Shown: positions 1 through 52,784 of the stretch, piece by piece
Layout of the letters: every line of letters starts with the position of its first letter
How positions within the stretch are numbered: the first letter of the stretch is position 1
DNA from: a virus
IMG/VR virus record: IMGVR_UViG_3300044960_000379
Coordinates: 1-52,784 of that record
Direction: 5' to 3' (one strand)
DNA: 52,784 nucleotides
The notes under the pieces: model-generated
What the model was told of the DNA's origin: nothing
What the model saw: the letters and a program-made list of their open reading frames with translations, nothing else
Database searches by the model: none
Position numbers and translations under genes: made by a program

Positions 1-2
1 TT

Positions 3-233
3 GTCGCCGAGCAGTTGAAGCAGCTGGCCATCGCGGTGGCAGTAGGCGAAAAGAGCCACGCCGAAATCGCCAAGAAGCTCGACTCGCTGGCGGCCAAGGT
101 CGATTCGCTGCTCACGCAGCAGCACGAGGATCGCGGGGCCGAGAAGTCGTGGGCCCCGGTCTTCGACGTTCTCTACAAGGTGGCGGTCGGCGTCGGGATC
201 GCGTATGTTATCTTCTTCCTCAAGATCAAGTGA
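3..233 (+). CDS. Holin/XhlA-like small membrane protein, 5' partial
   Basis: The frame is open to the left edge, so the true start may be outside the window; an internal TTG at 15 is the only start seen inside. The protein has a charged, heptad-like helical first half (around AEIAKKLDSLAAKVDSLL) and one C-terminal membrane segment (about VAVGVGIAYVIFFL), ending in KIK. A coiled coil followed by one C-terminal membrane helix is the layout of XhlA/holin-type proteins. It sits before the small late genes and scaffold, away from the lysozyme gene at 45.7 kb. Holin is an inference from architecture; a virion or membrane-bound assembly protein is possible. Confidence 0.5.
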   Translation, partial: VAEQLKQLAIAVAVGEKSHAEIAKKLDSLAAKVDSLLTQQHEDRGAEKSWAPVFDVLYKVAVGVGIAYVIFFLKIK

Positions 234-240
234 GGCGATC

Positions 241-435
241 ATGGCGAACCCCCACCAGAACACCCCCTGCGCGCCGTGCGCCCGCAAGCGGCGGGAGCTT
301 GCCGAGGCCGCGCAGCGCGCCGCCAACGCCGCTCGCCAGGGCGACGTCCGCGCCGTTGGGCGCCACCTCATCGAGACGGCACGTGTCGCGCGCGAGGGCG
401 CCGCGATGATGACCGGCCTGAAGCCGAAGGAGTGA
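241..435 (+). CDS. Small CxxC-containing helical protein
   Basis: A 64-aa protein. The ATG at 241 follows a GTGAGG ribosome-binding stretch that overlaps the stop of the preceding gene. The N-terminus has a CAPC motif and is followed by an Ala/Arg-rich amphipathic helix (RKRRELAEAAQRAA). No family recognised. Its place between a holin-like gene and the scaffold suggests a late, possibly structural or assembly role. The CxxC motif recurs in several other late proteins of this phage. Confidence 0.55.
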   Translation: MANPHQNTPCAPCARKRRELAEAAQRAANAARQGDVRAVGRHLIETARVAREGAAMMTGLKPKE

Positions 436-438
436 CCC

Positions 439-633
439 ATGGCGCGCGACTACAATGTGGACAAGAAGCCGAAGATGCTCGGCAGCTTCCCGAAGTATAC
501 CGGCAACCTGAACGCCTCGTCGACCAAGAGTCAGGGAGTTACCGGCGCGGCGGCCATGGGGCCTAGCCCGCAGGCGAAGAAGCCGAACCCGACTTTCTTC
601 AAGAAGAAGCACCCCGGCGCCACTTACCGTTGA
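439..633 (+). CDS. Small basic protein, unknown
   Basis: A 64-aa, Lys-rich protein (DKKPKMLGSF near the start, FFKKKHPGATYR at the end). The Shine-Dalgarno AAGGAG is inside the end of the previous gene. Net charge is strongly positive. It shares a PQAK-lysine patch with the protein at 691-864, so the two may be diverged duplicates. A nucleic-acid-binding or minor virion role is possible but unproven. Confidence 0.5.
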   Translation: MARDYNVDKKPKMLGSFPKYTGNLNASSTKSQGVTGAAAMGPSPQAKKPNPTFFKKKHPGATYR

Positions 634-658
634 CGGTTTCGCTAGGTAGGCGTATAGA
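630..658 (+). promoter_or_regulatory. Sigma70-type promoter
   Basis: TTGACG at 630-635, a 17-bp spacer and TATAGA at 653-658. The -35 box overlaps the TGA stop (631-633) of the upstream gene. It should drive the small gene at 691, the scaffold and the capsid gene rightward. The hexamers and spacing match the bacterial consensus well in a GC-rich genome. Confidence 0.7.
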
Positions 659-690
659 TACCGCCGTTGTCTACGGAGCAGGGCCTTCCC

Positions 691-864
691 ATGCGTCCAC
701 GCAAGACGGTGCACAAGGGCATCCTCGCAGCGTCCGGTTCCCCCGCCGGCCCTGGTGTTCGCGTTGCCGGCGGGACCGTCACCAAGACAGGCCCTGCCCG
801 TAGCGCCGCCGGTTCTCGCCCGCAGGCGAAGATGTTCGACAAGAAGCGGGGGCAGACGAAGTGA
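691..864 (+). CDS. Small basic protein, unknown
   Basis: A 57-aa protein from the ATG at 691, preceded by GGAGC at 676-680. An upstream TTG at 667 lies just after the promoter and has no better ribosome site. It is rich in Lys, Arg and Gly and ends KMFDKKRGQTK. It resembles the protein at 439-633 in composition and in the PQAK patch. It is the first gene after the promoter at 630. No function assigned. Confidence 0.5.
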   Translation: MRPRKTVHKGILAASGSPAGPGVRVAGGTVTKTGPARSAAGSRPQAKMFDKKRGQTK

Positions 865-1082
865 ACCGTCGGTTGCTCCCGCTGTCTGTTGTTCGCGACC
901 TGCACAACGCCCGACTGCTTGTGCCGCTGACTGCGGCCATCGAGCAGGCTAGGCAGGCCGACCTGAAGACCCTCGTCGGGACGTCTGATTGGGCCGCGTG
1001 TCGGCTGGTGCAGGGCCGCATTCAGGCCCTCGACGACTTTCTGCACTCCCTCTCCACCCAACTGCAGAGTGACAAGCCGTGA
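861..1082 (+). CDS. Small helical protein, unknown
   Basis: A 73-aa protein from a GTG at 861 that overlaps the preceding TGA as GTGA, so translation is probably coupled. It is predicted mostly helical (IEQARQADLKTLVG, RIQALDDFLHSLSTQL). It ends by overlapping the scaffold start in the same way. Family not recognised; an assembly or virion cofactor is plausible from position. Confidence 0.5.
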   Translation: MNRRLLPLSVVRDLHNARLLVPLTAAIEQARQADLKTLVGTSDWAACRLVQGRIQALDDFLHSLSTQLQSDKP

Positions 1083-2092
1083 CCACCCTCCCGTCCTCCA
1101 TTCGTTCGGCCCGTGCCCGCATGACCGCCATGGTCGGCGCCGCCGGCGCGGCCATGCCGCCTCTCCCGGCGCAGGTGCAGGCTGACGCCCCCGCTACCCA
1201 GCCGGCGCAGCCCGCCGCCCAGACGCCTGTGCAGTCTGTCGCCCCGCCTGCTGCGCCTGTCGCCCAGCCTGTTGCGCCGCCTGTCGCGCAGCCTGCTGTG
1301 CAGCCCCCTGCCCAGCCGGCGTCGGGGCCGGTGCCCGCGTCGACCGACGCGACCGTTCAGGCGCTGCTGCGCCAGAATCAGCAGTTGCTCGACCGCCTCG
1401 CCGCGCAGTCGAGGCCCGAGCCGGCGGACGCGCCTGAGAAGCCCGAGCCTGACTTCGTCCCCCGCATCGAACGGCTCAACGTCTCTGCCGCCGAACGCGA
1501 CACGTTCGGGCCGGCCGAGTCCTACATCCGCGCGCTTGCGCGTGAGGAGGTGCTGGCGGCGCTTGAGCAGCTTGTCCCCGAGTTCAACAAGGTCCGCCAG
1601 CGGACGGCCAAGCTCGAAAAGGACTTGGACAAGCGGGTCGGCTCGGTCACGCAGCAGACCTTCTCGCAGGCGCTCTATGCCGCCGTGCCGGACTTCGACG
1701 CGCTCGTCGCCGACGCGGCGTTCAACGCCTACCTCGACAAGCCGCTTCCCTACCAGCCGGGGCGGACCATCCGCAGCCTTCTGGCCGAGGCTTACCGGGC
1801 GCAGGACGTTGCCACGATCCGCGCCAATGTCGATCTTTTCAGGCGGCAGGCCGCTCCGGCTTCCGCCTATGTCGCGCCGGACCCCAGCGCGCTTGTTCAT
1901 CCCGTGGTGGCCGGCGGGGGGCAGCCGGCGGTGCCTGTTCAGGCACCTACGCCTGAAATCCTGACCGCGTCGCAGCGCATGGCCGACTATTCCAGCTATC
2001 GTTCGGGCAAGATGCCCCACGACCAGTGGATGCAGCGGCAGGCGCTCTACGACAAGGCCATGATTGAAGGCAGGTTTGACCCCAACAAGTGA
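1079..2092 (+). CDS. Putative capsid scaffold protein
   Basis: A 337-aa protein with a GTG start overlapping the previous stop. It lies directly upstream of the major capsid gene, the standard scaffold position. Residues about 25-90 are a Pro/Ala/Gln-rich tract, residues about 100-200 are charged and helical (ALLRQNQQLLDRLAAQ; KVRQRTAKLEKDLDKRV), and the C-terminus is polar and basic. Long helices with low-complexity ends are typical of podovirus scaffolds, which fill the procapsid and leave before DNA enters. Assigned from position and composition, not from a diagnostic motif. Confidence 0.7.
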   Translation: MTTLPSSIRSARARMTAMVGAAGAAMPPLPAQVQADAPATQPAQPAAQTPVQSVAPPAAPVAQPVAPPVAQPAVQPPAQPASGPVPASTDATVQALLRQNQQLLDRLAAQSRPEPADAPEKPEPDFVPRIERLNVSAAERDTFGPAESYIRALAREEVLAALEQLVPEFNKVRQRTAKLEKDLDKRVGSVTQQTFSQALYAAVPDFDALVADAAFNAYLDKPLPYQPGRTIRSLLAEAYRAQDVATIRANVDLFRRQAAPASAYVAPDPSALVHPVVAGGGQPAVPVQAPTPEILTASQRMADYSSYRSGKMPHDQWMQRQALYDKAMIEGRFDPNK

Positions 2093-2100
2093 GGTAAACA

Positions 2101-3051
2101 ATGGTCCGGTATACGAACGCAATTCCGGCCGCTGCCGGCTATCCGCAGTATTCGGGCAATCTTATCCCCCCGATCTACTCGCAGACGCTGATCGAGAACT
2201 TCTATTGCTCGACGGTGTTCGGCGACATTTCCACTACCGAATACATCGGGGAGATGCGCGGCAAGGGCGACCAGATTACGTTCTTCCGCGAGCCGTGCGT
2301 CATCGTCCGTGACCACGTCAAGGACGGCACGATCAAGCACGACGTCCTCGAATCGGATACCGTCACGCTCGTCATCGACCGGGCCAAGGAGTTCTCCTAC
2401 AAGATCGCGCGGCTCGACGCCGACATGATGCCCATGTGGGATCAGATGCGGTCCAAGCTGATGCAGAACACCGCCCGCACCATCGCGGACAAGATCGACT
2501 GCGAGCTGCTGGGGGAAATCTACACCTACGCGCACTGCGACAATCAGGGCCCGGCCGCCGGGTGCGTCTCGCACAGCTACAACCTCGGTCAGACCGGCAA
2601 CCCGGTGCCCGTCACCAGCATCAACGTGCTGGAAGTCATCACCAATGTCGCTGCGGTGCTGGACGAGGCGTGCATCCCGAAGGAAGGGCGTTACCTCGTG
2701 ATCCCCACCCCGATGAAGGTGGCGATCATGAACTCGGAGCTGCGCGCCGCCTACTTCTCCGGGCTGAGCCAGTCCACCTACCTGAATGGCAAGATCGCCG
2801 ATAACATCGCCGGCTTTGCCATCTACGAGTCCAACCACGTTCCGCGCGTCTTCGACGCCGGCGCCAACACCTGGGCGTGGCACATCGTCGCCGGCATCCG
2901 GTCGGCCACCTGCTTCGCCTCGGTCGTCGAGCACACGCGCGAAATCGAGGACAAGGACTCCTGGGACATCTACTATCAGGGCCTGCAGGCGTATGGGTTC
3001 GGCGTCATCCAGCCGAAGGCGCTGGCGCACCTCTACGCTCGGTTCAACTGA
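2101..3051 (+). CDS. Major capsid protein
   Basis: A 316-aa protein with a strong ribosome site (GAGG just before the ATG), directly after the scaffold. It has the extended N-terminus and mixed alpha/beta content of HK97-fold coat proteins: a loop-like segment GEMRGKGDQITFFREPC, then YKIARLDADMMPMWD, and a central region with LLGEIYTYAHCDNQ. The segment RYLVIPTPMKVAIM followed by SNHVPRVFDAG resembles the P-domain and A-domain pattern of podovirus coat proteins. It should form the icosahedral shell. Several cysteines are present, as in neighbouring virion proteins. Confidence 0.8.
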   Translation: MVRYTNAIPAAAGYPQYSGNLIPPIYSQTLIENFYCSTVFGDISTTEYIGEMRGKGDQITFFREPCVIVRDHVKDGTIKHDVLESDTVTLVIDRAKEFSYKIARLDADMMPMWDQMRSKLMQNTARTIADKIDCELLGEIYTYAHCDNQGPAAGCVSHSYNLGQTGNPVPVTSINVLEVITNVAAVLDEACIPKEGRYLVIPTPMKVAIMNSELRAAYFSGLSQSTYLNGKIADNIAGFAIYESNHVPRVFDAGANTWAWHIVAGIRSATCFASVVEHTREIEDKDSWDIYYQGLQAYGFGVIQPKALAHLYARFN

Positions 3052-3075
3052 TCGCCGGCAGTCGGAGTTATCACC

Positions 3076-3705
3076 ATGGCAATTCACAAGCTGTTCTTCG
3101 GCGGCCAGCGGACGGTCAATCCGTATCTGGCCATGCTTCCCCAGGTTGCCCCGGACCCGGATGCCGTCTTCGAGACGGACAACCGCCACGGCCCGGTGCT
3201 GTTCTCGCCGACTCGCTGGATGCCCTTCGGGCACTCCATGGACGAGGTGTCCTGCGCGTCCTGTGGCGCGGCGGACTGCCGCGAGTCCAAGGCGATCAAC
3301 CAGTATGTCTGCGACAACGAGATCGTCGACGGCGACTCCATCGACACGCACATCATCCCTCGCTACACCGAGGTGCGGTCCATTTGGTGGATGATCGACC
3401 GGCCGATCCCCGGCCTCACGCTGACGCTTGAGTTCCGGGACATCACTGACGACACCTCGTCGGTTGCCATCCCGATCCCCGGCGGCACGATCAACGCTGC
3501 GGTCGCCGGCTCCGGCATCATCCACCTGCCGCTGGATGGCACCTTCTACTTCCCGCGCAACGGCCTGCTCCGGGTGACGCTCACCGGCGTGCCCGACGCG
3601 CCGCCGACTTCGCCCAACTGCATGTCGTGCGGCGCCGGCGGCCTGCAGGGCTTCAGCTTCTTCCTTAGCCCGGAGATTTACGAGCCCTGCCGTGGCCTGT
3701 TCTGA
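3076..3705 (+). CDS. Putative virion (head-decoration-like) protein, Cys-rich
   Basis: A 209-aa protein directly after the capsid gene. Features include CASCGAADC near residue 56 and NCMSCGAGG near residue 179, a beta-rich centre (LTLTLEFRDITDD, IHLPLDGTFYFPRNGLLRVTL) and a C-terminus ending PCRGLF. A beta-rich protein encoded right after the coat protein is often a head fibre or decoration protein. The paired CxxC motifs could bind a metal or form disulfides. Family not recognised. Confidence 0.5.
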   Translation: MAIHKLFFGGQRTVNPYLAMLPQVAPDPDAVFETDNRHGPVLFSPTRWMPFGHSMDEVSCASCGAADCRESKAINQYVCDNEIVDGDSIDTHIIPRYTEVRSIWWMIDRPIPGLTLTLEFRDITDDTSSVAIPIPGGTINAAVAGSGIIHLPLDGTFYFPRNGLLRVTLTGVPDAPPTSPNCMSCGAGGLQGFSFFLSPEIYEPCRGLF

Positions 3706-3734
3706 TCGACACGTGAATGGGAAGCGGGTATAGT
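3706..3734 (+). promoter_or_regulatory. Sigma70-type promoter
   Basis: TCGACA at 3706-3711, a 17-bp spacer and TATAGT at 3729-3734, starting right after the stop at 3703-3705. It should boost the tail and internal-protein genes from 3821 on. The hairpin at 3757-3790 would lie in its leader. Confidence 0.65.
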
Positions 3735-3756
3735 CGGCGCCGGCTTCCGTTTCCCT

Positions 3757-3790
3757 GCGCCGTGGGCCTTTGGGTGGAGGCCCACGGCGC
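3757..3790 (+). terminator. GC-rich hairpin, terminator or leader stem-loop
   Basis: A perfect 12-bp stem, GCGCCGTGGGCC (3757-3768) paired with GGCCCACGGCGC (3779-3790), with a 10-nt loop. There is no clear U-run after it, only CCTCCCGTTCC. It lies between the capsid-module stop and the next gene and downstream of the promoter at 3706. It could partly terminate or protect capsid transcripts, or act as a leader hairpin. Confidence 0.55.
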
Positions 3791-3820
3791 CCTCCCGTTC
3801 CACCCGACCCGGAGTCAGAC

Positions 3821-4240
3821 ATGATCGAAGCCACCCACGGCCTGTCTGCTACCAGCGTGCCCGCTGCCGGGCGCAAGGGGCCTGCTTTCCTCCGCAACCG
3901 GATCAACGGGGCAGTCTACCCCTACCACCCAGCCATCGAGCGGCTTCCGCACATCGAACCGTTCTACGGGGCCCCCACGCAGACGCTGCCTGATCGCGAG
4001 GCGCCTGTGCCGACCGCCGAGCACCCGGCCGCGTGGCAGGCGACGCCCCGCGAAGGCGTGGACGTGACGGCTCCGGCGAGCGCCCCGCCGGTCGAGCCTG
4101 TGCCGCCGGCCGAGGCTGCCCCGCCTGGCGCGCCGACGCCATTCGAGACCGTGCCTGTTTCCGCCCAGCCGCCTGTTCAGCTTGGGTTCCCCGAGCTTCC
4201 TGCCGTGACGCTGGGGTCTTTCGATGGTGGCGACCCATAA
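3821..4240 (+). CDS. Pro/Ala-rich protein, unknown
   Basis: A 139-aa protein starting at the ATG after GGAGTC. Residues about 1-60 look globular (GPAFLRNRINGAVYPYHPA). The rest is a Pro/Ala/Glu-rich, probably disordered tail. It overlaps the next gene by 17 nt. Its place between capsid and adaptor genes suggests a minor head or connector protein. No family recognised. Confidence 0.45.
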   Translation: MIEATHGLSATSVPAAGRKGPAFLRNRINGAVYPYHPAIERLPHIEPFYGAPTQTLPDREAPVPTAEHPAAWQATPREGVDVTAPASAPPVEPVPPAEAAPPGAPTPFETVPVSAQPPVQLGFPELPAVTLGSFDGGDP

Positions 4241-5003
4241 CCTCGGCTCGACGGTCGACCAGATTCTGGTCCGCGCCGGGCGCCTGCTGAACGACTACGA
4301 GGAGCAGGGGCGCCAGTTTGTCCGCTGGCCGAAGGTCAGCCTGCTGGACTACCTCAACGAGGCGCTTGCGCAGCTGGCTGCCCACCGCCGCGACGCTTTC
4401 GCCGTTCAGGCCGTGCTGCCGCTCGTGCCGGGCGCGCAGCAGGAGTTGCCGTCCGACTACATCGAACTGGTCAAGCTCGACCGCAACATGACGCGGGGCG
4501 CGACCGGCGAGCCGGAGCCGGGCGCGCCGATCAAGGAACAGGACCAGCGGATGGTGGCGGCGGTCCGCAAGCCGGACTGCCTTGGAACCGTTTCCAGCAC
4601 GGGTAAGAACAGGCCCTATTGCGTCAGGAGCTATTCGCGCAACCCGGTGTCACCGACGCATTTCGATGTGACGCCGCCGGTTCCGCCGGACGAAGTCGTT
4701 GAAGTGATCGCTACGGTGATTCGCCGCCCTAGGCAGTTCACCATCGGCGACTACGCGAAGCACGTTGGCGTCGCGCCGGAGTTCGAGGCCGCGCTGGTCG
4801 ATTGGGTGCTCTATCGGGCGTTCATGATCGACACGGAGTCCGCGTCCGCCGTGAAGGTCGCGGCTGCTTACGCGGCGGCCTTCTACAACGTTCTCGACAC
4901 GCAGCGGCGCGACCGTTCCGGCTTCAACGCGGACCGTCGGGCGAACCTGCAGGCGCCTGCCACCCCGACTATTCGGTATCGCCCTCGGAGTGATTCGCCG
5001 TGA
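4224..5003 (+). CDS. Putative head-tail adaptor (DUF6682/tail tubular A-like)
   Basis: A 259-aa protein. The N-terminal pattern DQILVRAGRLLNDYEEQG, then RWPKVSLLDYLNEALAQL, is characteristic of podovirus adaptor proteins that form the first ring below the portal. The C-terminal half contains the helical FEAALVDWVLYRAFMIDTES region. T7 gp11-type proteins are somewhat shorter (about 200 aa). Position after the capsid and before the nozzle-like gene fits. The family call is from memory of the motif. Confidence 0.65.
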   Translation: MVATHNLGSTVDQILVRAGRLLNDYEEQGRQFVRWPKVSLLDYLNEALAQLAAHRRDAFAVQAVLPLVPGAQQELPSDYIELVKLDRNMTRGATGEPEPGAPIKEQDQRMVAAVRKPDCLGTVSSTGKNRPYCVRSYSRNPVSPTHFDVTPPVPPDEVVEVIATVIRRPRQFTIGDYAKHVGVAPEFEAALVDWVLYRAFMIDTESASAVKVAAAYAAAFYNVLDTQRRDRSGFNADRRANLQAPATPTIRYRPRSDSP

Positions 5004-5644
5004 CCTGCACTTGCGCTCCGCCGGAGGGCGGCTCTGTCCGTCTGGAAGACTTCTTCCCCAACGTGATCCCGTTCGTCATGGGCATCCCCGACGAGGTGGC
5101 TGCGCACGCCATCCGCGAGGCGGCCATCCTGCTTGCCCGGCGGGCGCAGGTGCTCCGCCGCCACGTCACCATCGAAACCCTGCCGGACGTGCCTGACTAC
5201 CAGCTTGAGTTGGAGGACGACTATGTGGTTATCGGCCTACTCGATGTGGCGTTGTTCGGTTCTCGTCTCTCGGCGCTGAACCGGCCCCCGCTGGATCGAC
5301 ACACCCCCACGCGCCCGTCCTACTACTTCGCGCCGCCGGATGACCTGCGGGTCTACCCTTCTCCGTCGCGCGAAAGTCCGTGCGGTCTGGAGGTCGTCGC
5401 CGCCGTCTCGCCCGGGCGCGACAGCTGCTTTCTGGACCGCGTGCTCTACGACCAGTTCGCCCACGTCATCGGGGACGGCGCCGCGGCCAGCATCATGCAG
5501 ATGAAAGGCGGAGACTGGTATAACCCCGCGGGGGCGGAGCGGCACTGGCGGTCGTTCGCCCTTGGGGCGGCGGATGCCAAGGCGGCGGCCAGCCGCAGCT
5601 ACTCGTCCGGGCCTACCTACATGACGACGCGGAGGTGGGTGTGA
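5000..5644 (+). CDS. Second adaptor-like structural protein
   Basis: A 214-aa protein from a GTG overlapping the previous stop. It opens with the Cys pair MTCTCAPP, continues with SVRLEDFFPNVIPFVMGIPD and the helical AAHAIREAAILLARRA, then a beta-rich part (VPDYQLELEDDYVVIGLLDV). The size and pattern (helical start, LExDY strand, helical end with DGAAASIMQMKGGDWYN) resemble a diverged adaptor paralogue of the upstream protein. A role at the head-tail joint is inferred. Confidence 0.5.
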   Translation: MTCTCAPPEGGSVRLEDFFPNVIPFVMGIPDEVAAHAIREAAILLARRAQVLRRHVTIETLPDVPDYQLELEDDYVVIGLLDVALFGSRLSALNRPPLDRHTPTRPSYYFAPPDDLRVYPSPSRESPCGLEVVAAVSPGRDSCFLDRVLYDQFAHVIGDGAAASIMQMKGGDWYNPAGAERHWRSFALGAADAKAAASRSYSSGPTYMTTRRWV

Positions 5645-6486
5645 GGCACTACCTGTTCCAGCCCCGCCGGCCCCTCGACCCGCGCGCGCTGCAGGCGCCG
5701 CTCGCCTCGCCGGATTGCAAGGACTGCGCTCCGCCGCCGTGCAATTCGTGCGCCCCGGGCTGTGCGACTTGCCTTGACGTCGAGGACTGCAGGCCGAAAT
5801 ACATCCGCGCCAAGCACTCGATCACCAAGGACACGGCGGCGACCTGCTTCCGCCCTTCCGATTGTCGCTACACCGCGCGCGGCAGGAAGCTGGAAGAACT
5901 GGAAGCGTGGGTGCGCCCGCGCGGAACCCTCGTCTGGCGGCTTGCCTACCCGGCGTTCGACCGCGACGACGATGGCAACATCTGCTTTCGCTGGGACCAC
6001 CACCTGTTCGCGCTCGGGGCCAAGCGGCTTGAGGTCGAGTTCCGCGAATGCGGGGAGCCGTGCGGCGTGGTGGAACTGCGCATCAGGCAGGACTGCCTCA
6101 TCGACCGGAATGCTGCTACCAACGTGGAGCGGCGCGACTTCTGCCCGCCGCTGGTCGCGCCTGGGGAGATTACGAACGTGTTCGATGCCGTCGTCCAGTT
6201 CACCGGGTTTCTCGGCGCCGTGCTTGAATCTGGCGCTACCGTCCTGAAGCTCTGCCCGCCGGATCGCCAGCGGCTGTGTTCGGTCAACCTCTGCCGCCCT
6301 GTCGAGCTTGCCATTGATGACGGCGTGAACGGCGAGATCGTCCGCTTCGTCGGTTGCACCAACGGGCTGCCGATTATCGAGCGCGGGGTTGACGGCACTG
6401 TCCCCCGCCGCTTCCCCGCCGGGGCGCGGGTCAGGTTCGTCTGGACCAGCGGCAACGTGCTGGCCGCGCAGGAGGGATGCTCGTGA
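5641..6486 (+). CDS. Cys-rich tail structural protein, unknown
   Basis: A 281-aa protein. GTG 5641 is chosen because GGAGG at 5631-5635 leaves 5 nt, while the GTG at 5635 overlaps that site. Residues about 25-50 hold a dense cysteine cluster (CKDCAPPPCNSCAPGC then CLDVEDC), and about 20 cysteines occur in all. The middle is beta-rich (GTLVWRLAYPAFDRDDDG; LEVEFREC). No family recognised. It lies in the tail module between adaptor-like and fibre-like genes. The cysteines could hold metal or disulfides in the virion. Confidence 0.5.
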   Translation: MRHYLFQPRRPLDPRALQAPLASPDCKDCAPPPCNSCAPGCATCLDVEDCRPKYIRAKHSITKDTAATCFRPSDCRYTARGRKLEELEAWVRPRGTLVWRLAYPAFDRDDDGNICFRWDHHLFALGAKRLEVEFRECGEPCGVVELRIRQDCLIDRNAATNVERRDFCPPLVAPGEITNVFDAVVQFTGFLGAVLESGATVLKLCPPDRQRLCSVNLCRPVELAIDDGVNGEIVRFVGCTNGLPIIERGVDGTVPRRFPAGARVRFVWTSGNVLAAQEGCS

Positions 6487-7820
6487 GCAGCCTGTTCTCC
6501 ACCACGCTGGTTCATGCCGTTCCGTCCGACGCGACGACGCTGACCGTCGTCGGTCTGCCGCCCGCGTTCATCACGATGATGAACACGCCGGGGCACGCCT
6601 TCGCCGAAATCTACACCGCCGGGCGGCGGGAGGTCGTGCTCGTGTCGCAGGCATCCGCCGGGCTGCTGACGGTTCAGCGGGGCATGCGCGGCACGTCCGC
6701 GCTTCCGTGGCCGGCTGGCGCGTGCATCTGCGGCGTCGAGTTCATCGAGGGGCCTTGCCCGCCGGACGGCTCGGCCAACCCGTGCCTTGACCTGTGGGCG
6801 GCGCTGACCGTCGACGAATCTCTGCTGTTCGACGCTGACCTGCCGCGCCTTGGGCTGCGGCCTACCGGGGTCGTGCCGGGCAACTACGGCGGGGCCGTGG
6901 TCAACCAGTTCGGTCAGTTCGTCTCGATCCCGGACAACTGGCCGGCGAGCGCGCTGCCGATCTTCGACCCGTGCGGCTGCCTCGACCAGATTATCACCCC
7001 CGGCCCGCCCGCAACGGCAGCCGACGTCTCCTATGTCCCGGTCACGTTCGCGCCTATCGTCACCGGAACGAACGTGCAGGTGGCCATCGAGCAGCTGGAA
7101 GCGGCGCTGCACGCGCTCGGCGGCTCGCTGTCCGGCGGGTTCGGCGTGCTGTCCATCGCGACGAACGCTCCCATCGTGCAGTCGGGGCCGCCGGCAAGCC
7201 CGACCATCGGGCATGCGCTTTCCGGCCTCGCGCCCGGGGTCTATGACGGGTTCACCGTCGACCAGTGGGGGCACGTCGTCGCCTACACGCCCCCGGCGCC
7301 GATCAGCGTCGCGGTCAACGGCATCGCTCCGGTCGTCGCCGCCTTCAACCCCATCCCGGCTCCCCTCGGCACCTACGACGTGTCGGTCAACCCCGCGACC
7401 TACACGTCGCCCGGCGTCGTTCAGCTGGTCAACCCTGCGGACATCCCGAGCAGCGTCCCGCCGAGCGCCGGCGGCCACGTCATCACGTGGGACGGACTGC
7501 AGCAGGCGCTGAACAATCTCCCGGATGTGCTCATCGAGCGCGCGACCATCGGGGCAGGGTCGTGGAGCATCACCGCCGCGACGCAGGTCGCCTCCGGTAA
7601 CGCCTCGACGGTGGTCGTCGCCAGCAGCCCGGGCAGTATCGACGTCCAGCTCATCCCGCCTGCCCCGGGCGAATACCAGGTCGTCGCGACCCTGCGCGGC
7701 GACCATGCGGCGTCCATCTACGTCGAAAACCTGTCGGCGAGCCTGTTCCGCATTTACTGGGTTGCCGCCGGCCTTGGCACCGCGACGCACGTCGATTTCC
7801 ACGTGACGGACCTGACCTGA
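6483..7820 (+). CDS. Putative tail fibre/tail-associated protein
   Basis: A 445-aa protein. GTG 6483 is preferred because the GGAGGG at 6471-6476 is properly spaced for it and too near the ATG at 6477. It is almost all beta strand and low in charge. The segment TYTSPGVVQLVNPADI is the short repeat typical of phage tail-fibre shafts, and PLGTYDVSVNP and GLAPGVYDGFTVDQ are similar strand-turn units. The N-terminal 100 residues with Cys pairs may dock to the tail. It lies directly before the nozzle-like gene. Receptor binding is inferred. Confidence 0.6.
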   Translation: MSSLFSTTLVHAVPSDATTLTVVGLPPAFITMMNTPGHAFAEIYTAGRREVVLVSQASAGLLTVQRGMRGTSALPWPAGACICGVEFIEGPCPPDGSANPCLDLWAALTVDESLLFDADLPRLGLRPTGVVPGNYGGAVVNQFGQFVSIPDNWPASALPIFDPCGCLDQIITPGPPATAADVSYVPVTFAPIVTGTNVQVAIEQLEAALHALGGSLSGGFGVLSIATNAPIVQSGPPASPTIGHALSGLAPGVYDGFTVDQWGHVVAYTPPAPISVAVNGIAPVVAAFNPIPAPLGTYDVSVNPATYTSPGVVQLVNPADIPSSVPPSAGGHVITWDGLQQALNNLPDVLIERATIGAGSWSITAATQVASGNASTVVVASSPGSIDVQLIPPAPGEYQVVATLRGDHAASIYVENLSASLFRIYWVAAGLGTATHVDFHVTDLT

Positions 7821-9511
7821 TGCCGTCGATCAGGATCACGCGCTTTGGTGGTATTCGCCCGGCGGTCGCCGGTGAGCACCTTGACCCGCGCTATGCGCAG
7901 GAAGCCCATAACCTCCGCCTGCGTGACCTGACGCTTCGGCCGTTCCTCGCCCCGCTTGAGGAGCAGGTCGAGCCGCACCCCGTTCGCTCCATTTACCGCA
8001 GCGCCGATTCGTCGACCTGTTGCTCGCGCCTGTTGACGTGGGACCACTGTGTTTCGGTGATGGAGGCGCCGGACCCCGGCGCGTGCCCGACCGGCGACAT
8101 GCTGCTGGTGTTCCACCAGGGCGACCGTCCGGCCGAGCCGCAGCGTTACATGCGCTGCGAGGACGCCTACTACCCCATCCGCGTGCCAAAGCCCGAGAAG
8201 GTGCTGACGTTGACCAGGCTCGCCGCTGGCACCATCGAGGGCAAGCTTGAAGGCTCTGGGCCAGACGCGCGCGCCTACACCTACACGTGGGTTGACCGCT
8301 TCGGGGTCGAGTCGATCCCGGCCATGCCGTCGAGGCAGGTCCGTTCCTACGACGACGAGGTGTGGAGGCTCGACGGGTTCGACACGCCGCCGCCGAACGC
8401 CGAGTTCGTCCGAATCTACCGATCCACGACGCAGTTCGAGGACGGCCGGCAGGTCAAGAACCCGATGGACAGCAGCTACCAGCTGGTTGAGGAAGTCCCC
8501 ATCGACGCCAACTGGGCCGGCTCGTTCGTCGATAGCCGACGCCTTCTGCACATGGACTACGGCACACTGACGACGTTCGAGAATTGCGACATCCCGGAGC
8601 GGATGGAGCAGGTCGTCGTCACCGAGCAGGGCTACCTTGTCGGGTTTCGGGGCAACGAGCTGTTCATTTCCGAGCGGTATGAGGCTCACAACTGGCCGGA
8701 GAAATACCGCCAGATGCTCCCCGACAAGATCGTCGCGCTCGCTGTTCGCTACGACATCGTGTTCATCGCGACCACCGGCCGGCCTTACAAGGCCAGCATT
8801 GCCTTCGCGCGCATGGGCGACACCGCTGACGCCACCATCGAGGTGATCCCGTTTACGGAGCATTACCCCTGCATCGGCGCGCAGACCATGGTCCCGACCG
8901 ACAACGGTGCCGCCTATTGCACCCACAAGGGCATCGTCAGGTTGCCGACGAACGGCAACGCCAAGCTGGAGTCGAGGTTCCGCGTCGACGAGGACGACTT
9001 CCGCGACTTCGCGCCGAACCTGGCCGTCTACCACAACGGCAAATACCTCGCGTCGCGCAGCCCCGCCGGGCGCGGCATCATCGTCGATTTCGAGGATAGG
9101 GTCGAAGGCGACATCGACATCGGCGACCTCGTGACCGCAGACCTGCGCTGGGATGCCGTCCATTCCGGCCGCGACGGCTATGTCTACTTCTCGCGCGGGA
9201 ACACGGTCTATCGCTGGAACGCCGGCCGGCAGCCGATGCCCTACCGCTGGCGCTCGAAGGTGTTTGTCCAGCCGGGGCTGGTGGCGTTCGCCGCCGCCAA
9301 GGTGGTCGCCGACTACGGCCCACCGATCCAGTTCAGGCTGTTCGCCGATGGCTCGCTTTATGCCGAGGATGTGGTATCGTCGAGCGCACCGTTCCGGTTG
9401 CCGGCGCGCGGACGAGGCATCAACTGGGAGGTCGAGGTGTCTGGCGCCACGCGGATCAGGGAAATCCACGTCGCCACCTCGATGGCCGAGCTGACGGAGG
9501 CGCAGGGATGA
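7820..9511 (+). CDS. Putative tail nozzle (tail tubular B-like) protein
   Basis: A 563-aa protein whose ATG shares one base with the previous stop. It starts with a motif seen in podovirus nozzle proteins: RITRFGGIRPAV, then LDPRYAQEAHNLRLRDL. It is followed by beta-propeller-like repeats (YTYTWVDRFGVES, VVTEQGYLVGFRGNELFISE, DGYVYFSRGNTVYRWNAG). T7 gp12 is about 790 aa and related nozzle proteins in smaller phages about 550-700 aa. It should form the distal tube after the adaptor rings. Family level from pattern. Confidence 0.6.
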   Translation: MPSIRITRFGGIRPAVAGEHLDPRYAQEAHNLRLRDLTLRPFLAPLEEQVEPHPVRSIYRSADSSTCCSRLLTWDHCVSVMEAPDPGACPTGDMLLVFHQGDRPAEPQRYMRCEDAYYPIRVPKPEKVLTLTRLAAGTIEGKLEGSGPDARAYTYTWVDRFGVESIPAMPSRQVRSYDDEVWRLDGFDTPPPNAEFVRIYRSTTQFEDGRQVKNPMDSSYQLVEEVPIDANWAGSFVDSRRLLHMDYGTLTTFENCDIPERMEQVVVTEQGYLVGFRGNELFISERYEAHNWPEKYRQMLPDKIVALAVRYDIVFIATTGRPYKASIAFARMGDTADATIEVIPFTEHYPCIGAQTMVPTDNGAAYCTHKGIVRLPTNGNAKLESRFRVDEDDFRDFAPNLAVYHNGKYLASRSPAGRGIIVDFEDRVEGDIDIGDLVTADLRWDAVHSGRDGYVYFSRGNTVYRWNAGRQPMPYRWRSKVFVQPGLVAFAAAKVVADYGPPIQFRLFADGSLYAEDVVSSSAPFRLPARGRGINWEVEVSGATRIREIHVATSMAELTEAQG

Positions 9512-9744
9512 TGTTCAACTACGTTGCCGACTACCTCAACGACGTCGCCGGTTTTGCTGTCGTGCGCGCGGTCGACGCCGGGTTGACCGCCGGGGTGGTG
9601 GTCCAGATTGCCGGTTATCTCGACGCCGCCGGCGAGCCGGTGTCCTGCCGGATGCGCGCGGCCCGCGCCGTCTGCATTTTCCCCGGGGGCGAGGTGCTGA
9701 ACCTCTGGGGCGTCGCCAATGCCCCCACTGTCGTGTTTCATTGA
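9508..9744 (+). CDS. Small structural protein, unknown
   Basis: A 78-aa protein with ATGA overlap to the previous gene. It is compact, with strands (GVVVQIAGYLDAAGEPVSC; ARAVCIFPGGEVLNLWGVA). Location between the nozzle-like and internal virion genes suggests a tail or core accessory. No family recognised. Confidence 0.5.
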   Translation: MMFNYVADYLNDVAGFAVVRAVDAGLTAGVVVQIAGYLDAAGEPVSCRMRAARAVCIFPGGEVLNLWGVANAPTVVFH

Positions 9745-9751
9745 GGACTCC

Positions 9752-10225
9752 ATGGCTTCCTGGGAAGACGACGCGACGCTCAAGCTGCGCGGCTACTTCA
9801 AGACCGACGCCGCCACCGGCATTGTCGTGGCCATGCTTGGCGCGCTGCGGACTGTGCAGCGCATCCAGCGCGGCCTGACCGACGACGACACTCCGCGCGA
9901 CGTGCTCCGCCTGCTGTTTACCACCGTGATCGCCATCTACGACAGCCCCTTCATTCAGCAGCACGGGGCCAAGCTGTTGCCGATCTACCAAGCAGCGGTC
10001 ATGGGCTGGCTCGACGGCGCGCGCTACTTGTCCGAAGTCGGCAAGCAGCCCGAGGATGCCCCGCGTGACGAGAAGACGATCAGGCTGGTCGAGAACGCGC
10101 AGGCGTGCGCGCGGCTCTACCGCGAGTTCGTCGTTCAGGCTATGGTGTGCGAAGTTGGCCCGCAGGAGGGGATCGGCCGTTCCCTGCGGCTGCGCGAGAC
10201 GCTGGACGAGCTGATGGAGCGGTGA
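9752..10225 (+). CDS. Helical virion protein, unknown
   Basis: A 157-aa protein. ATG 9752 follows GAGGA at 9743-9747 and begins MASWEDDATLKLRGYFKT. It is mostly helical (RTVQRIQRGLTDDDTPRDVLRLLF; ALEN-like ends). It precedes two internal-virion-type genes. A small inner-core protein is plausible. No diagnostic motif. Confidence 0.5.
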   Translation: MASWEDDATLKLRGYFKTDAATGIVVAMLGALRTVQRIQRGLTDDDTPRDVLRLLFTTVIAIYDSPFIQQHGAKLLPIYQAAVMGWLDGARYLSEVGKQPEDAPRDEKTIRLVENAQACARLYREFVVQAMVCEVGPQEGIGRSLRLRETLDELMER

Positions 10226-10226
10226 C

Positions 10227-11192
10227 GTGAGCATCGTCGAACGCGCACGAATCTTCGAAATCCCGCGCGACAACTGGCAGCGGGATTTCACCACGATCAT
10301 CGGCACCTACGCCGTCATCCGCCAGTTCCAGCTTTACGAGGAGCAGCTTGCGCTCGCCCGCCAGACGGTGCGGCAGGCGGAGGATTACCTTGACCTGACC
10401 AAGTGGAACTTCTGGAACATCGCGGTCCCCACCTGGAACCGCCAGCGCGATCTGTTCGACCGCTACGTGGCCAATTTCGCCTACTACGAAGTCGAGTATA
10501 TGTCTGACGCATTCCGGTTCAAGGAATACGAGCCGGACTACACGACGCAGGAAGGTCGCACGCAAGGTCAGGTCCAGTATATCTTCGACCGTGCCGCGCT
10601 TCAGCGAAAGCGTCAGATCGGTAAATACGCCGCTGGTCGCGCGTGCCACGACGCTGTTTACTTCGCCACCATGACGGCGCTGGCCAAGGTCGACGCCGCT
10701 AACCACGGCTACCGCTACGAGGAAGCCAAGAAGCGCGAGCTGGATGCGTGGTATTGGCAGCGCCGGACCGACGGCGCGCGAATCACCGACAGCATGGCCA
10801 ACCGCGTGGTGGCCGGGATCAACAACGGGGCCAACGTCGCCACGAACGCCATCAACGCCGTCGGGCGCGCGGTCAGCGCGCTGGTCAGCGCCACCAACGC
10901 CGCCGGCACGGCGACCCACAACGCCGCGCAAGCCTACGGTGCGCTGGCGAACGGTGCGTTCAGGGCACAGGGCTACGCCATGGGGCGCGGCGGCAACGGT
11001 TTCGACATCGGCGGCATGATCGGCGGAATGCAGGGCTTCGGCGGCAACGGCTACCAGCTCGTCGGCCCGAGGCAGGCCGTCGGCGGCGCGGTGGCCGAAT
11101 CGCTGGGCCGGTCCTCGGCGATGGTCCCCGGCGGCGGCGACTACGAGACGGCCGGCGTCTACTCCGGCATTGGCCTGCAGCACTACACCTGA
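10227..11192 (+). CDS. Putative internal virion protein
   Basis: A 321-aa protein from a GTG after GTGAC. The first two thirds are long charged helices with many aromatic residues (FQLYEEQLALARQTVRQAED; NFAYYEVEYMSDAFRF). The last third is Ala/Asn/Gly-rich (AGINNGANVATNAINAVGRA; GFDIGGMIGGMQGFGGNG). A helical body plus Gly-rich tail matches inner-core/ejection proteins such as T7 gp14 in style. It is followed by the transglycosylase-bearing gene. Role inferred from architecture and position. Confidence 0.55.
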   Translation: MSIVERARIFEIPRDNWQRDFTTIIGTYAVIRQFQLYEEQLALARQTVRQAEDYLDLTKWNFWNIAVPTWNRQRDLFDRYVANFAYYEVEYMSDAFRFKEYEPDYTTQEGRTQGQVQYIFDRAALQRKRQIGKYAAGRACHDAVYFATMTALAKVDAANHGYRYEEAKKRELDAWYWQRRTDGARITDSMANRVVAGINNGANVATNAINAVGRAVSALVSATNAAGTATHNAAQAYGALANGAFRAQGYAMGRGGNGFDIGGMIGGMQGFGGNGYQLVGPRQAVGGAVAESLGRSSAMVPGGGDYETAGVYSGIGLQHYT

Positions 11193-11194
11193 CC

Positions 11195-12502
11195 ATGGCT
11201 GTCAACCCCACCATCCCGCCGGAAAACTTCCTTGATGAAAACGAGCCGTCCAATCCGTTGGCGCGCGCGCCTGAGCCGCCCGTCGAGCCGGAACCGCGAG
11301 CGCAGGGACAGGAAGACGCCACCGGACAGGAAGCGCCGGCAGAACCGGCCCCTGCGCAGCCGGAGCCTCTTGCCAATCCCCTAGCCGCCCCGGCCCCGGC
11401 GCAGGCGGACTCCGGCGAGTCTGACCCTCTGTTCGACCTTGTGCCGCAGCAGGAAGAAGCCGGTGGCACGTCCCTCCCTCCCGGGCAGGAGCACGTCGAC
11501 CCGGCGAAAGCGGCCGAGGCGGAGCCGGTCGACTATCCTGACATGGCGAACAGCCGCAACTTCGGCGTCGAGGACTATCGCCGGCTGCTCCGCCACCCGA
11601 ACGTCCAGCGGGGGCTCTACGCCATCCGGCAGGCCGAGGGCACGCAACGCTACGCCAACCCCTACACGACGGCGTTCGGCGGGCGTCAGATTGGCGACCT
11701 GTCGTGGCACCCCATGCGGGCGTTCCCGTTCCGCAACCCGGCCGGCGGGCCGAACGCCACCACGGCAGCGGGGGCCTACCAGTTCCTCGGGCGCACGTGG
11801 AACGGCGTGGCGCGCCGTCTGGGCCTGCGCGACTTCAGCCCCGAATCGCAGGACATTGCTGCCCTGCACCTCATCAACCAGCGTGGAGGGCTGCGCGCGC
11901 TCGTCAACGGCGACGCTGTCGGCTGGGCGCGGGCCGTCCGGGGCGAGTGGGCGTCGTTCCCCGGCGCGGGCTACGGGCAGGGCGAGCAGCGCATGAGCAG
12001 GATCGTCCGCTGGTTCAACTCTCCCGGCGCGGACGCCATTCCCGACTATGCCGAGATCGCTCGGACAGGACGGTTCGTCTCTCGCCCCAACCCCAACTCA
12101 GGCGCTGGTGCTGTTGCCCAGGTGCCCGGCACGGACGCCGGCACCTCTGGCGGCGGTGCCAGCGCCGCCGCCCCCCGCTCTCCCCGGAACCCGCTGGCCG
12201 ACAACCCCTACGACTACAGCGATCGGGAGACGGGGGGCGGCGACTACGAACCCTCGACGCCGCGCAACCCGCTGGCGGCCGCCGCGCCCAACTACGACCC
12301 GAACGTCTGGGACGAGCGGGACGAGCCGAACGTCTGGGACGAGCGAGACGAGCCGAAGGGCGTAGGAGCCGACCCGATCCCGCCGTCGACGCTCGGACAG
12401 CCTCAAGCGAGCCGCCGACCGCAGAATCCACTGGCGACCAACCCCGCGCAGGCGTATGCTGCGCGCCTGTCAGGATTAAGGCGCAACTTGTTCGGAGGTT
12501 AG
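11195..12502 (+). CDS. Virion-associated transglycosylase/lysozyme
   Basis: A 435-aa protein starting MAVNPTIPPENF. Residues about 1-110 are a Pro/Glu/Ala linker. Residues about 130-285 form a lambda-lysozyme-like (GH104-type) muramidase: IRQAEGTQRYANPYTTAFGG with the likely catalytic Glu, then AGAYQFLGRTWNGVARRLGL, and LHLINQRGGL. The C-terminus is disordered and contains a short direct repeat (NVWDERDEP twice). As a late gene beside internal virion proteins, it probably cuts peptidoglycan locally during DNA entry and is not the lysis enzyme, which is at 45.7 kb. Confidence 0.75.
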   Translation: MAVNPTIPPENFLDENEPSNPLARAPEPPVEPEPRAQGQEDATGQEAPAEPAPAQPEPLANPLAAPAPAQADSGESDPLFDLVPQQEEAGGTSLPPGQEHVDPAKAAEAEPVDYPDMANSRNFGVEDYRRLLRHPNVQRGLYAIRQAEGTQRYANPYTTAFGGRQIGDLSWHPMRAFPFRNPAGGPNATTAAGAYQFLGRTWNGVARRLGLRDFSPESQDIAALHLINQRGGLRALVNGDAVGWARAVRGEWASFPGAGYGQGEQRMSRIVRWFNSPGADAIPDYAEIARTGRFVSRPNPNSGAGAVAQVPGTDAGTSGGGASAAAPRSPRNPLADNPYDYSDRETGGGDYEPSTPRNPLAAAAPNYDPNVWDERDEPNVWDERDEPKGVGADPIPPSTLGQPQASRRPQNPLATNPAQAYAARLSGLRRNLFGG

Positions 12503-12503
12503 C

Positions 12504-13469
12504 GTGGCCTACGCCGACCCGTTTGGCTCGTTCATCGACGGCTTCCGGCAGGGCGAGGCCGACGCGCGCAAGGCCGCCGGAGAATCCAAGCGGTCCCGGC
12601 GCGGCGGCTCTGACGATTCCGGCGGCTCCGGCGGCTCCGGCGGCGGCCGGAACAACGACGACCTCATCCCCAACGCGCCGATCCAGCCCGGGCTCCGCCC
12701 CGGCGACCGTGGCTTTGTTCCGATGCCGCGTCCTCCGGTCCCGGTCCTCACCGACCAGAACCCTTCGCGCGGCTACGGCGAAACCGAAGGCCCGGGCGCC
12801 GATGCGCTTGCCCCGACGCCGTTTGATCGCGGCGGGAACCCCATGGCACCAGAGGACGGCATGGCCCCCGGAGGCGCGGTTCCTGCCCCCGTCGCGCGGA
12901 CGCAGCTGCAGATGCCCGAAGACGGCATGGCTCCCGGCGGGGCCGCGCCGCGTCAGGCGGCGCGGCTGCCCGAGGACGGCGGCGCGCCCGGCGCGGCCAC
13001 GGCCATGCTCCCGCCGCCGGTGCCGAATCCGTTCACTGCACCGGAAGATTTCGGCTCGCCGGGCGTGGCCCCGCCGAGTCTTGAGGACGTGCTCAACCGC
13101 CTGCCCCCGCCGCCGCCGATCCGGCCGCCCGACAACGTCGACGTGCTGCGCATGATCGACCGCGAGGCGCGCGCCGCCGGGCGGGTGCCGTTCTGGGTGC
13201 AGACCCAGCGCGTGCAGGTGCAGGATCGCGACCCGTTTGGCCGGCCGGCCGGGCCGCCGCGCGAGGTGATCCGCCGCAATCCCGACTTCGTCGAGCCGCA
13301 GAACAACGACGGAGCCTGGCAGTCGGTCAGGATGCGTCGGGAGGCCACGCTGCCGGAAATGCGCCGGCGGGCGGCCGCTGGACGGCTCACACGCGAGCAG
13401 TTCAACTACCTGATGCGCTACATGCAGGGCGATCCTGACCTGACCAATCCGTTCGAGGGCGTCCCCTGA
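12504..13469 (+). CDS. Disordered, repeat-bearing virion protein, unknown
   Basis: A 321-aa protein from a GTG. It contains a Gly/Ser tract (DDSGGSGGSGGGR), a Pro-rich region, and about four degenerate copies of an APEDGMAPGGA unit (around residues 113-165). The C-terminal 100 residues are more ordered (PFWVQTQRVQVQDRDPFGRP; LPEMRRRAAAGRLTREQFNY). It lies between the transglycosylase and ejection genes. It may be an internal or linker protein of the virion core. No family recognised. Confidence 0.45.
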   Translation: MAYADPFGSFIDGFRQGEADARKAAGESKRSRRGGSDDSGGSGGSGGGRNNDDLIPNAPIQPGLRPGDRGFVPMPRPPVPVLTDQNPSRGYGETEGPGADALAPTPFDRGGNPMAPEDGMAPGGAVPAPVARTQLQMPEDGMAPGGAAPRQAARLPEDGGAPGAATAMLPPPVPNPFTAPEDFGSPGVAPPSLEDVLNRLPPPPPIRPPDNVDVLRMIDREARAAGRVPFWVQTQRVQVQDRDPFGRPAGPPREVIRRNPDFVEPQNNDGAWQSVRMRREATLPEMRRRAAAGRLTREQFNYLMRYMQGDPDLTNPFEGVP

Positions 13470-14032
13470 TGCTTTACGGACCCTACGCTTCCTACGCCAA
13501 CGGACCTGATACCGTCGCGCCGATGCCGGAGTGGCAGGATTTGCTGCACGCGGCGCGCGTCGACATGCTCGTGAAGGACGTGCTCAAGCGGGTCGAATCA
13601 GTGGGGATGGCCGCAGCGGCGGTAGCGGTGCCCGCTACCCCCACGCCGTTCGGCGACGGAGCCGTTCAGCCGCCGTTCGCCGAGGAGCCGCTGCAGGAAG
13701 ACGCCGCAGGCGGTGCTTTCGACATGTTCGAGCCGCCGGAAGGCGGCCCTACGCTTCCCGACGGCCAGTGGAACACCGGGGCCGACATGGAGACCTATCG
13801 CATCATCGGCGCGACGCCGTTCGATGGACCGATGGAGCAGCCCATGGAGCAGTTCGCCGGCGGGCTCGATAATCTTCGCGTGACGCGCGAGGCGATGCAG
13901 CCGCTTGAGCGCGCGATCAGGCCGACGTTCGACACTTACAGCCGGTTCGGCTATCCTGACCTCAAGGCGGACCCTTACGGTAACGGCATCATCAACGCCA
14001 TCCGCCGGATGGTTCGTGGAGCGCAGGCGTGA
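13469..14032 (+). CDS. Virion protein, unknown
   Basis: A 187-aa acidic protein. The ATG overlaps the previous stop. It has helices at both ends (WQDLLHAARVDMLVKDVLKR; ALIN-type end NGIINAIRRMVRGAQA) and an acidic Pro-rich centre. It sits directly before, and is coupled by GTGA to, the 2249-aa gene, which suggests a partner or small core protein. No motif recognised. Confidence 0.45.
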   Translation: MLYGPYASYANGPDTVAPMPEWQDLLHAARVDMLVKDVLKRVESVGMAAAAVAVPATPTPFGDGAVQPPFAEEPLQEDAAGGAFDMFEPPEGGPTLPDGQWNTGADMETYRIIGATPFDGPMEQPMEQFAGGLDNLRVTREAMQPLERAIRPTFDTYSRFGYPDLKADPYGNGIINAIRRMVRGAQA

Positions 14033-17000
14033 GCTACGTAGTTGGCGATCTTCCGATTCCGGAAGAAGACACCCTCGACCCGTCGGAGCAGCAGCGGCTG
14101 CGGCAGCTGCGCGGGCAGCCGGAGCCGCCGCCTCCGCCGCGTGCCCAACCGCAGCCGTCCCAGCCGCAGACGCAGACAGAGCCGCTTCCGCCGCGCGCTC
14201 AACCGGAACCTCCGCAGCCGGAGCCGCTTCCGCCGCGCGCTCAACCGGAACCTCCGCAGCCGGAGCCGCCCTCGCCGCAGCCGGCGCAGCAGGACTCCGA
14301 TCCCGAAGTCGAGGTTCCCGGCTACGAAGGTCGCTGGTCGCGCGCTCGCGTGCGCCAGCTCCGGGAGCTGGAAGCGCAGCCGCCGACACCGGAGAACATC
14401 GTCGCCTACTCGCGGGCGGTCGGCGAGCGCAGCCTCGACATCCTCACGCGCGACCCGAAGGACGACACCGACACCGACAGGGCGCAGCGCCGAACCGCAG
14501 CATTCCGCCTGCAGTTCCGGCGTTGGGTGGCCGAGAACGGGCTCGAAGAAGCCTTCGCCAACGGATCGGCGCGCGATCAGGAACGAATCATCCAGCAGTG
14601 GGCGGACAGCATCCACCCGCCGACCCCGCAGACCAACCGTCGCGGCGAGCAGACCGGGCGGGCGGTTCGCAGCGCCGAATCCCGCGAGCTGACTGCGGCC
14701 CTCGTCGGCGAAGGGAGGATGCCCTACTGGACGACGTTTGTCCCGGACGAGCAGCAGGTCGACGAAGCGGTCAGGAACAGGACCGCCCGCGAGACGAGGG
14801 CCGCGCAGCAGGCCGCGCAGCAGGCCGCGCGAGCGGCGCAGGCCGAAGCCCGACAGGTGCCGGCAAACCCTCTGGCGCGAACCCCGCAGGCCGCCGCGCC
14901 GCAGGAACCGCAGGCCGGGTTCTGGACCCGCGCGAAGGACGTCGCCGTCGAAACCATCGCCGGAGTCGCGCGCGGCGCTGTCGGGCTTGGCGACTTCGTC
15001 AATCGTGGGCTGCAGCAGCTCGGCATCGGTGCCGACCAGGCCGACGTCGAGGGTATCTACGCGCTGCTGGACGCCGCGAAGGGGCAGTTCCAGTCGGAGG
15101 CTTTCCAGCGCGAGTCGCGAGCGTTCTCCGAAGCCCTGCGCAAGGTCGACGGCAGCGTCATTGTCTCCATGGGCCGGGCGCTCGCGCGCGGCGACACCGA
15201 GGGCGCCCGGCAGCTCGCTCAGCAGTCCGGCATCGGCGAAGCGTGGGACCGCGCCGGCACCACCGTCGTGCTGGCGACTATCCTCGGCGGTGCCGCCGAG
15301 TTCGTCGCGCCGTTCAGCGCCGGCGCGCGAGTGGCGCGCGCCGGGGCCAATGTCCTTGCGCGGGGTGCGCCGCGCGTGGCGACAGCTGCGCCGGCGGCAG
15401 GCGGCATCGCCGCCGCTACCGCTGCTCCGACAGCGACGCAGATGACGGAAGTTGGAGCCGAAGTCCGCCGCCAGACCGGGGACAACGCGCGCGCCGACGC
15501 AGCCTCGGCCATGGCGTCCGCCGGCGGTGCCATCGCGGCGCTCGGCAACGTTCTCGGCGCGACCATCGGTCCCGGCGGGCAGGTCGCCCGCGCTCTTGGA
15601 ATGCGCGGGGCCAGTGCTGTCGCCGGAGAGGCCGCCAGCGCACCCGCCCGGGCCGCCATTGCCGGTGCCGCTGGCGCGGCGCAGGGCGGCCTTGCCACCG
15701 CAGGCCAGAACGTCAACCGCGCCGAGGCCGGCGTCGAGCAGGAGAACGTCACCGGGCCGGCGCTTCTTGGCGGCGTGCTCGGCGGTGTGCTTGGTGCGTT
15801 CCCCACGCGCGGGCGCAGCGAGGCCCCGCCAGCGCCGCCGGTGCCGGCGGCACCTGGCACTGCGCAGGCCGGCAACGGCGTCATCCGGGGCGGCGTCGCC
15901 AAGGCCGAGGCTCAGCAGTCGGCCCCGCAGCCAGTCCTCGCGCTCCCGCCACCCTCCGGCAACGCGCCCGAATCTCTGCGGCGCACGCCGGAGGGCGGGC
16001 TGGTCGACCGCCGCGCCGCTGTTCCCGGAGGGGTGGTGCCGGAGGATGCCGGCGTGCGCGAGCGCAACGCGCCGTTCTCGTGGAACGACCGGCGACAGGC
16101 GGACCCGAACACCATCTTCGTGCCGCCGACGCGCGCCCTGCCCGCCCCCGACCCCGACAACCCGTCGCCGAGGCCGCAGGTCGACATCATCGAGCGCAAC
16201 GCGCCGTTTAACCGCAACGACCCGCGACAGGATTTCCCCCGCGAGCCGGGGGTCATCTACGGCGAGCCGCCGCCCCGGAGGCCGGCACTGCCGGCGCCTG
16301 AGCCCGGGCAGGAGCCGTTCGTGGCGCGCGAGGCGCGGCCCCGCGAAAGTGTCGTCGAGCAGAACGCCCCGCTCAATCCGGCGGACCCGCGACAAACGGA
16401 CCCGAACACCATCTATCTGCCGCGCTACTACGGCTCGGACTTCACCGAAGTTCCTCCCCTTCGTCGGCGGCTCGGCGAGATGCCGCCGGAACCGCCGCCT
16501 GCGGCTCCGCGCGGGCGCGAGGTGCAGCCCGCCGAGCAGATTGTGGCTGACGCCATGTCGCTGCCGCGCAGCATCCTCACGCCCGAGGAACGACAGACTC
16601 TCGGAGTCGACCGGCCGCGCGTGCTCACGCCGGACGGCATCCTCGACGTCAGCGGCGACACGCCGAAGCTCGTGCGGCCGAACACGCGCGAGTTCATCAC
16701 CGCCAACACCGAAGGACGGCTTCCGCCGGCCGGCGTCAGCCCCGAGGTGGCCGCCCGCATCGTCGAGCAGGCGCGCATCCGCCGGCAGGTGGAGCTGGCG
16801 CGAGACGCCTTCGTGGCGCAGCAGCAGGCACGCGGCGTGCCGCGCGATCAAGCGTGGCAGAACCTCGCCCGCGCCGAGCAGGACGGCACGTTCCGGCGCT
16901 TCATGGAGCAGTTCTACAGCCGCAAGGGCGTCCGCCCGGCGGCTTTCGTCGACACGCCCACTGCCGCCGCCGTAGTGGGCGAAATCGACGGCCTTGCCAC

Positions 17001-20000
17001 GCGCGTCGGCGCCGCCGTCGAAGTCTACGACGGCGTCAGGGCCATGCCGATCGAATACCGGCAGGCGTTCGCGGACGGCCAGACCAAGGCAGTCACGTTC
17101 ACCGATCAGGACGGCGTGCGCCGCGTAGTGGTGGACCGCTCCATGCACGCCGACGGCACGGACCTGCGCAAGACGCTGCAGCACGAGATCGTCGGGCACG
17201 TCGCGCTGCCGGAAATCCTCGGAGCTACGGCCTACAACAACCTCATGATGCAGGTGTCCCGCCTGCAGGCCGAGAACAGCGCCGTCGCGCAGCTCTACCG
17301 GGAAGTGGCGAAGCAGTATCCCGGAGCCGACCCCCGCACGCAGGCGGCGGAGGTGCTGGCGCGCGTCGTCGAGGACGGTTCGCTGCCGAAGCGCAGCGGC
17401 GTCCAGAAGCTGCGCGATTCGTTCCTCGCCGCCATGCGGCAGGCGGGGTTCAGGGGCCAGAAGGACGGCCTCATGACCGGCGATCAGCTGCAGTCGCTGC
17501 TCGCCACCGTGCGCGATTCGGTCAACAACCCGGAAGCGGCGTGGAGGCTCAAGGAAGCCACCGCGCCGCTCGGCAGCGCCGGCCTCGGGCAGCAGTTCGA
17601 GCGCACGGTCACCGGAACCCGGCAGACGCTCTGGACGCGCGCTGCGGCCTTCCTGTGGAACGAGAACGCGCCGATCATCGAGGCGGCGCGCACGCTGCGC
17701 GACGTGCGCGGCGTGCAGTCCGGGGTCGTCGACCAGCTGTTCCAGGCCCCCAACAGGATCAACACCACGTTCGACAGGTTCGCCGTCCGGCACATCGAGC
17801 CGATCCGCAAGACCATGCAGGAAGTGGCCGACGCCACGGGCAAGTCACTCGACCAGGTCAGCGTCATCCTCGACCAGATTGCCGCCGCCAAGCACGGCAT
17901 CGAGCGCAACGAAGCCACGTGGTTGCTGTTCGCGAAGGTCGCCGACAGGGTCGAGGGCGAGCGCATCGCGCTGTTCCGCGACTTCCGCAACGGCAAGATC
18001 GACGGCAAGACGCTCCGCGACAACCTGCGCGCCATCGTCACCGACGACACCGCTCGGACGCCGCGCGACGAATGGCGCGGCTACGGTGCCACCGATAGCG
18101 AAATCAGGCAGCTGCAGCGGGCGCTCGCCGACGACCCGGCGGCGCAGATGGTCGAGGCGCGGGTGTGGCCCATGCTGCGAGCCTTCGTCGACGACCTCAC
18201 TGACCATCAGCTCAAGTCGGGCATCCTGACCCGCGCCGAGGTCGACCTCTACGGGTTCGCCAACTATGTCCCGGCGCGCGGCGGCGCGGCGGACGCCCCG
18301 CCGCTGGTCATCAACGACATCGCCGGCAACTATGTCACCAGCCACACGGCGCAGGGACGTGGCGGTCAGGGCATCCCCGAGCGCGTGCTCGGCGAGCTGC
18401 TGGACATGTCGGTGGACACGGCGCGCGCGTTCGGCAACCGCGAGTTCTTCCGCGCACTTGGCGAGGCCGTCGCGCTGGACGTCGCCAACACGGCGGCCGG
18501 CCGCAAGCCGCTCTACGGGCGCGAGGTCGAGTCGTCGAACGTCATCTCGACGGCGGCGGACGACAAGATTCGGTTCAACATCCCGAAGGGCGTCCGCCCG
18601 GAAGACTACCAGAACGTCTTCCGCTACATCGACGCTAACGGCGACCTGCGCTACCTCGCGATCACCGACCCGACGCTTGCCGCCGCCCTGCGCGGCGTGG
18701 CGGAGGGGCCGCCGCGCGCATCGAAGATCGCGGCGGCGGCGCAATCCGTGACCGGCCTGCAGGGCCGCCTGCTGACCTCCCTCAACCCCTGGTTCTGGGC
18801 GACACAGATTCAGCGCGACCTGATCGGCAACACGCTGCGCATGCTGACCGACTACCAGGCGTTCGGCATGACGGCGAAGGACGTGCCGACCATGACCAGT
18901 GGCTTCCTCGCGCGGTTCTCGCGCGAGATGCTTCCGCTGTCGGACACGTGGCGCTACGCTTCCCTGAACGCGGATCGCGGCGCGCAGCTGCGCCTCATCG
19001 AGGAATGGAAGCAGTCGAACGACCCGAAGCTGCGCGAGCGGGCCGAGTTCCTTGAGGCCGGCGCGATCCGCTTCTCGTCGCAGTTCTCCGCCACCAGCGA
19101 GTTTCGCGGCACGCCGCTGGCCAATGTCCTCATGGGGACGGATAACCTCGCCCGGCGCGGTTACGACCGGCTGTTCGGCGCCGATGGCGTGCTCAAGACG
19201 CTCGCCGAGCGCATGTCCACGGCGCAGGAAGCACTTGAGCTTGGGCACCGCTGGGCTTTCTACCAGACCCTCCGCCGGCACGGAATGGACCCGGAGCGTG
19301 CCCGGTCCGAGACGATCCAGCTGACCAACTTCAACCAGCGATCCAAGGTCAGCCGCGCACTGAACCCGTGGTTCGCGTTCTCGCACACCATCACCGCCGG
19401 TGCCGACCGCGCTTTCAACAAGGGTCTCTGGCGCAACGGCGAGATTCCGTGGCGGCGCGTCGAGCTGCCCGATGGAACCGTGCAGCGCACCGTTTCGCTT
19501 GCGGACGTGGCGAAGAATCTCAACTACCTCCGCCTCGGCGTCGTCGCCGCCATGGGCTACGCCGCCTCCGCCGCCACGATGAGCCTTCTCGGTGAGCAGA
19601 AGGACAAGAACGGCGTTTCGCTGGCGGACAAGCTGTCGCCGGAGTCGCGGATGCGGTCGCTGTTCTTCCCCGGCACCAAGCCGGGGCAGGTGTTCCGCAT
19701 CGCCATGCCGGACACCGAGGCCACGCTCGGTCTCGCCCTCGGCGTCGCGATCCACGGGCTCGAAACCGGCACCATGAATCAGGCCGAGGCGCGCGTCGGG
19801 CTGCTCAACGTCGCGCAGCGCATCTTCGGTCCGGCGCTCAAGCCGCGCAACGACTTCCCGGACGGCGAGCGCGGCAACCCCATCACGAGCATGACCCTCG
19901 GCGCGGTCCCCACCGTGCTTCGGCCCGTCGTCGAAGGGGCGCTCAACTACAACTTCGCCGGCAACCCGCTGGACAGGCGCGGTCAGGTGGTCAACGCACC

Positions 20001-20778
20001 GGGCGGGCAGATTCGACTCGCCGGAGTCGAGGCTACGCGGGACACGACCAACCCCTTCTGGCGGCGGTTCGCCGAGGCGGTGCGCGACGCGACCGGCGGG
20101 CCGGGACGCGGTGCGGACGTCAGCGGCGACGTCTACCGCAACATCATCACGACCTATCTCGGCGCCCCTGCGAGGGTCTGGGACGGCGTTGCACAGGCCG
20201 AGCACCAGGCCCGCCGGGACGGCAAGGCGAACGAGTTCAACCCCGTCGAGAAGATCATCCGCGACCTGTTCATCAAGGAAGAAAACTCGTTCAAGGGATA
20301 CTATTTCCGCGAGCACGAGCAGGCCAAGGCTCCGCTCGAATCCATGCGGCGCGCCTACTACGCCGCCGTGCAGGCCGACCGCGACAGCGGCGACGCGCGG
20401 ATGGTCCGCACCCCCGACTCTCGTGGGCGGATGCGCATGGCGTGGAGCGTCGGGCCGCGCCAGCGGGCGTTCCTTGAGGCAAACCCGGTCATGCGGGACT
20501 ACGAGGATTTCCTCCGCGCCCGCGCGTCCAACGACAGGCGCGAGACTGCGTCCGCCGGGGCGTCGCCCTACCAGCAGTCGAGGACCGCGCGCGAGTCCGG
20601 CGATCCTGACCGCATCCGCGAAATGCAGGAGCGGAACGAGGACCGGCTCGCCGCCGAGATTCGACTGTTCAAGGGCCTCTGGCAGGCACACGCCGAGTGG
20701 CAGGCGCAGGGGGCTAATCCCGACCGCTGGTCGGCGATCAGGGATCGCTTTCTGCCACCGCAGGCGAGAACACCTTGA
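14029..20778 (+). CDS. Giant ejection-type internal virion protein with zincin-like domain
   Basis: 2249 aa, GTG start overlapping the previous stop. Residues about 25-90 are Pro/Gln/Glu repeats. Residues about 400-600 are Ala/Gly-rich and hydrophobic with glycine-zipper character (LLGGVLGGVLGAF). Residues about 670-800 hold three units built on NAPF..ND.RQ.DPNTI. At about 1052-1057 is HEIVGH in LRKTLQHEIVGHVALPE, matching the zincin motif of phage polyvalent proteins. The last 1000 residues are helical and resemble the LPD38-type C-terminus (TSLNPWFWATQIQRDLIGN; LNPWFAFSHTITAGADRAF). Such proteins enter the cell envelope with the DNA, as T7 gp16 does. The gene overlaps the convergent primase gene by 41 nt. 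Confidence 0.7.
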   Translation: MSYVVGDLPIPEEDTLDPSEQQRLRQLRGQPEPPPPPRAQPQPSQPQTQTEPLPPRAQPEPPQPEPLPPRAQPEPPQPEPPSPQPAQQDSDPEVEVPGYEGRWSRARVRQLRELEAQPPTPENIVAYSRAVGERSLDILTRDPKDDTDTDRAQRRTAAFRLQFRRWVAENGLEEAFANGSARDQERIIQQWADSIHPPTPQTNRRGEQTGRAVRSAESRELTAALVGEGRMPYWTTFVPDEQQVDEAVRNRTARETRAAQQAAQQAARAAQAEARQVPANPLARTPQAAAPQEPQAGFWTRAKDVAVETIAGVARGAVGLGDFVNRGLQQLGIGADQADVEGIYALLDAAKGQFQSEAFQRESRAFSEALRKVDGSVIVSMGRALARGDTEGARQLAQQSGIGEAWDRAGTTVVLATILGGAAEFVAPFSAGARVARAGANVLARGAPRVATAAPAAGGIAAATAAPTATQMTEVGAEVRRQTGDNARADAASAMASAGGAIAALGNVLGATIGPGGQVARALGMRGASAVAGEAASAPARAAIAGAAGAAQGGLATAGQNVNRAEAGVEQENVTGPALLGGVLGGVLGAFPTRGRSEAPPAPPVPAAPGTAQAGNGVIRGGVAKAEAQQSAPQPVLALPPPSGNAPESLRRTPEGGLVDRRAAVPGGVVPEDAGVRERNAPFSWNDRRQADPNTIFVPPTRALPAPDPDNPSPRPQVDIIERNAPFNRNDPRQDFPREPGVIYGEPPPRRPALPAPEPGQEPFVAREARPRESVVEQNAPLNPADPRQTDPNTIYLPRYYGSDFTEVPPLRRRLGEMPPEPPPAAPRGREVQPAEQIVADAMSLPRSILTPEERQTLGVDRPRVLTPDGILDVSGDTPKLVRPNTREFITANTEGRLPPAGVSPEVAARIVEQARIRRQVELARDAFVAQQQARGVPRDQAWQNLARAEQDGTFRRFMEQFYSRKGVRPAAFVDTPTAAAVVGEIDGLATRVGAAVEVYDGVRAMPIEYRQAFADGQTKAVTFTDQDGVRRVVVDRSMHADGTDLRKTLQHEIVGHVALPEILGATAYNNLMMQVSRLQAENSAVAQLYREVAKQYPGADPRTQAAEVLARVVEDGSLPKRSGVQKLRDSFLAAMRQAGFRGQKDGLMTGDQLQSLLATVRDSVNNPEAAWRLKEATAPLGSAGLGQQFERTVTGTRQTLWTRAAAFLWNENAPIIEAARTLRDVRGVQSGVVDQLFQAPNRINTTFDRFAVRHIEPIRKTMQEVADATGKSLDQVSVILDQIAAAKHGIERNEATWLLFAKVADRVEGERIALFRDFRNGKIDGKTLRDNLRAIVTDDTARTPRDEWRGYGATDSEIRQLQRALADDPAAQMVEARVWPMLRAFVDDLTDHQLKSGILTRAEVDLYGFANYVPARGGAADAPPLVINDIAGNYVTSHTAQGRGGQGIPERVLGELLDMSVDTARAFGNREFFRALGEAVALDVANTAAGRKPLYGREVESSNVISTAADDKIRFNIPKGVRPEDYQNVFRYIDANGDLRYLAITDPTLAAALRGVAEGPPRASKIAAAAQSVTGLQGRLLTSLNPWFWATQIQRDLIGNTLRMLTDYQAFGMTAKDVPTMTSGFLARFSREMLPLSDTWRYASLNADRGAQLRLIEEWKQSNDPKLRERAEFLEAGAIRFSSQFSATSEFRGTPLANVLMGTDNLARRGYDRLFGADGVLKTLAERMSTAQEALELGHRWAFYQTLRRHGMDPERARSETIQLTNFNQRSKVSRALNPWFAFSHTITAGADRAFNKGLWRNGEIPWRRVELPDGTVQRTVSLADVAKNLNYLRLGVVAAMGYAASAATMSLLGEQKDKNGVSLADKLSPESRMRSLFFPGTKPGQVFRIAMPDTEATLGLALGVAIHGLETGTMNQAEARVGLLNVAQRIFGPALKPRNDFPDGERGNPITSMTLGAVPTVLRPVVEGALNYNFAGNPLDRRGQVVNAPGGQIRLAGVEATRDTTNPFWRRFAEAVRDATGGPGRGADVSGDVYRNIITTYLGAPARVWDGVAQAEHQARRDGKANEFNPVEKIIRDLFIKEENSFKGYYFREHEQAKAPLESMRRAYYAAVQADRDSGDARMVRTPDSRGRMRMAWSVGPRQRAFLEANPVMRDYEDFLRARASNDRRETASAGASPYQQSRTARESGDPDRIREMQERNEDRLAAEIRLFKGLWQAHAEWQAQGANPDRWSAIRDRFLPPQARTP

Positions 20779-23700
20779 CGACCAACACGTCGCGCGGAAG
20801 CATCCTGTCCTCGTGGCTGTAGACCGGCCCGGCACCGGGCGCGAGAATCTTGCGCGCCCTGCCGACCAGCGGGTGGTCTCGCAGCTGCGCCATGAGGTCG
20901 GCGACGTTGCGCGGTCGCATGAGCGCCGGCAGGTAGTCGAGCAGCACGTAGTAGACCTCGTGGACGCCGTCCTTGTCGGGGCGGACGTGCGCACGGCAGA
21001 CCAGCGGGCCTGCGGCCACGCCGGTCAGCGGCGGCGGTTGCGGGACCACGGTGTCGCCGCTGTGCAGGTAGGTGATCTTGCGGCCCGGCGGGATGTTGGT
21101 CCGCAGGGCCTCGACCAGCGCCGAATAGGCGGCATCCATGCCGCTCGTCTCCGACACATACCGCTTCTGCTCGTCGAGCAGGGAGCGGAGGAACCGTTCG
21201 CGCCGGCTTCCCATCTTGATGATCCCCATTTCCTCAAGCAGTTCCTCGGCGACGAGAAGCGCCGCCGTCGTCGAAACGAACAGGACCGACGTGCGGTCTT
21301 GCGCGTGGGCGTGCAGTTCGGCGCGAAGCGCCTCGATCCTCTCCGACACCCGGCTGTAGTTGGCGAGCACGTGCCGCACGAAGCGGGGGCCGAGGAACCC
21401 ATAGTTGGCCGAAAGTGCCGCTTCGACGTTGGCCACGTCGGCGGCCTGCATCTTGAACGCCATGCCGTTGGCATGCAGCGTCATGACCCTGCGCTTGGTC
21501 CCCTCGTCGTTCAGGCTCGTCTGGTTCCCGAGAGCGTCCTGGATCGCTGTGTTGGTCGCGGCGATAAACAGGGTCTTCCACGACCCACGGTTGGCGCGCA
21601 GCGCGTTGCTGTCGCGCGTCATGCGCTCCTTCGGTCGGTTGTTGGTCGCCAGCGTGACGAAGCCGGCGATTTCTTCCTGCGACACCCGCGCCAGCTCGTC
21701 GATGTAGATCGGCAGGTTGCCGTGCCAGATGTGGCGGATTTCGGCGGCGTTGTCGGTGTCCGACGGCGATGCGATGCCCCTCGGGTTGGCGGGGTCACCC
21801 CAGATGCTCCGCCCAAGGCGCATCACCGTGGTCTTGGCCGTGCCGGCAGGGCCGGAGACGTTCAGCAGGCAGGACGTCGAGACGCCCGACACCATGGACA
21901 CCAGCGGCGCGGCGAAGCCGGCGAGAAGCGCCGTGTAGGCCCAATCGCGCGCGGACAGGAACAGCGCGCGCATCGCCAGTTCGTGTCTTATGGGGTCGCC
22001 CGCCGTTCCGAACAGCGACACCGCCTCGGCATGGACGCCGACGCGCACGGGGGCCTGCGCGTAGCCACCGGCGCGGACCGCCAACGGCCCGCACAGAAAC
22101 TCCCGGTCGCCGTCGTGGTCCGCCCACCCGTTCGTCACGGCGACGAGGCGCTTCTGCTCGCGGTCGACGGCAGCCTTGCAGAGCTTGATGTAGTCGTAGA
22201 AAAGCCGGTGGACTTCCGGCGACAGATGCTCCGGCGAGACGCCCATGGAGCTGATTTCCGCCGCGACGTAGCGAATGTCCGGGAGGATGGCGTTCTCAAG
22301 CACCCGCTGCTTCGCGCGACGCGGGGTAGACTGCGACGAAATGTCCTCGACCGTGACGATGTAGTTGTGGCGGTTGGGGTCTTCCGGCTTCGGCGAGGCG
22401 GCGGTGATCGCCCACAACCCTTCCGTCAGCTTGGTCGGAACCAGAACCTTCGAGATGGCCTTGCGGGAGTTCCTGGGCACGCGCTCGTTGTTCTCGTCGA
22501 CGCGGTATTCCTGCACCCAGTAGAGCGCGGTGTCTGTCGCCCAGTAGCCTTCTTCTTGCGCTTCGGTGTTGACGTTGACGCACCGCTTCACGAAGCCCGG
22601 CAAGGTCAGGTAGGCACCGATTTCACCGGGCGGCGGGTAGGCCGCCTCGACCTGCGCCGCCGTCACGGCGCCGGCGGTGACGCGCGCCTTGTAGAGCGGG
22701 AGGTTCACCGGCGAGGCGTCGCCGCTGCGCCTGAACGCAGGGCAGTTCTGGCACGCTTCCGGAGTGTAGGGCAGGCCGGTGGCGGGGTCTTTCAGCGCCG
22801 AGCGGATGTTGGCGCAGGTGGCGATCCCGGCGTTCTCCCGGATGGCGCGGGCGACAACCTTCGGCCACGGGTCGTTGACCTGCGGCTGGACCATTGTCAG
22901 CAGCTTGGCTGCGGTGGCCTCGCCGTCCTTGCAGTAGGCCAACAGGCGGGACAGAACCCATCGCTGCTGGTAAGGCACGTCCACCGGCTGACCTGCGCGA
23001 ACGCCGCGCGCAATCTGCGCCACGAGGTTCCTGATCGGCGCGCAGCCGGACGCGATCTCGACGAAGTCGCCGCTGCGCGTGCGCGACAGCCGGTCGTCGA
23101 AAAGCCCGACGAGGGGGAGATGCGCAGCGTTAGGCGGGGCGACGGTGCCTGCGGTTTCTGGCCTGTTTATGGTTCCGACTGCCGGCACGCCGGCGGCCTC
23201 GACGCCGGCAAGGAACGACTCCACGGTGTAGACGCGGTCGAACGCGGCGAGAATCTTGACCGGGCGCGGGTCGGTCGGGTTTTTCGCGTTGACCGCCCCG
23301 GGGAAGCGCAGCAGCCCGGCGAGGTCGATGACCCGACTGGTGTCGGCGGCCAGCACCGGGTCGATTGCGGTCACGCGGTCGCGGAAAGTGACGGCGGCGG
23401 CACGCCACGTCGCCGGGTCGACAGACTCCGCGAGTCGCCAATAGAGGTGGATGCCGTAGCCGGACGAGACGACAAACGTCGGCAACGGCAGTTTGCCGGC
23501 GCGGACGTGCCCGTAGAGAGCGGCGACGACTTCGGTCTGCGAGCGATACTTGCCGTTGCCGGCGGGGTCGACGTCGACGTCGAGGACGAAGGTGCGGCAC
23601 GCGGAGACGTTGGCGGCCTTCCGCGCCGTGGTGCCGGGGACGAACCCGTTGAAGGCGAACCAGCAGTCCATGCCGCGCGCGGCGGCCGCGTCAATCGCGC

Positions 23701-23824
23701 GCAGGACAGCCGCGTGGCTATCGCAGATGACCGCCCTTGCCGGACGGCCGCCGACAGGTAGGACTACGATGAAGGAAGCCGTGCCGTCGTCGGGCAGGCA
23801 GGTGAGGAGCCGGGCGTCTGCCAT
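20738..23824 (-). CDS. Primase-helicase (AEP/PrimPol-type primase + DUF927-like helicase)
   Basis: 1028 aa from MADARLL; GGGGAC lies upstream, and a start 48 nt further up would begin inside the hairpin. An archaeo-eukaryotic-type primase domain shows the metal motif VLDVDVD (about 80-86), SGYGIHLYW (121-129) and RVIDLAGLLRFPGAVNAK. A Cys-His segment follows (CANI..CQNCPAF). The C-terminal half has Walker A GPAGTAKTT at about 658-666 and Walker B LPIYIDELAR, close to DUF927-type helicases. It should open the fork and prime synthesis for the phage polymerase. It is the last gene of the leftward block. Confidence 0.8.
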   Translation of the reverse strand: MADARLLTCLPDDGTASFIVVLPVGGRPARAVICDSHAAVLRAIDAAAARGMDCWFAFNGFVPGTTARKAANVSACRTFVLDVDVDPAGNGKYRSQTEVVAALYGHVRAGKLPLPTFVVSSGYGIHLYWRLAESVDPATWRAAAVTFRDRVTAIDPVLAADTSRVIDLAGLLRFPGAVNAKNPTDPRPVKILAAFDRVYTVESFLAGVEAAGVPAVGTINRPETAGTVAPPNAAHLPLVGLFDDRLSRTRSGDFVEIASGCAPIRNLVAQIARGVRAGQPVDVPYQQRWVLSRLLAYCKDGEATAAKLLTMVQPQVNDPWPKVVARAIRENAGIATCANIRSALKDPATGLPYTPEACQNCPAFRRSGDASPVNLPLYKARVTAGAVTAAQVEAAYPPPGEIGAYLTLPGFVKRCVNVNTEAQEEGYWATDTALYWVQEYRVDENNERVPRNSRKAISKVLVPTKLTEGLWAITAASPKPEDPNRHNYIVTVEDISSQSTPRRAKQRVLENAILPDIRYVAAEISSMGVSPEHLSPEVHRLFYDYIKLCKAAVDREQKRLVAVTNGWADHDGDREFLCGPLAVRAGGYAQAPVRVGVHAEAVSLFGTAGDPIRHELAMRALFLSARDWAYTALLAGFAAPLVSMVSGVSTSCLLNVSGPAGTAKTTVMRLGRSIWGDPANPRGIASPSDTDNAAEIRHIWHGNLPIYIDELARVSQEEIAGFVTLATNNRPKERMTRDSNALRANRGSWKTLFIAATNTAIQDALGNQTSLNDEGTKRRVMTLHANGMAFKMQAADVANVEAALSANYGFLGPRFVRHVLANYSRVSERIEALRAELHAHAQDRTSVLFVSTTAALLVAEELLEEMGIIKMGSRRERFLRSLLDEQKRYVSETSGMDAAYSALVEALRTNIPPGRKITYLHSGDTVVPQPPPLTGVAAGPLVCRAHVRPDKDGVHEVYYVLLDYLPALMRPRNVADLMAQLRDHPLVGRARKILAPGAGPVYSHEDRMLPRDVLVVKVFSPAVAESDP

Positions 23825-23839
23825 GCTAGTCCCCGTCTT

Positions 23840-23864
23840 GGGGCGCCCCTTGGCGGGGCGCCCC
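23840..23864 (-). promoter_or_regulatory. Intercistronic GC hairpin
   Basis: GGGGCGCCCC (23840-23849) and an identical, self-complementary GGGGCGCCCC (23855-23864) with a 5-nt loop form a 10-bp stem on either strand. It lies between the SSB-like stop and the primase start, 16 nt upstream of the chosen ATG. No U-run follows. It may set the ratio of SSB-like protein to primase by limiting readthrough or protecting the upstream mRNA end. Confidence 0.5.
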
Positions 23865-23871
23865 GCAATCA

Positions 23872-25014
23872 TCAGGCACCCAGCTTGCGGAGCAGCTCGG
23901 TGAGGCCGCCCTCATCGTCGTCAAACACCGACGCGTCGACCGAGTCGCCAGCCGGCGCGGGGGCGCTGGCCAGCACGTTGCCGGCCGCAGGCGCGGCGGG
24001 AGTAGCGGCAGCGGGGGTAGCGGCGGCAGCGGGGGTAGCGGCGGCAGCGGGGGTAGCGGCGGCAGCGGGGGAAGCGGCCTTCCTCGGCCTGCCCCTGGTC
24101 GGCGAAGCGGAGGCAGCGGGAGCGGCAGAGGCGGCGGGGGCAAACCTGTTGGTCGGCTGCGCCGGCGCAGCGGGTTCCTGCCGCTCGGGCGGAAGCACTT
24201 CGCCAGTCAGCGCGGCCGGGGTAGCTTGCGCCGGGGCGGCCGACGCGACAGGGGAATCCGCAAACGCGGGCGTGACGGCCGATGCTCCGGCCGACTCGGT
24301 GACGATAGCAGAAGTATGGCGGGTGATAAAGTCCTTGTTTTCGCTCACCACGCGAACGAGCGCCGTCAGCTCCTCCTCCGACCAGAAACCGACGGGGCGG
24401 AACATGACCTTCGGCACGCTGGCGCGCGAATCGAACTCGATGCGGGTGCAGATGGTCATGGGGTTGACCCCGTTGGCCTGCCGCGCCAGCAGCTTGCCGT
24501 AGGACGACAGGCTGTAGAGGTTGGACGCCGGGTTGTCGTCGCCGAACACGGACATGCCCTTGACGTCCATGAGATAGACGCGCTCCGGGTCGCCCGTGAA
24601 GACGACGGCCAGCCGCTTGGCGTAGCCGCACGCCTTGGTCCCCGGAAGGTTGCCGGACCCGGCCACGTTCTGCGGACAAACCGCGCAGGACGTGGCCTGC
24701 TTGGCCGGCGCCGACTTGTCGGGCACGGTTCCGTCGGTCGAGTAGCAGTCCGGCGTGCCGGCCTGCGCGTTCGGATCGAATGCATCGGCCCAGAACATGC
24801 GCGACACGGTCGGGATCGCCCCGACGATGGCAACGTCGATGTAGGTGGTCGGCAGCGTGATCGTCTCGCCGTCCCGGACGAGGTTGAAGCGGCCGCCACG
24901 GAACGAGATGCGCGGCACGGACTCGCCGGCAGACGCGAGGGTGATCGCCGGCAGCGCAGCAGTGACGCGCGCGACATGGGCGGGGATGTGGCCGCCGAGG
25001 GTGGTGAGGTTCAT
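23872..25014 (-). CDS. Putative single-stranded DNA-binding protein
   Basis: 380 aa, ribosome site AGGAG before the ATG. The N-terminal 220 residues are beta-rich (ISFRGGRFNLVRDGETITL; TYIDVAIVGAIPTVSRMFW) with Cys pairs (CAVCPQN, CGYAK). Then comes a Pro/Ala linker with the AT-hook-like TRGRPRKAA and a run of Ala-Thr-Pro repeats. The end is acidic (DASVFDDDEGGLTELL). Globular core, flexible linker and acidic tail are hallmarks of phage SSBs, whose tails recruit replication partners. It lies between primase and helicase genes. Fold not confirmed. Confidence 0.6.
   Translation of the reverse strand: MNLTTLGGHIPAHVARVTAALPAITLASAGESVPRISFRGGRFNLVRDGETITLPTTYIDVAIVGAIPTVSRMFWADAFDPNAQAGTPDCYSTDGTVPDKSAPAKQATSCAVCPQNVAGSGNLPGTKACGYAKRLAVVFTGDPERVYLMDVKGMSVFGDDNPASNLYSLSSYGKLLARQANGVNPMTICTRIEFDSRASVPKVMFRPVGFWSEEELTALVRVVSENKDFITRHTSAIVTESAGASAVTPAFADSPVASAAPAQATPAALTGEVLPPERQEPAAPAQPTNRFAPAASAAPAASASPTRGRPRKAASPAAAATPAAAATPAAAATPAAATPAAPAAGNVLASAPAPAGDSVDASVFDDDEGGLTELLRKLGA
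24007..24078. repeat. 18-bp tandem repeat, four copies
   Basis: Unit GGCAGCGGGGGTAGCGGC starting at 24007, 24025, 24043 and 24061 (last copy with one change). It encodes the Ala-Pro-Thr linker of the SSB-like protein, in frame. Copy number could vary by slippage and change linker length. Confidence 0.85.
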
Positions 25015-25029
25015 GGTTTTCTCCTAGGT

Positions 25030-25440
25030 TCAGCTGCTGCGGGTGCGGAGCTTGATTTCCGCCATGACGTCGACGCCGGGCGGCGGGGCTCCGGTGTCGT
25101 CGAGGTATTCGCGCACTGCCGCCGGCGACAGTCGCCGCTGCAGCAACGCGAGGTTCTGCGTCTCGATGACGTGGCCGTGGAAAGCCTGCCAATCGACGAC
25201 GTAAGGAATACGCTGCACTTCGGTGTAGAACAGCGCGCCGTCGACGCGGGCGCAGGAAAGACCATGCTTGCGCATGTAGGCCAGCACGGCCTGCTCGATA
25301 GTCGCCATCTTCTTGCGGATGGCTTCCTCGCGCTTGGCCAACTCCGCCAATTCTCCCCGGAGGGCGAGCAGCGTATCGGCGGCTTGCTGCAGGGGGGCGG
25401 CCACGGGGCCGTCGGGCGGTTGGGTGGTTTCAGGCTGCAT
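25030..25440 (-). CDS. Coiled-coil replication-module protein, unknown
   Basis: 136 aa. Residues about 18-60 form a charged coiled coil (GELAELAKREEAIRKKMATI). A compact C-terminal domain follows (YVVDWQAFHGHVIETQNLAL; LLQRRLSPAAVREYLDD). Similar small proteins travel with phage helicases and SSBs, but I know no proven role. It overlaps the helicase gene by 11 nt and lies upstream of the SSB-like gene, so a replication accessory role is likely. Confidence 0.55.
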   Translation of the reverse strand: MQPETTQPPDGPVAAPLQQAADTLLALRGELAELAKREEAIRKKMATIEQAVLAYMRKHGLSCARVDGALFYTEVQRIPYVVDWQAFHGHVIETQNLALLQRRLSPAAVREYLDDTGAPPPGVDVMAEIKLRTRSS

Positions 25441-27022
25441 TTGCTTCTTTCCCCTGATTGAGCACCTTTCGGTAGAGGTCCAGCAGGTGCTGCTGGCTCA
25501 TCTGCTTGTCGCGGAGGGCGGTATACCATTCCCGTTCGACGGGGTGCCCCCACAAGTTGCACACCAGAACCTTGTTCTTCTGGCCCGGCCTGTCGGCGCG
25601 GGCGTTGGCCTGCTCGTATTGCTCGGCGGCCATCACAGGTCCATACCAAATCGTCGCCGATGCGGCGGTTAACGTCAAGCCATGTCCTGCCGCCTTCGGG
25701 TGCAGGACGAGGATGCGCAGGTCGGAGTCGACCTGCTGAAACTCCCTGACGAGGCGGGTCCGCTCGCTGATGGACGTTCGTCCGTCGATGAAGCGCGTCG
25801 ACTCCGACCCGTAGCGCCGGCGCAGGTGCTCGCACAGCACGTCGATGGACGCGCGGAACGGAGCGAAGACCAGCGCCTTGCCCGGCGTCTCGTCAATCAC
25901 CTCGCAGACTCCTTCGAGTCTGGGGTCGACGCTGACCCGGCTCGATTCGCCCGCGTCGTTGCGCACGACGCCCTGGCAGACCTGAAAGAGCTTGAGCAAG
26001 CGGGCGGCGGCGTGGACGGCCGTGACCTTCTGGCCGGCAATCTCGGCGATGCTTTCGCGCACCAGGTCGTCGACGGCCTTCTTCTGGTCGGCAGACAGCG
26101 CGCAGTAGCGGTCCACCGTCGTCGTTGGCGGAAGGTCGAGGCAGTCGGCGCGCGAGAACCGCACAGCCGGCTGCAGCGCGGCGAACACCGCTTCGACGGC
26201 ACCCTTCTTCGGCACCCACTTGAACCGCGTGACCTGCTCCATGGTCATGTCGCGAAACGCGGCGTGCGACGGCGGGACGCGGTGCGGGCACACCAGCTTG
26301 GCCAGGCCGTAGGCGTCGAGCGGGCTCTGCGGCATCGGCGATCCGGTCATCAGCCAGAGCCAGCGCGGCTGCGCCAGCATCTTCAACGCGCCGAACCGTT
26401 GCGTCGTGTGGGCCTTGAACGCGCTCGCCTCGTCGACGACGACAAGGCCGATGTCCTTGCGCCGCATCAACTCGGCGTGGAGCAATTTAAGTCCGTCGTG
26501 GTTGGTGATATAGTAGTCTGCCGGCGTGGCAAGCGCCGCGAGCCGCTTGGCACGCGGACCGTAGAGCACCTGCACCCGCGCCCCCGGCGCGATGTTGAAC
26601 AACTCGTCACGCCAGACACTGTGAAGCGTCGACAGCGGCGAAGCGATCAGGACGGACGTCAGGACGCCACGGGCGCGAAGGTATTCGCAAGCCCAGATGC
26701 AGGCGGCGGTCTTTCCGGTGCCCATGTCGTTGAAGACGAACGCCTTCGGGTTCAGGGTCAGGAACGCTGCCGTCTCGCGCTGGTGGGCGAAAGGCCGGAA
26801 CCGTCCGGGCCACGACCACTTCGGGTCGCGCATGATCGGGCTATCGACGTCGACGCCGAGATTGCGGAGCAGCCTGGCGACCTCGACCGTGTGCGGGGCG
26901 ACCGCCACTGATTCGCCGCGCAACGTGCCGCGCGCAATGGCGCGCAGGTGCGGCTCCACCGTGTCGGCGACCGCCCCCGGCAGCACGATCCCGCCCGGGA
27001 TGTAGCGAACAGTGCCGGTCAC
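25430..27022 (-). CDS. SNF2-type SF2 helicase/translocase
   Basis: 530 aa, GTG start overlapping the VRR-NUC stop. Superfamily 2 motifs appear in order: Q-motif area RFRPFAHQRETAAF, Walker A DMGTGKTA (99-106), DEAS box (197-200), TGSPMPQ motif III, and arginine-finger motif VI QANARADRPGQ near 485. This set is typical of phage SNF2/DEAD-like helicases. It probably remodels DNA or protein-DNA complexes in replication or recombination. It is in a coupled run with two nucleases. Confidence 0.85.
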   Translation of the reverse strand: MTGTVRYIPGGIVLPGAVADTVEPHLRAIARGTLRGESVAVAPHTVEVARLLRNLGVDVDSPIMRDPKWSWPGRFRPFAHQRETAAFLTLNPKAFVFNDMGTGKTAACIWACEYLRARGVLTSVLIASPLSTLHSVWRDELFNIAPGARVQVLYGPRAKRLAALATPADYYITNHDGLKLLHAELMRRKDIGLVVVDEASAFKAHTTQRFGALKMLAQPRWLWLMTGSPMPQSPLDAYGLAKLVCPHRVPPSHAAFRDMTMEQVTRFKWVPKKGAVEAVFAALQPAVRFSRADCLDLPPTTTVDRYCALSADQKKAVDDLVRESIAEIAGQKVTAVHAAARLLKLFQVCQGVVRNDAGESSRVSVDPRLEGVCEVIDETPGKALVFAPFRASIDVLCEHLRRRYGSESTRFIDGRTSISERTRLVREFQQVDSDLRILVLHPKAAGHGLTLTAASATIWYGPVMAAEQYEQANARADRPGQKNKVLVCNLWGHPVEREWYTALRDKQMSQQHLLDLYRKVLNQGKEANAA

Positions 27023-27318
27023 TTGTCGGTCCTCGGGCGGAAGATGAGCGCGAGACCGTCAACGTTGTGGCGGTCGACGACGAACGGCGTGCCGCCGGCG
27101 GCGCGGATGGCTTCAAGCTCCTGTGCCTGCAGCGCCGTCGGGGGGTTCTTGTCGGAATCGGCCTTGCACTCGATGGCGAAGAACCTGCCCGCGTGGCAGA
27201 CAAGGATATCGGGCACGCCCGCGCGGCCGAAGCCGTTGGCCGGAGGGAAACAATACCACGCGCCGGCTTCCTTGAGGATGGCAACGGCGCGGTTCTTGAC
27301 GCGGCGTTCGGGTGTCAT
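27019..27318 (-). CDS. VRR-NUC domain nuclease
   Basis: 99 aa from MTPERRVKN; GGAGG lies 5 nt upstream of the ATG, and the ATGA overlaps the previous stop. The whole protein is one VRR-NUC (PD-(D/E)XK) domain: GRAGVPDILVCHAGRFFAIE then CKA gives the D...ExK site. Stand-alone phage VRR-NUC proteins cut branched DNA and may resolve replication or packaging intermediates. It is placed between the helicase and the Cas4-like nuclease. Confidence 0.85.
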   Translation of the reverse strand: MTPERRVKNRAVAILKEAGAWYCFPPANGFGRAGVPDILVCHAGRFFAIECKADSDKNPPTALQAQELEAIRAAGGTPFVVDRHNVDGLALIFRPRTDK

Positions 27319-27998
27319 CAGCGCCTCCCGTTGTGCGGGCAATCGAGGACAGGACAGTGAGCGCGGCAGAGCCCACTGGGGCGGTGCGGCCACGAATCGT
27401 GGTCGAACGACCAGCGGATGTCAGCCAACAATGCGTAGGTCGGCGCGAGCATGGCGGGCAAGTCCTGCCGGCGGTAGCTCTTAACGTGCTTGACGTTGTG
27501 CTGGGCGTAGACGAAGGACGTGACGACGGCCTTCACCTCTGGGAAGTTGCAGAACACGGCGGCGGCGTTGCGGGCGGCCTGCCCGGTGTCGCCGCGCGGC
27601 TTGCCGGTCTTCCAGTCGATGACGGCGGCCAGCGGCTTGTCGTGCATCAGCACGAGCACGTCGACGATGGCACGCCCCCAGACGTCCGGCGCGTAGAAAT
27701 CGGTCCCGGTGAGGCGGGCCGTGATCCCGAGCTTCACCTCCGCGCGCTTCTCGCCGTCGAGCGCCATGACCTGATCGAGGAACGGCTTGTAGGTCGGCAA
27801 CCGGTCAGCAGGGAACGGCGCCTCGCCCTTGATCGCCAGCTCAAGCGCCTCGTGCACCTCAAGGCCGGCGAGCGCGTGCTCGCCCGGCTCGTCCTTGATG
27901 TCCTTCGCCACGCGCTTGCGGTAGAACTTGTGCGGGCACGTTTCGTATTCGTTGAGCGCGGAGTGCGACCAAACAAAGTTATCTGCCGTAGAGTGCAT
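27318..27998 (-). CDS. Cas4/RecB-like PD-(D/E)XK exonuclease
   Basis: 226 aa, GAGGAC ribosome site. It starts with the family motif WSHSALNEYETCPHKFYRK holding Cys21. Active-site residues are D113 in RAIVDVLV and D128-x-K130 in VIDWKTGK. C211, C215 and C220 in CRAHCPVLDC complete a four-cysteine cluster typical of Fe-S-bearing Cas4/AddB-type nucleases. It is a likely phage recombination or end-processing exonuclease. The neighbours are helicase and VRR-NUC genes. Confidence 0.85.
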   Translation of the reverse strand: MHSTADNFVWSHSALNEYETCPHKFYRKRVAKDIKDEPGEHALAGLEVHEALELAIKGEAPFPADRLPTYKPFLDQVMALDGEKRAEVKLGITARLTGTDFYAPDVWGRAIVDVLVLMHDKPLAAVIDWKTGKPRGDTGQAARNAAAVFCNFPEVKAVVTSFVYAQHNVKHVKSYRRQDLPAMLAPTYALLADIRWSFDHDSWPHRPSGLCRAHCPVLDCPHNGRR

Positions 27999-28000
27999 GT

Positions 28001-28417
28001 TCAGTCCTCGATAAATCGAGTGTCCGGCGAAAGTCGCGTATATTCACTAAAGCACAGCCGCGTCACGGCTTCCAGCAAATAAGCGTTGGCTTCGCTCGAA
28101 AACTGCTTTTCGCCGATGTATTCGGCTACGTATTCGACTACGTGCGCGGCTTCGTGCGCGCACAGTCCGACCAGTCCCGCCAGCGAACGCACCGGCTTGT
28201 GCTGAAGCCAGACGACGATGCGGCACCGCTGGGTTTCCTCGTGGACGTAGGACACGGTGCGGCCGGGGGTATCCGGAGCGGCGGACTTGAGGCCAAGACC
28301 GGACAGCAACGCAGCGTGCTGCGGAGCCGTCGTGGCCACCCCCACCTGGCACGGATAGCACGCGAGGCCGAACCAGCGCGGCATCGGCTTCGGCTTCGGT
28401 TTCGATTCGCTGGTCAT
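28001..28417 (-). CDS. HExxH putative metallopeptidase
   Basis: 138 aa from MTSESKPKP; the ATG overlaps the polymerase stop as ATGA. The core is LCAHEAAHVVEYVAEYIGE followed by SSEANAYLLEA, that is HExxH plus a downstream Glu about 20 residues on, the pattern of small zinc peptidases. CYPC near residue 20 may be structural. Target unknown. It is coupled between polymerase and nuclease genes, so it may process a phage or host replication protein. Confidence 0.6.
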   Translation of the reverse strand: MTSESKPKPKPMPRWFGLACYPCQVGVATTAPQHAALLSGLGLKSAAPDTPGRTVSYVHEETQRCRIVVWLQHKPVRSLAGLVGLCAHEAAHVVEYVAEYIGEKQFSSEANAYLLEAVTRLCFSEYTRLSPDTRFIED

Positions 28418-30246
28418 TTTGCCAGTCCATAGATTGCAGCTGTGCTGACGGAGCAGCTGACGGCCATGCGCGGCCACCAGCGCGGCGGGGTCGACATGAC
28501 CCGCCGGACGAACGCGGCGCACTCATCCGCCTCGTTTTCGCGGCACATGACCACCACCTCGTCGTGCACCTGCATGAGGACAGGGTAGCGGGGCAGGATG
28601 GCCAGCACCTGTTCGGTGATGATTTCGCGAGCCAGAAACTGCGACAGGTTCTCAAGCACCTGACCGCCATAGATTTTCTTCCGCCCGGTCGGGGTCGTCT
28701 TGCTGTTGAAGGCGTAAGTGAACTCGCCGCTCTCCTCCGCCCGCAGGTCGGGGTATTTCACCGCAAGCCCCGACGGCCCGATGACACGGTCGTTGAGCCA
28801 GACGAGCGGCGGGTTGGACGGCAGGTTGGCCGGAGCGTCGCCGGCCGCCATGATCTTCAGCGCGCGCCCGAGCATCTTCCACGTCGCCGGGAACGCCCGA
28901 TAGGTGGCGCGGTAGGTCTTCACGATGCGTTCGGCCTCGGCGTCGTCCAACGTCTTGCCGGTCTGCGCCCAATAGGCCGCCGCGAACGTCCCGGCCCCGG
29001 ACTGGTAGCCGAGCTGCAGGACGGCGACCTTGCCGACCTGCCGCGCCTCGGGGTCGGAGTCCTTCGTCACCGGGCGACCAAAAAGCGTCGAGGCAAACTG
29101 CGCGTAGAGGTCGGCGCCGGCGACCAGGGTGTCGACAATGTCCCACTGCCCGCACAGGCCGGCGCTGGTGCGCAGCTCGATGTTGGCGCTGTCCGCAACG
29201 ACGAGCGTGTAGCCCTCCGGCGCCATGATCGCCTTGCGCAGCATGGACCTGCGCGACAGGTTCTGCGGGTTGCCCCCGCCCCCGCGCCCGCCGGACAGAC
29301 GGTGCGTCACCATCGCCCCGGAGTAGCCGAGGTCGACCGGCCACGCGCCGGTCGCGGCGACGGCCGCGTAGGCCGCCGCCCGCGTCTCCTCGATACTCGA
29401 CTTGACGGACAGGCGCGCCGAAACAAGCGCCGCGACCGTCGGGTCTTCGTGGTTCTTCAAGGCCACGAACGCCGCGTCCTTGGCGCTGAACGCCCACGTC
29501 ACGTTGCCGGTCCGCTTCGACACCTTCGTCGGGGGATCGACGCCAGCGGCCATCAGCAGCGCGGCCAGCCGGTCGTTCGACCTCAAGTCGACCGCTTCGC
29601 GCTGGATTTCCGCGAGCACCTTCTCGCGCATTTCGATTTCGGCGTCGCGCAAGGACAGCAAAAGGCCGTGGTTCAGGACGAGCAGCGGCTTGACGAACAT
29701 CCGCACCGTCCAGTCGAGCACCTTGTATTCGCGCGCAGGAAAGTCGCGCGACAGGATGCGCATTATCTGGTAGGTGTTCTCGATGTCGCTGACCGCGTAG
29801 CTGGCCAGCTGCCCCCGAAGGTCGGGCGAAAGCTGCCGCTGCCCCATGGCGGCGACGAGCGCCGCCGCGCCGGTCTTGCCGGGCAGGCCGAGGTGCTTGG
29901 CCACGGAATCCAGCGAATGCGACGGAAGGCTGCCGCCGATGATGGCGCGCGACATGCCCATGGTGTCGATCCACATCTGCGGGTCGAGCCCGTAGCGCCA
30001 CGCCAGGATGGCTCCGTCGAACTTGACGTTGTGCCCGTAGATCACGACTCCGGGAGTCCGAGCCAGACGGCGGACGAACTCCGGCAGCGCCTCGGCATCC
30101 AGCCACCGGGCCGGCTCCCCATCAACCTTGACGGCCGCGCCGTGCACCATGAACCGCTGATCCCGCAGATACTCTGTCATGGACAGCTTCCGCAGGCTGT
30201 ATTCGCGGTCGTAGTAGGTTTCGAAGTCGATGCCGACGAGGATCAT
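28414..30246 (-). CDS. DNA polymerase I family (polA-type) with 3'-5' exonuclease
   Basis: 610 aa from MILVGIDFE; AGGAG precedes the ATG. Exonuclease motifs: DFE at 7-9, IYGHNVKFDG, and ASYAVSDIENTY. Polymerase motifs: A near 349 (VADSANIELR), B near 400 (RQVGKVAVLQLGYQ), C near 560 (MQVHDEVVVM). No 5'-3' exonuclease domain, as in T7-type phage enzymes. It is the main replicase of the phage, working with the primase-helicase and SSB-like proteins of the same block. Confidence 0.92.
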   Translation of the reverse strand: MILVGIDFETYYDREYSLRKLSMTEYLRDQRFMVHGAAVKVDGEPARWLDAEALPEFVRRLARTPGVVIYGHNVKFDGAILAWRYGLDPQMWIDTMGMSRAIIGGSLPSHSLDSVAKHLGLPGKTGAAALVAAMGQRQLSPDLRGQLASYAVSDIENTYQIMRILSRDFPAREYKVLDWTVRMFVKPLLVLNHGLLLSLRDAEIEMREKVLAEIQREAVDLRSNDRLAALLMAAGVDPPTKVSKRTGNVTWAFSAKDAAFVALKNHEDPTVAALVSARLSVKSSIEETRAAAYAAVAATGAWPVDLGYSGAMVTHRLSGGRGGGGNPQNLSRRSMLRKAIMAPEGYTLVVADSANIELRTSAGLCGQWDIVDTLVAGADLYAQFASTLFGRPVTKDSDPEARQVGKVAVLQLGYQSGAGTFAAAYWAQTGKTLDDAEAERIVKTYRATYRAFPATWKMLGRALKIMAAGDAPANLPSNPPLVWLNDRVIGPSGLAVKYPDLRAEESGEFTYAFNSKTTPTGRKKIYGGQVLENLSQFLAREIITEQVLAILPRYPVLMQVHDEVVVMCRENEADECAAFVRRVMSTPPRWWPRMAVSCSVSTAAIYGLAK

Positions 30247-30461
30247 GTGCAGCTCCTGAGCAGCCGTCTGACGACGCCGAGCGCGTTGTAGTCGCACCTG
30301 ACGTCCGATGGTGTTCTGGCCAATACTATAGATACATTGCTTCCGTCCACGTGGACTTTGTAGCGCCGCGCGGTTTCCTCGACTGAGTATTTGATCTGGT
30401 TATCCTGCAAGAACTTGCAGGTCTTTGGGTATAGTTTCTTGAGCTTGTGCTCCGGCGTCAT
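30243..30461 (-). CDS. Small conserved-looking protein, unknown
   Basis: 72 aa, starting MTPEHKLKKLYPKTCKFL. Its stop overlaps the polymerase ATG and its start overlaps the methyltransferase stop, so it is translated in a coupled chain. It has an alpha-beta pattern (KYSVEETARRYKVHVDGS; VSIVLARTPSDVRCD). GC is lower than in its neighbours. No family recognised. Confidence 0.55.
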   Translation of the reverse strand: MTPEHKLKKLYPKTCKFLQDNQIKYSVEETARRYKVHVDGSNVSIVLARTPSDVRCDYNALGVVRRLLRSCT

Positions 30462-31606
30462 GCTGCCCTCCCTGCATCCAGCACGTCCATCAGCGACGAA
30501 ATCACCTCCGCCGCGAGCGGGGCAACGATTGCATTGCCCGCAATGCGCCAGAGACCCACTCTGCCGGGAAGCCCATCAACCAGCAGGCGAATACCGGATT
30601 CGGCGCGCCGGGCCTTGCCGTCGTGGCAGGCGAGCCATTCGGCACCTGCCCAGAAGGAGCCGTTCCGCGCAGCAGGCCGTTCATCAGCAGCTCGCCCGAC
30701 CGCGCGCCGCTCCGGGACTTCCGCCCGCCGGCCACGTCCGCCAGTGTCGGCGTCGGCCACGCCGCTGCCATCTGCCGGGGCAACTGGTCGAGCCGCGACC
30801 GGCCGTCCTCCGTGGCCGTCGCCATGCCCGGCGTGTCCTTCCAGTCGCGAGCCGAAGGCGTCACCCAGGGTGACGCCTGATGCATTTGCGAGGGAAGGGG
30901 CTGGCCACCGGCCCCGAAGCTCTGGTTCGGCCCGCCCTTCTCGCCGTCGCTCGCCCTCGGCGTGGGCCACTGACCCATCGTGCCCGCGATCTGCTGCGGC
31001 AGGCTCTCGCCCGTATCGTGCGGCCTCGGCCCCAGCGAGCCCTTGTTCCCGTCCATCGCCTGCGGGGTGTTCCACGGCTTGGGCTCCGGGCTTCCAGCCG
31101 GCCCCCTCAACGGCGACCCAGTAGAGCCGCTGGCGGATGTGGGGGGCGTCCACGGCGCAAGCCGGGATATCGACCCCCCGGCAGGCGTAGCCTTCTCGCG
31201 CCAGATCAGCGCGCACTCCGTCGAACCAACCGTAGCCAGCCTTGCCCGCAACCTGTTCTCCCACGACGACAGGGGGCCGGCAGGCACGGACGAGGCGAAA
31301 GAAGTCGGGCCACAGGTGCCTTGAATCGTCGGCACCTCGGCGTTTCCCCGCCGCCGAGAACGGCTGGCACGGGCAGGAGCCGGTCCAGAGGGGGCGGTCG
31401 TCGGACCACCCGGCGAGTCGGGCAGCAACGGACCAGAGGCCGCCGCCGGCGAAAAGGTGAACTTGGCTGAAGCCTCGCAGGTCATCGGGCTGAACCTCCG
31501 TGACGGATCGCGTGTCGACGACACCCGGCGCAATGGCACCGTCCTCGATCAGGTAGCGCAGGACATGCGCCGCGTCGGGGTCGTTCTCGTTGTAGTAGGC
31601 GGTCAC
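30458..31606 (-). CDS. Cytosine-C5 DNA methyltransferase (Dcm-like)
   Basis: 382 aa, GTG start overlapping the HNH stop. C5-MTase motifs: I HLFAGGGLWSVAARLAGW, IV GSCPCQPFSAAG with catalytic Cys, VI VVVGEQVAGKAG (usual ENV replaced by EQV), VIII APHIRQRLYWVA, and X IAGNAIVAPLAAEVI. The 150-residue variable region between VIII and X is low-complexity. An alternative reading frame there (30502-31539) also resembles methyltransferase sequence. It probably masks phage DNA from host restriction. Confidence 0.85.
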   Translation of the reverse strand: MTAYYNENDPDAAHVLRYLIEDGAIAPGVVDTRSVTEVQPDDLRGFSQVHLFAGGGLWSVAARLAGWSDDRPLWTGSCPCQPFSAAGKRRGADDSRHLWPDFFRLVRACRPPVVVGEQVAGKAGYGWFDGVRADLAREGYACRGVDIPACAVDAPHIRQRLYWVAVEGAGWKPGAQAVEHPAGDGREQGLAGAEAARYGREPAAADRGHDGSVAHAEGERRREGRAEPELRGRWPAPSLANASGVTLGDAFGSRLEGHAGHGDGHGGRPVAARPVAPADGSGVADADTGGRGRRAEVPERRAVGRAADERPAARNGSFWAGAEWLACHDGKARRAESGIRLLVDGLPGRVGLWRIAGNAIVAPLAAEVISSLMDVLDAGRAA

Positions 31607-31827
31607 TTGTTGTCCCCCCTGTTCTTGGACGGGTCGCGCAGGCGCAGGTTGCCCGGCGAGTTGCCCCCGCCCTTGCGGATCGGCTTGACGTGGTCCACGT
31701 CCTTGCCGGCCAGCGCGGCCTTGCCGACCTTCTTCTCCATCATGCGGCGCGCCTCGACCCGCAGCTGCGTGTCCTTGCGATGCGCCCGCTCGTATTCGCC
31801 GTAGCGGTGCGGTCCCTTCCTCGGCAT
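31603..31827 (-). CDS. HNH endonuclease, small
   Basis: 74 aa. The core VDHVKPIRKGGGNSPGNLRL matches the DH...N...N pattern of phage HNH nucleases. The N-terminal half is Arg/Lys-rich. It lies directly upstream of, and is coupled to, the C5 methyltransferase, so the pair could act as a restriction-modification-like or homing unit. Size fits free-standing small HNH proteins. Confidence 0.75.
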   Translation of the reverse strand: MPRKGPHRYGEYERAHRKDTQLRVEARRMMEKKVGKAALAGKDVDHVKPIRKGGGNSPGNLRLRDPSKNRGDNK

Positions 31828-31828
31828 T

Positions 31829-31975
31829 TCACGTCCTCATCATGATGACAGCGGCAGCGACAAGCCCGGCGGCGGCGCCGACGATCACGGCAACCTCGGC
31901 AGCGAAACCGAACACGGCGGCAGCCACCCCGAGCAGACCGGCGAACAGGCCGGAAACGTAGAGCATCCCGATCAC
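31829..31975 (-). CDS. Small two-helix membrane protein
   Basis: A 48-aa gene. GTG 31975 overlaps the preceding stop as GTGA; an ATG at 31966 is a second choice. Almost the whole chain is hydrophobic: one segment LYVSGLFAGLLGVAAAVFGF, a central Glu, and a second segment VAVIVGAAAGLVAAAVIMM, ending RT. It is likely an inner-membrane protein. Function unknown; holin-like or superinfection-related roles are possible, but the early-block position argues against a lysis gene. Confidence 0.55.
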   Translation of the reverse strand: MIGMLYVSGLFAGLLGVAAAVFGFAAEVAVIVGAAAGLVAAAVIMMRT

Positions 31976-32406
31976 GCCCCCCGAGCCCCGTAGAACACCG
32001 GATGCCCGTCAGCGGCCGCGCGGAGGATCGTGTCGTCGGCGATGTCGATCCCCGGAAGGGCTACGACGAAGTAGTCCGGGAACATGGCGCGGATGATGCG
32101 GTTGCGCTTCTTGAACAGCTGCTCGCGCTCGCGCGCGTTCTCGTCGGGCGGCAGCGGCGGCCGGTCGTCCTGCCCGATGTAGAGCGGGCGGTAGTAGAAC
32201 ACGACGCCGAGGTAGGAGGCGAAGTCGAACATCCACCGCTCGACCTTCGGCGAAACGCCGACCACAAGCGTCTCGAAGCGGTAGCGGCCGTGGAGCGACC
32301 CCATCATGCGGTCTAGGTGCTCCATGGCAGACTCCGAGAGTCTGTCCGGGTTGCCCGTCACGATGCAGGTGGAAATGGGCGCGTCAGCGGTAGTGCCGTC
32401 GATCAT
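31972..32406 (-). CDS. Rossmann/SLOG-like putative nucleotide-binding protein
   Basis: 144 aa, AGGGG upstream. Alternating strands and helices: FETLVVGVSPKVERWMFDFA, then YLGVVFYYRPLY, then NRIIRAMFPDYFVVALPG. A strand-loop (VVGVSPK), an N-R-x-x motif and a hydrophobic strand ending in PG resemble DprA/SLOG-type proteins, but the glycine-rich loop is weak. An element of the GACTC palindrome family lies in it (32330-32342). Function not assigned. Confidence 0.45.
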   Translation of the reverse strand: MIDGTTADAPISTCIVTGNPDRLSESAMEHLDRMMGSLHGRYRFETLVVGVSPKVERWMFDFASYLGVVFYYRPLYIGQDDRPPLPPDENAREREQLFKKRNRIIRAMFPDYFVVALPGIDIADDTILRAAADGHPVFYGARGA

Positions 32407-32653
32407 GGCTTGGGCCCCTGTGGCTGGTGTGCCCGCGCGCCGGCGCGCGGGCGGAGGCGATCAGCTCCCGGATCGCTTCGTTGAGTGCGGCATCCGGCGT
32501 GTCGCCGTAGCCGGTGAACGTGCGCGATCCGTGGAGTCTGCAGATGATGCCGCGCTTCGACTGCCCGAAGTTGACAGCCACGCCGGCCTTGGCCTTGCGG
32601 AAACGCTTTTCTTCCGCAATTAAATTCATCGCTTGGATGATTTTTTCCTGCAC
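32384..32653 (-). CDS. Small basic protein, unknown
   Basis: 89 aa from a GTG with GGGGG upstream; a longer start at 32698 would overlap the methyltransferase gene. It contains an alpha-beta-beta-alpha-like run: VQEKIIQAMNLIAEEKRF, then GIICRLHGSRTFTGYGDTP, then AALNEAIRELIASA. The tail is His/Arg-rich. The GGAACCATAAACA repeat lies just upstream of its start. It overlaps the next gene by 23 nt. No family recognised. Confidence 0.45.
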   Translation of the reverse strand: MQEKIIQAMNLIAEEKRFRKAKAGVAVNFGQSKRGIICRLHGSRTFTGYGDTPDAALNEAIRELIASARAPARGHTSHRGPSHDRRHYR

Positions 32654-32666
32654 GCGAACCCCCTGT

Positions 32667-33320
32667 TTATGGTTCCGACGTCGCCGCGAGCCGCGCATCG
32701 GAAGCCGTTTCGAAGCGCCGGCGAACGCCCGGCGGAAACCATGCGAGGATAGTGCCGCGCCTCGGCAGAGTCAAATCCCAAACCATCCAGCAGTAGGCCG
32801 TGGCGGTGGTCGCCTCGGGGTCGTAGCGGCCCCGGACCATCGCGACCCGCTCGCTGAACTGAAGGACATGGGTCGGCGGCTGGCAGTCGTAGATGCGGCG
32901 GAACCTGTCGCCGCCTTCGAGCGCCGCCGTGCGGACGAGCATGGCTACGCCCCGCCGCGCCTCCGTCAGGGCGCGCGTGACGAAGTCGGTTAACCGCGCA
33001 AACGGTGGGTTAGTTATAATCCAATCGGCGTCGAAGCCTTCGGCGTTCGACGTGTAGTCGACGATCTTCCACCCCTTGCCGTAGTCGAAGATGTCGGAGC
33101 CCCGCACGTCGGCGAAAAACTCCCGCAAGACTTCGGTCATGTGCCCGAGCCCGGCAGCGGGGTCGTAGGCGACCATGGTGCCGATGTCCTGCCGAGCCGA
33201 CAGGAACGCGCACAGGGCGCGGGTGGCCCACGGCGGCGTGGGGAACAGGTCGGGGTCGTCGCGCTTCGCCTCGCGCTTGGCCATCACGGCGGCGGACGTG
33301 TTCTGCGCTTTCCTCGTCAT
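32667..33320 (-). CDS. N6-adenine-type DNA methyltransferase
   Basis: 217 aa from MTRKAQNTS, GGAGG upstream. It has LFPTPPWATRALCAFL at the start, a SAM-site-like VAYDPAAGLGHMTEVL, and the catalytic-type motif IITNPPF in DADWIITNPPFARLTD. Such short phage methylases often carry D12/Dam-like chemistry. The HNH gene upstream is coupled by ATGA. The recognition sequence cannot be read from the protein; GANTC is one testable guess given the paired GANTC elements in this genome. Confidence 0.75.
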   Translation of the reverse strand: MTRKAQNTSAAVMAKREAKRDDPDLFPTPPWATRALCAFLSARQDIGTMVAYDPAAGLGHMTEVLREFFADVRGSDIFDYGKGWKIVDYTSNAEGFDADWIITNPPFARLTDFVTRALTEARRGVAMLVRTAALEGGDRFRRIYDCQPPTHVLQFSERVAMVRGRYDPEATTATAYCWMVWDLTLPRRGTILAWFPPGVRRRFETASDARLAATSEP

Positions 33321-33736
33321 CGGTGCCTCCGGGCAGTGCGGCGGTTCTCCGAGGCGGATACCCACCGAAGGTTGGACCGACGGCAGTCGAGACTGTCGCC
33401 GTTGATGTGGTCGGCCACCGGCTTGCCGGGCGGCGGCGGGCCAGCGGCCCGCAGCAGCACCTCGCGGTGCAGGTAGACCTTGGTGTAGGTCGCCTCGCCG
33501 GCGACGCGCCTGCAAGCGGCGCGGGCGGTGTATCGCTTGCGGCGGAGCCCGCTGTGCTTGTTGCTAAGTGACACTGACCAGCGCCAGCGCAGTGCCCATT
33601 GGTAGTCCTCGAAGTCGACGAGGGCAAACACGCTGGCGTCAGAAGTGAGATAGATGCGGCAAGGCGCATCCCAGTCGATCTCGTGCAAGGCAAAGGGGTC
33701 GCCGTCGGCGACCCCTGCCGGGAGGCGGGTGCTCAC
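33317..33736 (-). CDS. HNH endonuclease with AP2/NUMOD-like N-terminus
   Basis: 139 aa from a GTG overlapping the previous stop. The C-terminal HNH: TKVYLHREVLLRA, then PVADHINGDSLDCRRSNLRW and SASENRRTARRHR. The N-terminal part (DYQWALRWRWSVSLSNKH) resembles the DNA-binding region of homing HNH enzymes. It is coupled to the N6-methyltransferase gene, mirroring the HNH/C5-MTase pair at 31.6 kb. Confidence 0.8.
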   Translation of the reverse strand: MSTRLPAGVADGDPFALHEIDWDAPCRIYLTSDASVFALVDFEDYQWALRWRWSVSLSNKHSGLRRKRYTARAACRRVAGEATYTKVYLHREVLLRAAGPPPPGKPVADHINGDSLDCRRSNLRWVSASENRRTARRHR

Positions 33737-34596
33737 GTGAACAGCCCCACCAGCGAAGCGGCGGCATCGTAGCACGCCTTCTTGGCCGCCTCCATCTCCG
33801 CCTGCACGACTTCCTTCTCGCTGCGGCGAGCTTTGGCGCGGAACTCCCAGAACGATTCCAGGCGCTGCAGCACCTGCTCGCGGGTGATGGCCAGCGCCTC
33901 GGACACGATGGGATCGCGGGTCAGGTTGAACTCGTCGACCTTGTCAATGAGTTCGCGCAAGCGTTCGATCCGCTCGATGCGGAACCGCTCGCCCTTGTCC
34001 AGCTGGTCGTGGATCGACAGCACCTCGCCGTAGACCTCGTCGCACAGCCGCTCGACGTAGCCGGCATACGCCTTGCCGATGGACTGTGCCACCCGCTCCG
34101 CAAGGTCGCGGTCGTCGCTCACCCGAAAGTCCCCCATGTCCGGCACGGGCAGATATTCGACAGCGAACGAGCAGGCTCCCTGCACGTCCTCCTTCAGCGG
34201 GTAGTCCTCCGGGCGGAACAGGTCGCCGAGGCTTTCGCGCGCCGCCTCCACGTGCTTGTCATAGGAGTCAAGGAACTCCCGAAGCGCCTCGTTGAAGTTG
34301 GACTCGTGGAGTCTGAACGCCTCGTCGAAGCTGCTCCATGCCACGAGCGGCAGCAGCGCGGCGCCGTTGTTGTCCCACGGGAAAGTGCGTGCGTGGAAGT
34401 CGGCGCGCGCGGCGGCGACGATCTTGCCGAGCCGGTCGGTGGAGTCGGCGGCGAAGATGCGCTTGAGGTAGCGCCCGACCTTCTCGCCGGCGCTCTTGCG
34501 CCGGCGGACTTCCTCGGTGACGTCCTGGTCCACCACGGTCCGGGTGAACAGGGTCACGCTCAAGCGAACGAGAATAGCCTTTTCCTTCAGCGACAT
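33733..34596 (-). CDS. DUF3150-like protein
   Basis: 287 aa, strong AGGAGG site. It matches what I remember of the DUF3150 pattern: LVRLSVTLFTRTVVDQDVT at the start, FHARTFPWDNNGAALLPL, a DYP motif (LFRPEDYPL) and VPDMGDFRVSDDRDLAERV. The last 100 residues are long helices. In phages and plasmids such proteins occur with MoxR-type ATPases and VWA proteins, as here (35.5-37.7 kb). Molecular role unknown. Confidence 0.6.
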   Translation of the reverse strand: MSLKEKAILVRLSVTLFTRTVVDQDVTEEVRRRKSAGEKVGRYLKRIFAADSTDRLGKIVAAARADFHARTFPWDNNGAALLPLVAWSSFDEAFRLHESNFNEALREFLDSYDKHVEAARESLGDLFRPEDYPLKEDVQGACSFAVEYLPVPDMGDFRVSDDRDLAERVAQSIGKAYAGYVERLCDEVYGEVLSIHDQLDKGERFRIERIERLRELIDKVDEFNLTRDPIVSEALAITREQVLQRLESFWEFRAKARRSEKEVVQAEMEAAKKACYDAAASLVGLFT

Positions 34597-34610
34597 GGTT
34601 GCCTCCTAAG

Positions 34611-35459
34611 TCAAGCGTCGCAAGCGATGTAGTAGTGGTTGTCGCGCGTCCCCGCCGTCAGGAACGACGGCGCAGCGTGGAAATCGCGCGCGGGCAGAAT
34701 GTTAACCTCCCGGACAAAGCCGAACGGCGCGGTGGTGTAGGTGTCGGACGTCAGGGAGTGCAGCAGATGCTGCACGTATTCCACGCCGCACTCCGAAACC
34801 TTGGCGACGATGTCGGCCGCCGTCCCGCCCTGCGCGGCGGCACGCACGAAGCCATGGTGCGCCGGGCCGGCGTAGGCGAAGGAAGCGAGCATGAGTCGCA
34901 CCGCGATAGGCTGCGCCACGAGCCGCACCGCAAACGGCAGTCCCTGCAGCCGCGCGTCGGGCGAGCCCGGCTTGTCGACGCCGAGGGTGTCAAGGAGCTT
35001 GAGGATGTCGTCGACGGTCCCCTGCGGGAGGGCGCAGACAACGGCGGAAAGGCCGAAGTCGTAGACGCCGAGCCCCCGATCACCGATGGCGAGCGCCGTG
35101 ATGTCACCGCGCACGCGCAGGGTGCCGTCGACGAGGTTCTGTTCCACGGAGACGTCGTGGAGCGTAGCCCCGGCCGCGTAGGCAACCTGACCGCGCTGGA
35201 CGAGCAGCGCAGCGGAAGCGGTCGCAAACGGAACGGCCGAAGGTCGGCGGAAGTCGCCGGCCGCCGACTCCAGTCGAGTCCGCCGGACAACGACGGGCTT
35301 GTGGCCGTTCAGGAGGTCGCGCCGCCAGTCGGACGACAGCAGCGGGCCTTCGACGAGCATGTCGCACGTCGGTGGGCTGAAATCGGCCGCGATCTTGGCG
35401 TCGGGGTGCCAGAGTGCGTCAACCGGGCGCAGGTCAAGCGGGATGGTGCACGGGATCAT
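34611..35459 (-). CDS. Unknown protein in the AAA+/VWA operon
   Basis: 282 aa from MIPCTIPLD, GGAG upstream; longer starts would run into the VWA gene. It is mixed alpha/beta (HKPVVVRRTRLESAAGDF; RVRGDITALAIGDRGLGVYD). No motif I can name. It lies between the VWA and DUF3150-like genes with 2-14 nt gaps, so it is probably made with them. It may be a substrate or adaptor of the ATPase. Confidence 0.5.
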   Translation of the reverse strand: MIPCTIPLDLRPVDALWHPDAKIAADFSPPTCDMLVEGPLLSSDWRRDLLNGHKPVVVRRTRLESAAGDFRRPSAVPFATASAALLVQRGQVAYAAGATLHDVSVEQNLVDGTLRVRGDITALAIGDRGLGVYDFGLSAVVCALPQGTVDDILKLLDTLGVDKPGSPDARLQGLPFAVRLVAQPIAVRLMLASFAYAGPAHHGFVRAAAQGGTAADIVAKVSECGVEYVQHLLHSLTSDTYTTAPFGFVREVNILPARDFHAAPSFLTAGTRDNHYYIACDA

Positions 35460-35461
35460 GG

Positions 35462-36631
35462 TCAATCTCCAATTCTCACGGAGCGGCCCCAAGGGGCGGT
35501 GATTTCGGTGGTGAACGCCCAGACCACAGGGTAGCCGGGTGCCCGCTGCGGGAACGTGCCGTAGCCGTCGGTGAAGTAGACGAGCGCAGACGGGCGGGCG
35601 ACATGCGCGCGGACCCAATCGAACGGCGGCCGGAAGTCGGTCCCGCCGCCGCCGCACGGCGACAGGACAAGGTCGGAAGGCCGGTCGAACGTCTCAACCT
35701 TGTTGACGTCCGCATCGCAGTAGACGACGTGGATTTTCTCCGGCCGCGTCTGCGCGCAGAGTTGGCGAATGTAGGACTCGAAGCGCCCGAGCACGCCGTC
35801 GTCGATGGACCCGCTGGTGTCCACGACGAGGACAAACTCGCCAGCCGGCTCGCGCCTCCTGCCCGGCATGAGCGTCGGCAACTGGCTGCGCCGCGACGGG
35901 CGCGCCCAGCTGCGGTCGTCCGTCAGGCGGGCATGGGCGGACAGGACCACATGCGCCAGCACGCGCCGCCAGTCGACCTTCGGCGCTGCCACCGCCTGCA
36001 CGACGCGCTCGACCATGGCGGAGACATTCCCGACCGTCTTGGCGGCCGCAGCGGCGGAGATGATGTCCGCCGCCACCTGCGGAGCGGCGGACTCGTCGGA
36101 GTCCAGAATCGCGTCGAAGCCGCCGGAAACGTCGCCGCTGCCGGAGCCGCCCTGCGGGGCGGCAGCCACCAGCCGATCATAGATCGCCTCGGCGCTGTCG
36201 TCGGTGCCGACGCGAGGATCGAACAGGTAGGCGAACGACCGCATCGGCGCGCGGCCGGACAGCACGTCGATCAGGCCGCCGATGTGCATGGGCGGGCCGT
36301 CCTCGGCCGGGAAGTCGAACCTGAACCCCCGGCGCATCAACTCGGCGTTGATGACGAAATCGGCGGCCATGTTCCACAGGTTCGGCCAGCGCGACCCGCG
36401 CCGGATGTTGTGCAGCGTCGCCTTGTGCCACGCCTCATGGGCGAGCACGGTGGCGCGGGTCGCGTCGTCCAGCCTGCCCATGAAGGTCGGGTTGTAGAGC
36501 ACGACCTTGACGCAGTCGGTCGCTGCCGTCTGCTGCGACTCGTCAGGAGTCAGCGTCATCGTGGAAAGGACGGACGCCTCGAAAGGCGCCCCTCCGATGA
36601 GAATGGCCAGAGCCTTGCGAAGATCGGCCAT
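35462..36631 (-). CDS. Metallopeptidase-like + VWA protein (DUF2201 type)
   Basis: 389 aa. The N-terminal DUF2201-like domain has a zinc-type motif, H65-E-A-W-H69 in VLAHEAWHKATLHN, followed by NMAADFVINAELMRRGF. A Gly/Ser/Asp linker (about 160-180) joins it to a VWA domain with the MIDAS motif D271-T-S-G-S and a late GGGGTDFRPPF/FTDGYG. VWA proteins of this kind pair with MoxR ATPases, encoded here 3 nt upstream. Known relatives assist cofactor or metal insertion. Confidence 0.8.
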   Translation of the reverse strand: MADLRKALAILIGGAPFEASVLSTMTLTPDESQQTAATDCVKVVLYNPTFMGRLDDATRATVLAHEAWHKATLHNIRRGSRWPNLWNMAADFVINAELMRRGFRFDFPAEDGPPMHIGGLIDVLSGRAPMRSFAYLFDPRVGTDDSAEAIYDRLVAAAPQGGSGSGDVSGGFDAILDSDESAAPQVAADIISAAAAAKTVGNVSAMVERVVQAVAAPKVDWRRVLAHVVLSAHARLTDDRSWARPSRRSQLPTLMPGRRREPAGEFVLVVDTSGSIDDGVLGRFESYIRQLCAQTRPEKIHVVYCDADVNKVETFDRPSDLVLSPCGGGGTDFRPPFDWVRAHVARPSALVYFTDGYGTFPQRAPGYPVVWAFTTEITAPWGRSVRIGD

Positions 36632-36634
36632 CGG

Positions 36635-37711
36635 TCACTCCTTGCGCAGGAAGTTGCCGGCGGACACGAAGTCGCCGTTGTTGTGGATGTGCCGAAGCAA
36701 CTCGGCATCGGCGATCAGCGCGGACCCGTTGGGCTCGGTCTTGACGCGCGCCATCAGGCGCTTGACGAACAGGCCGGACACCTCGGGGTGGTGACGCTCG
36801 ACCCACCTGAACCCGTTGCGGACCTGCGCGGCGTTCTTGGCGGTGCTCGCCAGCGCGAACGCCTGAAGCAGCGCCATGGCGAGGTTGTCATGCGCGCCGA
36901 AGCCATCCGGGCCGGCCAGCAGCTTCTCGGACGGGTGCAGCTTGGACATGCAGTCCAGCACATGGGCAACGCGCGCCGCCGCCTCGTCGCCCACCACGGC
37001 CGCCAGCATGACCATCCGCATGGCCGGCGACGAGGCGAACTTCAGGACGTCGCTCGCCCGCTTCCACGCGCGCGGCGTCGGCGAGCGAGGCTGCTCGGGG
37101 TCGAACTTGGCGTGCAGGAACTCCTGCGAAACGCGCAGCGCGGCGATGATTTCCGGCGACACGTCGTTGGCGAAAGCATAGTCGGTCCACTCATCGAAAG
37201 TCGGACCGGAGAAGCTGACCACCGCCATGCGGTTGGTCAGCGGACGCGGCAACTCCTCAACCATGGCCCCGGAGCCGGGCGGGTTGCACGCGGCAATCAC
37301 GCGCGTTCCGGGCGGGAACGGGAAGCCACCGCAGCGCCGGTCGAGGATCACTTCGTAGAGCGCCGAGAGAACACCGCGCGAAGCGAGGTTCACCTCGTCG
37401 AGAAACAGCATCACCGGCTTGCCGGCGGACTCGTGGAGTCTGGTCGCCTCAGCAACCAGATCGGGCTGGCAGCGCACGGCCGTGCGCGTGGCCACGTCGC
37501 CGACCGGGATGCCGCCGAGGTCTTCCGGCAGCATCTGACTGGCGCGCCGGTCGAGCAGCGCATAGCCCGCCGCCTCGGCGACGGAGCGAACAATCTCGCT
37601 CTTTCCGATCCCCGGCTTGCCCTCGACCAGCAGCGGCAGGTCAAGCGCCACGGACATGTGGATGGACTCCCGGAGTCCGTCGACCGAAACGGTATTCATC
37701 GTGATAGCCAT
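36635..37711 (-). CDS. MoxR-type AAA+ ATPase
   Basis: 358 aa, GGGGAG before the ATG. Walker A GKPGIGKSE (31-39), Walker B MLFLDEV (101-107), sensor 1 IAACNPP, and an arginine-rich ELPRPLTNRM. The C-terminal region is a helical lid. MoxR ATPases work with VWA partners as chaperones that insert metals or cofactors or dismantle complexes (for example CbbQ/CbbO, NorQ/NorD). It is the first gene after its own strong promoter and directly follows the Cys-x-x cassette. Confidence 0.88.
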   Translation of the reverse strand: MAITMNTVSVDGLRESIHMSVALDLPLLVEGKPGIGKSEIVRSVAEAAGYALLDRRASQMLPEDLGGIPVGDVATRTAVRCQPDLVAEATRLHESAGKPVMLFLDEVNLASRGVLSALYEVILDRRCGGFPFPPGTRVIAACNPPGSGAMVEELPRPLTNRMAVVSFSGPTFDEWTDYAFANDVSPEIIAALRVSQEFLHAKFDPEQPRSPTPRAWKRASDVLKFASSPAMRMVMLAAVVGDEAAARVAHVLDCMSKLHPSEKLLAGPDGFGAHDNLAMALLQAFALASTAKNAAQVRNGFRWVERHHPEVSGLFVKRLMARVKTEPNGSALIADAELLRHIHNNGDFVSAGNFLRKE

Positions 37712-37758
37712 GTGCGGCTCCCCTGTTGCGTAGTGAGACTATCCCACTACTAAAAAAT

Positions 37759-37787
37759 ATCATAGCAAATAACGCTTGTTGTGTCAA
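37759..37787 (-). promoter_or_regulatory. Sigma70-type promoter for the MoxR operon
   Basis: Read on the minus strand: TTGACA (37787-37782), 17-bp spacer, TATGAT (37764-37759). The expected start is about 40 nt before the MoxR ATG. The spacer and -35 lie in a palindrome (37767-37796). Confidence 0.8.
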
Positions 37788-37796
37788 GCGTTATTT
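37767..37796. promoter_or_regulatory. 12-bp inverted repeat, operator or terminator
   Basis: AAATAACGCTTG (37767-37778), 6-nt spacer, CAAGCGTTATTT (37785-37796): a perfect dyad overlapping the -35 box and spacer of the MoxR promoter and the TAA stop of the last Cys-x-x gene. It suits a dimeric repressor. As RNA it could also form a weak terminator hairpin for the Cys-x-x transcripts, followed by ATTTTTTAG 24 nt on. Confidence 0.6.
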
Positions 37797-38069
37797 ATGA
37801 CTGTCGGCGGCTCGGCGAACGCCGGCGCAGCCCCGGCACCGGGCGCAGTCGAGGCAGTCGAAGCAGTCCCGGCACTGGACGCACCCGACGCAGCTCACGC
37901 AATCGGTGCAGCCGTAGCAGTCGACGCAGTTGAAGCAGTCGACGCAGCCGACGCAGTTCTTCAGCGTCGCCAGTGCCGCCAGCGCGAGCGTTTTCGCGCC
38001 CCACATGGCCAGCGACGCCCGATTGCCGTTCTCGTCGACGACCCATCCGGCGGGTGGGTCTACGGCCAT
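37791..38069 (-). CDS. Cys-x-x triplet repeat protein, copy 5 (shortest)
   Basis: 92 aa. It starts MAVDPPAGWVVDENGNRASL, the family N-terminus in diverged form, then WGAKTLALAALATL. Fifteen consecutive C-x-x triplets follow (from NCVGCVDCFNCVDC). It ends without cysteine (RRAADSHK). It overlaps the previous gene by 10 nt; the upstream GAAGGAG is still in place. It is the last of five tandem paralogues. Function unknown; metal binding is the simplest idea. Confidence 0.75.
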   Translation of the reverse strand: MAVDPPAGWVVDENGNRASLAMWGAKTLALAALATLKNCVGCVDCFNCVDCYGCTDCVSCVGCVQCRDCFDCLDCARCRGCAGVRRAADSHK

Positions 38070-38500
38070 GGACAGACTCCTTCGGTCCGGTCGGCGGCGA
38101 TGTTCCGCGCGCCGGTGTCACGCGAACAGCCTGCGCAGCAGGCACAGTTCTGGCAGTCGACGCAGCGGATACAGTCGGTGCAATCCGAGCATCGGCCGCA
38201 GCGGATGCAGCCGGAGCAGCCGGCGCAACCAGAGCAGCGGTGACAGCCGGTGCAATGGTAGCAGTCGTTGCACCAAGCGCAACCGGAGCAGCCGAAGCAC
38301 CGCAGGCATGCCGTGCTTTCGGTGCAGACCACGCACTCCTGGCAGTCGACGCAGTTGAAGCAGTCGGTGCAGCCGAAGCAGCCCTGCAGACTGTCAAGGG
38401 CGGCGCGCGCCGCCTCGACCGACCCCCACCGGGCGACCGACGCCCGATTGCCGTTCGCGTCGGTGATCCATTCGACGGCCATGTTTATGGTTCCTTTCAT
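38060..38500 (-). CDS. Cys-x-x triplet repeat protein, copy 4
   Basis: 146 aa. ATG 38500 forms ATGA with the previous stop and has AAGGAG 7 nt upstream; an ATG at 38482 is an alternative. The family N-terminus WITDANGNRASVARWGSVEA is followed by 28 cysteine triplets. One triplet has lost its Cys (TES, inside VVCTESTACLRC), but the register is kept. The spacers are more varied (YHC, AWC, HRC) than in the other copies. Tail: RNIAADRTEGVCPWP. The sequence between the two ATGs contains the GGAACCATAAACA repeat. Confidence 0.78.
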   Translation of the reverse strand: MKGTINMAVEWITDANGNRASVARWGSVEAARAALDSLQGCFGCTDCFNCVDCQECVVCTESTACLRCFGCSGCAWCNDCYHCTGCHRCSGCAGCSGCIRCGRCSDCTDCIRCVDCQNCACCAGCSRDTGARNIAADRTEGVCPWP

Positions 38501-38952
38501 GGGCGGACTCCTTCGAGTCGGTTGGCGTCGTTAAGGGCTTCGCAGCTGGCGCACTCGTCGCAGCGCGAGCAACGCAGGCACCCGTCGCAGTCGGTGCAGT
38601 CCGAGCAGTCGGTGCATCGCCGGCAGCCGGAGCAGTCGGTGCAGTCCGAGCAGTCGGTGCAGTCGACACAGCCGGAGCAGTCGGCGCACCACGAGCAGTC
38701 GGCGCAGTGACGACAGCCGGAGCAGTCGGCGCACCACGAGCAGTCGGCGCAGTGACGACAGCCGGAGCAGTCGGCGCACCACGAGCAGTCGGCGCAGTGA
38801 CGACAGCCCGAGCAGCCCGAGCAGTCGGCACAGTCGGTGCAGCCGGAGCAGCCCTGCAGGCTGTCGAGGACGGCGCGCGCCGCCTCGACCGACCCCCACC
38901 GGGCGACCGACGCCCGGTTGCCGTTCGCGTCAGTGATCCATTTCGTGGTCAT
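38497..38952 (-). CDS. Cys-x-x triplet repeat protein, copy 3 (longest array)
   Basis: 151 aa. N-terminus MTTKWITDANGNRASVARWG then SVEAARAVLDSL; 35 consecutive cysteine triplets follow, the most regular in the set. A 15-residue block starting SGCRHCADCSWCADC is repeated exactly three times. Tail: EALNDANRLEGVRP. The ATG makes ATGA with the preceding stop, and the upstream GAAGGAG lies within a GACTC/GAGTC palindrome. Cysteine at every third position would line one face of an extended or PPII-like helix. Confidence 0.8.
   Translation of the reverse strand: MTTKWITDANGNRASVARWGSVEAARAVLDSLQGCSGCTDCADCSGCSGCRHCADCSWCADCSGCRHCADCSWCADCSGCRHCADCSWCADCSGCVDCTDCSDCTDCSGCRRCTDCSDCTDCDGCLRCSRCDECASCEALNDANRLEGVRP
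38671..38805. repeat. 45-bp tandem repeat, three exact copies
   Basis: Copies at 38671-38715, 38716-38760 and 38761-38805, in frame within Cys-x-x copy 3 (15 residues each). Perfect identity points to recent expansion. Confidence 0.9.
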
Positions 38953-39323
38953 GGGCGGACTCCTTCGAGTCGGTTGGCCTTGGTCACGTTCCGGCAGTCG
39001 GCGCAGCCGGAGCAGTCGACGCACCGGACGCAGCCCGAGCAGCCGGAGCAGTCGGCGCAGTAACGACAGCCGGCGCAGTCGGAGCAGCCCCGGCAGCCGA
39101 CGCACCGGACACAGTCGACGCAGTTGGAGCAGTCGACGCACCGGACGCAGCCCGAGCAGCCGGAGCAGTCGAAGCAACCCGAGCAGTCCCGCAAGGTGGC
39201 GAGGGCGGCGCGCGCCGCCTCGACGGACCCCCATCGGTCGACAGATGCGTGGTTGCCGTTCGCGTCGGTGACCCACGCGATGGTCATGGACGTGGCCAAG
39301 GACGCAGTCATGGACGCGATCAT
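38949..39323 (-). CDS. Cys-x-x triplet repeat protein, copy 2
   Basis: 124 aa from the ATG at 39323 with AAGGAG 8 nt upstream. It has an extra Met/Ala/Ser-rich leader (MIASMTASLATSMTIA) before the family motif WVTDANGNHASVDRWGSVEA; the leader is weakly hydrophobic. Twenty-two cysteine triplets follow. Tail: RNVTKANRLEGVRP. The last codons (RLEGV) contain the ribosome site for copy 3. Confidence 0.78.
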   Translation of the reverse strand: MIASMTASLATSMTIAWVTDANGNHASVDRWGSVEAARAALATLRDCSGCFDCSGCSGCVRCVDCSNCVDCVRCVGCRGCSDCAGCRYCADCSGCSGCVRCVDCSGCADCRNVTKANRLEGVRP

Positions 39324-39325
39324 GG

Positions 39326-39766
39326 TCAGGCTCCTTCGAGTCGGTTGGCGTTGGTCACGTTCCGGCAGTCCGAGCAGCCGGAGCAGCCGGAGCAGTCGAC
39401 ACAGTCGAGGCAGTCGGTGCAGCCCCGGCAGCTGGCGCACCGGACGCAGCCGGAGCAGCCATAGCAACCGGCGCAGTCCGAGCAGTCCGCGCAGCCGAAG
39501 CAGCCCCGGCAGCCGGAGCAGCTGGCGCACCGGACGCAGCCGGAGCAGTCGACGCAGCCGGAGCAGTCGGCGCAACTGCGGCAGTCGAGGCAGTCCGAGC
39601 AGTCGGTGCATCGCCGGCAGCCGGAGCAGTCGGCGCAGTTGGTGCAGTCGACGCAGTCACGGCAGCCTCGCAGGGAGGCAAGGGCGGCGCGCGCCGCCTC
39701 GGCCGATCCCCAGCGGTCGACCGACGCCCGGTTGCCGTTCGCGTCGGTGATCCATTTCGTGGTCAT
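39326..39766 (-). CDS. Cys-x-x triplet repeat protein, copy 1
   Basis: 146 aa. N-terminus MTTKWITDANGNRASVDRWG then SAEAARAALASL; 34 consecutive triplets follow. The residues between cysteines are mostly S-G, V-D, A-D, T-D, R-G. Tail: RNVTNANRLEGA. The ATG overlaps the stop of the 591-aa gene. I do not recognise a named family. (Cys-x-x)n with short Asp/Gly/Ser spacers could chelate many Zn or Fe-S units, or form disulfide-laddered helices. Confidence 0.8.
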   Translation of the reverse strand: MTTKWITDANGNRASVDRWGSAEAARAALASLRGCRDCVDCTNCADCSGCRRCTDCSDCLDCRSCADCSGCVDCSGCVRCASCSGCRGCFGCADCSDCAGCYGCSGCVRCASCRGCTDCLDCVDCSGCSGCSDCRNVTNANRLEGA

Positions 39767-41538
39767 GGGCAGACCTCCTCGCGCCGGATCAGATGCGCCT
39801 GCACGGACGCCGGCGCCTTGCCCCGTCCGGCGACGTGCAGCAGCGGCACGGTCGGCGCGATCAGGATCGTCAGCCCCGCGTATCGGCTGCCGCCGAACCT
39901 CACCTGCAGCGACCGCGCAAGGGCGACGGCCGTCGGCACGCCGAACCAGCCGATCATCGTCGCCAGCGCCGCTTCGCCGGGCGCGACGGGGCCGGCCAGC
40001 GCCGCCTCGACCGCACGCACGTCGCCCTTCGACGCACGCAAGGCGCCGCGCAGCCGATCCGCCCCCGGGACGTGCAGCCCCACCAGCCCGCGCCCGGCGA
40101 AGCGCGGACCGCGCCGCGCCTGATCCAGATCGCCGGAAAGCACCGCCACGGTCAGCGGGGCGGGCGGAACGGGCGGAGCGTGCGGATCGGAAGCATCGGA
40201 GGCATCGGAGGCATCGGTGTCGAGCAGCAGCGCCGTCCGGACGAACGTCTCCGTGGCCGCAGGGTCGAGCAGCAGCACTTCGCCGGACCGGACGTCAGGC
40301 ACCAGAGACAGTCCGCAGTCCACCGCCGGGGCAGCCCCGCTCGCCGAACGACAGAACACGCGCGCCACGTCGCCCCTGCGCGTCCCGTCCGCCGTCGGCG
40401 AGCGCACCACCGACGACAGAAGCGCCGGATCGCCGCCGATCATGCCAGCGACAGCCTCGCGCGCCCGGTGCCAGACAGTCGCCGAGGACACAAGCGAGTC
40501 GCCTCCCGAGGAGGCCGAGGACACAAGCGAGCCGTGCTCCGGGACCGCCGCCGTCGCAGCCGCCGCCACCAGCACATGCCCGCGCCGGATGGAGCCGTCC
40601 GGCATGGTGTGCGAGCAGGCCGGCAGCGCCGTGGCGAACACGTCGGACTCCACGAGTCCGACAGCGCCGCTCATGTCGCGCATCGTCTCGACGGCGACGC
40701 GAACGCGCTCGACCCGATCCGCGAGCGCCTGCGGATCGTCATCCCAGACAACTCGCACCATCCCGCCCTGCCGGAACCCATCCACATCGCACGGACGGGC
40801 GCGGAGCGGCGAGATGACGCCGCACCAGCCCATGGCGAGCGCGCCATGCGCGGAACCGTCAGGCACGAACACCGTGCTGGACCCGTCAGGATCGGAGGAG
40901 TCGTATTCCATCCCGGCCGCCACCAGCGCACGGATCGGCACGTAGGGACGCGACGACAGGGACGCCGGCGCGCCAGCCTCCCGCAACCGGACCACGGGGC
41001 AGAACACCGGCACCGTCGTTGTCGAGTGAAACACGCTATGCTCCGGCAAGGGCAAGGGCACGAACACGGGCGTGCCGTCACGCGGTCCGACCGCCAGCGG
41101 CGGCAGGACAGACTCCGGGAGTCCGAGCGTGATGGTGGTAGTGCCGTCTAGCTTCTGCCGGGCCCACAGACCAGGAACCCACCTGCTCAGCAGCGCGTTG
41201 AGCCGGCGCGCCGTGCTCGCCGAGCCATACCCGTCAACCGCGAAACCGACCACACGGGCATCGGCAATACACTCCGGAAGCGGCGGGATCACGCCGACCG
41301 GCCGCCCCGGCATCGGCCGGAACCCCTTCATCCAGCGGCGGAGCGAACGCTGATCCGCCACGTCGAGCCAGCGCGGACCGGACAGGCGAACGTAGAAGAT
41401 GTTCCTGGAGAAATGCGACCACACGATCAGGTTCCGGTCGCAGTAGAAGGTCACGGTGGTGCTGCTGCCGCAGGACCGCGCGTAGATGAGCTGCGGCTCG
41501 GGCTGGGCCGGACGGCGAGGACGGTGAAGGTTGGGCAT
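39763..41538 (-). CDS. 591-aa protein heading the Cys-x-x operon, unknown
   Basis: 591 aa from MPNLHRPRR; CCGGAG lies 7 nt upstream, inside a GACTC/GAGTC palindrome. An upstream ATG at 41604 would leave almost no leader after the promoter and has no ribosome site. The chain is globular (YARSCGSSTTVTFYCDRNLI; MIGWFGVPTAVALARSLQVR) with a Ser/Asp-rich stretch DTDASDASDASDPHAPP. The C-terminal 100 residues look like a separate alpha/beta domain. It is coupled by ATGA to Cys-x-x copy 1. No motif identified; it may modify or use the Cys proteins. Confidence 0.6.
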   Translation of the reverse strand: MPNLHRPRRPAQPEPQLIYARSCGSSTTVTFYCDRNLIVWSHFSRNIFYVRLSGPRWLDVADQRSLRRWMKGFRPMPGRPVGVIPPLPECIADARVVGFAVDGYGSASTARRLNALLSRWVPGLWARQKLDGTTTITLGLPESVLPPLAVGPRDGTPVFVPLPLPEHSVFHSTTTVPVFCPVVRLREAGAPASLSSRPYVPIRALVAAGMEYDSSDPDGSSTVFVPDGSAHGALAMGWCGVISPLRARPCDVDGFRQGGMVRVVWDDDPQALADRVERVRVAVETMRDMSGAVGLVESDVFATALPACSHTMPDGSIRRGHVLVAAAATAAVPEHGSLVSSASSGGDSLVSSATVWHRAREAVAGMIGGDPALLSSVVRSPTADGTRRGDVARVFCRSASGAAPAVDCGLSLVPDVRSGEVLLLDPAATETFVRTALLLDTDASDASDASDPHAPPVPPAPLTVAVLSGDLDQARRGPRFAGRGLVGLHVPGADRLRGALRASKGDVRAVEAALAGPVAPGEAALATMIGWFGVPTAVALARSLQVRFGGSRYAGLTILIAPTVPLLHVAGRGKAPASVQAHLIRREEVCP

Positions 41539-41622
41539 GAGCAGACTCCGGGGAGTCGGCCGGGGCGACTGCCACGCGCCGTCCGGCCTGCGTGAATAAG
41601 GCATAACTGTGGCAGTATTTGA

Positions 41623-41651
41623 ATTATAGCATCATATACATTGGGTGTCAA
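41623..41651 (-). promoter_or_regulatory. Consensus sigma70 promoter for the Cys-x-x operon
   Basis: Minus strand: TTGACA (41651-41646), 17-bp spacer, TATAAT (41628-41623). Both hexamers are exact consensus. The start of transcription is expected near 41616, giving a leader of about 78 nt to the chosen ATG at 41538, with the palindrome at 41544-41557 covering the ribosome site. Confidence 0.88.
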
Positions 41652-42498
41652 TAGCGGAGTTATGTGGGAAAAGGGGCTTATATACAGTCGTGAGCGGCTT
41701 TCCCACAATTGGTTTGTTGTCCGTTTTAGGGAAGCAATCCTAGAGTGAGCACCCAATTGTGGCAGACGGCGGCTCAAAGCAGGTAAGCCCAGTCAACCTC
41801 GGCGACCCCAGCGTTGTGTGGAGCCAGTGATTATTTTTCTCGGCCCTCTCGGAGCCGAATGTGTCAAAATTAAGGAATGTGGGATTACGGCGACTGCGGC
41901 ACATAGCGGCGATAAGTAGGCTCAGTAGGGAGACTTGGCTTGTTTTGCCGCCAGGATGCGGAAAACCCAGATGTATACGTAGCAAATGGCGGAGGCGGCA
42001 CTGGGCATACGTAACGGAATTATATATGCCGAGCGGCGTAAGAGGGATTGCGGCGGGGCTATATGCGTATACGCGCGGCGTGTTTTGCGGGGTGGAGGGC
42101 GCGGAGAGGGAAGTCCAGAGGGTGTGTGGGGGGTCGTGGTATTGCTGTCTCAGTGAAGGAAATGGAGGTATAAAAATGCGAATGTGGCGGAGGTGTGGCG
42201 TTGCCACAATTCGCCGCCGCTGACGAGACCCTACCTTCCAGTTATATGATAAGATTCACTAGTAAATAATGTCTTTGCTGTATATATCCAAGTCCATACG
42301 CATTTCTATGGACAGATAGACCGCCCCCAAAGTGCCGCTTACGGACAATTTCCATTCGCCTACTCTTTATAAGTCAGTTTATTGGTATGACGGCACGAAG
42401 AATGCCTAGCCAAGTTTCCCGAAATAAAATACTGGGTATACATACTCATTTTCGCCACAATCGCCAGTGTAGTTTCTCGCTCCCGGCCAACAGACCGC
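41652..42498. other. AT-rich non-coding island, possible origin or control region
   Basis: About 850 bp without a convincing gene. GC in sampled 60-bp lines is about 32-48%, against about 65% elsewhere. It lies between divergent promoters (41651 leftward, 42499 rightward). AATTGTGG or its complement recurs (near 41703, 41754, 42205; a partial near 42456), as does GTATAC (41973, 42067, 42438). Two overlapping ORFs (41740-42207 minus; 41861-42223 plus) lack family features. I see no tRNA. Candidate replication origin or regulator-binding region, or recently acquired DNA. Confidence 0.5.
42176..42223 (+). CDS. Possible 15-aa peptide
   Basis: GGAGG at 42164-42168 is ideally spaced before an ATG. 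The peptide MRMWRRCGVATIRRR is very basic. It ends at a TGA inside the AT-rich island. It could be a leader peptide or chance. Its frame is the end of a longer, unconvincing ORF. Confidence 0.2.
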   Translation: MRMWRRCGVATIRRR

Positions 42499-42526
42499 TT
42501 GACAGCGCCGCTCGGCATGCTACCGT
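42499..42526 (+). promoter_or_regulatory. Probable sigma70 promoter for the 285-aa gene
   Basis: TTGACA at 42499-42504, 16-bp spacer, TACCGT at 42521-42526 with a TGC just before it (extended -10 style). The gene starts 37 nt further on. The -10 is weak, which suggests an activator or low basal expression. Confidence 0.5.
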
Positions 42527-42562
42527 CCGGTTCCGCGTCGCGATCAGACAGGAGGACAGCCC

Positions 42563-43420
42563 GTGCGCAACACCTACACCCACCGTCTGGCGGAGGAGGC
42601 AAAATCCGCTCTTGGGAAGGACTATATCCGTAACTACTGCGTCGAAGTGCTGGCTTGGGCGAAGCTGGCGCTGGCACTGGACGTTCCGAGGGTCCCGCGC
42701 TCGCCGACGTCTCCGATGTCGTCGCTGCGGCGGCTCAACATCGTCCATCCGCATGTCCACGTGGCGCAGCAGGTTCCCGCCATGCAGTTGCCGTGGGGGG
42801 CCGTGGCGCGCGACGCGCCGCTCGGCCCGGCGACGATCTTCGTCTACCGGACGGGACGGCTGCTGGCCTTCAACAAGCTGCTGCTGGCCGAAGTTTTCGC
42901 CTCCATCGAGTCTTCGGTCGTGGCGGCTCCGTCGCGCCTTGCCAAGGCGCGCAACGCGGCCTCGCGGGCCTTCATGCGCACGTCCATCGCCGCCGAGGCC
43001 GCCGCTGCCCTCGGGCGGGTTCCCCCGGGCCGCTGGACGCCGCAGACGGACGTCCTGTGCGGCTACAACCTCCCGACTGTCGGCAGGATCGCCGTGGATG
43101 GTTTCTCCGCGCCGGGCGTGACGGCCTACGGCTTCTTCACGCGCGCTGCCGGCAAGCAGTCGGCCATGGCGCCGGCCGTGGTCGTGGCACAGACGTTCCT
43201 CGACGCCATCCAGTCCGGCTCGCTGGACCGCTGGACAGGCATGGCTCCGGCTGCTGGCAGGCTTGGCGCGCAGGCACCGGTGGCACCGTCGCTGCAGGCG
43301 CCTCTGGCAGACTCCGGGAGTCCGATCCCCATGCCGACGCGGGTCGAGGCCCGCCCCGATCCGGGCGTCGATGACGACCTTCGCGATGTGTTCGAGTCGC
43401 TGCGTGCCGTCGAGGACTGA
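42563..43420 (+). CDS. Unknown 285-aa protein, lone rightward gene in the early block
   Basis: GTG start with AGGAGG at 42550-42555. The N-terminal 180 residues look globular (YIRNYCVEVLAWAKLALALD; GPATIFVYRTGRLLAFNKLL). Then a Pro/Ala linker and an acidic end (DPGVDDDLRDVFESLRAVED). No family recognised. Opposite orientation to its neighbours and a private promoter next to the AT-rich island suggest a regulator or replication initiator. The acidic tail recalls SSB or transcription-interacting proteins. A GACTC palindrome lies at 43310-43322. Confidence 0.55.
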   Translation: MRNTYTHRLAEEAKSALGKDYIRNYCVEVLAWAKLALALDVPRVPRSPTSPMSSLRRLNIVHPHVHVAQQVPAMQLPWGAVARDAPLGPATIFVYRTGRLLAFNKLLLAEVFASIESSVVAAPSRLAKARNAASRAFMRTSIAAEAAAALGRVPPGRWTPQTDVLCGYNLPTVGRIAVDGFSAPGVTAYGFFTRAAGKQSAMAPAVVVAQTFLDAIQSGSLDRWTGMAPAAGRLGAQAPVAPSLQAPLADSGSPIPMPTRVEARPDPGVDDDLRDVFESLRAVED

Positions 43421-43530
43421 CGGCCGCCGCGCTCCGCCGCGCTCCGCTCCGCCGCGCAGTTCCCCGCGAGGAACCATAAACAACGCAACCCCGGGGCCGC
43501 TCTGCCGCGTCGTTGCCTGCATGGAACCAT

Positions 43531-43561
43531 AAACATCGCCGCGCCGCGCGCGGCGATGTTT
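43531..43561. terminator. Hairpin after the 285-aa gene
   Basis: AAACATCGCCGCG (43531-43543), 5 nt, CGCGGCGATGTTT (43549-43561): a 13-bp perfect stem with A/T ends on both sides. It lies 110 nt past the rightward stop and could terminate in either direction; the U-run is short (GTTT). Confidence 0.5.
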
Positions 43562-43696
43562 CCAGGCCGGAGCGGAGCTTCCGGCCTGTTTCCCGCACCA
43601 TGGCCGGCCATGGTGCAGCGCAGCGAACGGCCTGTTTCCCGCGCCGTGGCCGGCCATGGTGCAGCGCAGCGATTCGACGCCGCTCCGGCCTGGAAA
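43559..43696. repeat. 17-bp inverted repeat enclosing a 46-bp tandem duplication and palindromes
   Basis: TTTCCAGGCCGGAGCGG (43559-43575) pairs with its perfect complement at 43680-43696. Between them, 43582-43626 and 43628-43672 are near-identical 45-bp copies. The first contains a perfect 22-bp palindrome (43595-43616, centred on GGCCGGCC); the second copy has two changes. Non-coding. It could form a cruciform or branched RNA. Confidence 0.75.
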
Positions 43697-43705
43697 GCGG
43701 GCGTG

Positions 43706-43735
43706 AAAAAACCCGCCTGGCGCAAGCCAGGCGGG
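43706..43735 (-). terminator. Rho-independent terminator (distal of a tandem pair)
   Basis: Minus-strand reading: 10-bp stem CCCGCCTGGC/GCCAGGCGGG (43712-43721 with 43726-43735), 4-nt loop, then six U (43711-43706). It ends transcripts of the leftward 297-aa gene. Confidence 0.88.
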
Positions 43736-43752
43736 CCGGAAAGCGGGCATGG

Positions 43753-43781
43753 AAAAACCCGCCTAGCTTGCGCTAGGCGGG
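43753..43781 (-). terminator. Rho-independent terminator (proximal of a tandem pair)
   Basis: 10-bp stem CCCGCCTAGC/GCTAGGCGGG (43758-43767 with 43772-43781), 4-nt loop, then five U (43757-43753) on the minus strand. It lies 15 nt past the stop of the 297-aa gene. The two stems are near-copies of each other, so the terminator was probably duplicated. Confidence 0.9.
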
Positions 43782-43795
43782 CTGGAAGGCGCGGC

Positions 43796-44689
<894 letters not shown>

Positions 44690-44753
44690 AGGTCACTCCT
44701 ATCGGGTTTTGAGCGGATCGCATGGCCGTAAACCCATAACCGACCATGCAGCA

Positions 44754-44782
44754 ATTATTATACAAAACAGCCGCTAAGTCAA
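44754..44782 (-). promoter_or_regulatory. Sigma70 promoter for the 297-aa gene
   Basis: Minus strand: TTGACT (44782-44777), then either AATAAT at 17-bp spacing (44759-44754) or TATAAT at 14 bp (44762-44757). The first fits standard spacing. AT-rich surroundings. The leader is about 60 nt. Confidence 0.75.
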
Positions 44783-44800
44783 TAACTACGTTACGCGCTA

Positions 44801-44972
44801 GACTCCGTGGAGTCCGGCATCGCCGCGCTGCGCTTTGCTGCGCCGCAGCAAGCAATGCTGCGCCGCCGAAAGCAGATGCTGCGCCGCAGCAAGCAATGCT
44901 GCGCCGCGAGACGCGGGTGCCGCGCTGCCGAAACGTAAATGCTGCGCTGCCGAAACCGGACTCCACGGAGTC
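44801..44972. repeat. 172-bp element with 17-bp terminal inverted repeats
   Basis: GACTCCGTGGAGTCCGG at 44801-44817 is repeated as its exact reverse complement at 44956-44972. Each end holds a GACTC/GAGTC palindrome. The inside is built of repeated ATGCTGCGCCGC-like units (a 29-bp segment GCTGCGCCGCAGCAAGCAAT... occurs twice, near 44843 and 44887). Non-coding. It resembles a MITE or a compact regulatory array. No transposase nearby. Confidence 0.7.
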
Positions 44973-45077
44973 CGACCCCCCATCGGACCAAAGGGGCGGG
45001 GGCGCCGTGGCTCCAAAAAGCAAGCCACTAGCTCGCGCTCGACGCCACTTCGCGCGGTGTGAAATCCGACAGGCCAC

Positions 45078-45210
45078 GCAACCCCAGCCCGACGGCGCAA
45101 CCCCAGCCCGACGGCGCAACCCCAGCCCGACGGCGCAACCCCAGCCCGACGGCGCAACCCCAGCCCGACGGCGCAACCCCAGCCCGACGGCGCAACCCCA
45201 GCCCGACGGC
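45078..45210. repeat. Seven 19-bp iteron-like direct repeats
   Basis: Unit GCAACCCCAGCCCGACGGC begins at 45078, 45097, 45116, 45135, 45154, 45173 and 45192; a degenerate eighth starts at 45211. The copies are identical with no spacers. A 19-bp period breaks the reading frame each time, so it is not a protein repeat. It lies in a non-coding stretch (44690-45466) between divergent units. Size and copy number match replication iterons or a packaging/protein-binding array. Confidence 0.9.
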
Positions 45211-45312
45211 GCGACCCCGCCGAACGACGGAAGACGCTCTTGACAGCGCGAAAGACATCCGGCACCGTAGCCTCGCTGTTTGGTTTTAGGATTTCCTCCT
45301 GAGCACGCGACT

Positions 45313-45347
45313 GGCCGGTGCGTCGCCGCACCGGCCTCTTTCTTTTT
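45313..45347 (+). terminator. Strong rho-independent terminator, rightward
   Basis: 10-bp stem GGCCGGTGCG/CGCACCGGCC (45313-45322 with 45327-45336), loop TCGC, then TCTTTCTTTTT. It faces right although no clear rightward gene lies just upstream, so it may insulate the late promoter from readthrough or end a small RNA over the repeats. Confidence 0.9.
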
Positions 45348-45357
45348 GCGCCGCCCG

Positions 45358-45387
45358 TTGACACGACGGCTTCGCCGCGTGCATCAT
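45358..45387 (+). promoter_or_regulatory. Sigma70-like promoter for the lysis/packaging block
   Basis: TTGACA (exact) at 45358-45363; CATCAT at 45382-45387 with an 18-bp spacer is the best -10. It lies directly after the terminator and before the gene at 45467. Confidence 0.6.
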
Positions 45388-45466
45388 GGATTCGGTCAAC
45401 CTGCACAAGGACCGACCGTCTGGGAGTAAAGCGGGCCGCCCCCGCCTTCACGCCGGAGACACCCAC

Positions 45467-45739
45467 ATGAACGCCACCCAGCAGCCGCGCCCGGCGCTGC
45501 CCCCGCAGCTTCGCACGCAGGCCGCCCTCGCCGTCGACCAGTTCTTCGGAGTGCTCGGGATCGCCGTCACCAACCGGACCGCGCACGACGCCCTGACCGA
45601 CGCCATGGGGCGCCTGATGGCATCCGCATTCCATGCCGGCGTCGAGTATTCCCGCAAGATCGACGCGCCCGGTTTTGCCGGCCCGACCGAACCCGACACG
45701 ATGGACAGCGCCAATGGCCCCGACTACACCAAGGGTTAA
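45467..45739 (+). CDS. Unknown protein before the lysozyme gene
   Basis: 90 aa from the ATG after CGGAG (45454-45458); an upstream in-frame start at 45386 lies in the promoter. The middle is helical (PQLRTQAALAVDQFFGVLGI; DALTDAMGRLMASAFHAGVE). It overlaps the lysozyme gene by 26 nt in another frame. No membrane segment, so not a holin. Function unknown. Confidence 0.5.
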   Translation: MNATQQPRPALPPQLRTQAALAVDQFFGVLGIAVTNRTAHDALTDAMGRLMASAFHAGVEYSRKIDAPGFAGPTEPDTMDSANGPDYTKG

Positions 45740-46688
45740 TGACGCCGGACGCTATATTTGCATGGCGTTCGAAGGTTTCGCGCCGAAGCCCTATATCTGC
45801 CCCGCCGGCGTCCGCACGCAGGGTTTCGGCCACACGGCGGCCGCCGGGCCGACGACGCCTCCCATGGGCGAGGACTGGACGGTTGCCGACGGCGTCGCGA
45901 TCTTTGCCCGCACGTTCGACTCCTACGCGGCCCGGGCAGCGACCCAGCTTGGCCCGCAGGCCATGTCCCGCCTCACCGACAACCAGTTCTCGGCGCTGGC
46001 GAGCTTCGTCTACAACACCGGATCGCTCTATCTGAAGTCCGGCCACCCGACCGGAATCCTCCGCGCGGTTCGCGAGGGACGGTTTTCGGATGTTCCCGCC
46101 GAACTGCGCCGCTGGACGCGCGCTGGCGGGCAGACGCTGCCCGGGCTGGTCCGGCGGCGCGAGGCCGAGGCGGCCCTGTGGTCCAACGATCCGAAGACCG
46201 CCATCCGGCTGGCTGGACCGATCCCTCTCGTCGACGCGCGCGGGCGGGTTGCCGGCACCGTGCGGCTTCCGTCCGTGACGGGTGTTCCCAACCTCACGCC
46301 GTTCGACGGCACGCCGCGTTCCGGCGAGCAGGTTGCCCCCACCGCCACGCCTCCGACCGCCTCCGCCGAGGAGGTGGACAGCGCCGCCCGCGATTCGGTT
46401 CAGCGCAACCGTGGCAAGTTCGCCGGCGCGGCCTCCGCCGGCGGCGCGGCCCCGGCGGCCACCATGGCGACCACCAGCGACTGGCTGCTTGTCGGCGTCG
46501 TTGCTATCGTCGTCCTCGGCCTGCTGATCGGGGCGCTGGTCTGGTGGTTCGCCGGGGTGAGGCAGGACGCCGACCTGCACGCCGCCACCGGCACGCCGCA
46601 GGGACAGCCGCTGCCCGAGCCCGAGGCAGACCCCTACGCCCCCGGCGGCCCCGCCGACCCGGCGCGCGTCGCGGACAACTTCGTGTGA
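45714..46688 (+). CDS. GH24 lysozyme (endolysin) with C-terminal membrane anchor
   Basis: 324 aa from ATG 45714. The catalytic pattern E-x8-C-x5-T is exact: E20, C29, T35 in FEGFAPKPYICPAGVRTQGF, the form with Cys in place of Asp known in some phage lysozymes. The rest of the domain (LTDNQFSALASFVYNTGS; RWTRAGGQTLPGLVRRRE) fits GH24. Residues about 170-250 are a Pro/Thr/Ala linker. One membrane helix at about 257-279 (LLVGVVAIVVLGLLIGALVW) and an acidic Pro-rich tail follow. Classical signal-anchor endolysins have the helix at the N-terminus; here it is at the other end. Confidence 0.82.
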   Translation: MAPTTPRVNDAGRYICMAFEGFAPKPYICPAGVRTQGFGHTAAAGPTTPPMGEDWTVADGVAIFARTFDSYAARAATQLGPQAMSRLTDNQFSALASFVYNTGSLYLKSGHPTGILRAVREGRFSDVPAELRRWTRAGGQTLPGLVRRREAEAALWSNDPKTAIRLAGPIPLVDARGRVAGTVRLPSVTGVPNLTPFDGTPRSGEQVAPTATPPTASAEEVDSAARDSVQRNRGKFAGAASAGGAAPAATMATTSDWLLVGVVAIVVLGLLIGALVWWFAGVRQDADLHAATGTPQGQPLPEPEADPYAPGGPADPARVADNFV

Positions 46689-46691
46689 ACC

Positions 46692-47138
46692 ATGGGCGCG
46701 CCGGCGAGATTTGCGACCGCTGCGCTCATGGTCCTCGCCGTCGTCGTGCCGGCCGCTGTCCTGGCCTTGTTCCTCTCCTTGCTCTGGCACGCCGCGTTCA
46801 ACCTCGGCAAGGCCGAAGGCTACGCGGACGGGTCGCGGTCCGGGTTCGCGGCGGGGTTCCTGACCGGCAGGGACAGTTGTCGCCGCGCGCCGCCAGAAGA
46901 CGGGAGCCTGCACATGCACAAGGCCATTGCCATCGTCGTCGCGGCCACCTTCGCCGCTGCCGCCGTCGACACGCTCCGCGCGCCCTCCGCGCCCTCCGCG
47001 CCTTCCGCGCCCTCCGCGCCCTCCGCGTCCGTCCCGCCGGAGAACTTCGTCTGCGACGACCCGGACTCCCCGGACCTCGACATCGAGGCCCTGCGGGACT
47101 GCCTGCGGCCGCTCGTGCGGTCGGCGCCGCCGGGTTGA
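46692..47138 (+). CDS. Spanin-like membrane protein
   Basis: 148 aa. An N-terminal membrane segment (ATAALMVLAVVVPAAVLALF) is followed by a short charged part. A second hydrophobic stretch starts at an internal Met (46915: MHKAIAIVVAATFAAAA), with a GGGAG ribosome site 9 nt before it. Then come Ser-Ala-Pro repeats and an acidic C-terminus with two cysteines. It lies 3 nt after the lysozyme gene, the place of Rz/spanin genes. The internal start could give a second, secreted product. Spanin by position and topology only. Confidence 0.5.
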   Translation: MGAPARFATAALMVLAVVVPAAVLALFLSLLWHAAFNLGKAEGYADGSRSGFAAGFLTGRDSCRRAPPEDGSLHMHKAIAIVVAATFAAAAVDTLRAPSAPSAPSAPSAPSASVPPENFVCDDPDSPDLDIEALRDCLRPLVRSAPPG

Positions 47139-47162
47139 CGCGCTGACCTGCGGGTCTATCTT
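47135..47162 (+). promoter_or_regulatory. Sigma70-type promoter for the packaging genes
   Basis: TTGACG (47135-47140), 16-bp spacer, TATCTT (47157-47162). The -35 overlaps the TGA of the spanin-like gene, the same layout as the promoter at 630. The terminase gene starts 19 nt later. Confidence 0.65.
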
Positions 47163-47180
47163 CGGGGCACGAGGACAGCC

Positions 47181-47945
47181 ATGGCTGCTGCGGCTGCACA
47201 AGACCTGAACGACACCACGTCCGGCGCGGTGCTTGCCGCCGACGAGGAGGCGGCGCGTCTCGCGCGCCTCGGGCTGACCGAGCGGCCGGTGCTATCGGCC
47301 GACAAGGCCGCCGCCGGGCGCAAGGCATACGGCGTCGTCTCCGACCGCCTGACGGGCAGGACGAGGCAGGAGCGGCCGCGCGAATGGTGGCTGGACTGGC
47401 TGGATGCCGTTGGCGTCGACGCCGTGCTTGAGAAGATCGCCTCCGGGATGCTGCCGGTGGAGATTGCCTTCTGCAACGACGTGCCGCTCATGGTCATGAA
47501 CGAGTGGCTGCGCACCCGCGTGCCGCCGGACAGGCTGTCGGAGGCATGGGCCGTTCACGCCGAGGTGCTGCTGCTGCGCGCCCAGCTGGGGATCACGCAG
47601 GACGCCGACAGCCCGGGCGAGGCGCAGCTCATCAAGGCCGAGTGTGACCGCTTCGCGTGGATGGCCGAGCGGCTGGACAGCCGGCGCTGGGGCCCGCCGG
47701 GCAAGTCGGCGGAGAAGCCCCCGCTCGTCGCCATCGAGCTGAACATCTCCGGAGCCGCGCAGGGCAGGCAGGTGTTCCAGACCATCGACGCCGCGCCGGT
47801 CGCGCCCCACGCTGGCGCGCCGACCGATGCGCTCGACCTGCTGGCGGCGCCGGCGGCCGCTCCGACGATGGGCGACCTCGACGAAGCCTTCAGGGTCATC
47901 TTCGGCACGGACCCGCAGCCACGCACGCGGCTGGTGCCGGCATGA
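47181..47945 (+). CDS. terS: Putative terminase small subunit
   Basis: 254 aa, directly upstream of and coupled to the large terminase. The N-terminal third is helical with an HTH-like run (DAVLEKIASGMLPVEIAFCN; VPLMVMNEWLRTRVPPD). Helices continue (HAEVLLLRAQLGI) and the C-terminus is a flexible Pro/Ala tail. Small terminases recognise the packaging site and feed DNA to TerL. Call rests on position and helical layout. Confidence 0.75.
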   Translation: MAAAAAQDLNDTTSGAVLAADEEAARLARLGLTERPVLSADKAAAGRKAYGVVSDRLTGRTRQERPREWWLDWLDAVGVDAVLEKIASGMLPVEIAFCNDVPLMVMNEWLRTRVPPDRLSEAWAVHAEVLLLRAQLGITQDADSPGEAQLIKAECDRFAWMAERLDSRRWGPPGKSAEKPPLVAIELNISGAAQGRQVFQTIDAAPVAPHAGAPTDALDLLAAPAAAPTMGDLDEAFRVIFGTDPQPRTRLVPA

Positions 47946-49369
47946 GCGACGGTCAGGACAAGCTCACCTACACGCCGACCCCCACCTTCGCCGCCTTCCA
48001 CGCGGACGACAGCCTCGTGCGCGCCGTCATGGGGCCGTTCGCGTCGGGCAAGTCGACGGGCATGGTGATGGAGCTGCTGATTCGCGCCATGCAGCAGAAG
48101 GCCCACGGCGGCGTGCGCTACAGCCGGGCGCTCGTCGTGCGCAACACTTACGCCGAGCTGAAGTCGACGACGATCCGCACCTTCCTGCAGTGGCTCGGGC
48201 CGCTGGGGGAGATCGCCTACGACAGCCCCATACGGTTCAAGTCCGTGCGCTCCCTGCGCGACGGCACGGTGATGGACTTCGAGGTGTGGTTCCTGCCGCT
48301 GGACCGCGAGGACGACGTCAAGAAGCTCCGCTCGCTGGAGGTGACCTTCGCGTGGATCAACGAGGCGTCGGAGGTGCCGGGCAACGTGCTCGACCAGCTG
48401 CGCGGCCGCATCGGGCGCTACCCGCCGCCGACGCTCGGCGGCCCGTCGTGGCGCGGCATCATCATGGACACCAACCCGCCGCCAGTGCGCAGCTGGTTCT
48501 ACGACCTGTTCGAGGTGCGCAAGCCGGAGAATCACAAGCTGTTCCGCCAGCCGCCGGCGCTGCTCGACGGCCCGGAGCCGGGCACCTTCGTGCCCAACCC
48601 GGAGGCGGAGAACATCCGCCCGGAGCTGGGGGGCTACCAGTATTACTTCAACCAGGTCGCTGGCGCGGACGAAAGCTTCATCAAGGTCTTCGTTCAGGGC
48701 CAGTATGGGCAGATTTTCGACGGCCGGCCGGTCTATTCGCGCTTCGACGACCGCATCCACGTCTCGAAGGAGCCGCTGCAGCCCAACCCGCTGGCTCCGC
48801 TGGAGATCGGCATGGACTTCGGCCTCAACCCGGCGGCCGTGTTCACGCAGCTGTCCCCGCGCGGCGGGCTCTACGCCCTCGACGAGATCGCCCCCGCCAA
48901 CGTCACCTTCGAGGAGTTCGTGACGGAGATGCTGGCGCCGAAGCTGCGGGAGCGGTTCAGGGGCATCCCCGTGCAGGTCTACGGCGATCCGGCGGGGGCC
49001 AGCCGCAATTCCCTGTCGAGCAAGACCGTCTACGAGATTCTGCGCGAGCGTGGCATCGCCGCCGTGCCGGCGCGGACCAACGACCTGCTGCTGCGGCGCG
49101 ACGCCGTGACCTACTTCCTTGAGCGTCAGAATGGCTTCCTGCTCGACCCGCGCTGCCGCATTCTGAGGGAGGGCTTCCTCGGCGGCTACAGGTTCGCCAA
49201 GCAGTCCGGCAGGCAGACGTCGGACCCGAAGCCCGAGAAGAACGAGTTCAGCCACATCCACGACGCGCTGCAATACGTGGCGCTCAACTACTACCAGACG
49301 GCCATGTCGGCGCGGCGGCGCCCGCTGCCCGGCGTTTCTGGTCCGCAACGACGCTTCCGGTATGCCTGA
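47942..49369 (+). CDS. terL: Terminase large subunit
   Basis: 475 aa, ATG overlapping the terS stop. ATPase: Walker A MGPFASGKST (30-39), Walker B region EVTFAWINEASEV. Nuclease (RNase H-like): D in EIGMDFGLNPAAVF near 295, D in VYGDPAGASRN near 348, D in HIHDALQYV near 440. Motor that pumps DNA into the procapsid and cuts it. Motifs complete, so functional. Confidence 0.93.
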   Translation: MSDGQDKLTYTPTPTFAAFHADDSLVRAVMGPFASGKSTGMVMELLIRAMQQKAHGGVRYSRALVVRNTYAELKSTTIRTFLQWLGPLGEIAYDSPIRFKSVRSLRDGTVMDFEVWFLPLDREDDVKKLRSLEVTFAWINEASEVPGNVLDQLRGRIGRYPPPTLGGPSWRGIIMDTNPPPVRSWFYDLFEVRKPENHKLFRQPPALLDGPEPGTFVPNPEAENIRPELGGYQYYFNQVAGADESFIKVFVQGQYGQIFDGRPVYSRFDDRIHVSKEPLQPNPLAPLEIGMDFGLNPAAVFTQLSPRGGLYALDEIAPANVTFEEFVTEMLAPKLRERFRGIPVQVYGDPAGASRNSLSSKTVYEILRERGIAAVPARTNDLLLRRDAVTYFLERQNGFLLDPRCRILREGFLGGYRFAKQSGRQTSDPKPEKNEFSHIHDALQYVALNYYQTAMSARRRPLPGVSGPQRRFRYA

Positions 49370-49389
49370 TAACGTGGTATTCGTCGGAC

Positions 49390-51420
49390 ATGGCCATGAC
49401 CAATCCGTTTGCGCAGAAATTGGTCGACGCGCTTCGAGGCGCGGCGCTGGCCTACGAGCAGCCTGATCTGCTGTCCGGCCTCGCCCGGCACGTGCGCGAA
49501 GCCTTCACCGCCGCCGACATGCACCGTCGCTCGTCGGGTGTCGAGCGTGACCTCATGCGCTGCCTGCGCGCGGTCAACAACGTCTACGACCCCGAGGACA
49601 TGGAGGTGCTGAACGGGGTCGACATCTACATCGGCTTGACCAACCTCAAGGTGCGCGGTGCCAAGGCGTGGATCACCGACATTCTGGCCAACACCGAGGA
49701 CCAGCCGTGGACGATCAAGGCGACGCCCAAGCCGGAGCTGCCGGAGGAGGCCACGGAGGCGGTCCGCCAGAAGCTCGCCGATGAGATCGCTCGCTACGGC
49801 ATGACGTTCAACCTGCAGGACCGCGCCTCGCACCTGCTCGCCGTGGCGCAGAAGCACACCGACGCGGTCGCCGCCGCGTCCGCCGAGCGGATGGAGGCCA
49901 TCATCCGGGACCGCATGGTCGAGGCAGGCTGGCGCACCACCTTTGACCAGTTCGTCAACGACCTCGTGACCTACCCCACTGCCATCCTGCGCGGGCCTGT
50001 CGCGTCGGTCGAGTCCGACCTTCAGTGGCGGGGCAACACCCTCGTCCCGGTCCGCCGGACGGTCTACCGCATGGTCCGCGTCGACCCGTTCCGCTTCTAC
50101 CCCAGCCCCAATTCGACCTGCCCGAACAGCGGGGCCTACGTCATCGAGCGGGTCGACATGTCGGCGGACGAGCTGGCGGGGTGCATGGACCTGCCGTTCT
50201 TCGACGAGGTGGCCATCAGGAAGGTCTTTGCGCAGTTTCCCAACGGGAAGTCGGAGCATTTGTCCGCGCAGACGGCGGTCGATGACGCCAACAAGACCAA
50301 GGCAGATACCCATGCGCCCTCCGACGGCGTTTACCAGGTGCTCGTCTACTACGGCAAGGTGAAGGGCGACCTACTGCTCGACCATCACGTCGCCGGCGTC
50401 GACCCGCAGCGGGTCTACGAGGCGGAGGTGTGGACCTGCGGCGACATCGTGATTCGCGCCCTGCTGAACCCGCATCCGCTCGGCAAGCGGCCCTTCTTCG
50501 CCTGCTCGTTCGAGGTGATCCCCGGGGCGTTCTGGGGCAAGGCGCTGCCGCTGCTGCTCCGCGACGTGCAGCGGCTGGCCAACGCGGCGGCACGGTCGCT
50601 GGTGCGCAACATGAGCTATTCCGCCGGCCCCATCGGCGAAGTCGACTACGAGCGCCTGTCCGAAAGCGAGACGAACGTCGAGGAAGTGACGCCCTACCGC
50701 ATCTACCGGGTCGCGGCGGACAGGTTCAGTTCGACGCCCAGCCCGGCGTTCCGGTTCCAGATTGTCCCCAGTGTCGCCGACCAGCTTCTGCGTATCTACG
50801 AGTATTACGCCAAGATGGCAGACGACATCTCGGGTATTCCGGCCTACGTGCTCGGCAACCCGCAGGTGGCCGGCGCCGGCCGCACGCTGGGTGGCCTCTC
50901 GCTTCTCATGGGCAACGCGGCGAAAGGCGTCAAGAACGTCATCTCGTCGGTCGACAAGTATATCATCGAGCCGGTGGTGAGGGCCTACTGGACGCTTGAG
51001 ATGCTTTACGGCTCGGATCATTCCGCCAAGGGTGATTCGCAGGTCGTGGCGCGCGGGGCGTCCGGTCTTCTGCAGCGCGAGCTGTCGCAGGCGCGCGCCG
51101 TCGAGGTGCTGAACATGCTCACCCCCTACGCGCAGGCTGGCCTCGTCCCGGCGGCCGGGCTGCAGGTGGTCATCCGCAACGTGCTGCAGTCGCTCGGCTT
51201 CAGCGCCGACGAGATTGTCCCCGATCCGGCGCGGCAGGCGCAGCTCGCCATGGCCGGCGGGCAGCGCCCGCCGATGCCGACGGGCATGGCGGCCGGGTCG
51301 CCGGTGCCCTCGACGCAGCCGGGCACGCCGATGCCGCGCCTCGACCGTCGTTCCGCCCCTCCGCCGGACCCCGGCGCCTACCGTCTGCCGCCGGCGGCGG
51401 CTGAACCGCAAGGAGGATGA
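49390..51420 (+). CDS. Portal protein
   Basis: 676 aa after terL. Podovirus-type portal pattern: AWITDILANTEDQPWTIKAT near the start, a helical stem region, LRDVQRLANAAARSLVRNM, then YYAKMADDISGIPAYVLGNP. The last 80 residues are Pro/Gly/Ala-rich (barrel end). It forms the ring through which DNA is packaged and ejected. Confidence 0.85.
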   Translation: MAMTNPFAQKLVDALRGAALAYEQPDLLSGLARHVREAFTAADMHRRSSGVERDLMRCLRAVNNVYDPEDMEVLNGVDIYIGLTNLKVRGAKAWITDILANTEDQPWTIKATPKPELPEEATEAVRQKLADEIARYGMTFNLQDRASHLLAVAQKHTDAVAAASAERMEAIIRDRMVEAGWRTTFDQFVNDLVTYPTAILRGPVASVESDLQWRGNTLVPVRRTVYRMVRVDPFRFYPSPNSTCPNSGAYVIERVDMSADELAGCMDLPFFDEVAIRKVFAQFPNGKSEHLSAQTAVDDANKTKADTHAPSDGVYQVLVYYGKVKGDLLLDHHVAGVDPQRVYEAEVWTCGDIVIRALLNPHPLGKRPFFACSFEVIPGAFWGKALPLLLRDVQRLANAAARSLVRNMSYSAGPIGEVDYERLSESETNVEEVTPYRIYRVAADRFSSTPSPAFRFQIVPSVADQLLRIYEYYAKMADDISGIPAYVLGNPQVAGAGRTLGGLSLLMGNAAKGVKNVISSVDKYIIEPVVRAYWTLEMLYGSDHSAKGDSQVVARGASGLLQRELSQARAVEVLNMLTPYAQAGLVPAAGLQVVIRNVLQSLGFSADEIVPDPARQAQLAMAGGQRPPMPTGMAAGSPVPSTQPGTPMPRLDRRSAPPPDPGAYRLPPAAAEPQGG

Positions 51421-51422
51421 AG

Positions 51423-51719
51423 ATGCCCCACCTCATGGACGGGGAGCCGGTGCTCATCAACGATCAGGTGCATGACACCGCGCTCGGCAACGGGCGGGTG
51501 GTCGAGCTTCTGCTTGACAACCGCTTCGTCGTGCAGTTCTATCCGACCCAGCGCAGGGTCACTTATCGGACGAATGGTGTGGCGGCCAACAGGCAGCATC
51601 GGTCGCTTTACTGGCACGACCCGGTTCTGGTCATTCCGGCCAAGGCCGAGCCGCGCTGGCTGCTGATTCGGCGCATGTGCATGGGTATCGTGACGGAAAT
51701 GCGAGGCTTCTCGTCGTGA
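51423..51719 (+). CDS. Small protein downstream of portal, unknown
   Basis: 98 aa. ATG 51423 is chosen because AGGAGG (51411-51416) directly abuts the ATG at 51417. Beta-rich: PVLINDQVHDTALGNGRVVE; DNRFVVQFYPTQRRVTYR. It resembles small beta-barrel proteins. Role in head or tail completion possible from position only. Confidence 0.5.
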   Translation: MPHLMDGEPVLINDQVHDTALGNGRVVELLLDNRFVVQFYPTQRRVTYRTNGVAANRQHRSLYWHDPVLVIPAKAEPRWLLIRRMCMGIVTEMRGFSS

Positions 51720-52120
51720 ATGTCACCACCGCCCGCCATTTCGACGTAGGCACCGCCGGCTACAATCCGGCGGGCGAGAAGACGTGGCACGGGCGGCCGT
51801 TCTGGCGCCGCGACGGCGAAGTCCTCTGTTCCAGCCACACCATCGACGTGTGGGACAGCCCGGTCGTGATCCGGGCCTTCGGCTTGCCGTGCGATTCGCG
51901 CATCGTCGTCCAGATGGTGGCCGGCTGCAACGAGGGCAGCGTCTATCAAGACCTCTACCTCTGTGGTAGACTCATCAGCCTGACACCAACCAACAATCTC
52001 GTTGTTCTCCCGGTCGACGGCCGCTACCGCCTTCGGCTTATGGGAGCCGACCCCGACGAGGTTTACGTGGTGCAGCACCGCACCGGCATTCACTTCGACT
52101 TCGGGAGTCTTTTGCGATGA
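51716..52120 (+). CDS. Small beta-rich structural protein, unknown
   Basis: 134 aa from a GTG overlapping the previous stop. Strand-rich (GEVLCSSHTIDVWDSPVVIR; NNLVVLPVDGRYRLRLMG), ending HFDFGSLLR. The pattern resembles a short fibre or baseplate-like accessory domain. Its stop overlaps the next gene as ATGA. Confidence 0.5.
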   Translation: MNVTTARHFDVGTAGYNPAGEKTWHGRPFWRRDGEVLCSSHTIDVWDSPVVIRAFGLPCDSRIVVQMVAGCNEGSVYQDLYLCGRLISLTPTNNLVVLPVDGRYRLRLMGADPDEVYVVQHRTGIHFDFGSLLR

Positions 52121-52784
52121 GCTGCAATCCCTGCGACCCGTGCTATCAGGGCCATGTTCCGGCCACGCTTTCGTCGCCGCTGCAGACGATTGCGGTGGAT
52201 CGGTCGGGTGTTGACCTGCAGACCTTCACCATCGACATCAACCCGGCGAACACCGCTCAGGCGCTGGCGCAGAGCCCCGCCGCAACCGCCACGTTGTGCG
52301 CTGCGCTGAGCAACTGCCTTAATCTGACGGTCGAGCTTCCTCTGGTTGGCGAAGGCACTCCGTCTGACCCGCTGCGGCTTCTCCCTCTTGGGACGGTCAA
52401 CCTCATCATCTCGCATCCGCCGGCCATGACGCTGCTGTGCGACGCCATTCGGTCGTGCGTCGGATCGCTGAGCATCGACGACATCATCAACTACGGCACC
52501 GACCCCGCAGGTTTCCCGATGGTCGTGGTCGTGAACCCCGACACCATCGGCATTCGCCGCCTTGTCGCCGGTCCCGGCATCGTGATTGTCCAGCAGCCGG
52601 ACGGCTCGTTGCGCATCGAGGCCAACTACGCCGAAATCTGCGCCGGGTTGACCTCGATCAACTGCGCCGTTGGCGGCGGAGGCGTCGGCTCGGTCGGCTC
52701 GGTCGGCACGGTCGGCACGGTCGGTGTCGGCACGGTCGGTGTCGGCACGGTCGGTGTCGGCACGGTCGGTGTCGGCACGGTCGG
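52117..52784 (+). CDS. Fibre-like virion protein with Gly-Val-Gly-Thr-Val repeats, 3' partial
   Basis: Runs off the right edge; 222 residues visible. It starts MSCNPCDPCYQGHVPATL, a Cys-rich opening like other late proteins here. A beta-rich body follows (TVNLIISHPPAMTLLC; PMVVVVNPDTIGIRRLVAG). From about residue 190 the chain is GSVGSVGTVGT then exact GVGTV units. Collagen-like or elastin-like glycine repeats are common in phage fibre stalks. ATGA coupling to the previous gene. Confidence 0.6.
   Translation, partial: MSCNPCDPCYQGHVPATLSSPLQTIAVDRSGVDLQTFTIDINPANTAQALAQSPAATATLCAALSNCLNLTVELPLVGEGTPSDPLRLLPLGTVNLIISHPPAMTLLCDAIRSCVGSLSIDDIINYGTDPAGFPMVVVVNPDTIGIRRLVAGPGIVIVQQPDGSLRIEANYAEICAGLTSINCAVGGGGVGSVGSVGTVGTVGVGTVGVGTVGVGTVGVGTV
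52723..52782. repeat. 15-bp tandem repeat at the right edge
   Basis: GGTGTCGGCACGGTC four times in exact succession from 52723, after degenerate copies from about 52683. In frame (Gly-Val-Gly-Thr-Val). The window stops inside the array, so its real length is unknown. Confidence 0.9.

What the first reader, a model, noticed from the sequence alone, without database searches (positions are those of the whole stretch)
11408..44972. GACTC-N3-5-GAGTC palindrome repeated 21 times, 18 within 22 kb
A rough estimate from base composition gives well under one expected copy in the window. The copies encode different peptides in different frames (for example R-L-x-E-S, D-S-G-S, R-T-P-G-V, R-L-x-G-V), so DNA or RNA, not protein, is the conserved level. 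They are nearly confined to the leftward early block. Possible roles: dimer-binding site for a phage or host regulator, RNA hairpin for processing or translation control, paired GANTC sites sensed through CcrM methylation, or a mobile mini-palindrome.
Basis: partly seen in the sequence, partly recalled or inferred. Interest (0 to 1): 0.82.

Follow-up and report, generated by a model that had tools for sequence, protein, structure and literature searches.

The report
Private, dispersed operator dyads in phage
A phage genome carries 21 exact copies of one short mirror-symmetric DNA word, mostly through its early genes, and related phages carry 4 to 80 copies of their own different words, which points to a widespread, fast-evolving DNA-binding control system whose protein is not yet known.

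Summary
There are 21 exact GACTC-N3..5-GAGTC dyads, against 0.26 expected in dinucleotide shuffles; codon-preserving shuffles give 1.0 in genes (maximum 4) against 18 observed. Near-misses are at background level. The true half-site is CNGACTC.

Relatives settle the kind of thing it is. Phages sharing this phage's replication genes carry their own, different many-copy dyads: GTTACC-N5/6-GGTAAC (55-78 copies), GTTAGC-N6-GCTAAC, CTAACA-N1/2-TGTTAG, GGTTATCCCGGGATAACC, TAGGG-N4-CCCTA. At least 11 of 99 relatives score; 0 of 33 control contigs and 0 of 99 shuffles do. Spacing is near-fixed in each genome. Deviations hit one arm without compensation (107 against 2), so these are DNA dyads, not RNA hairpins. 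Between close relatives sites stay in the same column with arms 97-100% identical while flanks are 70-92%. In the window the sites arose by substitution, not insertion. They concentrate in the early block.

Best reading: dispersed operators for a phage-encoded, dimeric, fast-evolving DNA-binding protein controlling the early block, analogous to L5 stoperators or KorB sites but symmetric, ParB-free and mostly without a detected integrase. The binder is unproven; the first early gene is the candidate. CcrM, mobile palindrome, SAS and ParB readings fail.

The parts
11408..11421 (.). dyad GACTC-N4-GAGTC, inside endolysin/tail gene 11195-12502
16596..16608 (.). dyad, N3, inside giant virion protein gene 14029-20778
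20015..20028 (.). dyad, N4, inside giant virion protein gene
23424..23436 (.). dyad, N3, in primase gene (20738-23872); site residues RLAES align without gap to 8 homologues
25907..25920 (.). dyad, N4, in SNF2 helicase gene; RLEGV aligns without gap
30046..30058 (.). dyad, N3, in DNA polymerase gene
32330..32342 (.). dyad, N3, in 31972-32406
34301..34313 (.). dyad, N3, in conserved unknown gene 33733-34596
35266..35280 (.). dyad, N5, in 34611-35459
36090..36103 (.). dyad, N4, in VWA/metallopeptidase (DUF2201) gene
36537..36551 (.). dyad, N5, near start of VWA gene
37428..37440 (.). dyad, N3, in MoxR-type AAA ATPase gene
37665..37677 (.). dyad, N3, 34-46 nt into MoxR gene; 5 of 8 other genomes also have a site near this start with other words
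38506..38519 (.). dyad, N4, in tandem-paralogue region (phrog_15341), at a gene junction
38958..38971 (.). dyad, N4, over the ribosome-binding site of 38497-38952 (tandem paralogue)
40646..40658 (.). dyad, N3, in 39763-41538
41111..41123 (.). dyad, N3, in 39763-41538
41544..41557 (.). dyad, N4, intergenic, over the ribosome-binding site of 39763-41538
43310..43322 (.). dyad, N3, near the 3' end of 42563-43420
44801..44814 (.). dyad, N4, about 110 bp upstream of the first leftward gene
44959..44972 (.). dyad, N4, about 270 bp upstream of the first leftward gene
43796..44689 (-). candidate binder, weak: first leftward gene, 297 aa with Ala/Pro-rich linkers; same relative position as the candidates in relatives; no homologue found and no sequence match to the other candidates
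20738..45400 (-). mainly leftward early/replication block with 0.73 sites per kb, against 0.14 and 0 per kb outside it

Best explanation
The copies are dispersed operators: symmetric DNA dyads bound by a dimeric, sequence-specific, phage-encoded DNA-binding protein. In each phage of this loose group that has the system, the protein recognises one lineage-private word at near-fixed spacing, and the genome carries 4-80 copies, densest in the early/replication block, both between and inside genes. The most likely action is regional control of early transcription: occupancy of many sites blocks or slows RNA polymerase across the early block, or holds the block in a shared protein-DNA complex, to time or shut off early expression, with autoregulation of the binder's own gene. 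Shown: excess, two-fold symmetry, near-fixed spacing, DNA-level constraint, early-block bias, conservation in close relatives of a sister lineage, different words in distant relatives, formation by substitution. Inferred: that a phage (not host) protein binds, that it is the first early gene product, and that the outcome is transcriptional repression.
For: Excess in window. Near-fixed genome-specific spacing: window 3/4(5), GTTACC 5/6, GTTAGC 6(7), CTAACA 2 or 1, GTTATC 4. One-sided deviations 107 versus 2 compensated, with similar spectra in both arms. Flank signals are symmetric and no -10/-35-like signal was found. Arms 97-100% identical against 70-92% in flanks, same columns. Early-block enrichment, e.g. 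G005 1.01 versus 0.07/kb, G011 and G012 only in the early block. Site at the MoxR start in 6/9 genomes (0.9 expected) and VWA start in 5/9 (0.9 expected), although several words are involved. Candidate first early genes are flanked by sites in G008, G011, RHI and L196. A divergent family is hinted at: the G008 protein's top match among all G011 proteins and all G012 proteins is the positional candidate, z 4.8 and 4.2. Words are private: the 18-bp G012 word occurs in only 2 of 2.9 million contigs.
Against: No binder is demonstrated. Candidates match no Pfam/PHROG family convincingly; profile comparison finds no homology among them; the z-scores are modest and do not hold for A8-L204 or for the window. 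The A8 model (pLDDT 77) has two helical domains but no convincing fold match. The window's candidate rests on position only. 88 of 99 relatives scored negative and no gene tracks strongly with dyad presence, so the system is not core to the group, or weaker words were missed. Sites inside genes in the window and G005 are not obviously placed to control promoters.
Confidence: 0.6

Rival explanations
1. Architectural sites: the binder organises or compacts the replicating genome, or marks it as self for replication, packaging or protection, with no direct transcriptional role.
For: Spacing is more even than random in G008 (CV 0.37, P 0.0002), G002 (P<0.001), RHI (P 0.003), G011 and G009; sites lie inside genes without start preference in the window and G005; genome-wide spread in G002 (1.5 versus 1.1-1.2 per kb).
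Against: Strong early-block bias in four genomes; enrichment at gene starts and stops in seven relatives. Spacing in the window, G005 and G012 is not more even than random.
Confidence: 0.2
2. RNA hairpins acting in mRNA (processing, translation control or antitermination).
For: Every word can form a 5-7 bp stem with a 3-6 nt loop; several sites overlap ribosome-binding sites or start codons.
Against: 107 one-sided versus 2 compensated deviations and similar left/right spectra in the GTTACC clade; the -1 position in the window is unpaired in 11 of 21 sites while -2 is conserved; sites in noncoding stretches and near convergent gene ends.
Confidence: 0.05
3. Sites for a host DNA-binding protein, with the word following the host.
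For: Words differ between phages of presumably different hosts; no phage binder is proven.
Against: The words are private: the window's word is multi-copy only in the window's own population among 63 contig stretches that share an extended form; candidate phage genes sit among sites.
Confidence: 0.12
4. Dispersed promoters or activator sites, one per gene, for a phage factor or RNA polymerase (N4-like hairpin promoters).
For: In G012 most sites lie 26-45 bp before start codons; N4-type promoters are small inverted repeats (own knowledge).
Against: No directional flank motif in any genome; most window sites are inside genes; the giant protein matches no solved structure. The search for T7-type RNA polymerase was uninformative because no control rang either.
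Confidence: 0.08

Closest known systems
Stoperators of Cluster A mycobacteriophages (L5 Gp71 and relatives)
   Same: More than twenty short repressor sites across one phage genome; each lineage has its own motif that tracks repressor divergence (PMC6550527, PMC9283540).
   Different: Stoperators are 13-bp asymmetric, bound by a monomer, with orientation tied to transcription and mainly in short intergenic spaces; these are two-fold symmetric, often inside genes. Stoperator phages are temperate; no tyrosine integrase was found in 8 of 9 records here.
KorB operator (OB) sites of plasmid RK2
   Same: Short symmetric dyads used for regional, long-range silencing (PMC11790492). Some relatives' words (GTTAGC/GCTAAC) resemble OB/OA.
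   Different: KorB is a ParB-family CTP-binding clamp; no ParB_N domain in the window or in 13 related records. Words differ per phage.
phiC31 conserved inverted repeats (CIRs)
   Same: About 18 copies of a ~17-bp inverted repeat bound by the phage repressor (own knowledge; no open paper found).
   Different: phiC31 is a temperate Streptomyces phage; its sites are described as mainly intergenic and early (own knowledge, not tested).
Start-associated sequences (SAS/ESAS) of Cluster K mycobacteriophages
   Same: 11-19 short repeats per genome; function unknown (PMC3203893).
   Different: SAS is an asymmetric 13-bp repeat at translation starts; window sites show no start preference (0.05 versus 0.04).

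Membership tests
L5-type stoperators | many short sites spread over one phage genome | tested here: met
   21 in window, 4-80 in relatives
L5-type stoperators | asymmetric site with fixed orientation to transcription | tested here: not met
   sites are perfect dyads with symmetric flanks
L5-type stoperators | temperate phage with integration or partition genes | tested here: not met
   no PF00589 integrase in the window or 7 of 8 relatives, G012 has one; no ParB_N; serine integrases not tested and some records are fragments
L5-type stoperators | homologue of the Gp71 repressor | not tested
   no Gp71 profile was searched; candidate genes match no Pfam/PHROG family convincingly
KorB/ParB operators | ParB_N (CTP-binding) domain protein in the same genome | tested here: not met
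   0 of 14 records, controls rang in 10 of 14
RNA hairpin element | pairing kept by compensatory changes | tested here: not met
   107 one-sided, 2 compensated in the GTTACC clade
CcrM/GANTC-paired methylation sites | both arms contain GANTC | tested here: not met
   true in the window, absent from every relative's word
Mobile mini-palindrome / REP-like element | copies are insertions absent from homologues | tested here: not met
   site residues align with few or no gaps in six genes
Cluster K SAS | site at translation start | tested here: not met
   window 0.05 versus 0.04 random; met in several relatives, e.g. G012 0.55 versus 0.06
N4-type hairpin promoters | phage-encoded T7-type/virion RNA polymerase | tested here: inconclusive
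   PF00940 silent everywhere including controls; giant protein has no PDB match
Helix-turn-helix repressor | HTH fold in the binder | tested here: inconclusive
   A8 model pLDDT 77, all-helical, no convincing match

The most novel reading that the evidence does not exclude
A previously undescribed class of phage genome-wide address system: in a diverse group of mostly integrase-less phages, a fast-evolving architectural or regulatory protein and dozens of its DNA sites change specificity together, giving each lineage a private word that marks its own early region.
Probability: 0.35. Interest if true: 0.85.

Novelty: new variant of a known kind. Interest (0 to 1): 0.7.

Why it matters
Concerted change of 10-80 DNA sites with their binder is an open problem in regulatory evolution. 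This group offers several different words on a shared gene backbone, including an isolated phage (Rhizobium phage RHph_TM3_14A) in which binding and knock-out can be tested at once. It also extends dispersed-operator logic, known mainly from temperate mycobacteriophages and plasmids, to phages in which no integrase was found.

Tried and rejected
Rfam and tRNA scans of the window: nothing. megablast to known phages: nothing. CRP-1, CRP-212, Rollin, MW202426, KPP25 and phiA008 were checked and have no strong dyad family. Runs of C/G that looked like dyads in L147, L139 and L152 were homopolymer hairpins and were dropped; L120 is a local repeat. ParB/KorB, T7-type RNA polymerase (uninformative) and PDB or BFVD fold matches of candidate binders led nowhere. 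hhalign among candidate binders: no homology. Gene association with dyad presence: only weak. SNF2 relatives in bacterial genome contigs carry no dyad family, so no host could be named.

Full report
OBSERVATION. The window (52,784 bp, an IMG/VR virus record, 68% GC) holds 21 exact GACTC-N3..5-GAGTC dyads: ten with 3, nine with 4 and two with 5 central bases. Dinucleotide shuffles give 0.26. Shuffling synonymous codons inside called genes gives 1.0 in-gene copies (maximum 4) against 18. No exact copy exists at spacings 0-2 or 6-15, and one-mismatch copies are at background. The site is wider than first described: position -2 is C and +2 is G in 16 of 21 sites each, giving CNGACTC-N3..5-GAGTCNG. 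18 sites lie in the mainly leftward early/replication block (0.73 per kb), 3 in the left structural block (0.14 per kb) and none in the right one. Two (38506, 38958) sit in tandem paralogues and are probably not independent.

WHAT THE PHAGE IS. PHROG and Pfam matches give major head protein, portal, terminase, internal virion protein, a 2249-aa giant protein with an LPD38 domain, and a block with primase, SNF2-type helicase, exonuclease, DNA polymerase, methyltransferase, HNH endonucleases, a DUF2201 VWA protein and a MoxR-type ATPase. The best isolated relative is Rhizobium phage RHph_TM3_14A (DNA polymerase 34%, portal 29% identical), with related gene content. A second contig, IMGVR_UViG_3300045136_000401, is 100% identical to the window over the compared stretches and gives no independent evidence.

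RELATIVES HAVE OTHER WORDS. RHph_TM3_14A has no GACTC dyad but 55 GTTACC-N5/6-GGTAAC sites at up to one mismatch. Screening viral contigs that carry related DNA polymerase or SNF2 genes for any over-represented dyad found 11 of 99 loci of at least 10 kb over threshold (one is the window's own population), against 0 of 33 unrelated contigs and 0 of 99 block-shuffled relatives. Words: GTTACC-N5/6-GGTAAC (G002, 78 sites in 58.7 kb; G004; L195-L197), GTTAGC-N6-GCTAAC (G005, 20), CTAACA-N2-TGTTAG (G011, 15), CTAACA-N1-TGTTAG (G008, 17; G009, 13; G010, 7), GGTTATCCCGGGATAACC (G012, 11), TAGGG-N4-CCCTA (G013, 4). The G012 word occurs in only two of 2.9 million viral contigs. The window's word, searched as CNGACTCCNNGGAGTCNG, hits 63 contig stretches, and only the window's own population carries it in many dispersed copies.

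DNA, NOT RNA. In the GTTACC clade 60 sites are exact, 107 have one mismatch on one side only, and just 2 have the symmetric compensating pair; mismatch spectra of left and right half-sites are similar. This is expected for two half-sites read independently in DNA, not for a stem. In the window the -1 position is unpaired in 11 of 21 sites (flanks) although -2 is conserved. No directional flank motif is seen in eight genomes and flank signals are symmetric.

SELECTION. In the CTAACA lineage, L198 and L201 (92% identical) share 15 of 15 sites at the same column, arms 100% identical. L198 and L204 (69% identical) share 8 sites, the arms 97% identical against 70% in the flanks. The central base is free.

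ORIGIN. Eight window sites in six genes with homologues encode residues that align with few or no gaps to 5-8 homologues, so these sites were made by substitution. Insertion of a mobile palindrome is not supported.

PLACEMENT. In RHI, G002, G004, G008, G009, G011 and G012 sites are enriched at gene starts or stops (0.21-0.55 near starts against about 0.05-0.11 random); in the window and G005 most are inside genes. A site lies near the MoxR start in 6 of 9 genomes (0.9 expected) and near the VWA start in 5 of 9 (0.9 expected), though several genomes share a word and are not fully independent. Spacing is more even than random in G008, G002, RHI, G011 and G009 but not in the window, G005 or G012.

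WHO BINDS. Not shown. No ParB_N domain was found in 14 records; only G012 has a tyrosine integrase among nine. The best positional candidate is the first gene of the early block, flanked by sites: RHI 18372-19100 with homologues in G002 and L195-L197, all with the GTTACC word; G008 14570-15082 with homologues in L198-L204, all with the CTAACA word; G011 8176-8688; G012 53668-54447; and in the window 43796-44689. Among all proteins of G011 and of G012, the G008 protein's best match is the positional candidate (z 4.8 and 4.2), a modest hint of one diverged family; profile comparison does not detect it and the window gene is not supported by sequence. AlphaFold models show helical proteins, and the G008 family has two domains joined by a linker, without a convincing known fold.

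MECHANISM. I favour dispersed operators of a dimeric phage regulator acting over the early block, with autoregulation (0.6). The architectural reading is the main rival (0.2), then a host protein (0.12), promoters (0.08) and RNA hairpins (0.05, effectively refuted in one clade). These figures are my judgement and are not exclusive shares. Whether the outcome is repression is inference.

COMPARISON. It works like L5 stoperators or KorB operators, but it is a member of neither on the tests run: the sites are symmetric (stoperators are asymmetric and oriented; PMC9283540, PMC6550527) and there is no ParB domain (KorB; PMC11790492). It differs from Cluster K SAS (PMC3203893) by symmetry and by lack of start preference in the window. 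I found no paper describing these dyads, but the library is incomplete.

Noticed in passing
window 23164-23176(-), 32664-32676(-), 38482-38494(-), 43470-43482(+), 43523-43535(+): A second short word, GGAACCATAAACA, occurs five times exactly with no one- or two-mismatch copies; two copies lie just upstream of start codons. Non-palindromic; possibly a promoter or ribosome-binding element.
   Followed up: partly
window 38497-39766: Three adjacent genes all match phrog_15341 (tandem paralogues), two carrying the dyad at the equivalent place and a third a one-mismatch copy (39329).
   Followed up: partly
window 41600-42460: About 850 bp AT-rich, apparently non-coding stretch upstream of the 39763-41538 gene; possible origin or early promoter region.
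   Followed up: no
window 45090-45215: Tandem repeat of about 20 bp (gcccgacggcgcaacccca) between the leftward and rightward blocks.
   Followed up: no
L180 (G011) around 11054, 11758, 13899, 17185: The dyad TAACAAATGTTAG contains the called start codon of the downstream gene at some sites, and at 13303 also the stop codon of the upstream gene.
   Followed up: no
L007 42239-45322: Annotated 'putative integrase' in RHph_TM3_14A, but it is homologous to the window's primase/polymerase-like protein; probably a misannotation.
   Followed up: partly
L132, L156, L020: Other relatives show repeated AAC..GTT words (AACACGTTC, AACAGGTTG, AACACGTTG) below the dyad threshold; possibly further, weaker lineages of the same system.
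   Followed up: no

What the first reader, a model, noticed from the sequence alone, without database searches (positions are those of the whole stretch)
37791..39766. Five tandem genes for proteins made of Cys-x-x triplets
Five coupled genes share an N-terminal motif (W-[IV]-T-D-A-N-G-N-x-A-S-V, then WGS and an Ala-rich helix) followed by 34, 22, 35, 28 and 15 triplets with cysteine at every third position: 134 in all. Register is held even where a Cys is lost (copy 4). I know no characterised family of this form. Inference: a multi-site metal (Zn, Fe-S, Cu) or redox protein, a disulfide-laddered helix, or a precursor that is chemically modified. Paralogue number and recent 45-bp expansion suggest selection for quantity or length.
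Basis: partly seen in the sequence, partly recalled or inferred. Interest (0 to 1): 0.88.

Follow-up and report, generated by a model that had tools for sequence, protein, structure and literature searches.

The report
Cysteine-every-third-residue solenoid proteins in phages
A bacterial virus carries five linked genes for proteins with a cysteine at every third position, members of a large unstudied virus protein family that looks like a new kind of coiled, rod-shaped repeat protein with a cysteine-filled core.

Summary
Five translationally coupled minus-strand genes carry 34, 22, 35, 28 and 15 in-register Cys-x-x triplets (134 in all) behind a shared N-terminal domain. Residue shuffles never gave runs above 9. 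This is not a one-off. The proteins match phrog_15341 (function unknown). I collected about 120 distinct homologues from phages, prophages and a plasmid, with 4-58 triplets, Cys in 99.7% of register positions, and almost only synonymous variation at the Cys codon.

What it is: most likely a new class of beta-solenoid repeat, one Cys-x-x triplet per side, Cys pointing inward. The key evidence is domain exchange. Two C-terminal domains found on Cys-triplet homologues are also fused, in other phages, to pentapeptide (PF00805), hexapeptide (PF00132) or YdcK (PF18836) beta-solenoids. AlphaFold2 gives a bridge at every third residue (one model of five confident), and the only significant solved-structure match by sequence is the Tenebrio antifreeze beta-helix.

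Phage-encoded modification enzymes are not associated: radical SAM 2/50 versus 5/50 in controls, YcaO 0/50. Host function is unknown. I favour an early, moron-like binding rod acting on a host target, as pentapeptide-repeat proteins do. A metal-loaded thiolate core is not excluded.

The parts
39326..39766 (-). Cys-triplet gene 1: N-cap + 34 uninterrupted C-x-x triplets (146 aa)
   Evidence: phrog_15341 E 3.8e-25; AF2 model
38949..39323 (-). Cys-triplet gene 2: N-cap + 22 triplets; GAAGGAG then ATG 2 nt after the stop of gene 1
38497..38952 (-). Cys-triplet gene 3: N-cap + 35 triplets, includes three exact copies of a 45-bp unit
38060..38500 (-). Cys-triplet gene 4: N-cap + 29 triplets, 28 with Cys (one Cys to Ser, register held)
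37791..38069 (-). Cys-triplet gene 5: N-cap + 15 triplets
39763..41604 (-). First gene of the operon, 613 aa, no family match; its stop overlaps the start of gene 1 (ATGA). True start may be internal (ATG about 41538)
41623..41651 (-). Perfect sigma-70-type promoter (TTGACA-17-TATAAT, extended -10) ahead of the operon
   Evidence: 12 of 12; 0.6 promoter-like sites expected in shuffles of the 9.5-kb region
37759..37795 (-). Second promoter (TTGACA-17-TATGAT) for the next operon (AAA+ ATPase, DUF2201), overlapped by an inverted repeat AAATAACGCTTG...CAAGCGTTATTT; lies just after the last Cys gene

Best explanation
The five genes encode members of a large phage family whose repeat domain is most likely a beta-solenoid made of Cys-x-x tripeptides. 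Each triplet forms one short side of the coil, the Cys side chain points into the core, and the two variable residues (mostly Ser, then Asp/Gly/Arg/Asn/Tyr) form the surface. A small N-terminal domain caps one end. In many homologues a C-terminal domain caps or equips the other end; the window copies lack it. The genes are accessory genes of a podovirus-like phage, probably transcribed early by host RNA polymerase. The rods most likely act by binding a host macromolecule, as pentapeptide-repeat proteins do, with length and surface residues changing quickly by triplet gain and loss. Shown: the repeat, its conservation, the family, the domain exchange, the gene coupling. Predicted: solenoid fold and inward Cys. 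Inferred: early timing, binding role (binding role alone about 0.35).
For: Domain exchange, C-domain A (WHTCxTTHCRAGW): of 62 classifiable intact reading frames, 55 carry Cys triplets and 7 carry pentapeptide repeats; Pfam PF00805 E 1e-28 to 1e-56 in the seven; 51% identity of the C-domain between the two types. C-domain B (IGSRxxQTTxYW...CGCFxG): fused to Cys triplets in most viral hits, to pentapeptides in Listeria phage LWP01, to hexapeptides in Chryseobacterium phage MA9V-1, to the YdcK solenoid in Bacteroides phage BF766P1. AF2: best model pLDDT 79, one bridge per triplet; significant BFVD matches are Cys-rich viral proteins, TM up to 0.65. Sequence profile hit to 1ezg, E 1.9e-5, a right-handed beta-helix with inner Cys2-Cys8 disulfides (PMC8038014). 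Selection: Cys bases 1-2 almost invariant, base 3 varies. No longer period and no preferred triplet number, as expected if each triplet is one equivalent side. Promoter 12/12.
Against: Four of five AF2 models of gene 1 were poor (pLDDT 51-57), and the Cys region of a C-domain homologue was not modelled (pLDDT 30-41). No confident PDB fold match. The window proteins lack the exchanged C-domains, so the domain-exchange argument applies through homology of the N-cap and repeat. C-domain statistics come from queries taken from Cys-triplet proteins, which biases the 55:7 ratio. No conserved neighbour or target points to a function.
Confidence: 0.62

Rival explanations
1. Polythiol metal protein: the aligned cysteines bind Zn, Cu(I) or Fe-S in a linear thiolate core (inside a solenoid or along an extended chain), for metal storage, buffering or assembly.
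For: 99.7% Cys at position 1 with almost only synonymous change; CxxC spacing throughout; no secretion signal visible in the sequence, so thiols would be reduced in the cytosol; Ser/Ala could fill a small core, so the exclusive use of Cys needs a reason.
Against: The neighbouring AAA+/DUF2201 pair, which could have been a metal-insertion pair, is not associated with the family (2/50, one of them the same virus, versus 2/50 controls) and is present in a relative that shows no Cys-triplet hit. No metal-related gene recurs nearby.
Confidence: 0.25
2. Not a folded solenoid: a flexible or PPII/3-10-like polythiol chain acting as a redox or electrophile sponge, where only Cys number matters.
For: Triplet number is unconstrained (4-58) and no period longer than 3 is seen; AF2 gives low confidence for the CSx-rich type.
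Against: Strict 3-residue register even where Cys is lost; domain exchange with folded solenoids; profile match to TmAFP; conserved N-cap.
Confidence: 0.15
3. Precursor of a modified peptide (heterocycloanthracin-like or radical-SAM type), with Cys turned into rings or thioethers.
For: A bacteriocin family with repeated Cys-Xaa-Xaa exists (PMC2674419); Campylobacter phages with these genes carry 11-12 radical SAM genes (PMC2853527).
Against: Radical SAM 2/50 versus 5/50 in control phages; YcaO 0/50; TIGR03601 far below cut-off (about 10-13 bits against 35); proteins are long, with folded caps.
Confidence: 0.04
4. DNA-level simple repeat translated by chance, without protein function.
For: The tract is repetitive at DNA level, and two of 69 C-domain loci appear to carry a frame-shifted tract (L250, L253).
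Against: Within the tract the Cys codon varies almost only at its synonymous position while codons 2 and 3 vary freely; the register is conserved across phages of very different base composition; conserved N- and C-domains in frame.
Confidence: 0.02

Closest known systems
phrog_15341 (phage protein family of unknown function)
   Same: All five proteins match, E 3.8e-25 to 1.5e-13; homologues with other caps also match.
   Different: The family has no assigned function or fold; it records presence only.
Pentapeptide-repeat proteins (PF00805; MfpA, Qnr)
   Same: Phage members carry the same C-terminal domains A and B; both are short-period repeats with no fixed copy number; surface tends to be acidic.
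   Different: Three-residue unit with Cys (predicted) inward instead of five-residue A(D/N)LXX; no PF00805 match for the Cys-triplet proteins.
Tenebrio molitor antifreeze protein (1ezg, PF02420)
   Same: Only significant PDB match by sequence; narrow beta-helix with Cys in the core and (my reading of TCTxSxNCxxAx) inner residues spaced by three.
   Different: No TCT ice-binding motif, no PF02420 hit, no signal peptide seen; every third residue is Cys instead of every sixth. 'Insect antifreeze' annotations in phage records are misleading.
Heterocycloanthracin/sonorensin bacteriocin precursors (TIGR03601)
   Same: Repeated Cys-Xaa-Xaa with triplet indels.
   Different: Short leader-peptide type with cyclodehydratase/dehydrogenase; none here; scores far below cut-off.

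Membership tests
phrog_15341 | Match to the family profile | tested here: met
   E 3.8e-25, 1.5e-13, 1.7e-20, 6.1e-17, 4.1e-16 for the five proteins
Pentapeptide-repeat proteins (PF00805) | Tandem A(D/N)LXX repeats / Pfam profile match | tested here: not met
   no PF00805 match in the window proteins or Cys-triplet homologues
Pentapeptide-repeat proteins (PF00805) | Shared accessory C-terminal domain in phage members (works-like test) | tested here: met
   domains A and B occur on both repeat types; not on the window copies themselves
Insect antifreeze protein (PF02420/TmAFP) | 12-residue TCTxSxNCxxAx repeats and Pfam match | tested here: not met
   no PF02420 match, no TCT in any of the five; the 1ezg match rests on Cys spacing
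Heterocycloanthracin (TIGR03601) | Score above curated cut-off of 35 bits | tested here: not met
   10.4 and 12.8 bits
Heterocycloanthracin (TIGR03601) | YcaO-type cyclodehydratase in the genome | tested here: not met
   0 of 50 family phages; the host could supply it, not testable here
Radical-SAM modified triplet peptides (e.g. His-Xaa-Ser HxsA) | Dedicated radical SAM maturase encoded with the peptide | tested here: not met
   2/50 family phages versus 5/50 controls over cut-off; HxsA4 matches are far below cut-off
Metallothionein-like metal proteins | Stoichiometric metal binding | not testable with these tools
   Needs purified protein; no Pfam metallothionein match
Beta-solenoid | Regular stacked coils in a structure | tested here: inconclusive
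   regular bridge every third residue, pLDDT 79 in one of five models; not modelled in a homologue; no confident PDB match

The most novel reading that the evidence does not exclude
A tripeptide-repeat beta-solenoid whose core is a continuous stack of cysteines that holds a linear metal-thiolate (or Fe-S) array: a genetically length-tuned metal wire or store made by phages, possibly also present in giant viruses (BFVD match in Mimiviridae ChoanoV1).
Probability: 0.17. Interest if true: 0.93.

Novelty: new variant of a known kind. Interest (0 to 1): 0.74.

Why it matters
It would add a new repeat unit, only three residues long, to the beta-solenoids and give a fold to a large phage family that databases label 'hypothetical', 'insect antifreeze' or 'TNFR-Cys'. 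The domain exchange with pentapeptide, hexapeptide and YdcK solenoids suggests a wider set of phage proteins that share end domains and swap the rod between them, which makes their host targets searchable as a group. A cytosolic core made only of cysteines would also be a simple model for thiol packing or metal-thiolate chains.

Tried and rejected
Radical SAM or YcaO modification: no association. Link to the neighbouring AAA+ MoxR-type ATPase and DUF2201 genes: 2/50 versus 2/50, rejected as a general partner; in the relative RHph_TM3_14A the pair lies beside DNA polymerase and that phage shows no Cys-triplet hit. Conserved neighbours: clustering of genes within 6 kb around 107 loci gave only common replication/early genes, at most 10 loci per cluster. 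A longer structural period (up to 14 triplets) or preferred triplet number: none. Fold of C-domain A: well predicted but no PDB match. Literature for Cys-every-third repeat proteins in phages: nothing found beyond the Bacillus bacteriocin paper. DNA-mimic idea: the repeat tract is only mildly acidic (70% of genes net negative, median -3), weak support. Profile search with the full diverse alignment failed for lack of conserved stretches, so a tighter N-cap alignment was used. Many of the raw pattern hits were chance or out-of-frame (such as collagen-like repeats) and served as control phages.

Full report
The observation. The window holds five adjacent minus-strand genes (37791-39766) whose products consist of an N-terminal domain of about 34 residues followed by 34, 22, 35, 28 and 15 Cys-x-x triplets. 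Counts, motif, Cys-to-Ser substitution with register kept in copy 4, and the three exact copies of a 45-bp unit in gene 3 all check out. Uninterrupted runs of 34, 22, 35, 21 and 15 triplets compare with a maximum of 7-9 in 20,000 shuffles of each protein; elsewhere in the window the longest run is 3.

Selection on the protein. In the window genes the first two bases of the Cys codon are almost invariant among triplets (only gene 4's single Ser departs), while its third base differs in up to 25% of comparisons and the bases of the other two codons in 27-76%. Over 134 homologous genes the Cys position is TGC 3085 and TGT 445, with 12 other codons. This is the pattern of selection for Cys in a fixed register, not of a drifting DNA repeat. 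Cys spacings other than 3 are rare (57 of about 3,030); most are either multiples of 3 or the 1+2 pairs made by an extra Cys inside a triplet.

Operon. Each gene begins within a few bases of, or overlapping, the preceding stop. The conserved tail '...RLEG(V)' reads GAAGGAG in the DNA, a ribosome-binding site for the next gene, so the tail need not be conserved for protein reasons. The operon begins with a 613-aa gene that matches nothing, behind a perfect sigma-70-type promoter in GC-poor DNA. A second strong promoter, overlapped by an inverted repeat, follows gene 5 and precedes an AAA+ ATPase and a DUF2201 gene. Host-type promoters suggest early transcription by host RNA polymerase; this is inference.

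The virus. Family A DNA polymerase, major head protein, terminase and head-tail adaptor/portal genes are present. The closest cultured relatives by polymerase and capsid are Rhizobium phage RHph_TM3_14A and its kin, about 33-34% identity; Pseudomonas phages KPP25/phiR18 follow for the polymerase only. These relatives gave no Cys-triplet hit. In RHph_TM3_14A the ATPase and DUF2201 homologues lie close together, and the stretch ahead of them holds about 24 small genes, nearly all unknown. The Cys genes are therefore accessory.

The family. All five proteins match phrog_15341, function unknown, and nothing significant in Pfam or NCBIfam. tblastn finds them in Campylobacter phages (up to 12 places per genome), Flavobacterium FL-1, Vibrio 1.238, Acidovorax AP1, Aeromonas PS and a Campylobacter fetus plasmid. 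A profile scan found at least 137 relatives in viral contigs (80 kept) and 20 candidates in bacterial genome contigs. About 15 of the 20 look like clear members, including contigs of Kaistia, Bosea, Phyllobacterium, Rhizorhapis, Spirosoma and Dyadobacter; the low-scoring rest, such as the Streptomyces ones, look like chance. Two N-caps and three kinds of C-terminal domain recur. Position 2 is Ser in 72%, position 3 is Asp, Gly, Arg, Asn or Tyr in 90%. Multi-copy arrays also occur in other phages (window 5, L183 3, L025 4).

The key evidence: domain exchange. Searching with C-domain A alone returned 69 viral loci. Of 62 with a classifiable reading frame, 55 carry Cys triplets and 7 carry pentapeptide repeats in the same frame, confirmed by PF00805 at E 1e-28 to 1e-56; the C-domains of the two types are 51% identical. 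C-domain B is fused to Cys triplets in most viral hits, to pentapeptides in Listeria phage LWP01, to hexapeptides in Chryseobacterium phage MA9V-1 (PF00132) and to the YdcK solenoid in Bacteroides phage BF766P1 (PF18836). Two different C-domains thus accept Cys triplets in the place otherwise taken by three known beta-solenoids. The simplest reading is that the Cys-triplet tract is itself a beta-solenoid. The 55:7 ratio is biased, because the query came from a Cys-triplet protein.

Structure prediction. For a C-domain homologue the tract was not modelled (pLDDT 30-41) while the C-domain was mostly above 90. PDB fold searches gave no confident match, the weak ones for gene 1 being mostly beta-helices. 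BFVD gave two significant matches, both Cys-rich viral proteins by the search's own alignment and names, one with TM 0.61/0.65. By sequence profile the only significant PDB match is Tenebrio antifreeze protein, 1ezg, E 1.9e-5, a right-handed beta-helix of 12-residue coils with inner Cys2-Cys8 disulfides (PMC8038014).

No longer period. Residue identity at positions 2 and 3 shows no preferred lag from 1 to 14 triplets, and triplet number has no preference modulo 2-5. Each triplet therefore seems equivalent. That fits a solenoid whose sides are alike, as in pentapeptide repeats; it also fits a simple extended chain, which keeps the disordered or PPII rival alive.

Function. No partner gene recurs near the locus. 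Radical SAM genes are not enriched (2/50 versus 5/50), YcaO is absent (0/50), and DUF2201 is not enriched. Pentapeptide-repeat proteins whose role is known (MfpA, Qnr) bind gyrase, MfpA as a DNA mimic (PMC10886550). By analogy the most likely role is binding a host macromolecule early in infection. This step is inference at perhaps 0.35. Why the core should be all cysteine is not explained: free thiols packed in a narrow core, disulfides, or metal are all possible, and only experiment can decide.

Verdict. A real, selected, widespread and uncharacterised phage protein family; best described as a new repeat unit within beta-solenoids. Interest is high because the composition is extreme, the fold is inferred from an independent line of evidence (domain exchange), and metal loading is directly testable.

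Noticed in passing
window 37759-37795: Strong promoter (TTGACA-17-TATGAT) overlapped by an inverted repeat AAATAACGCTTG-ACACAA-CAAGCGTTATTT; looks like a repressor-controlled promoter of the AAA+/DUF2201 operon. No second copy of the arm pair in the window.
   Followed up: partly
window 41605-42500: About 0.9 kb of GC-poor (48-55% against 68%) apparently non-coding DNA ahead of the operon, with a perfect sigma-70 promoter at its end.
   Followed up: partly
window 45077-45218: Array of 7.5 near-identical 19-bp copies (CGCAACCCCAGCCCGACGG).
   Followed up: no
window 52711-52784: Exact 15-bp tandem repeat (GTCGGCACGGTCGGT, about 5 copies) running into the contig end.
   Followed up: no
window 35462-36631: PHROG 1314 labels this protein 'HNH endonuclease', but Pfam shows DUF2201_N plus a VWA-like DUF2201 domain; the PHROG label looks wrong.
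   Followed up: partly
L250, L253: Reading frames with C-domain A preceded by ART/APA repeats: probably the Cys-triplet tract in a shifted frame (decay or sequencing error).
   Followed up: partly
L008 5785-6616 (Flavobacterium phage FL-1): The Cys-triplet gene and its C-domain are annotated as two genes; a frame break appears to lie inside the C-domain.
   Followed up: no
L013, L014 (Campylobacter Firehammervirus): Cys-triplet genes lie a few genes from a radical SAM gene (L013) or a 'tryptophan halogenase' (L014); these phages carry 11-12 radical SAM genes, but the link does not hold in other family phages.
   Followed up: partly
BFVD A0A5B8IEK9: A Mimiviridae (ChoanoV1) protein named TNFR-Cys resembles the gene 1 model, suggesting that such repeats also occur in giant viruses of eukaryotes.
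   Followed up: no
L056, L057, L082, L087, L125 and L321-L350: Further C-terminal domains (IGSRxxQTT..., LRMSEYxLFC...) recur on Cys-triplet proteins; the LRMSE type was not tested for exchange with other repeats.
   Followed up: partly
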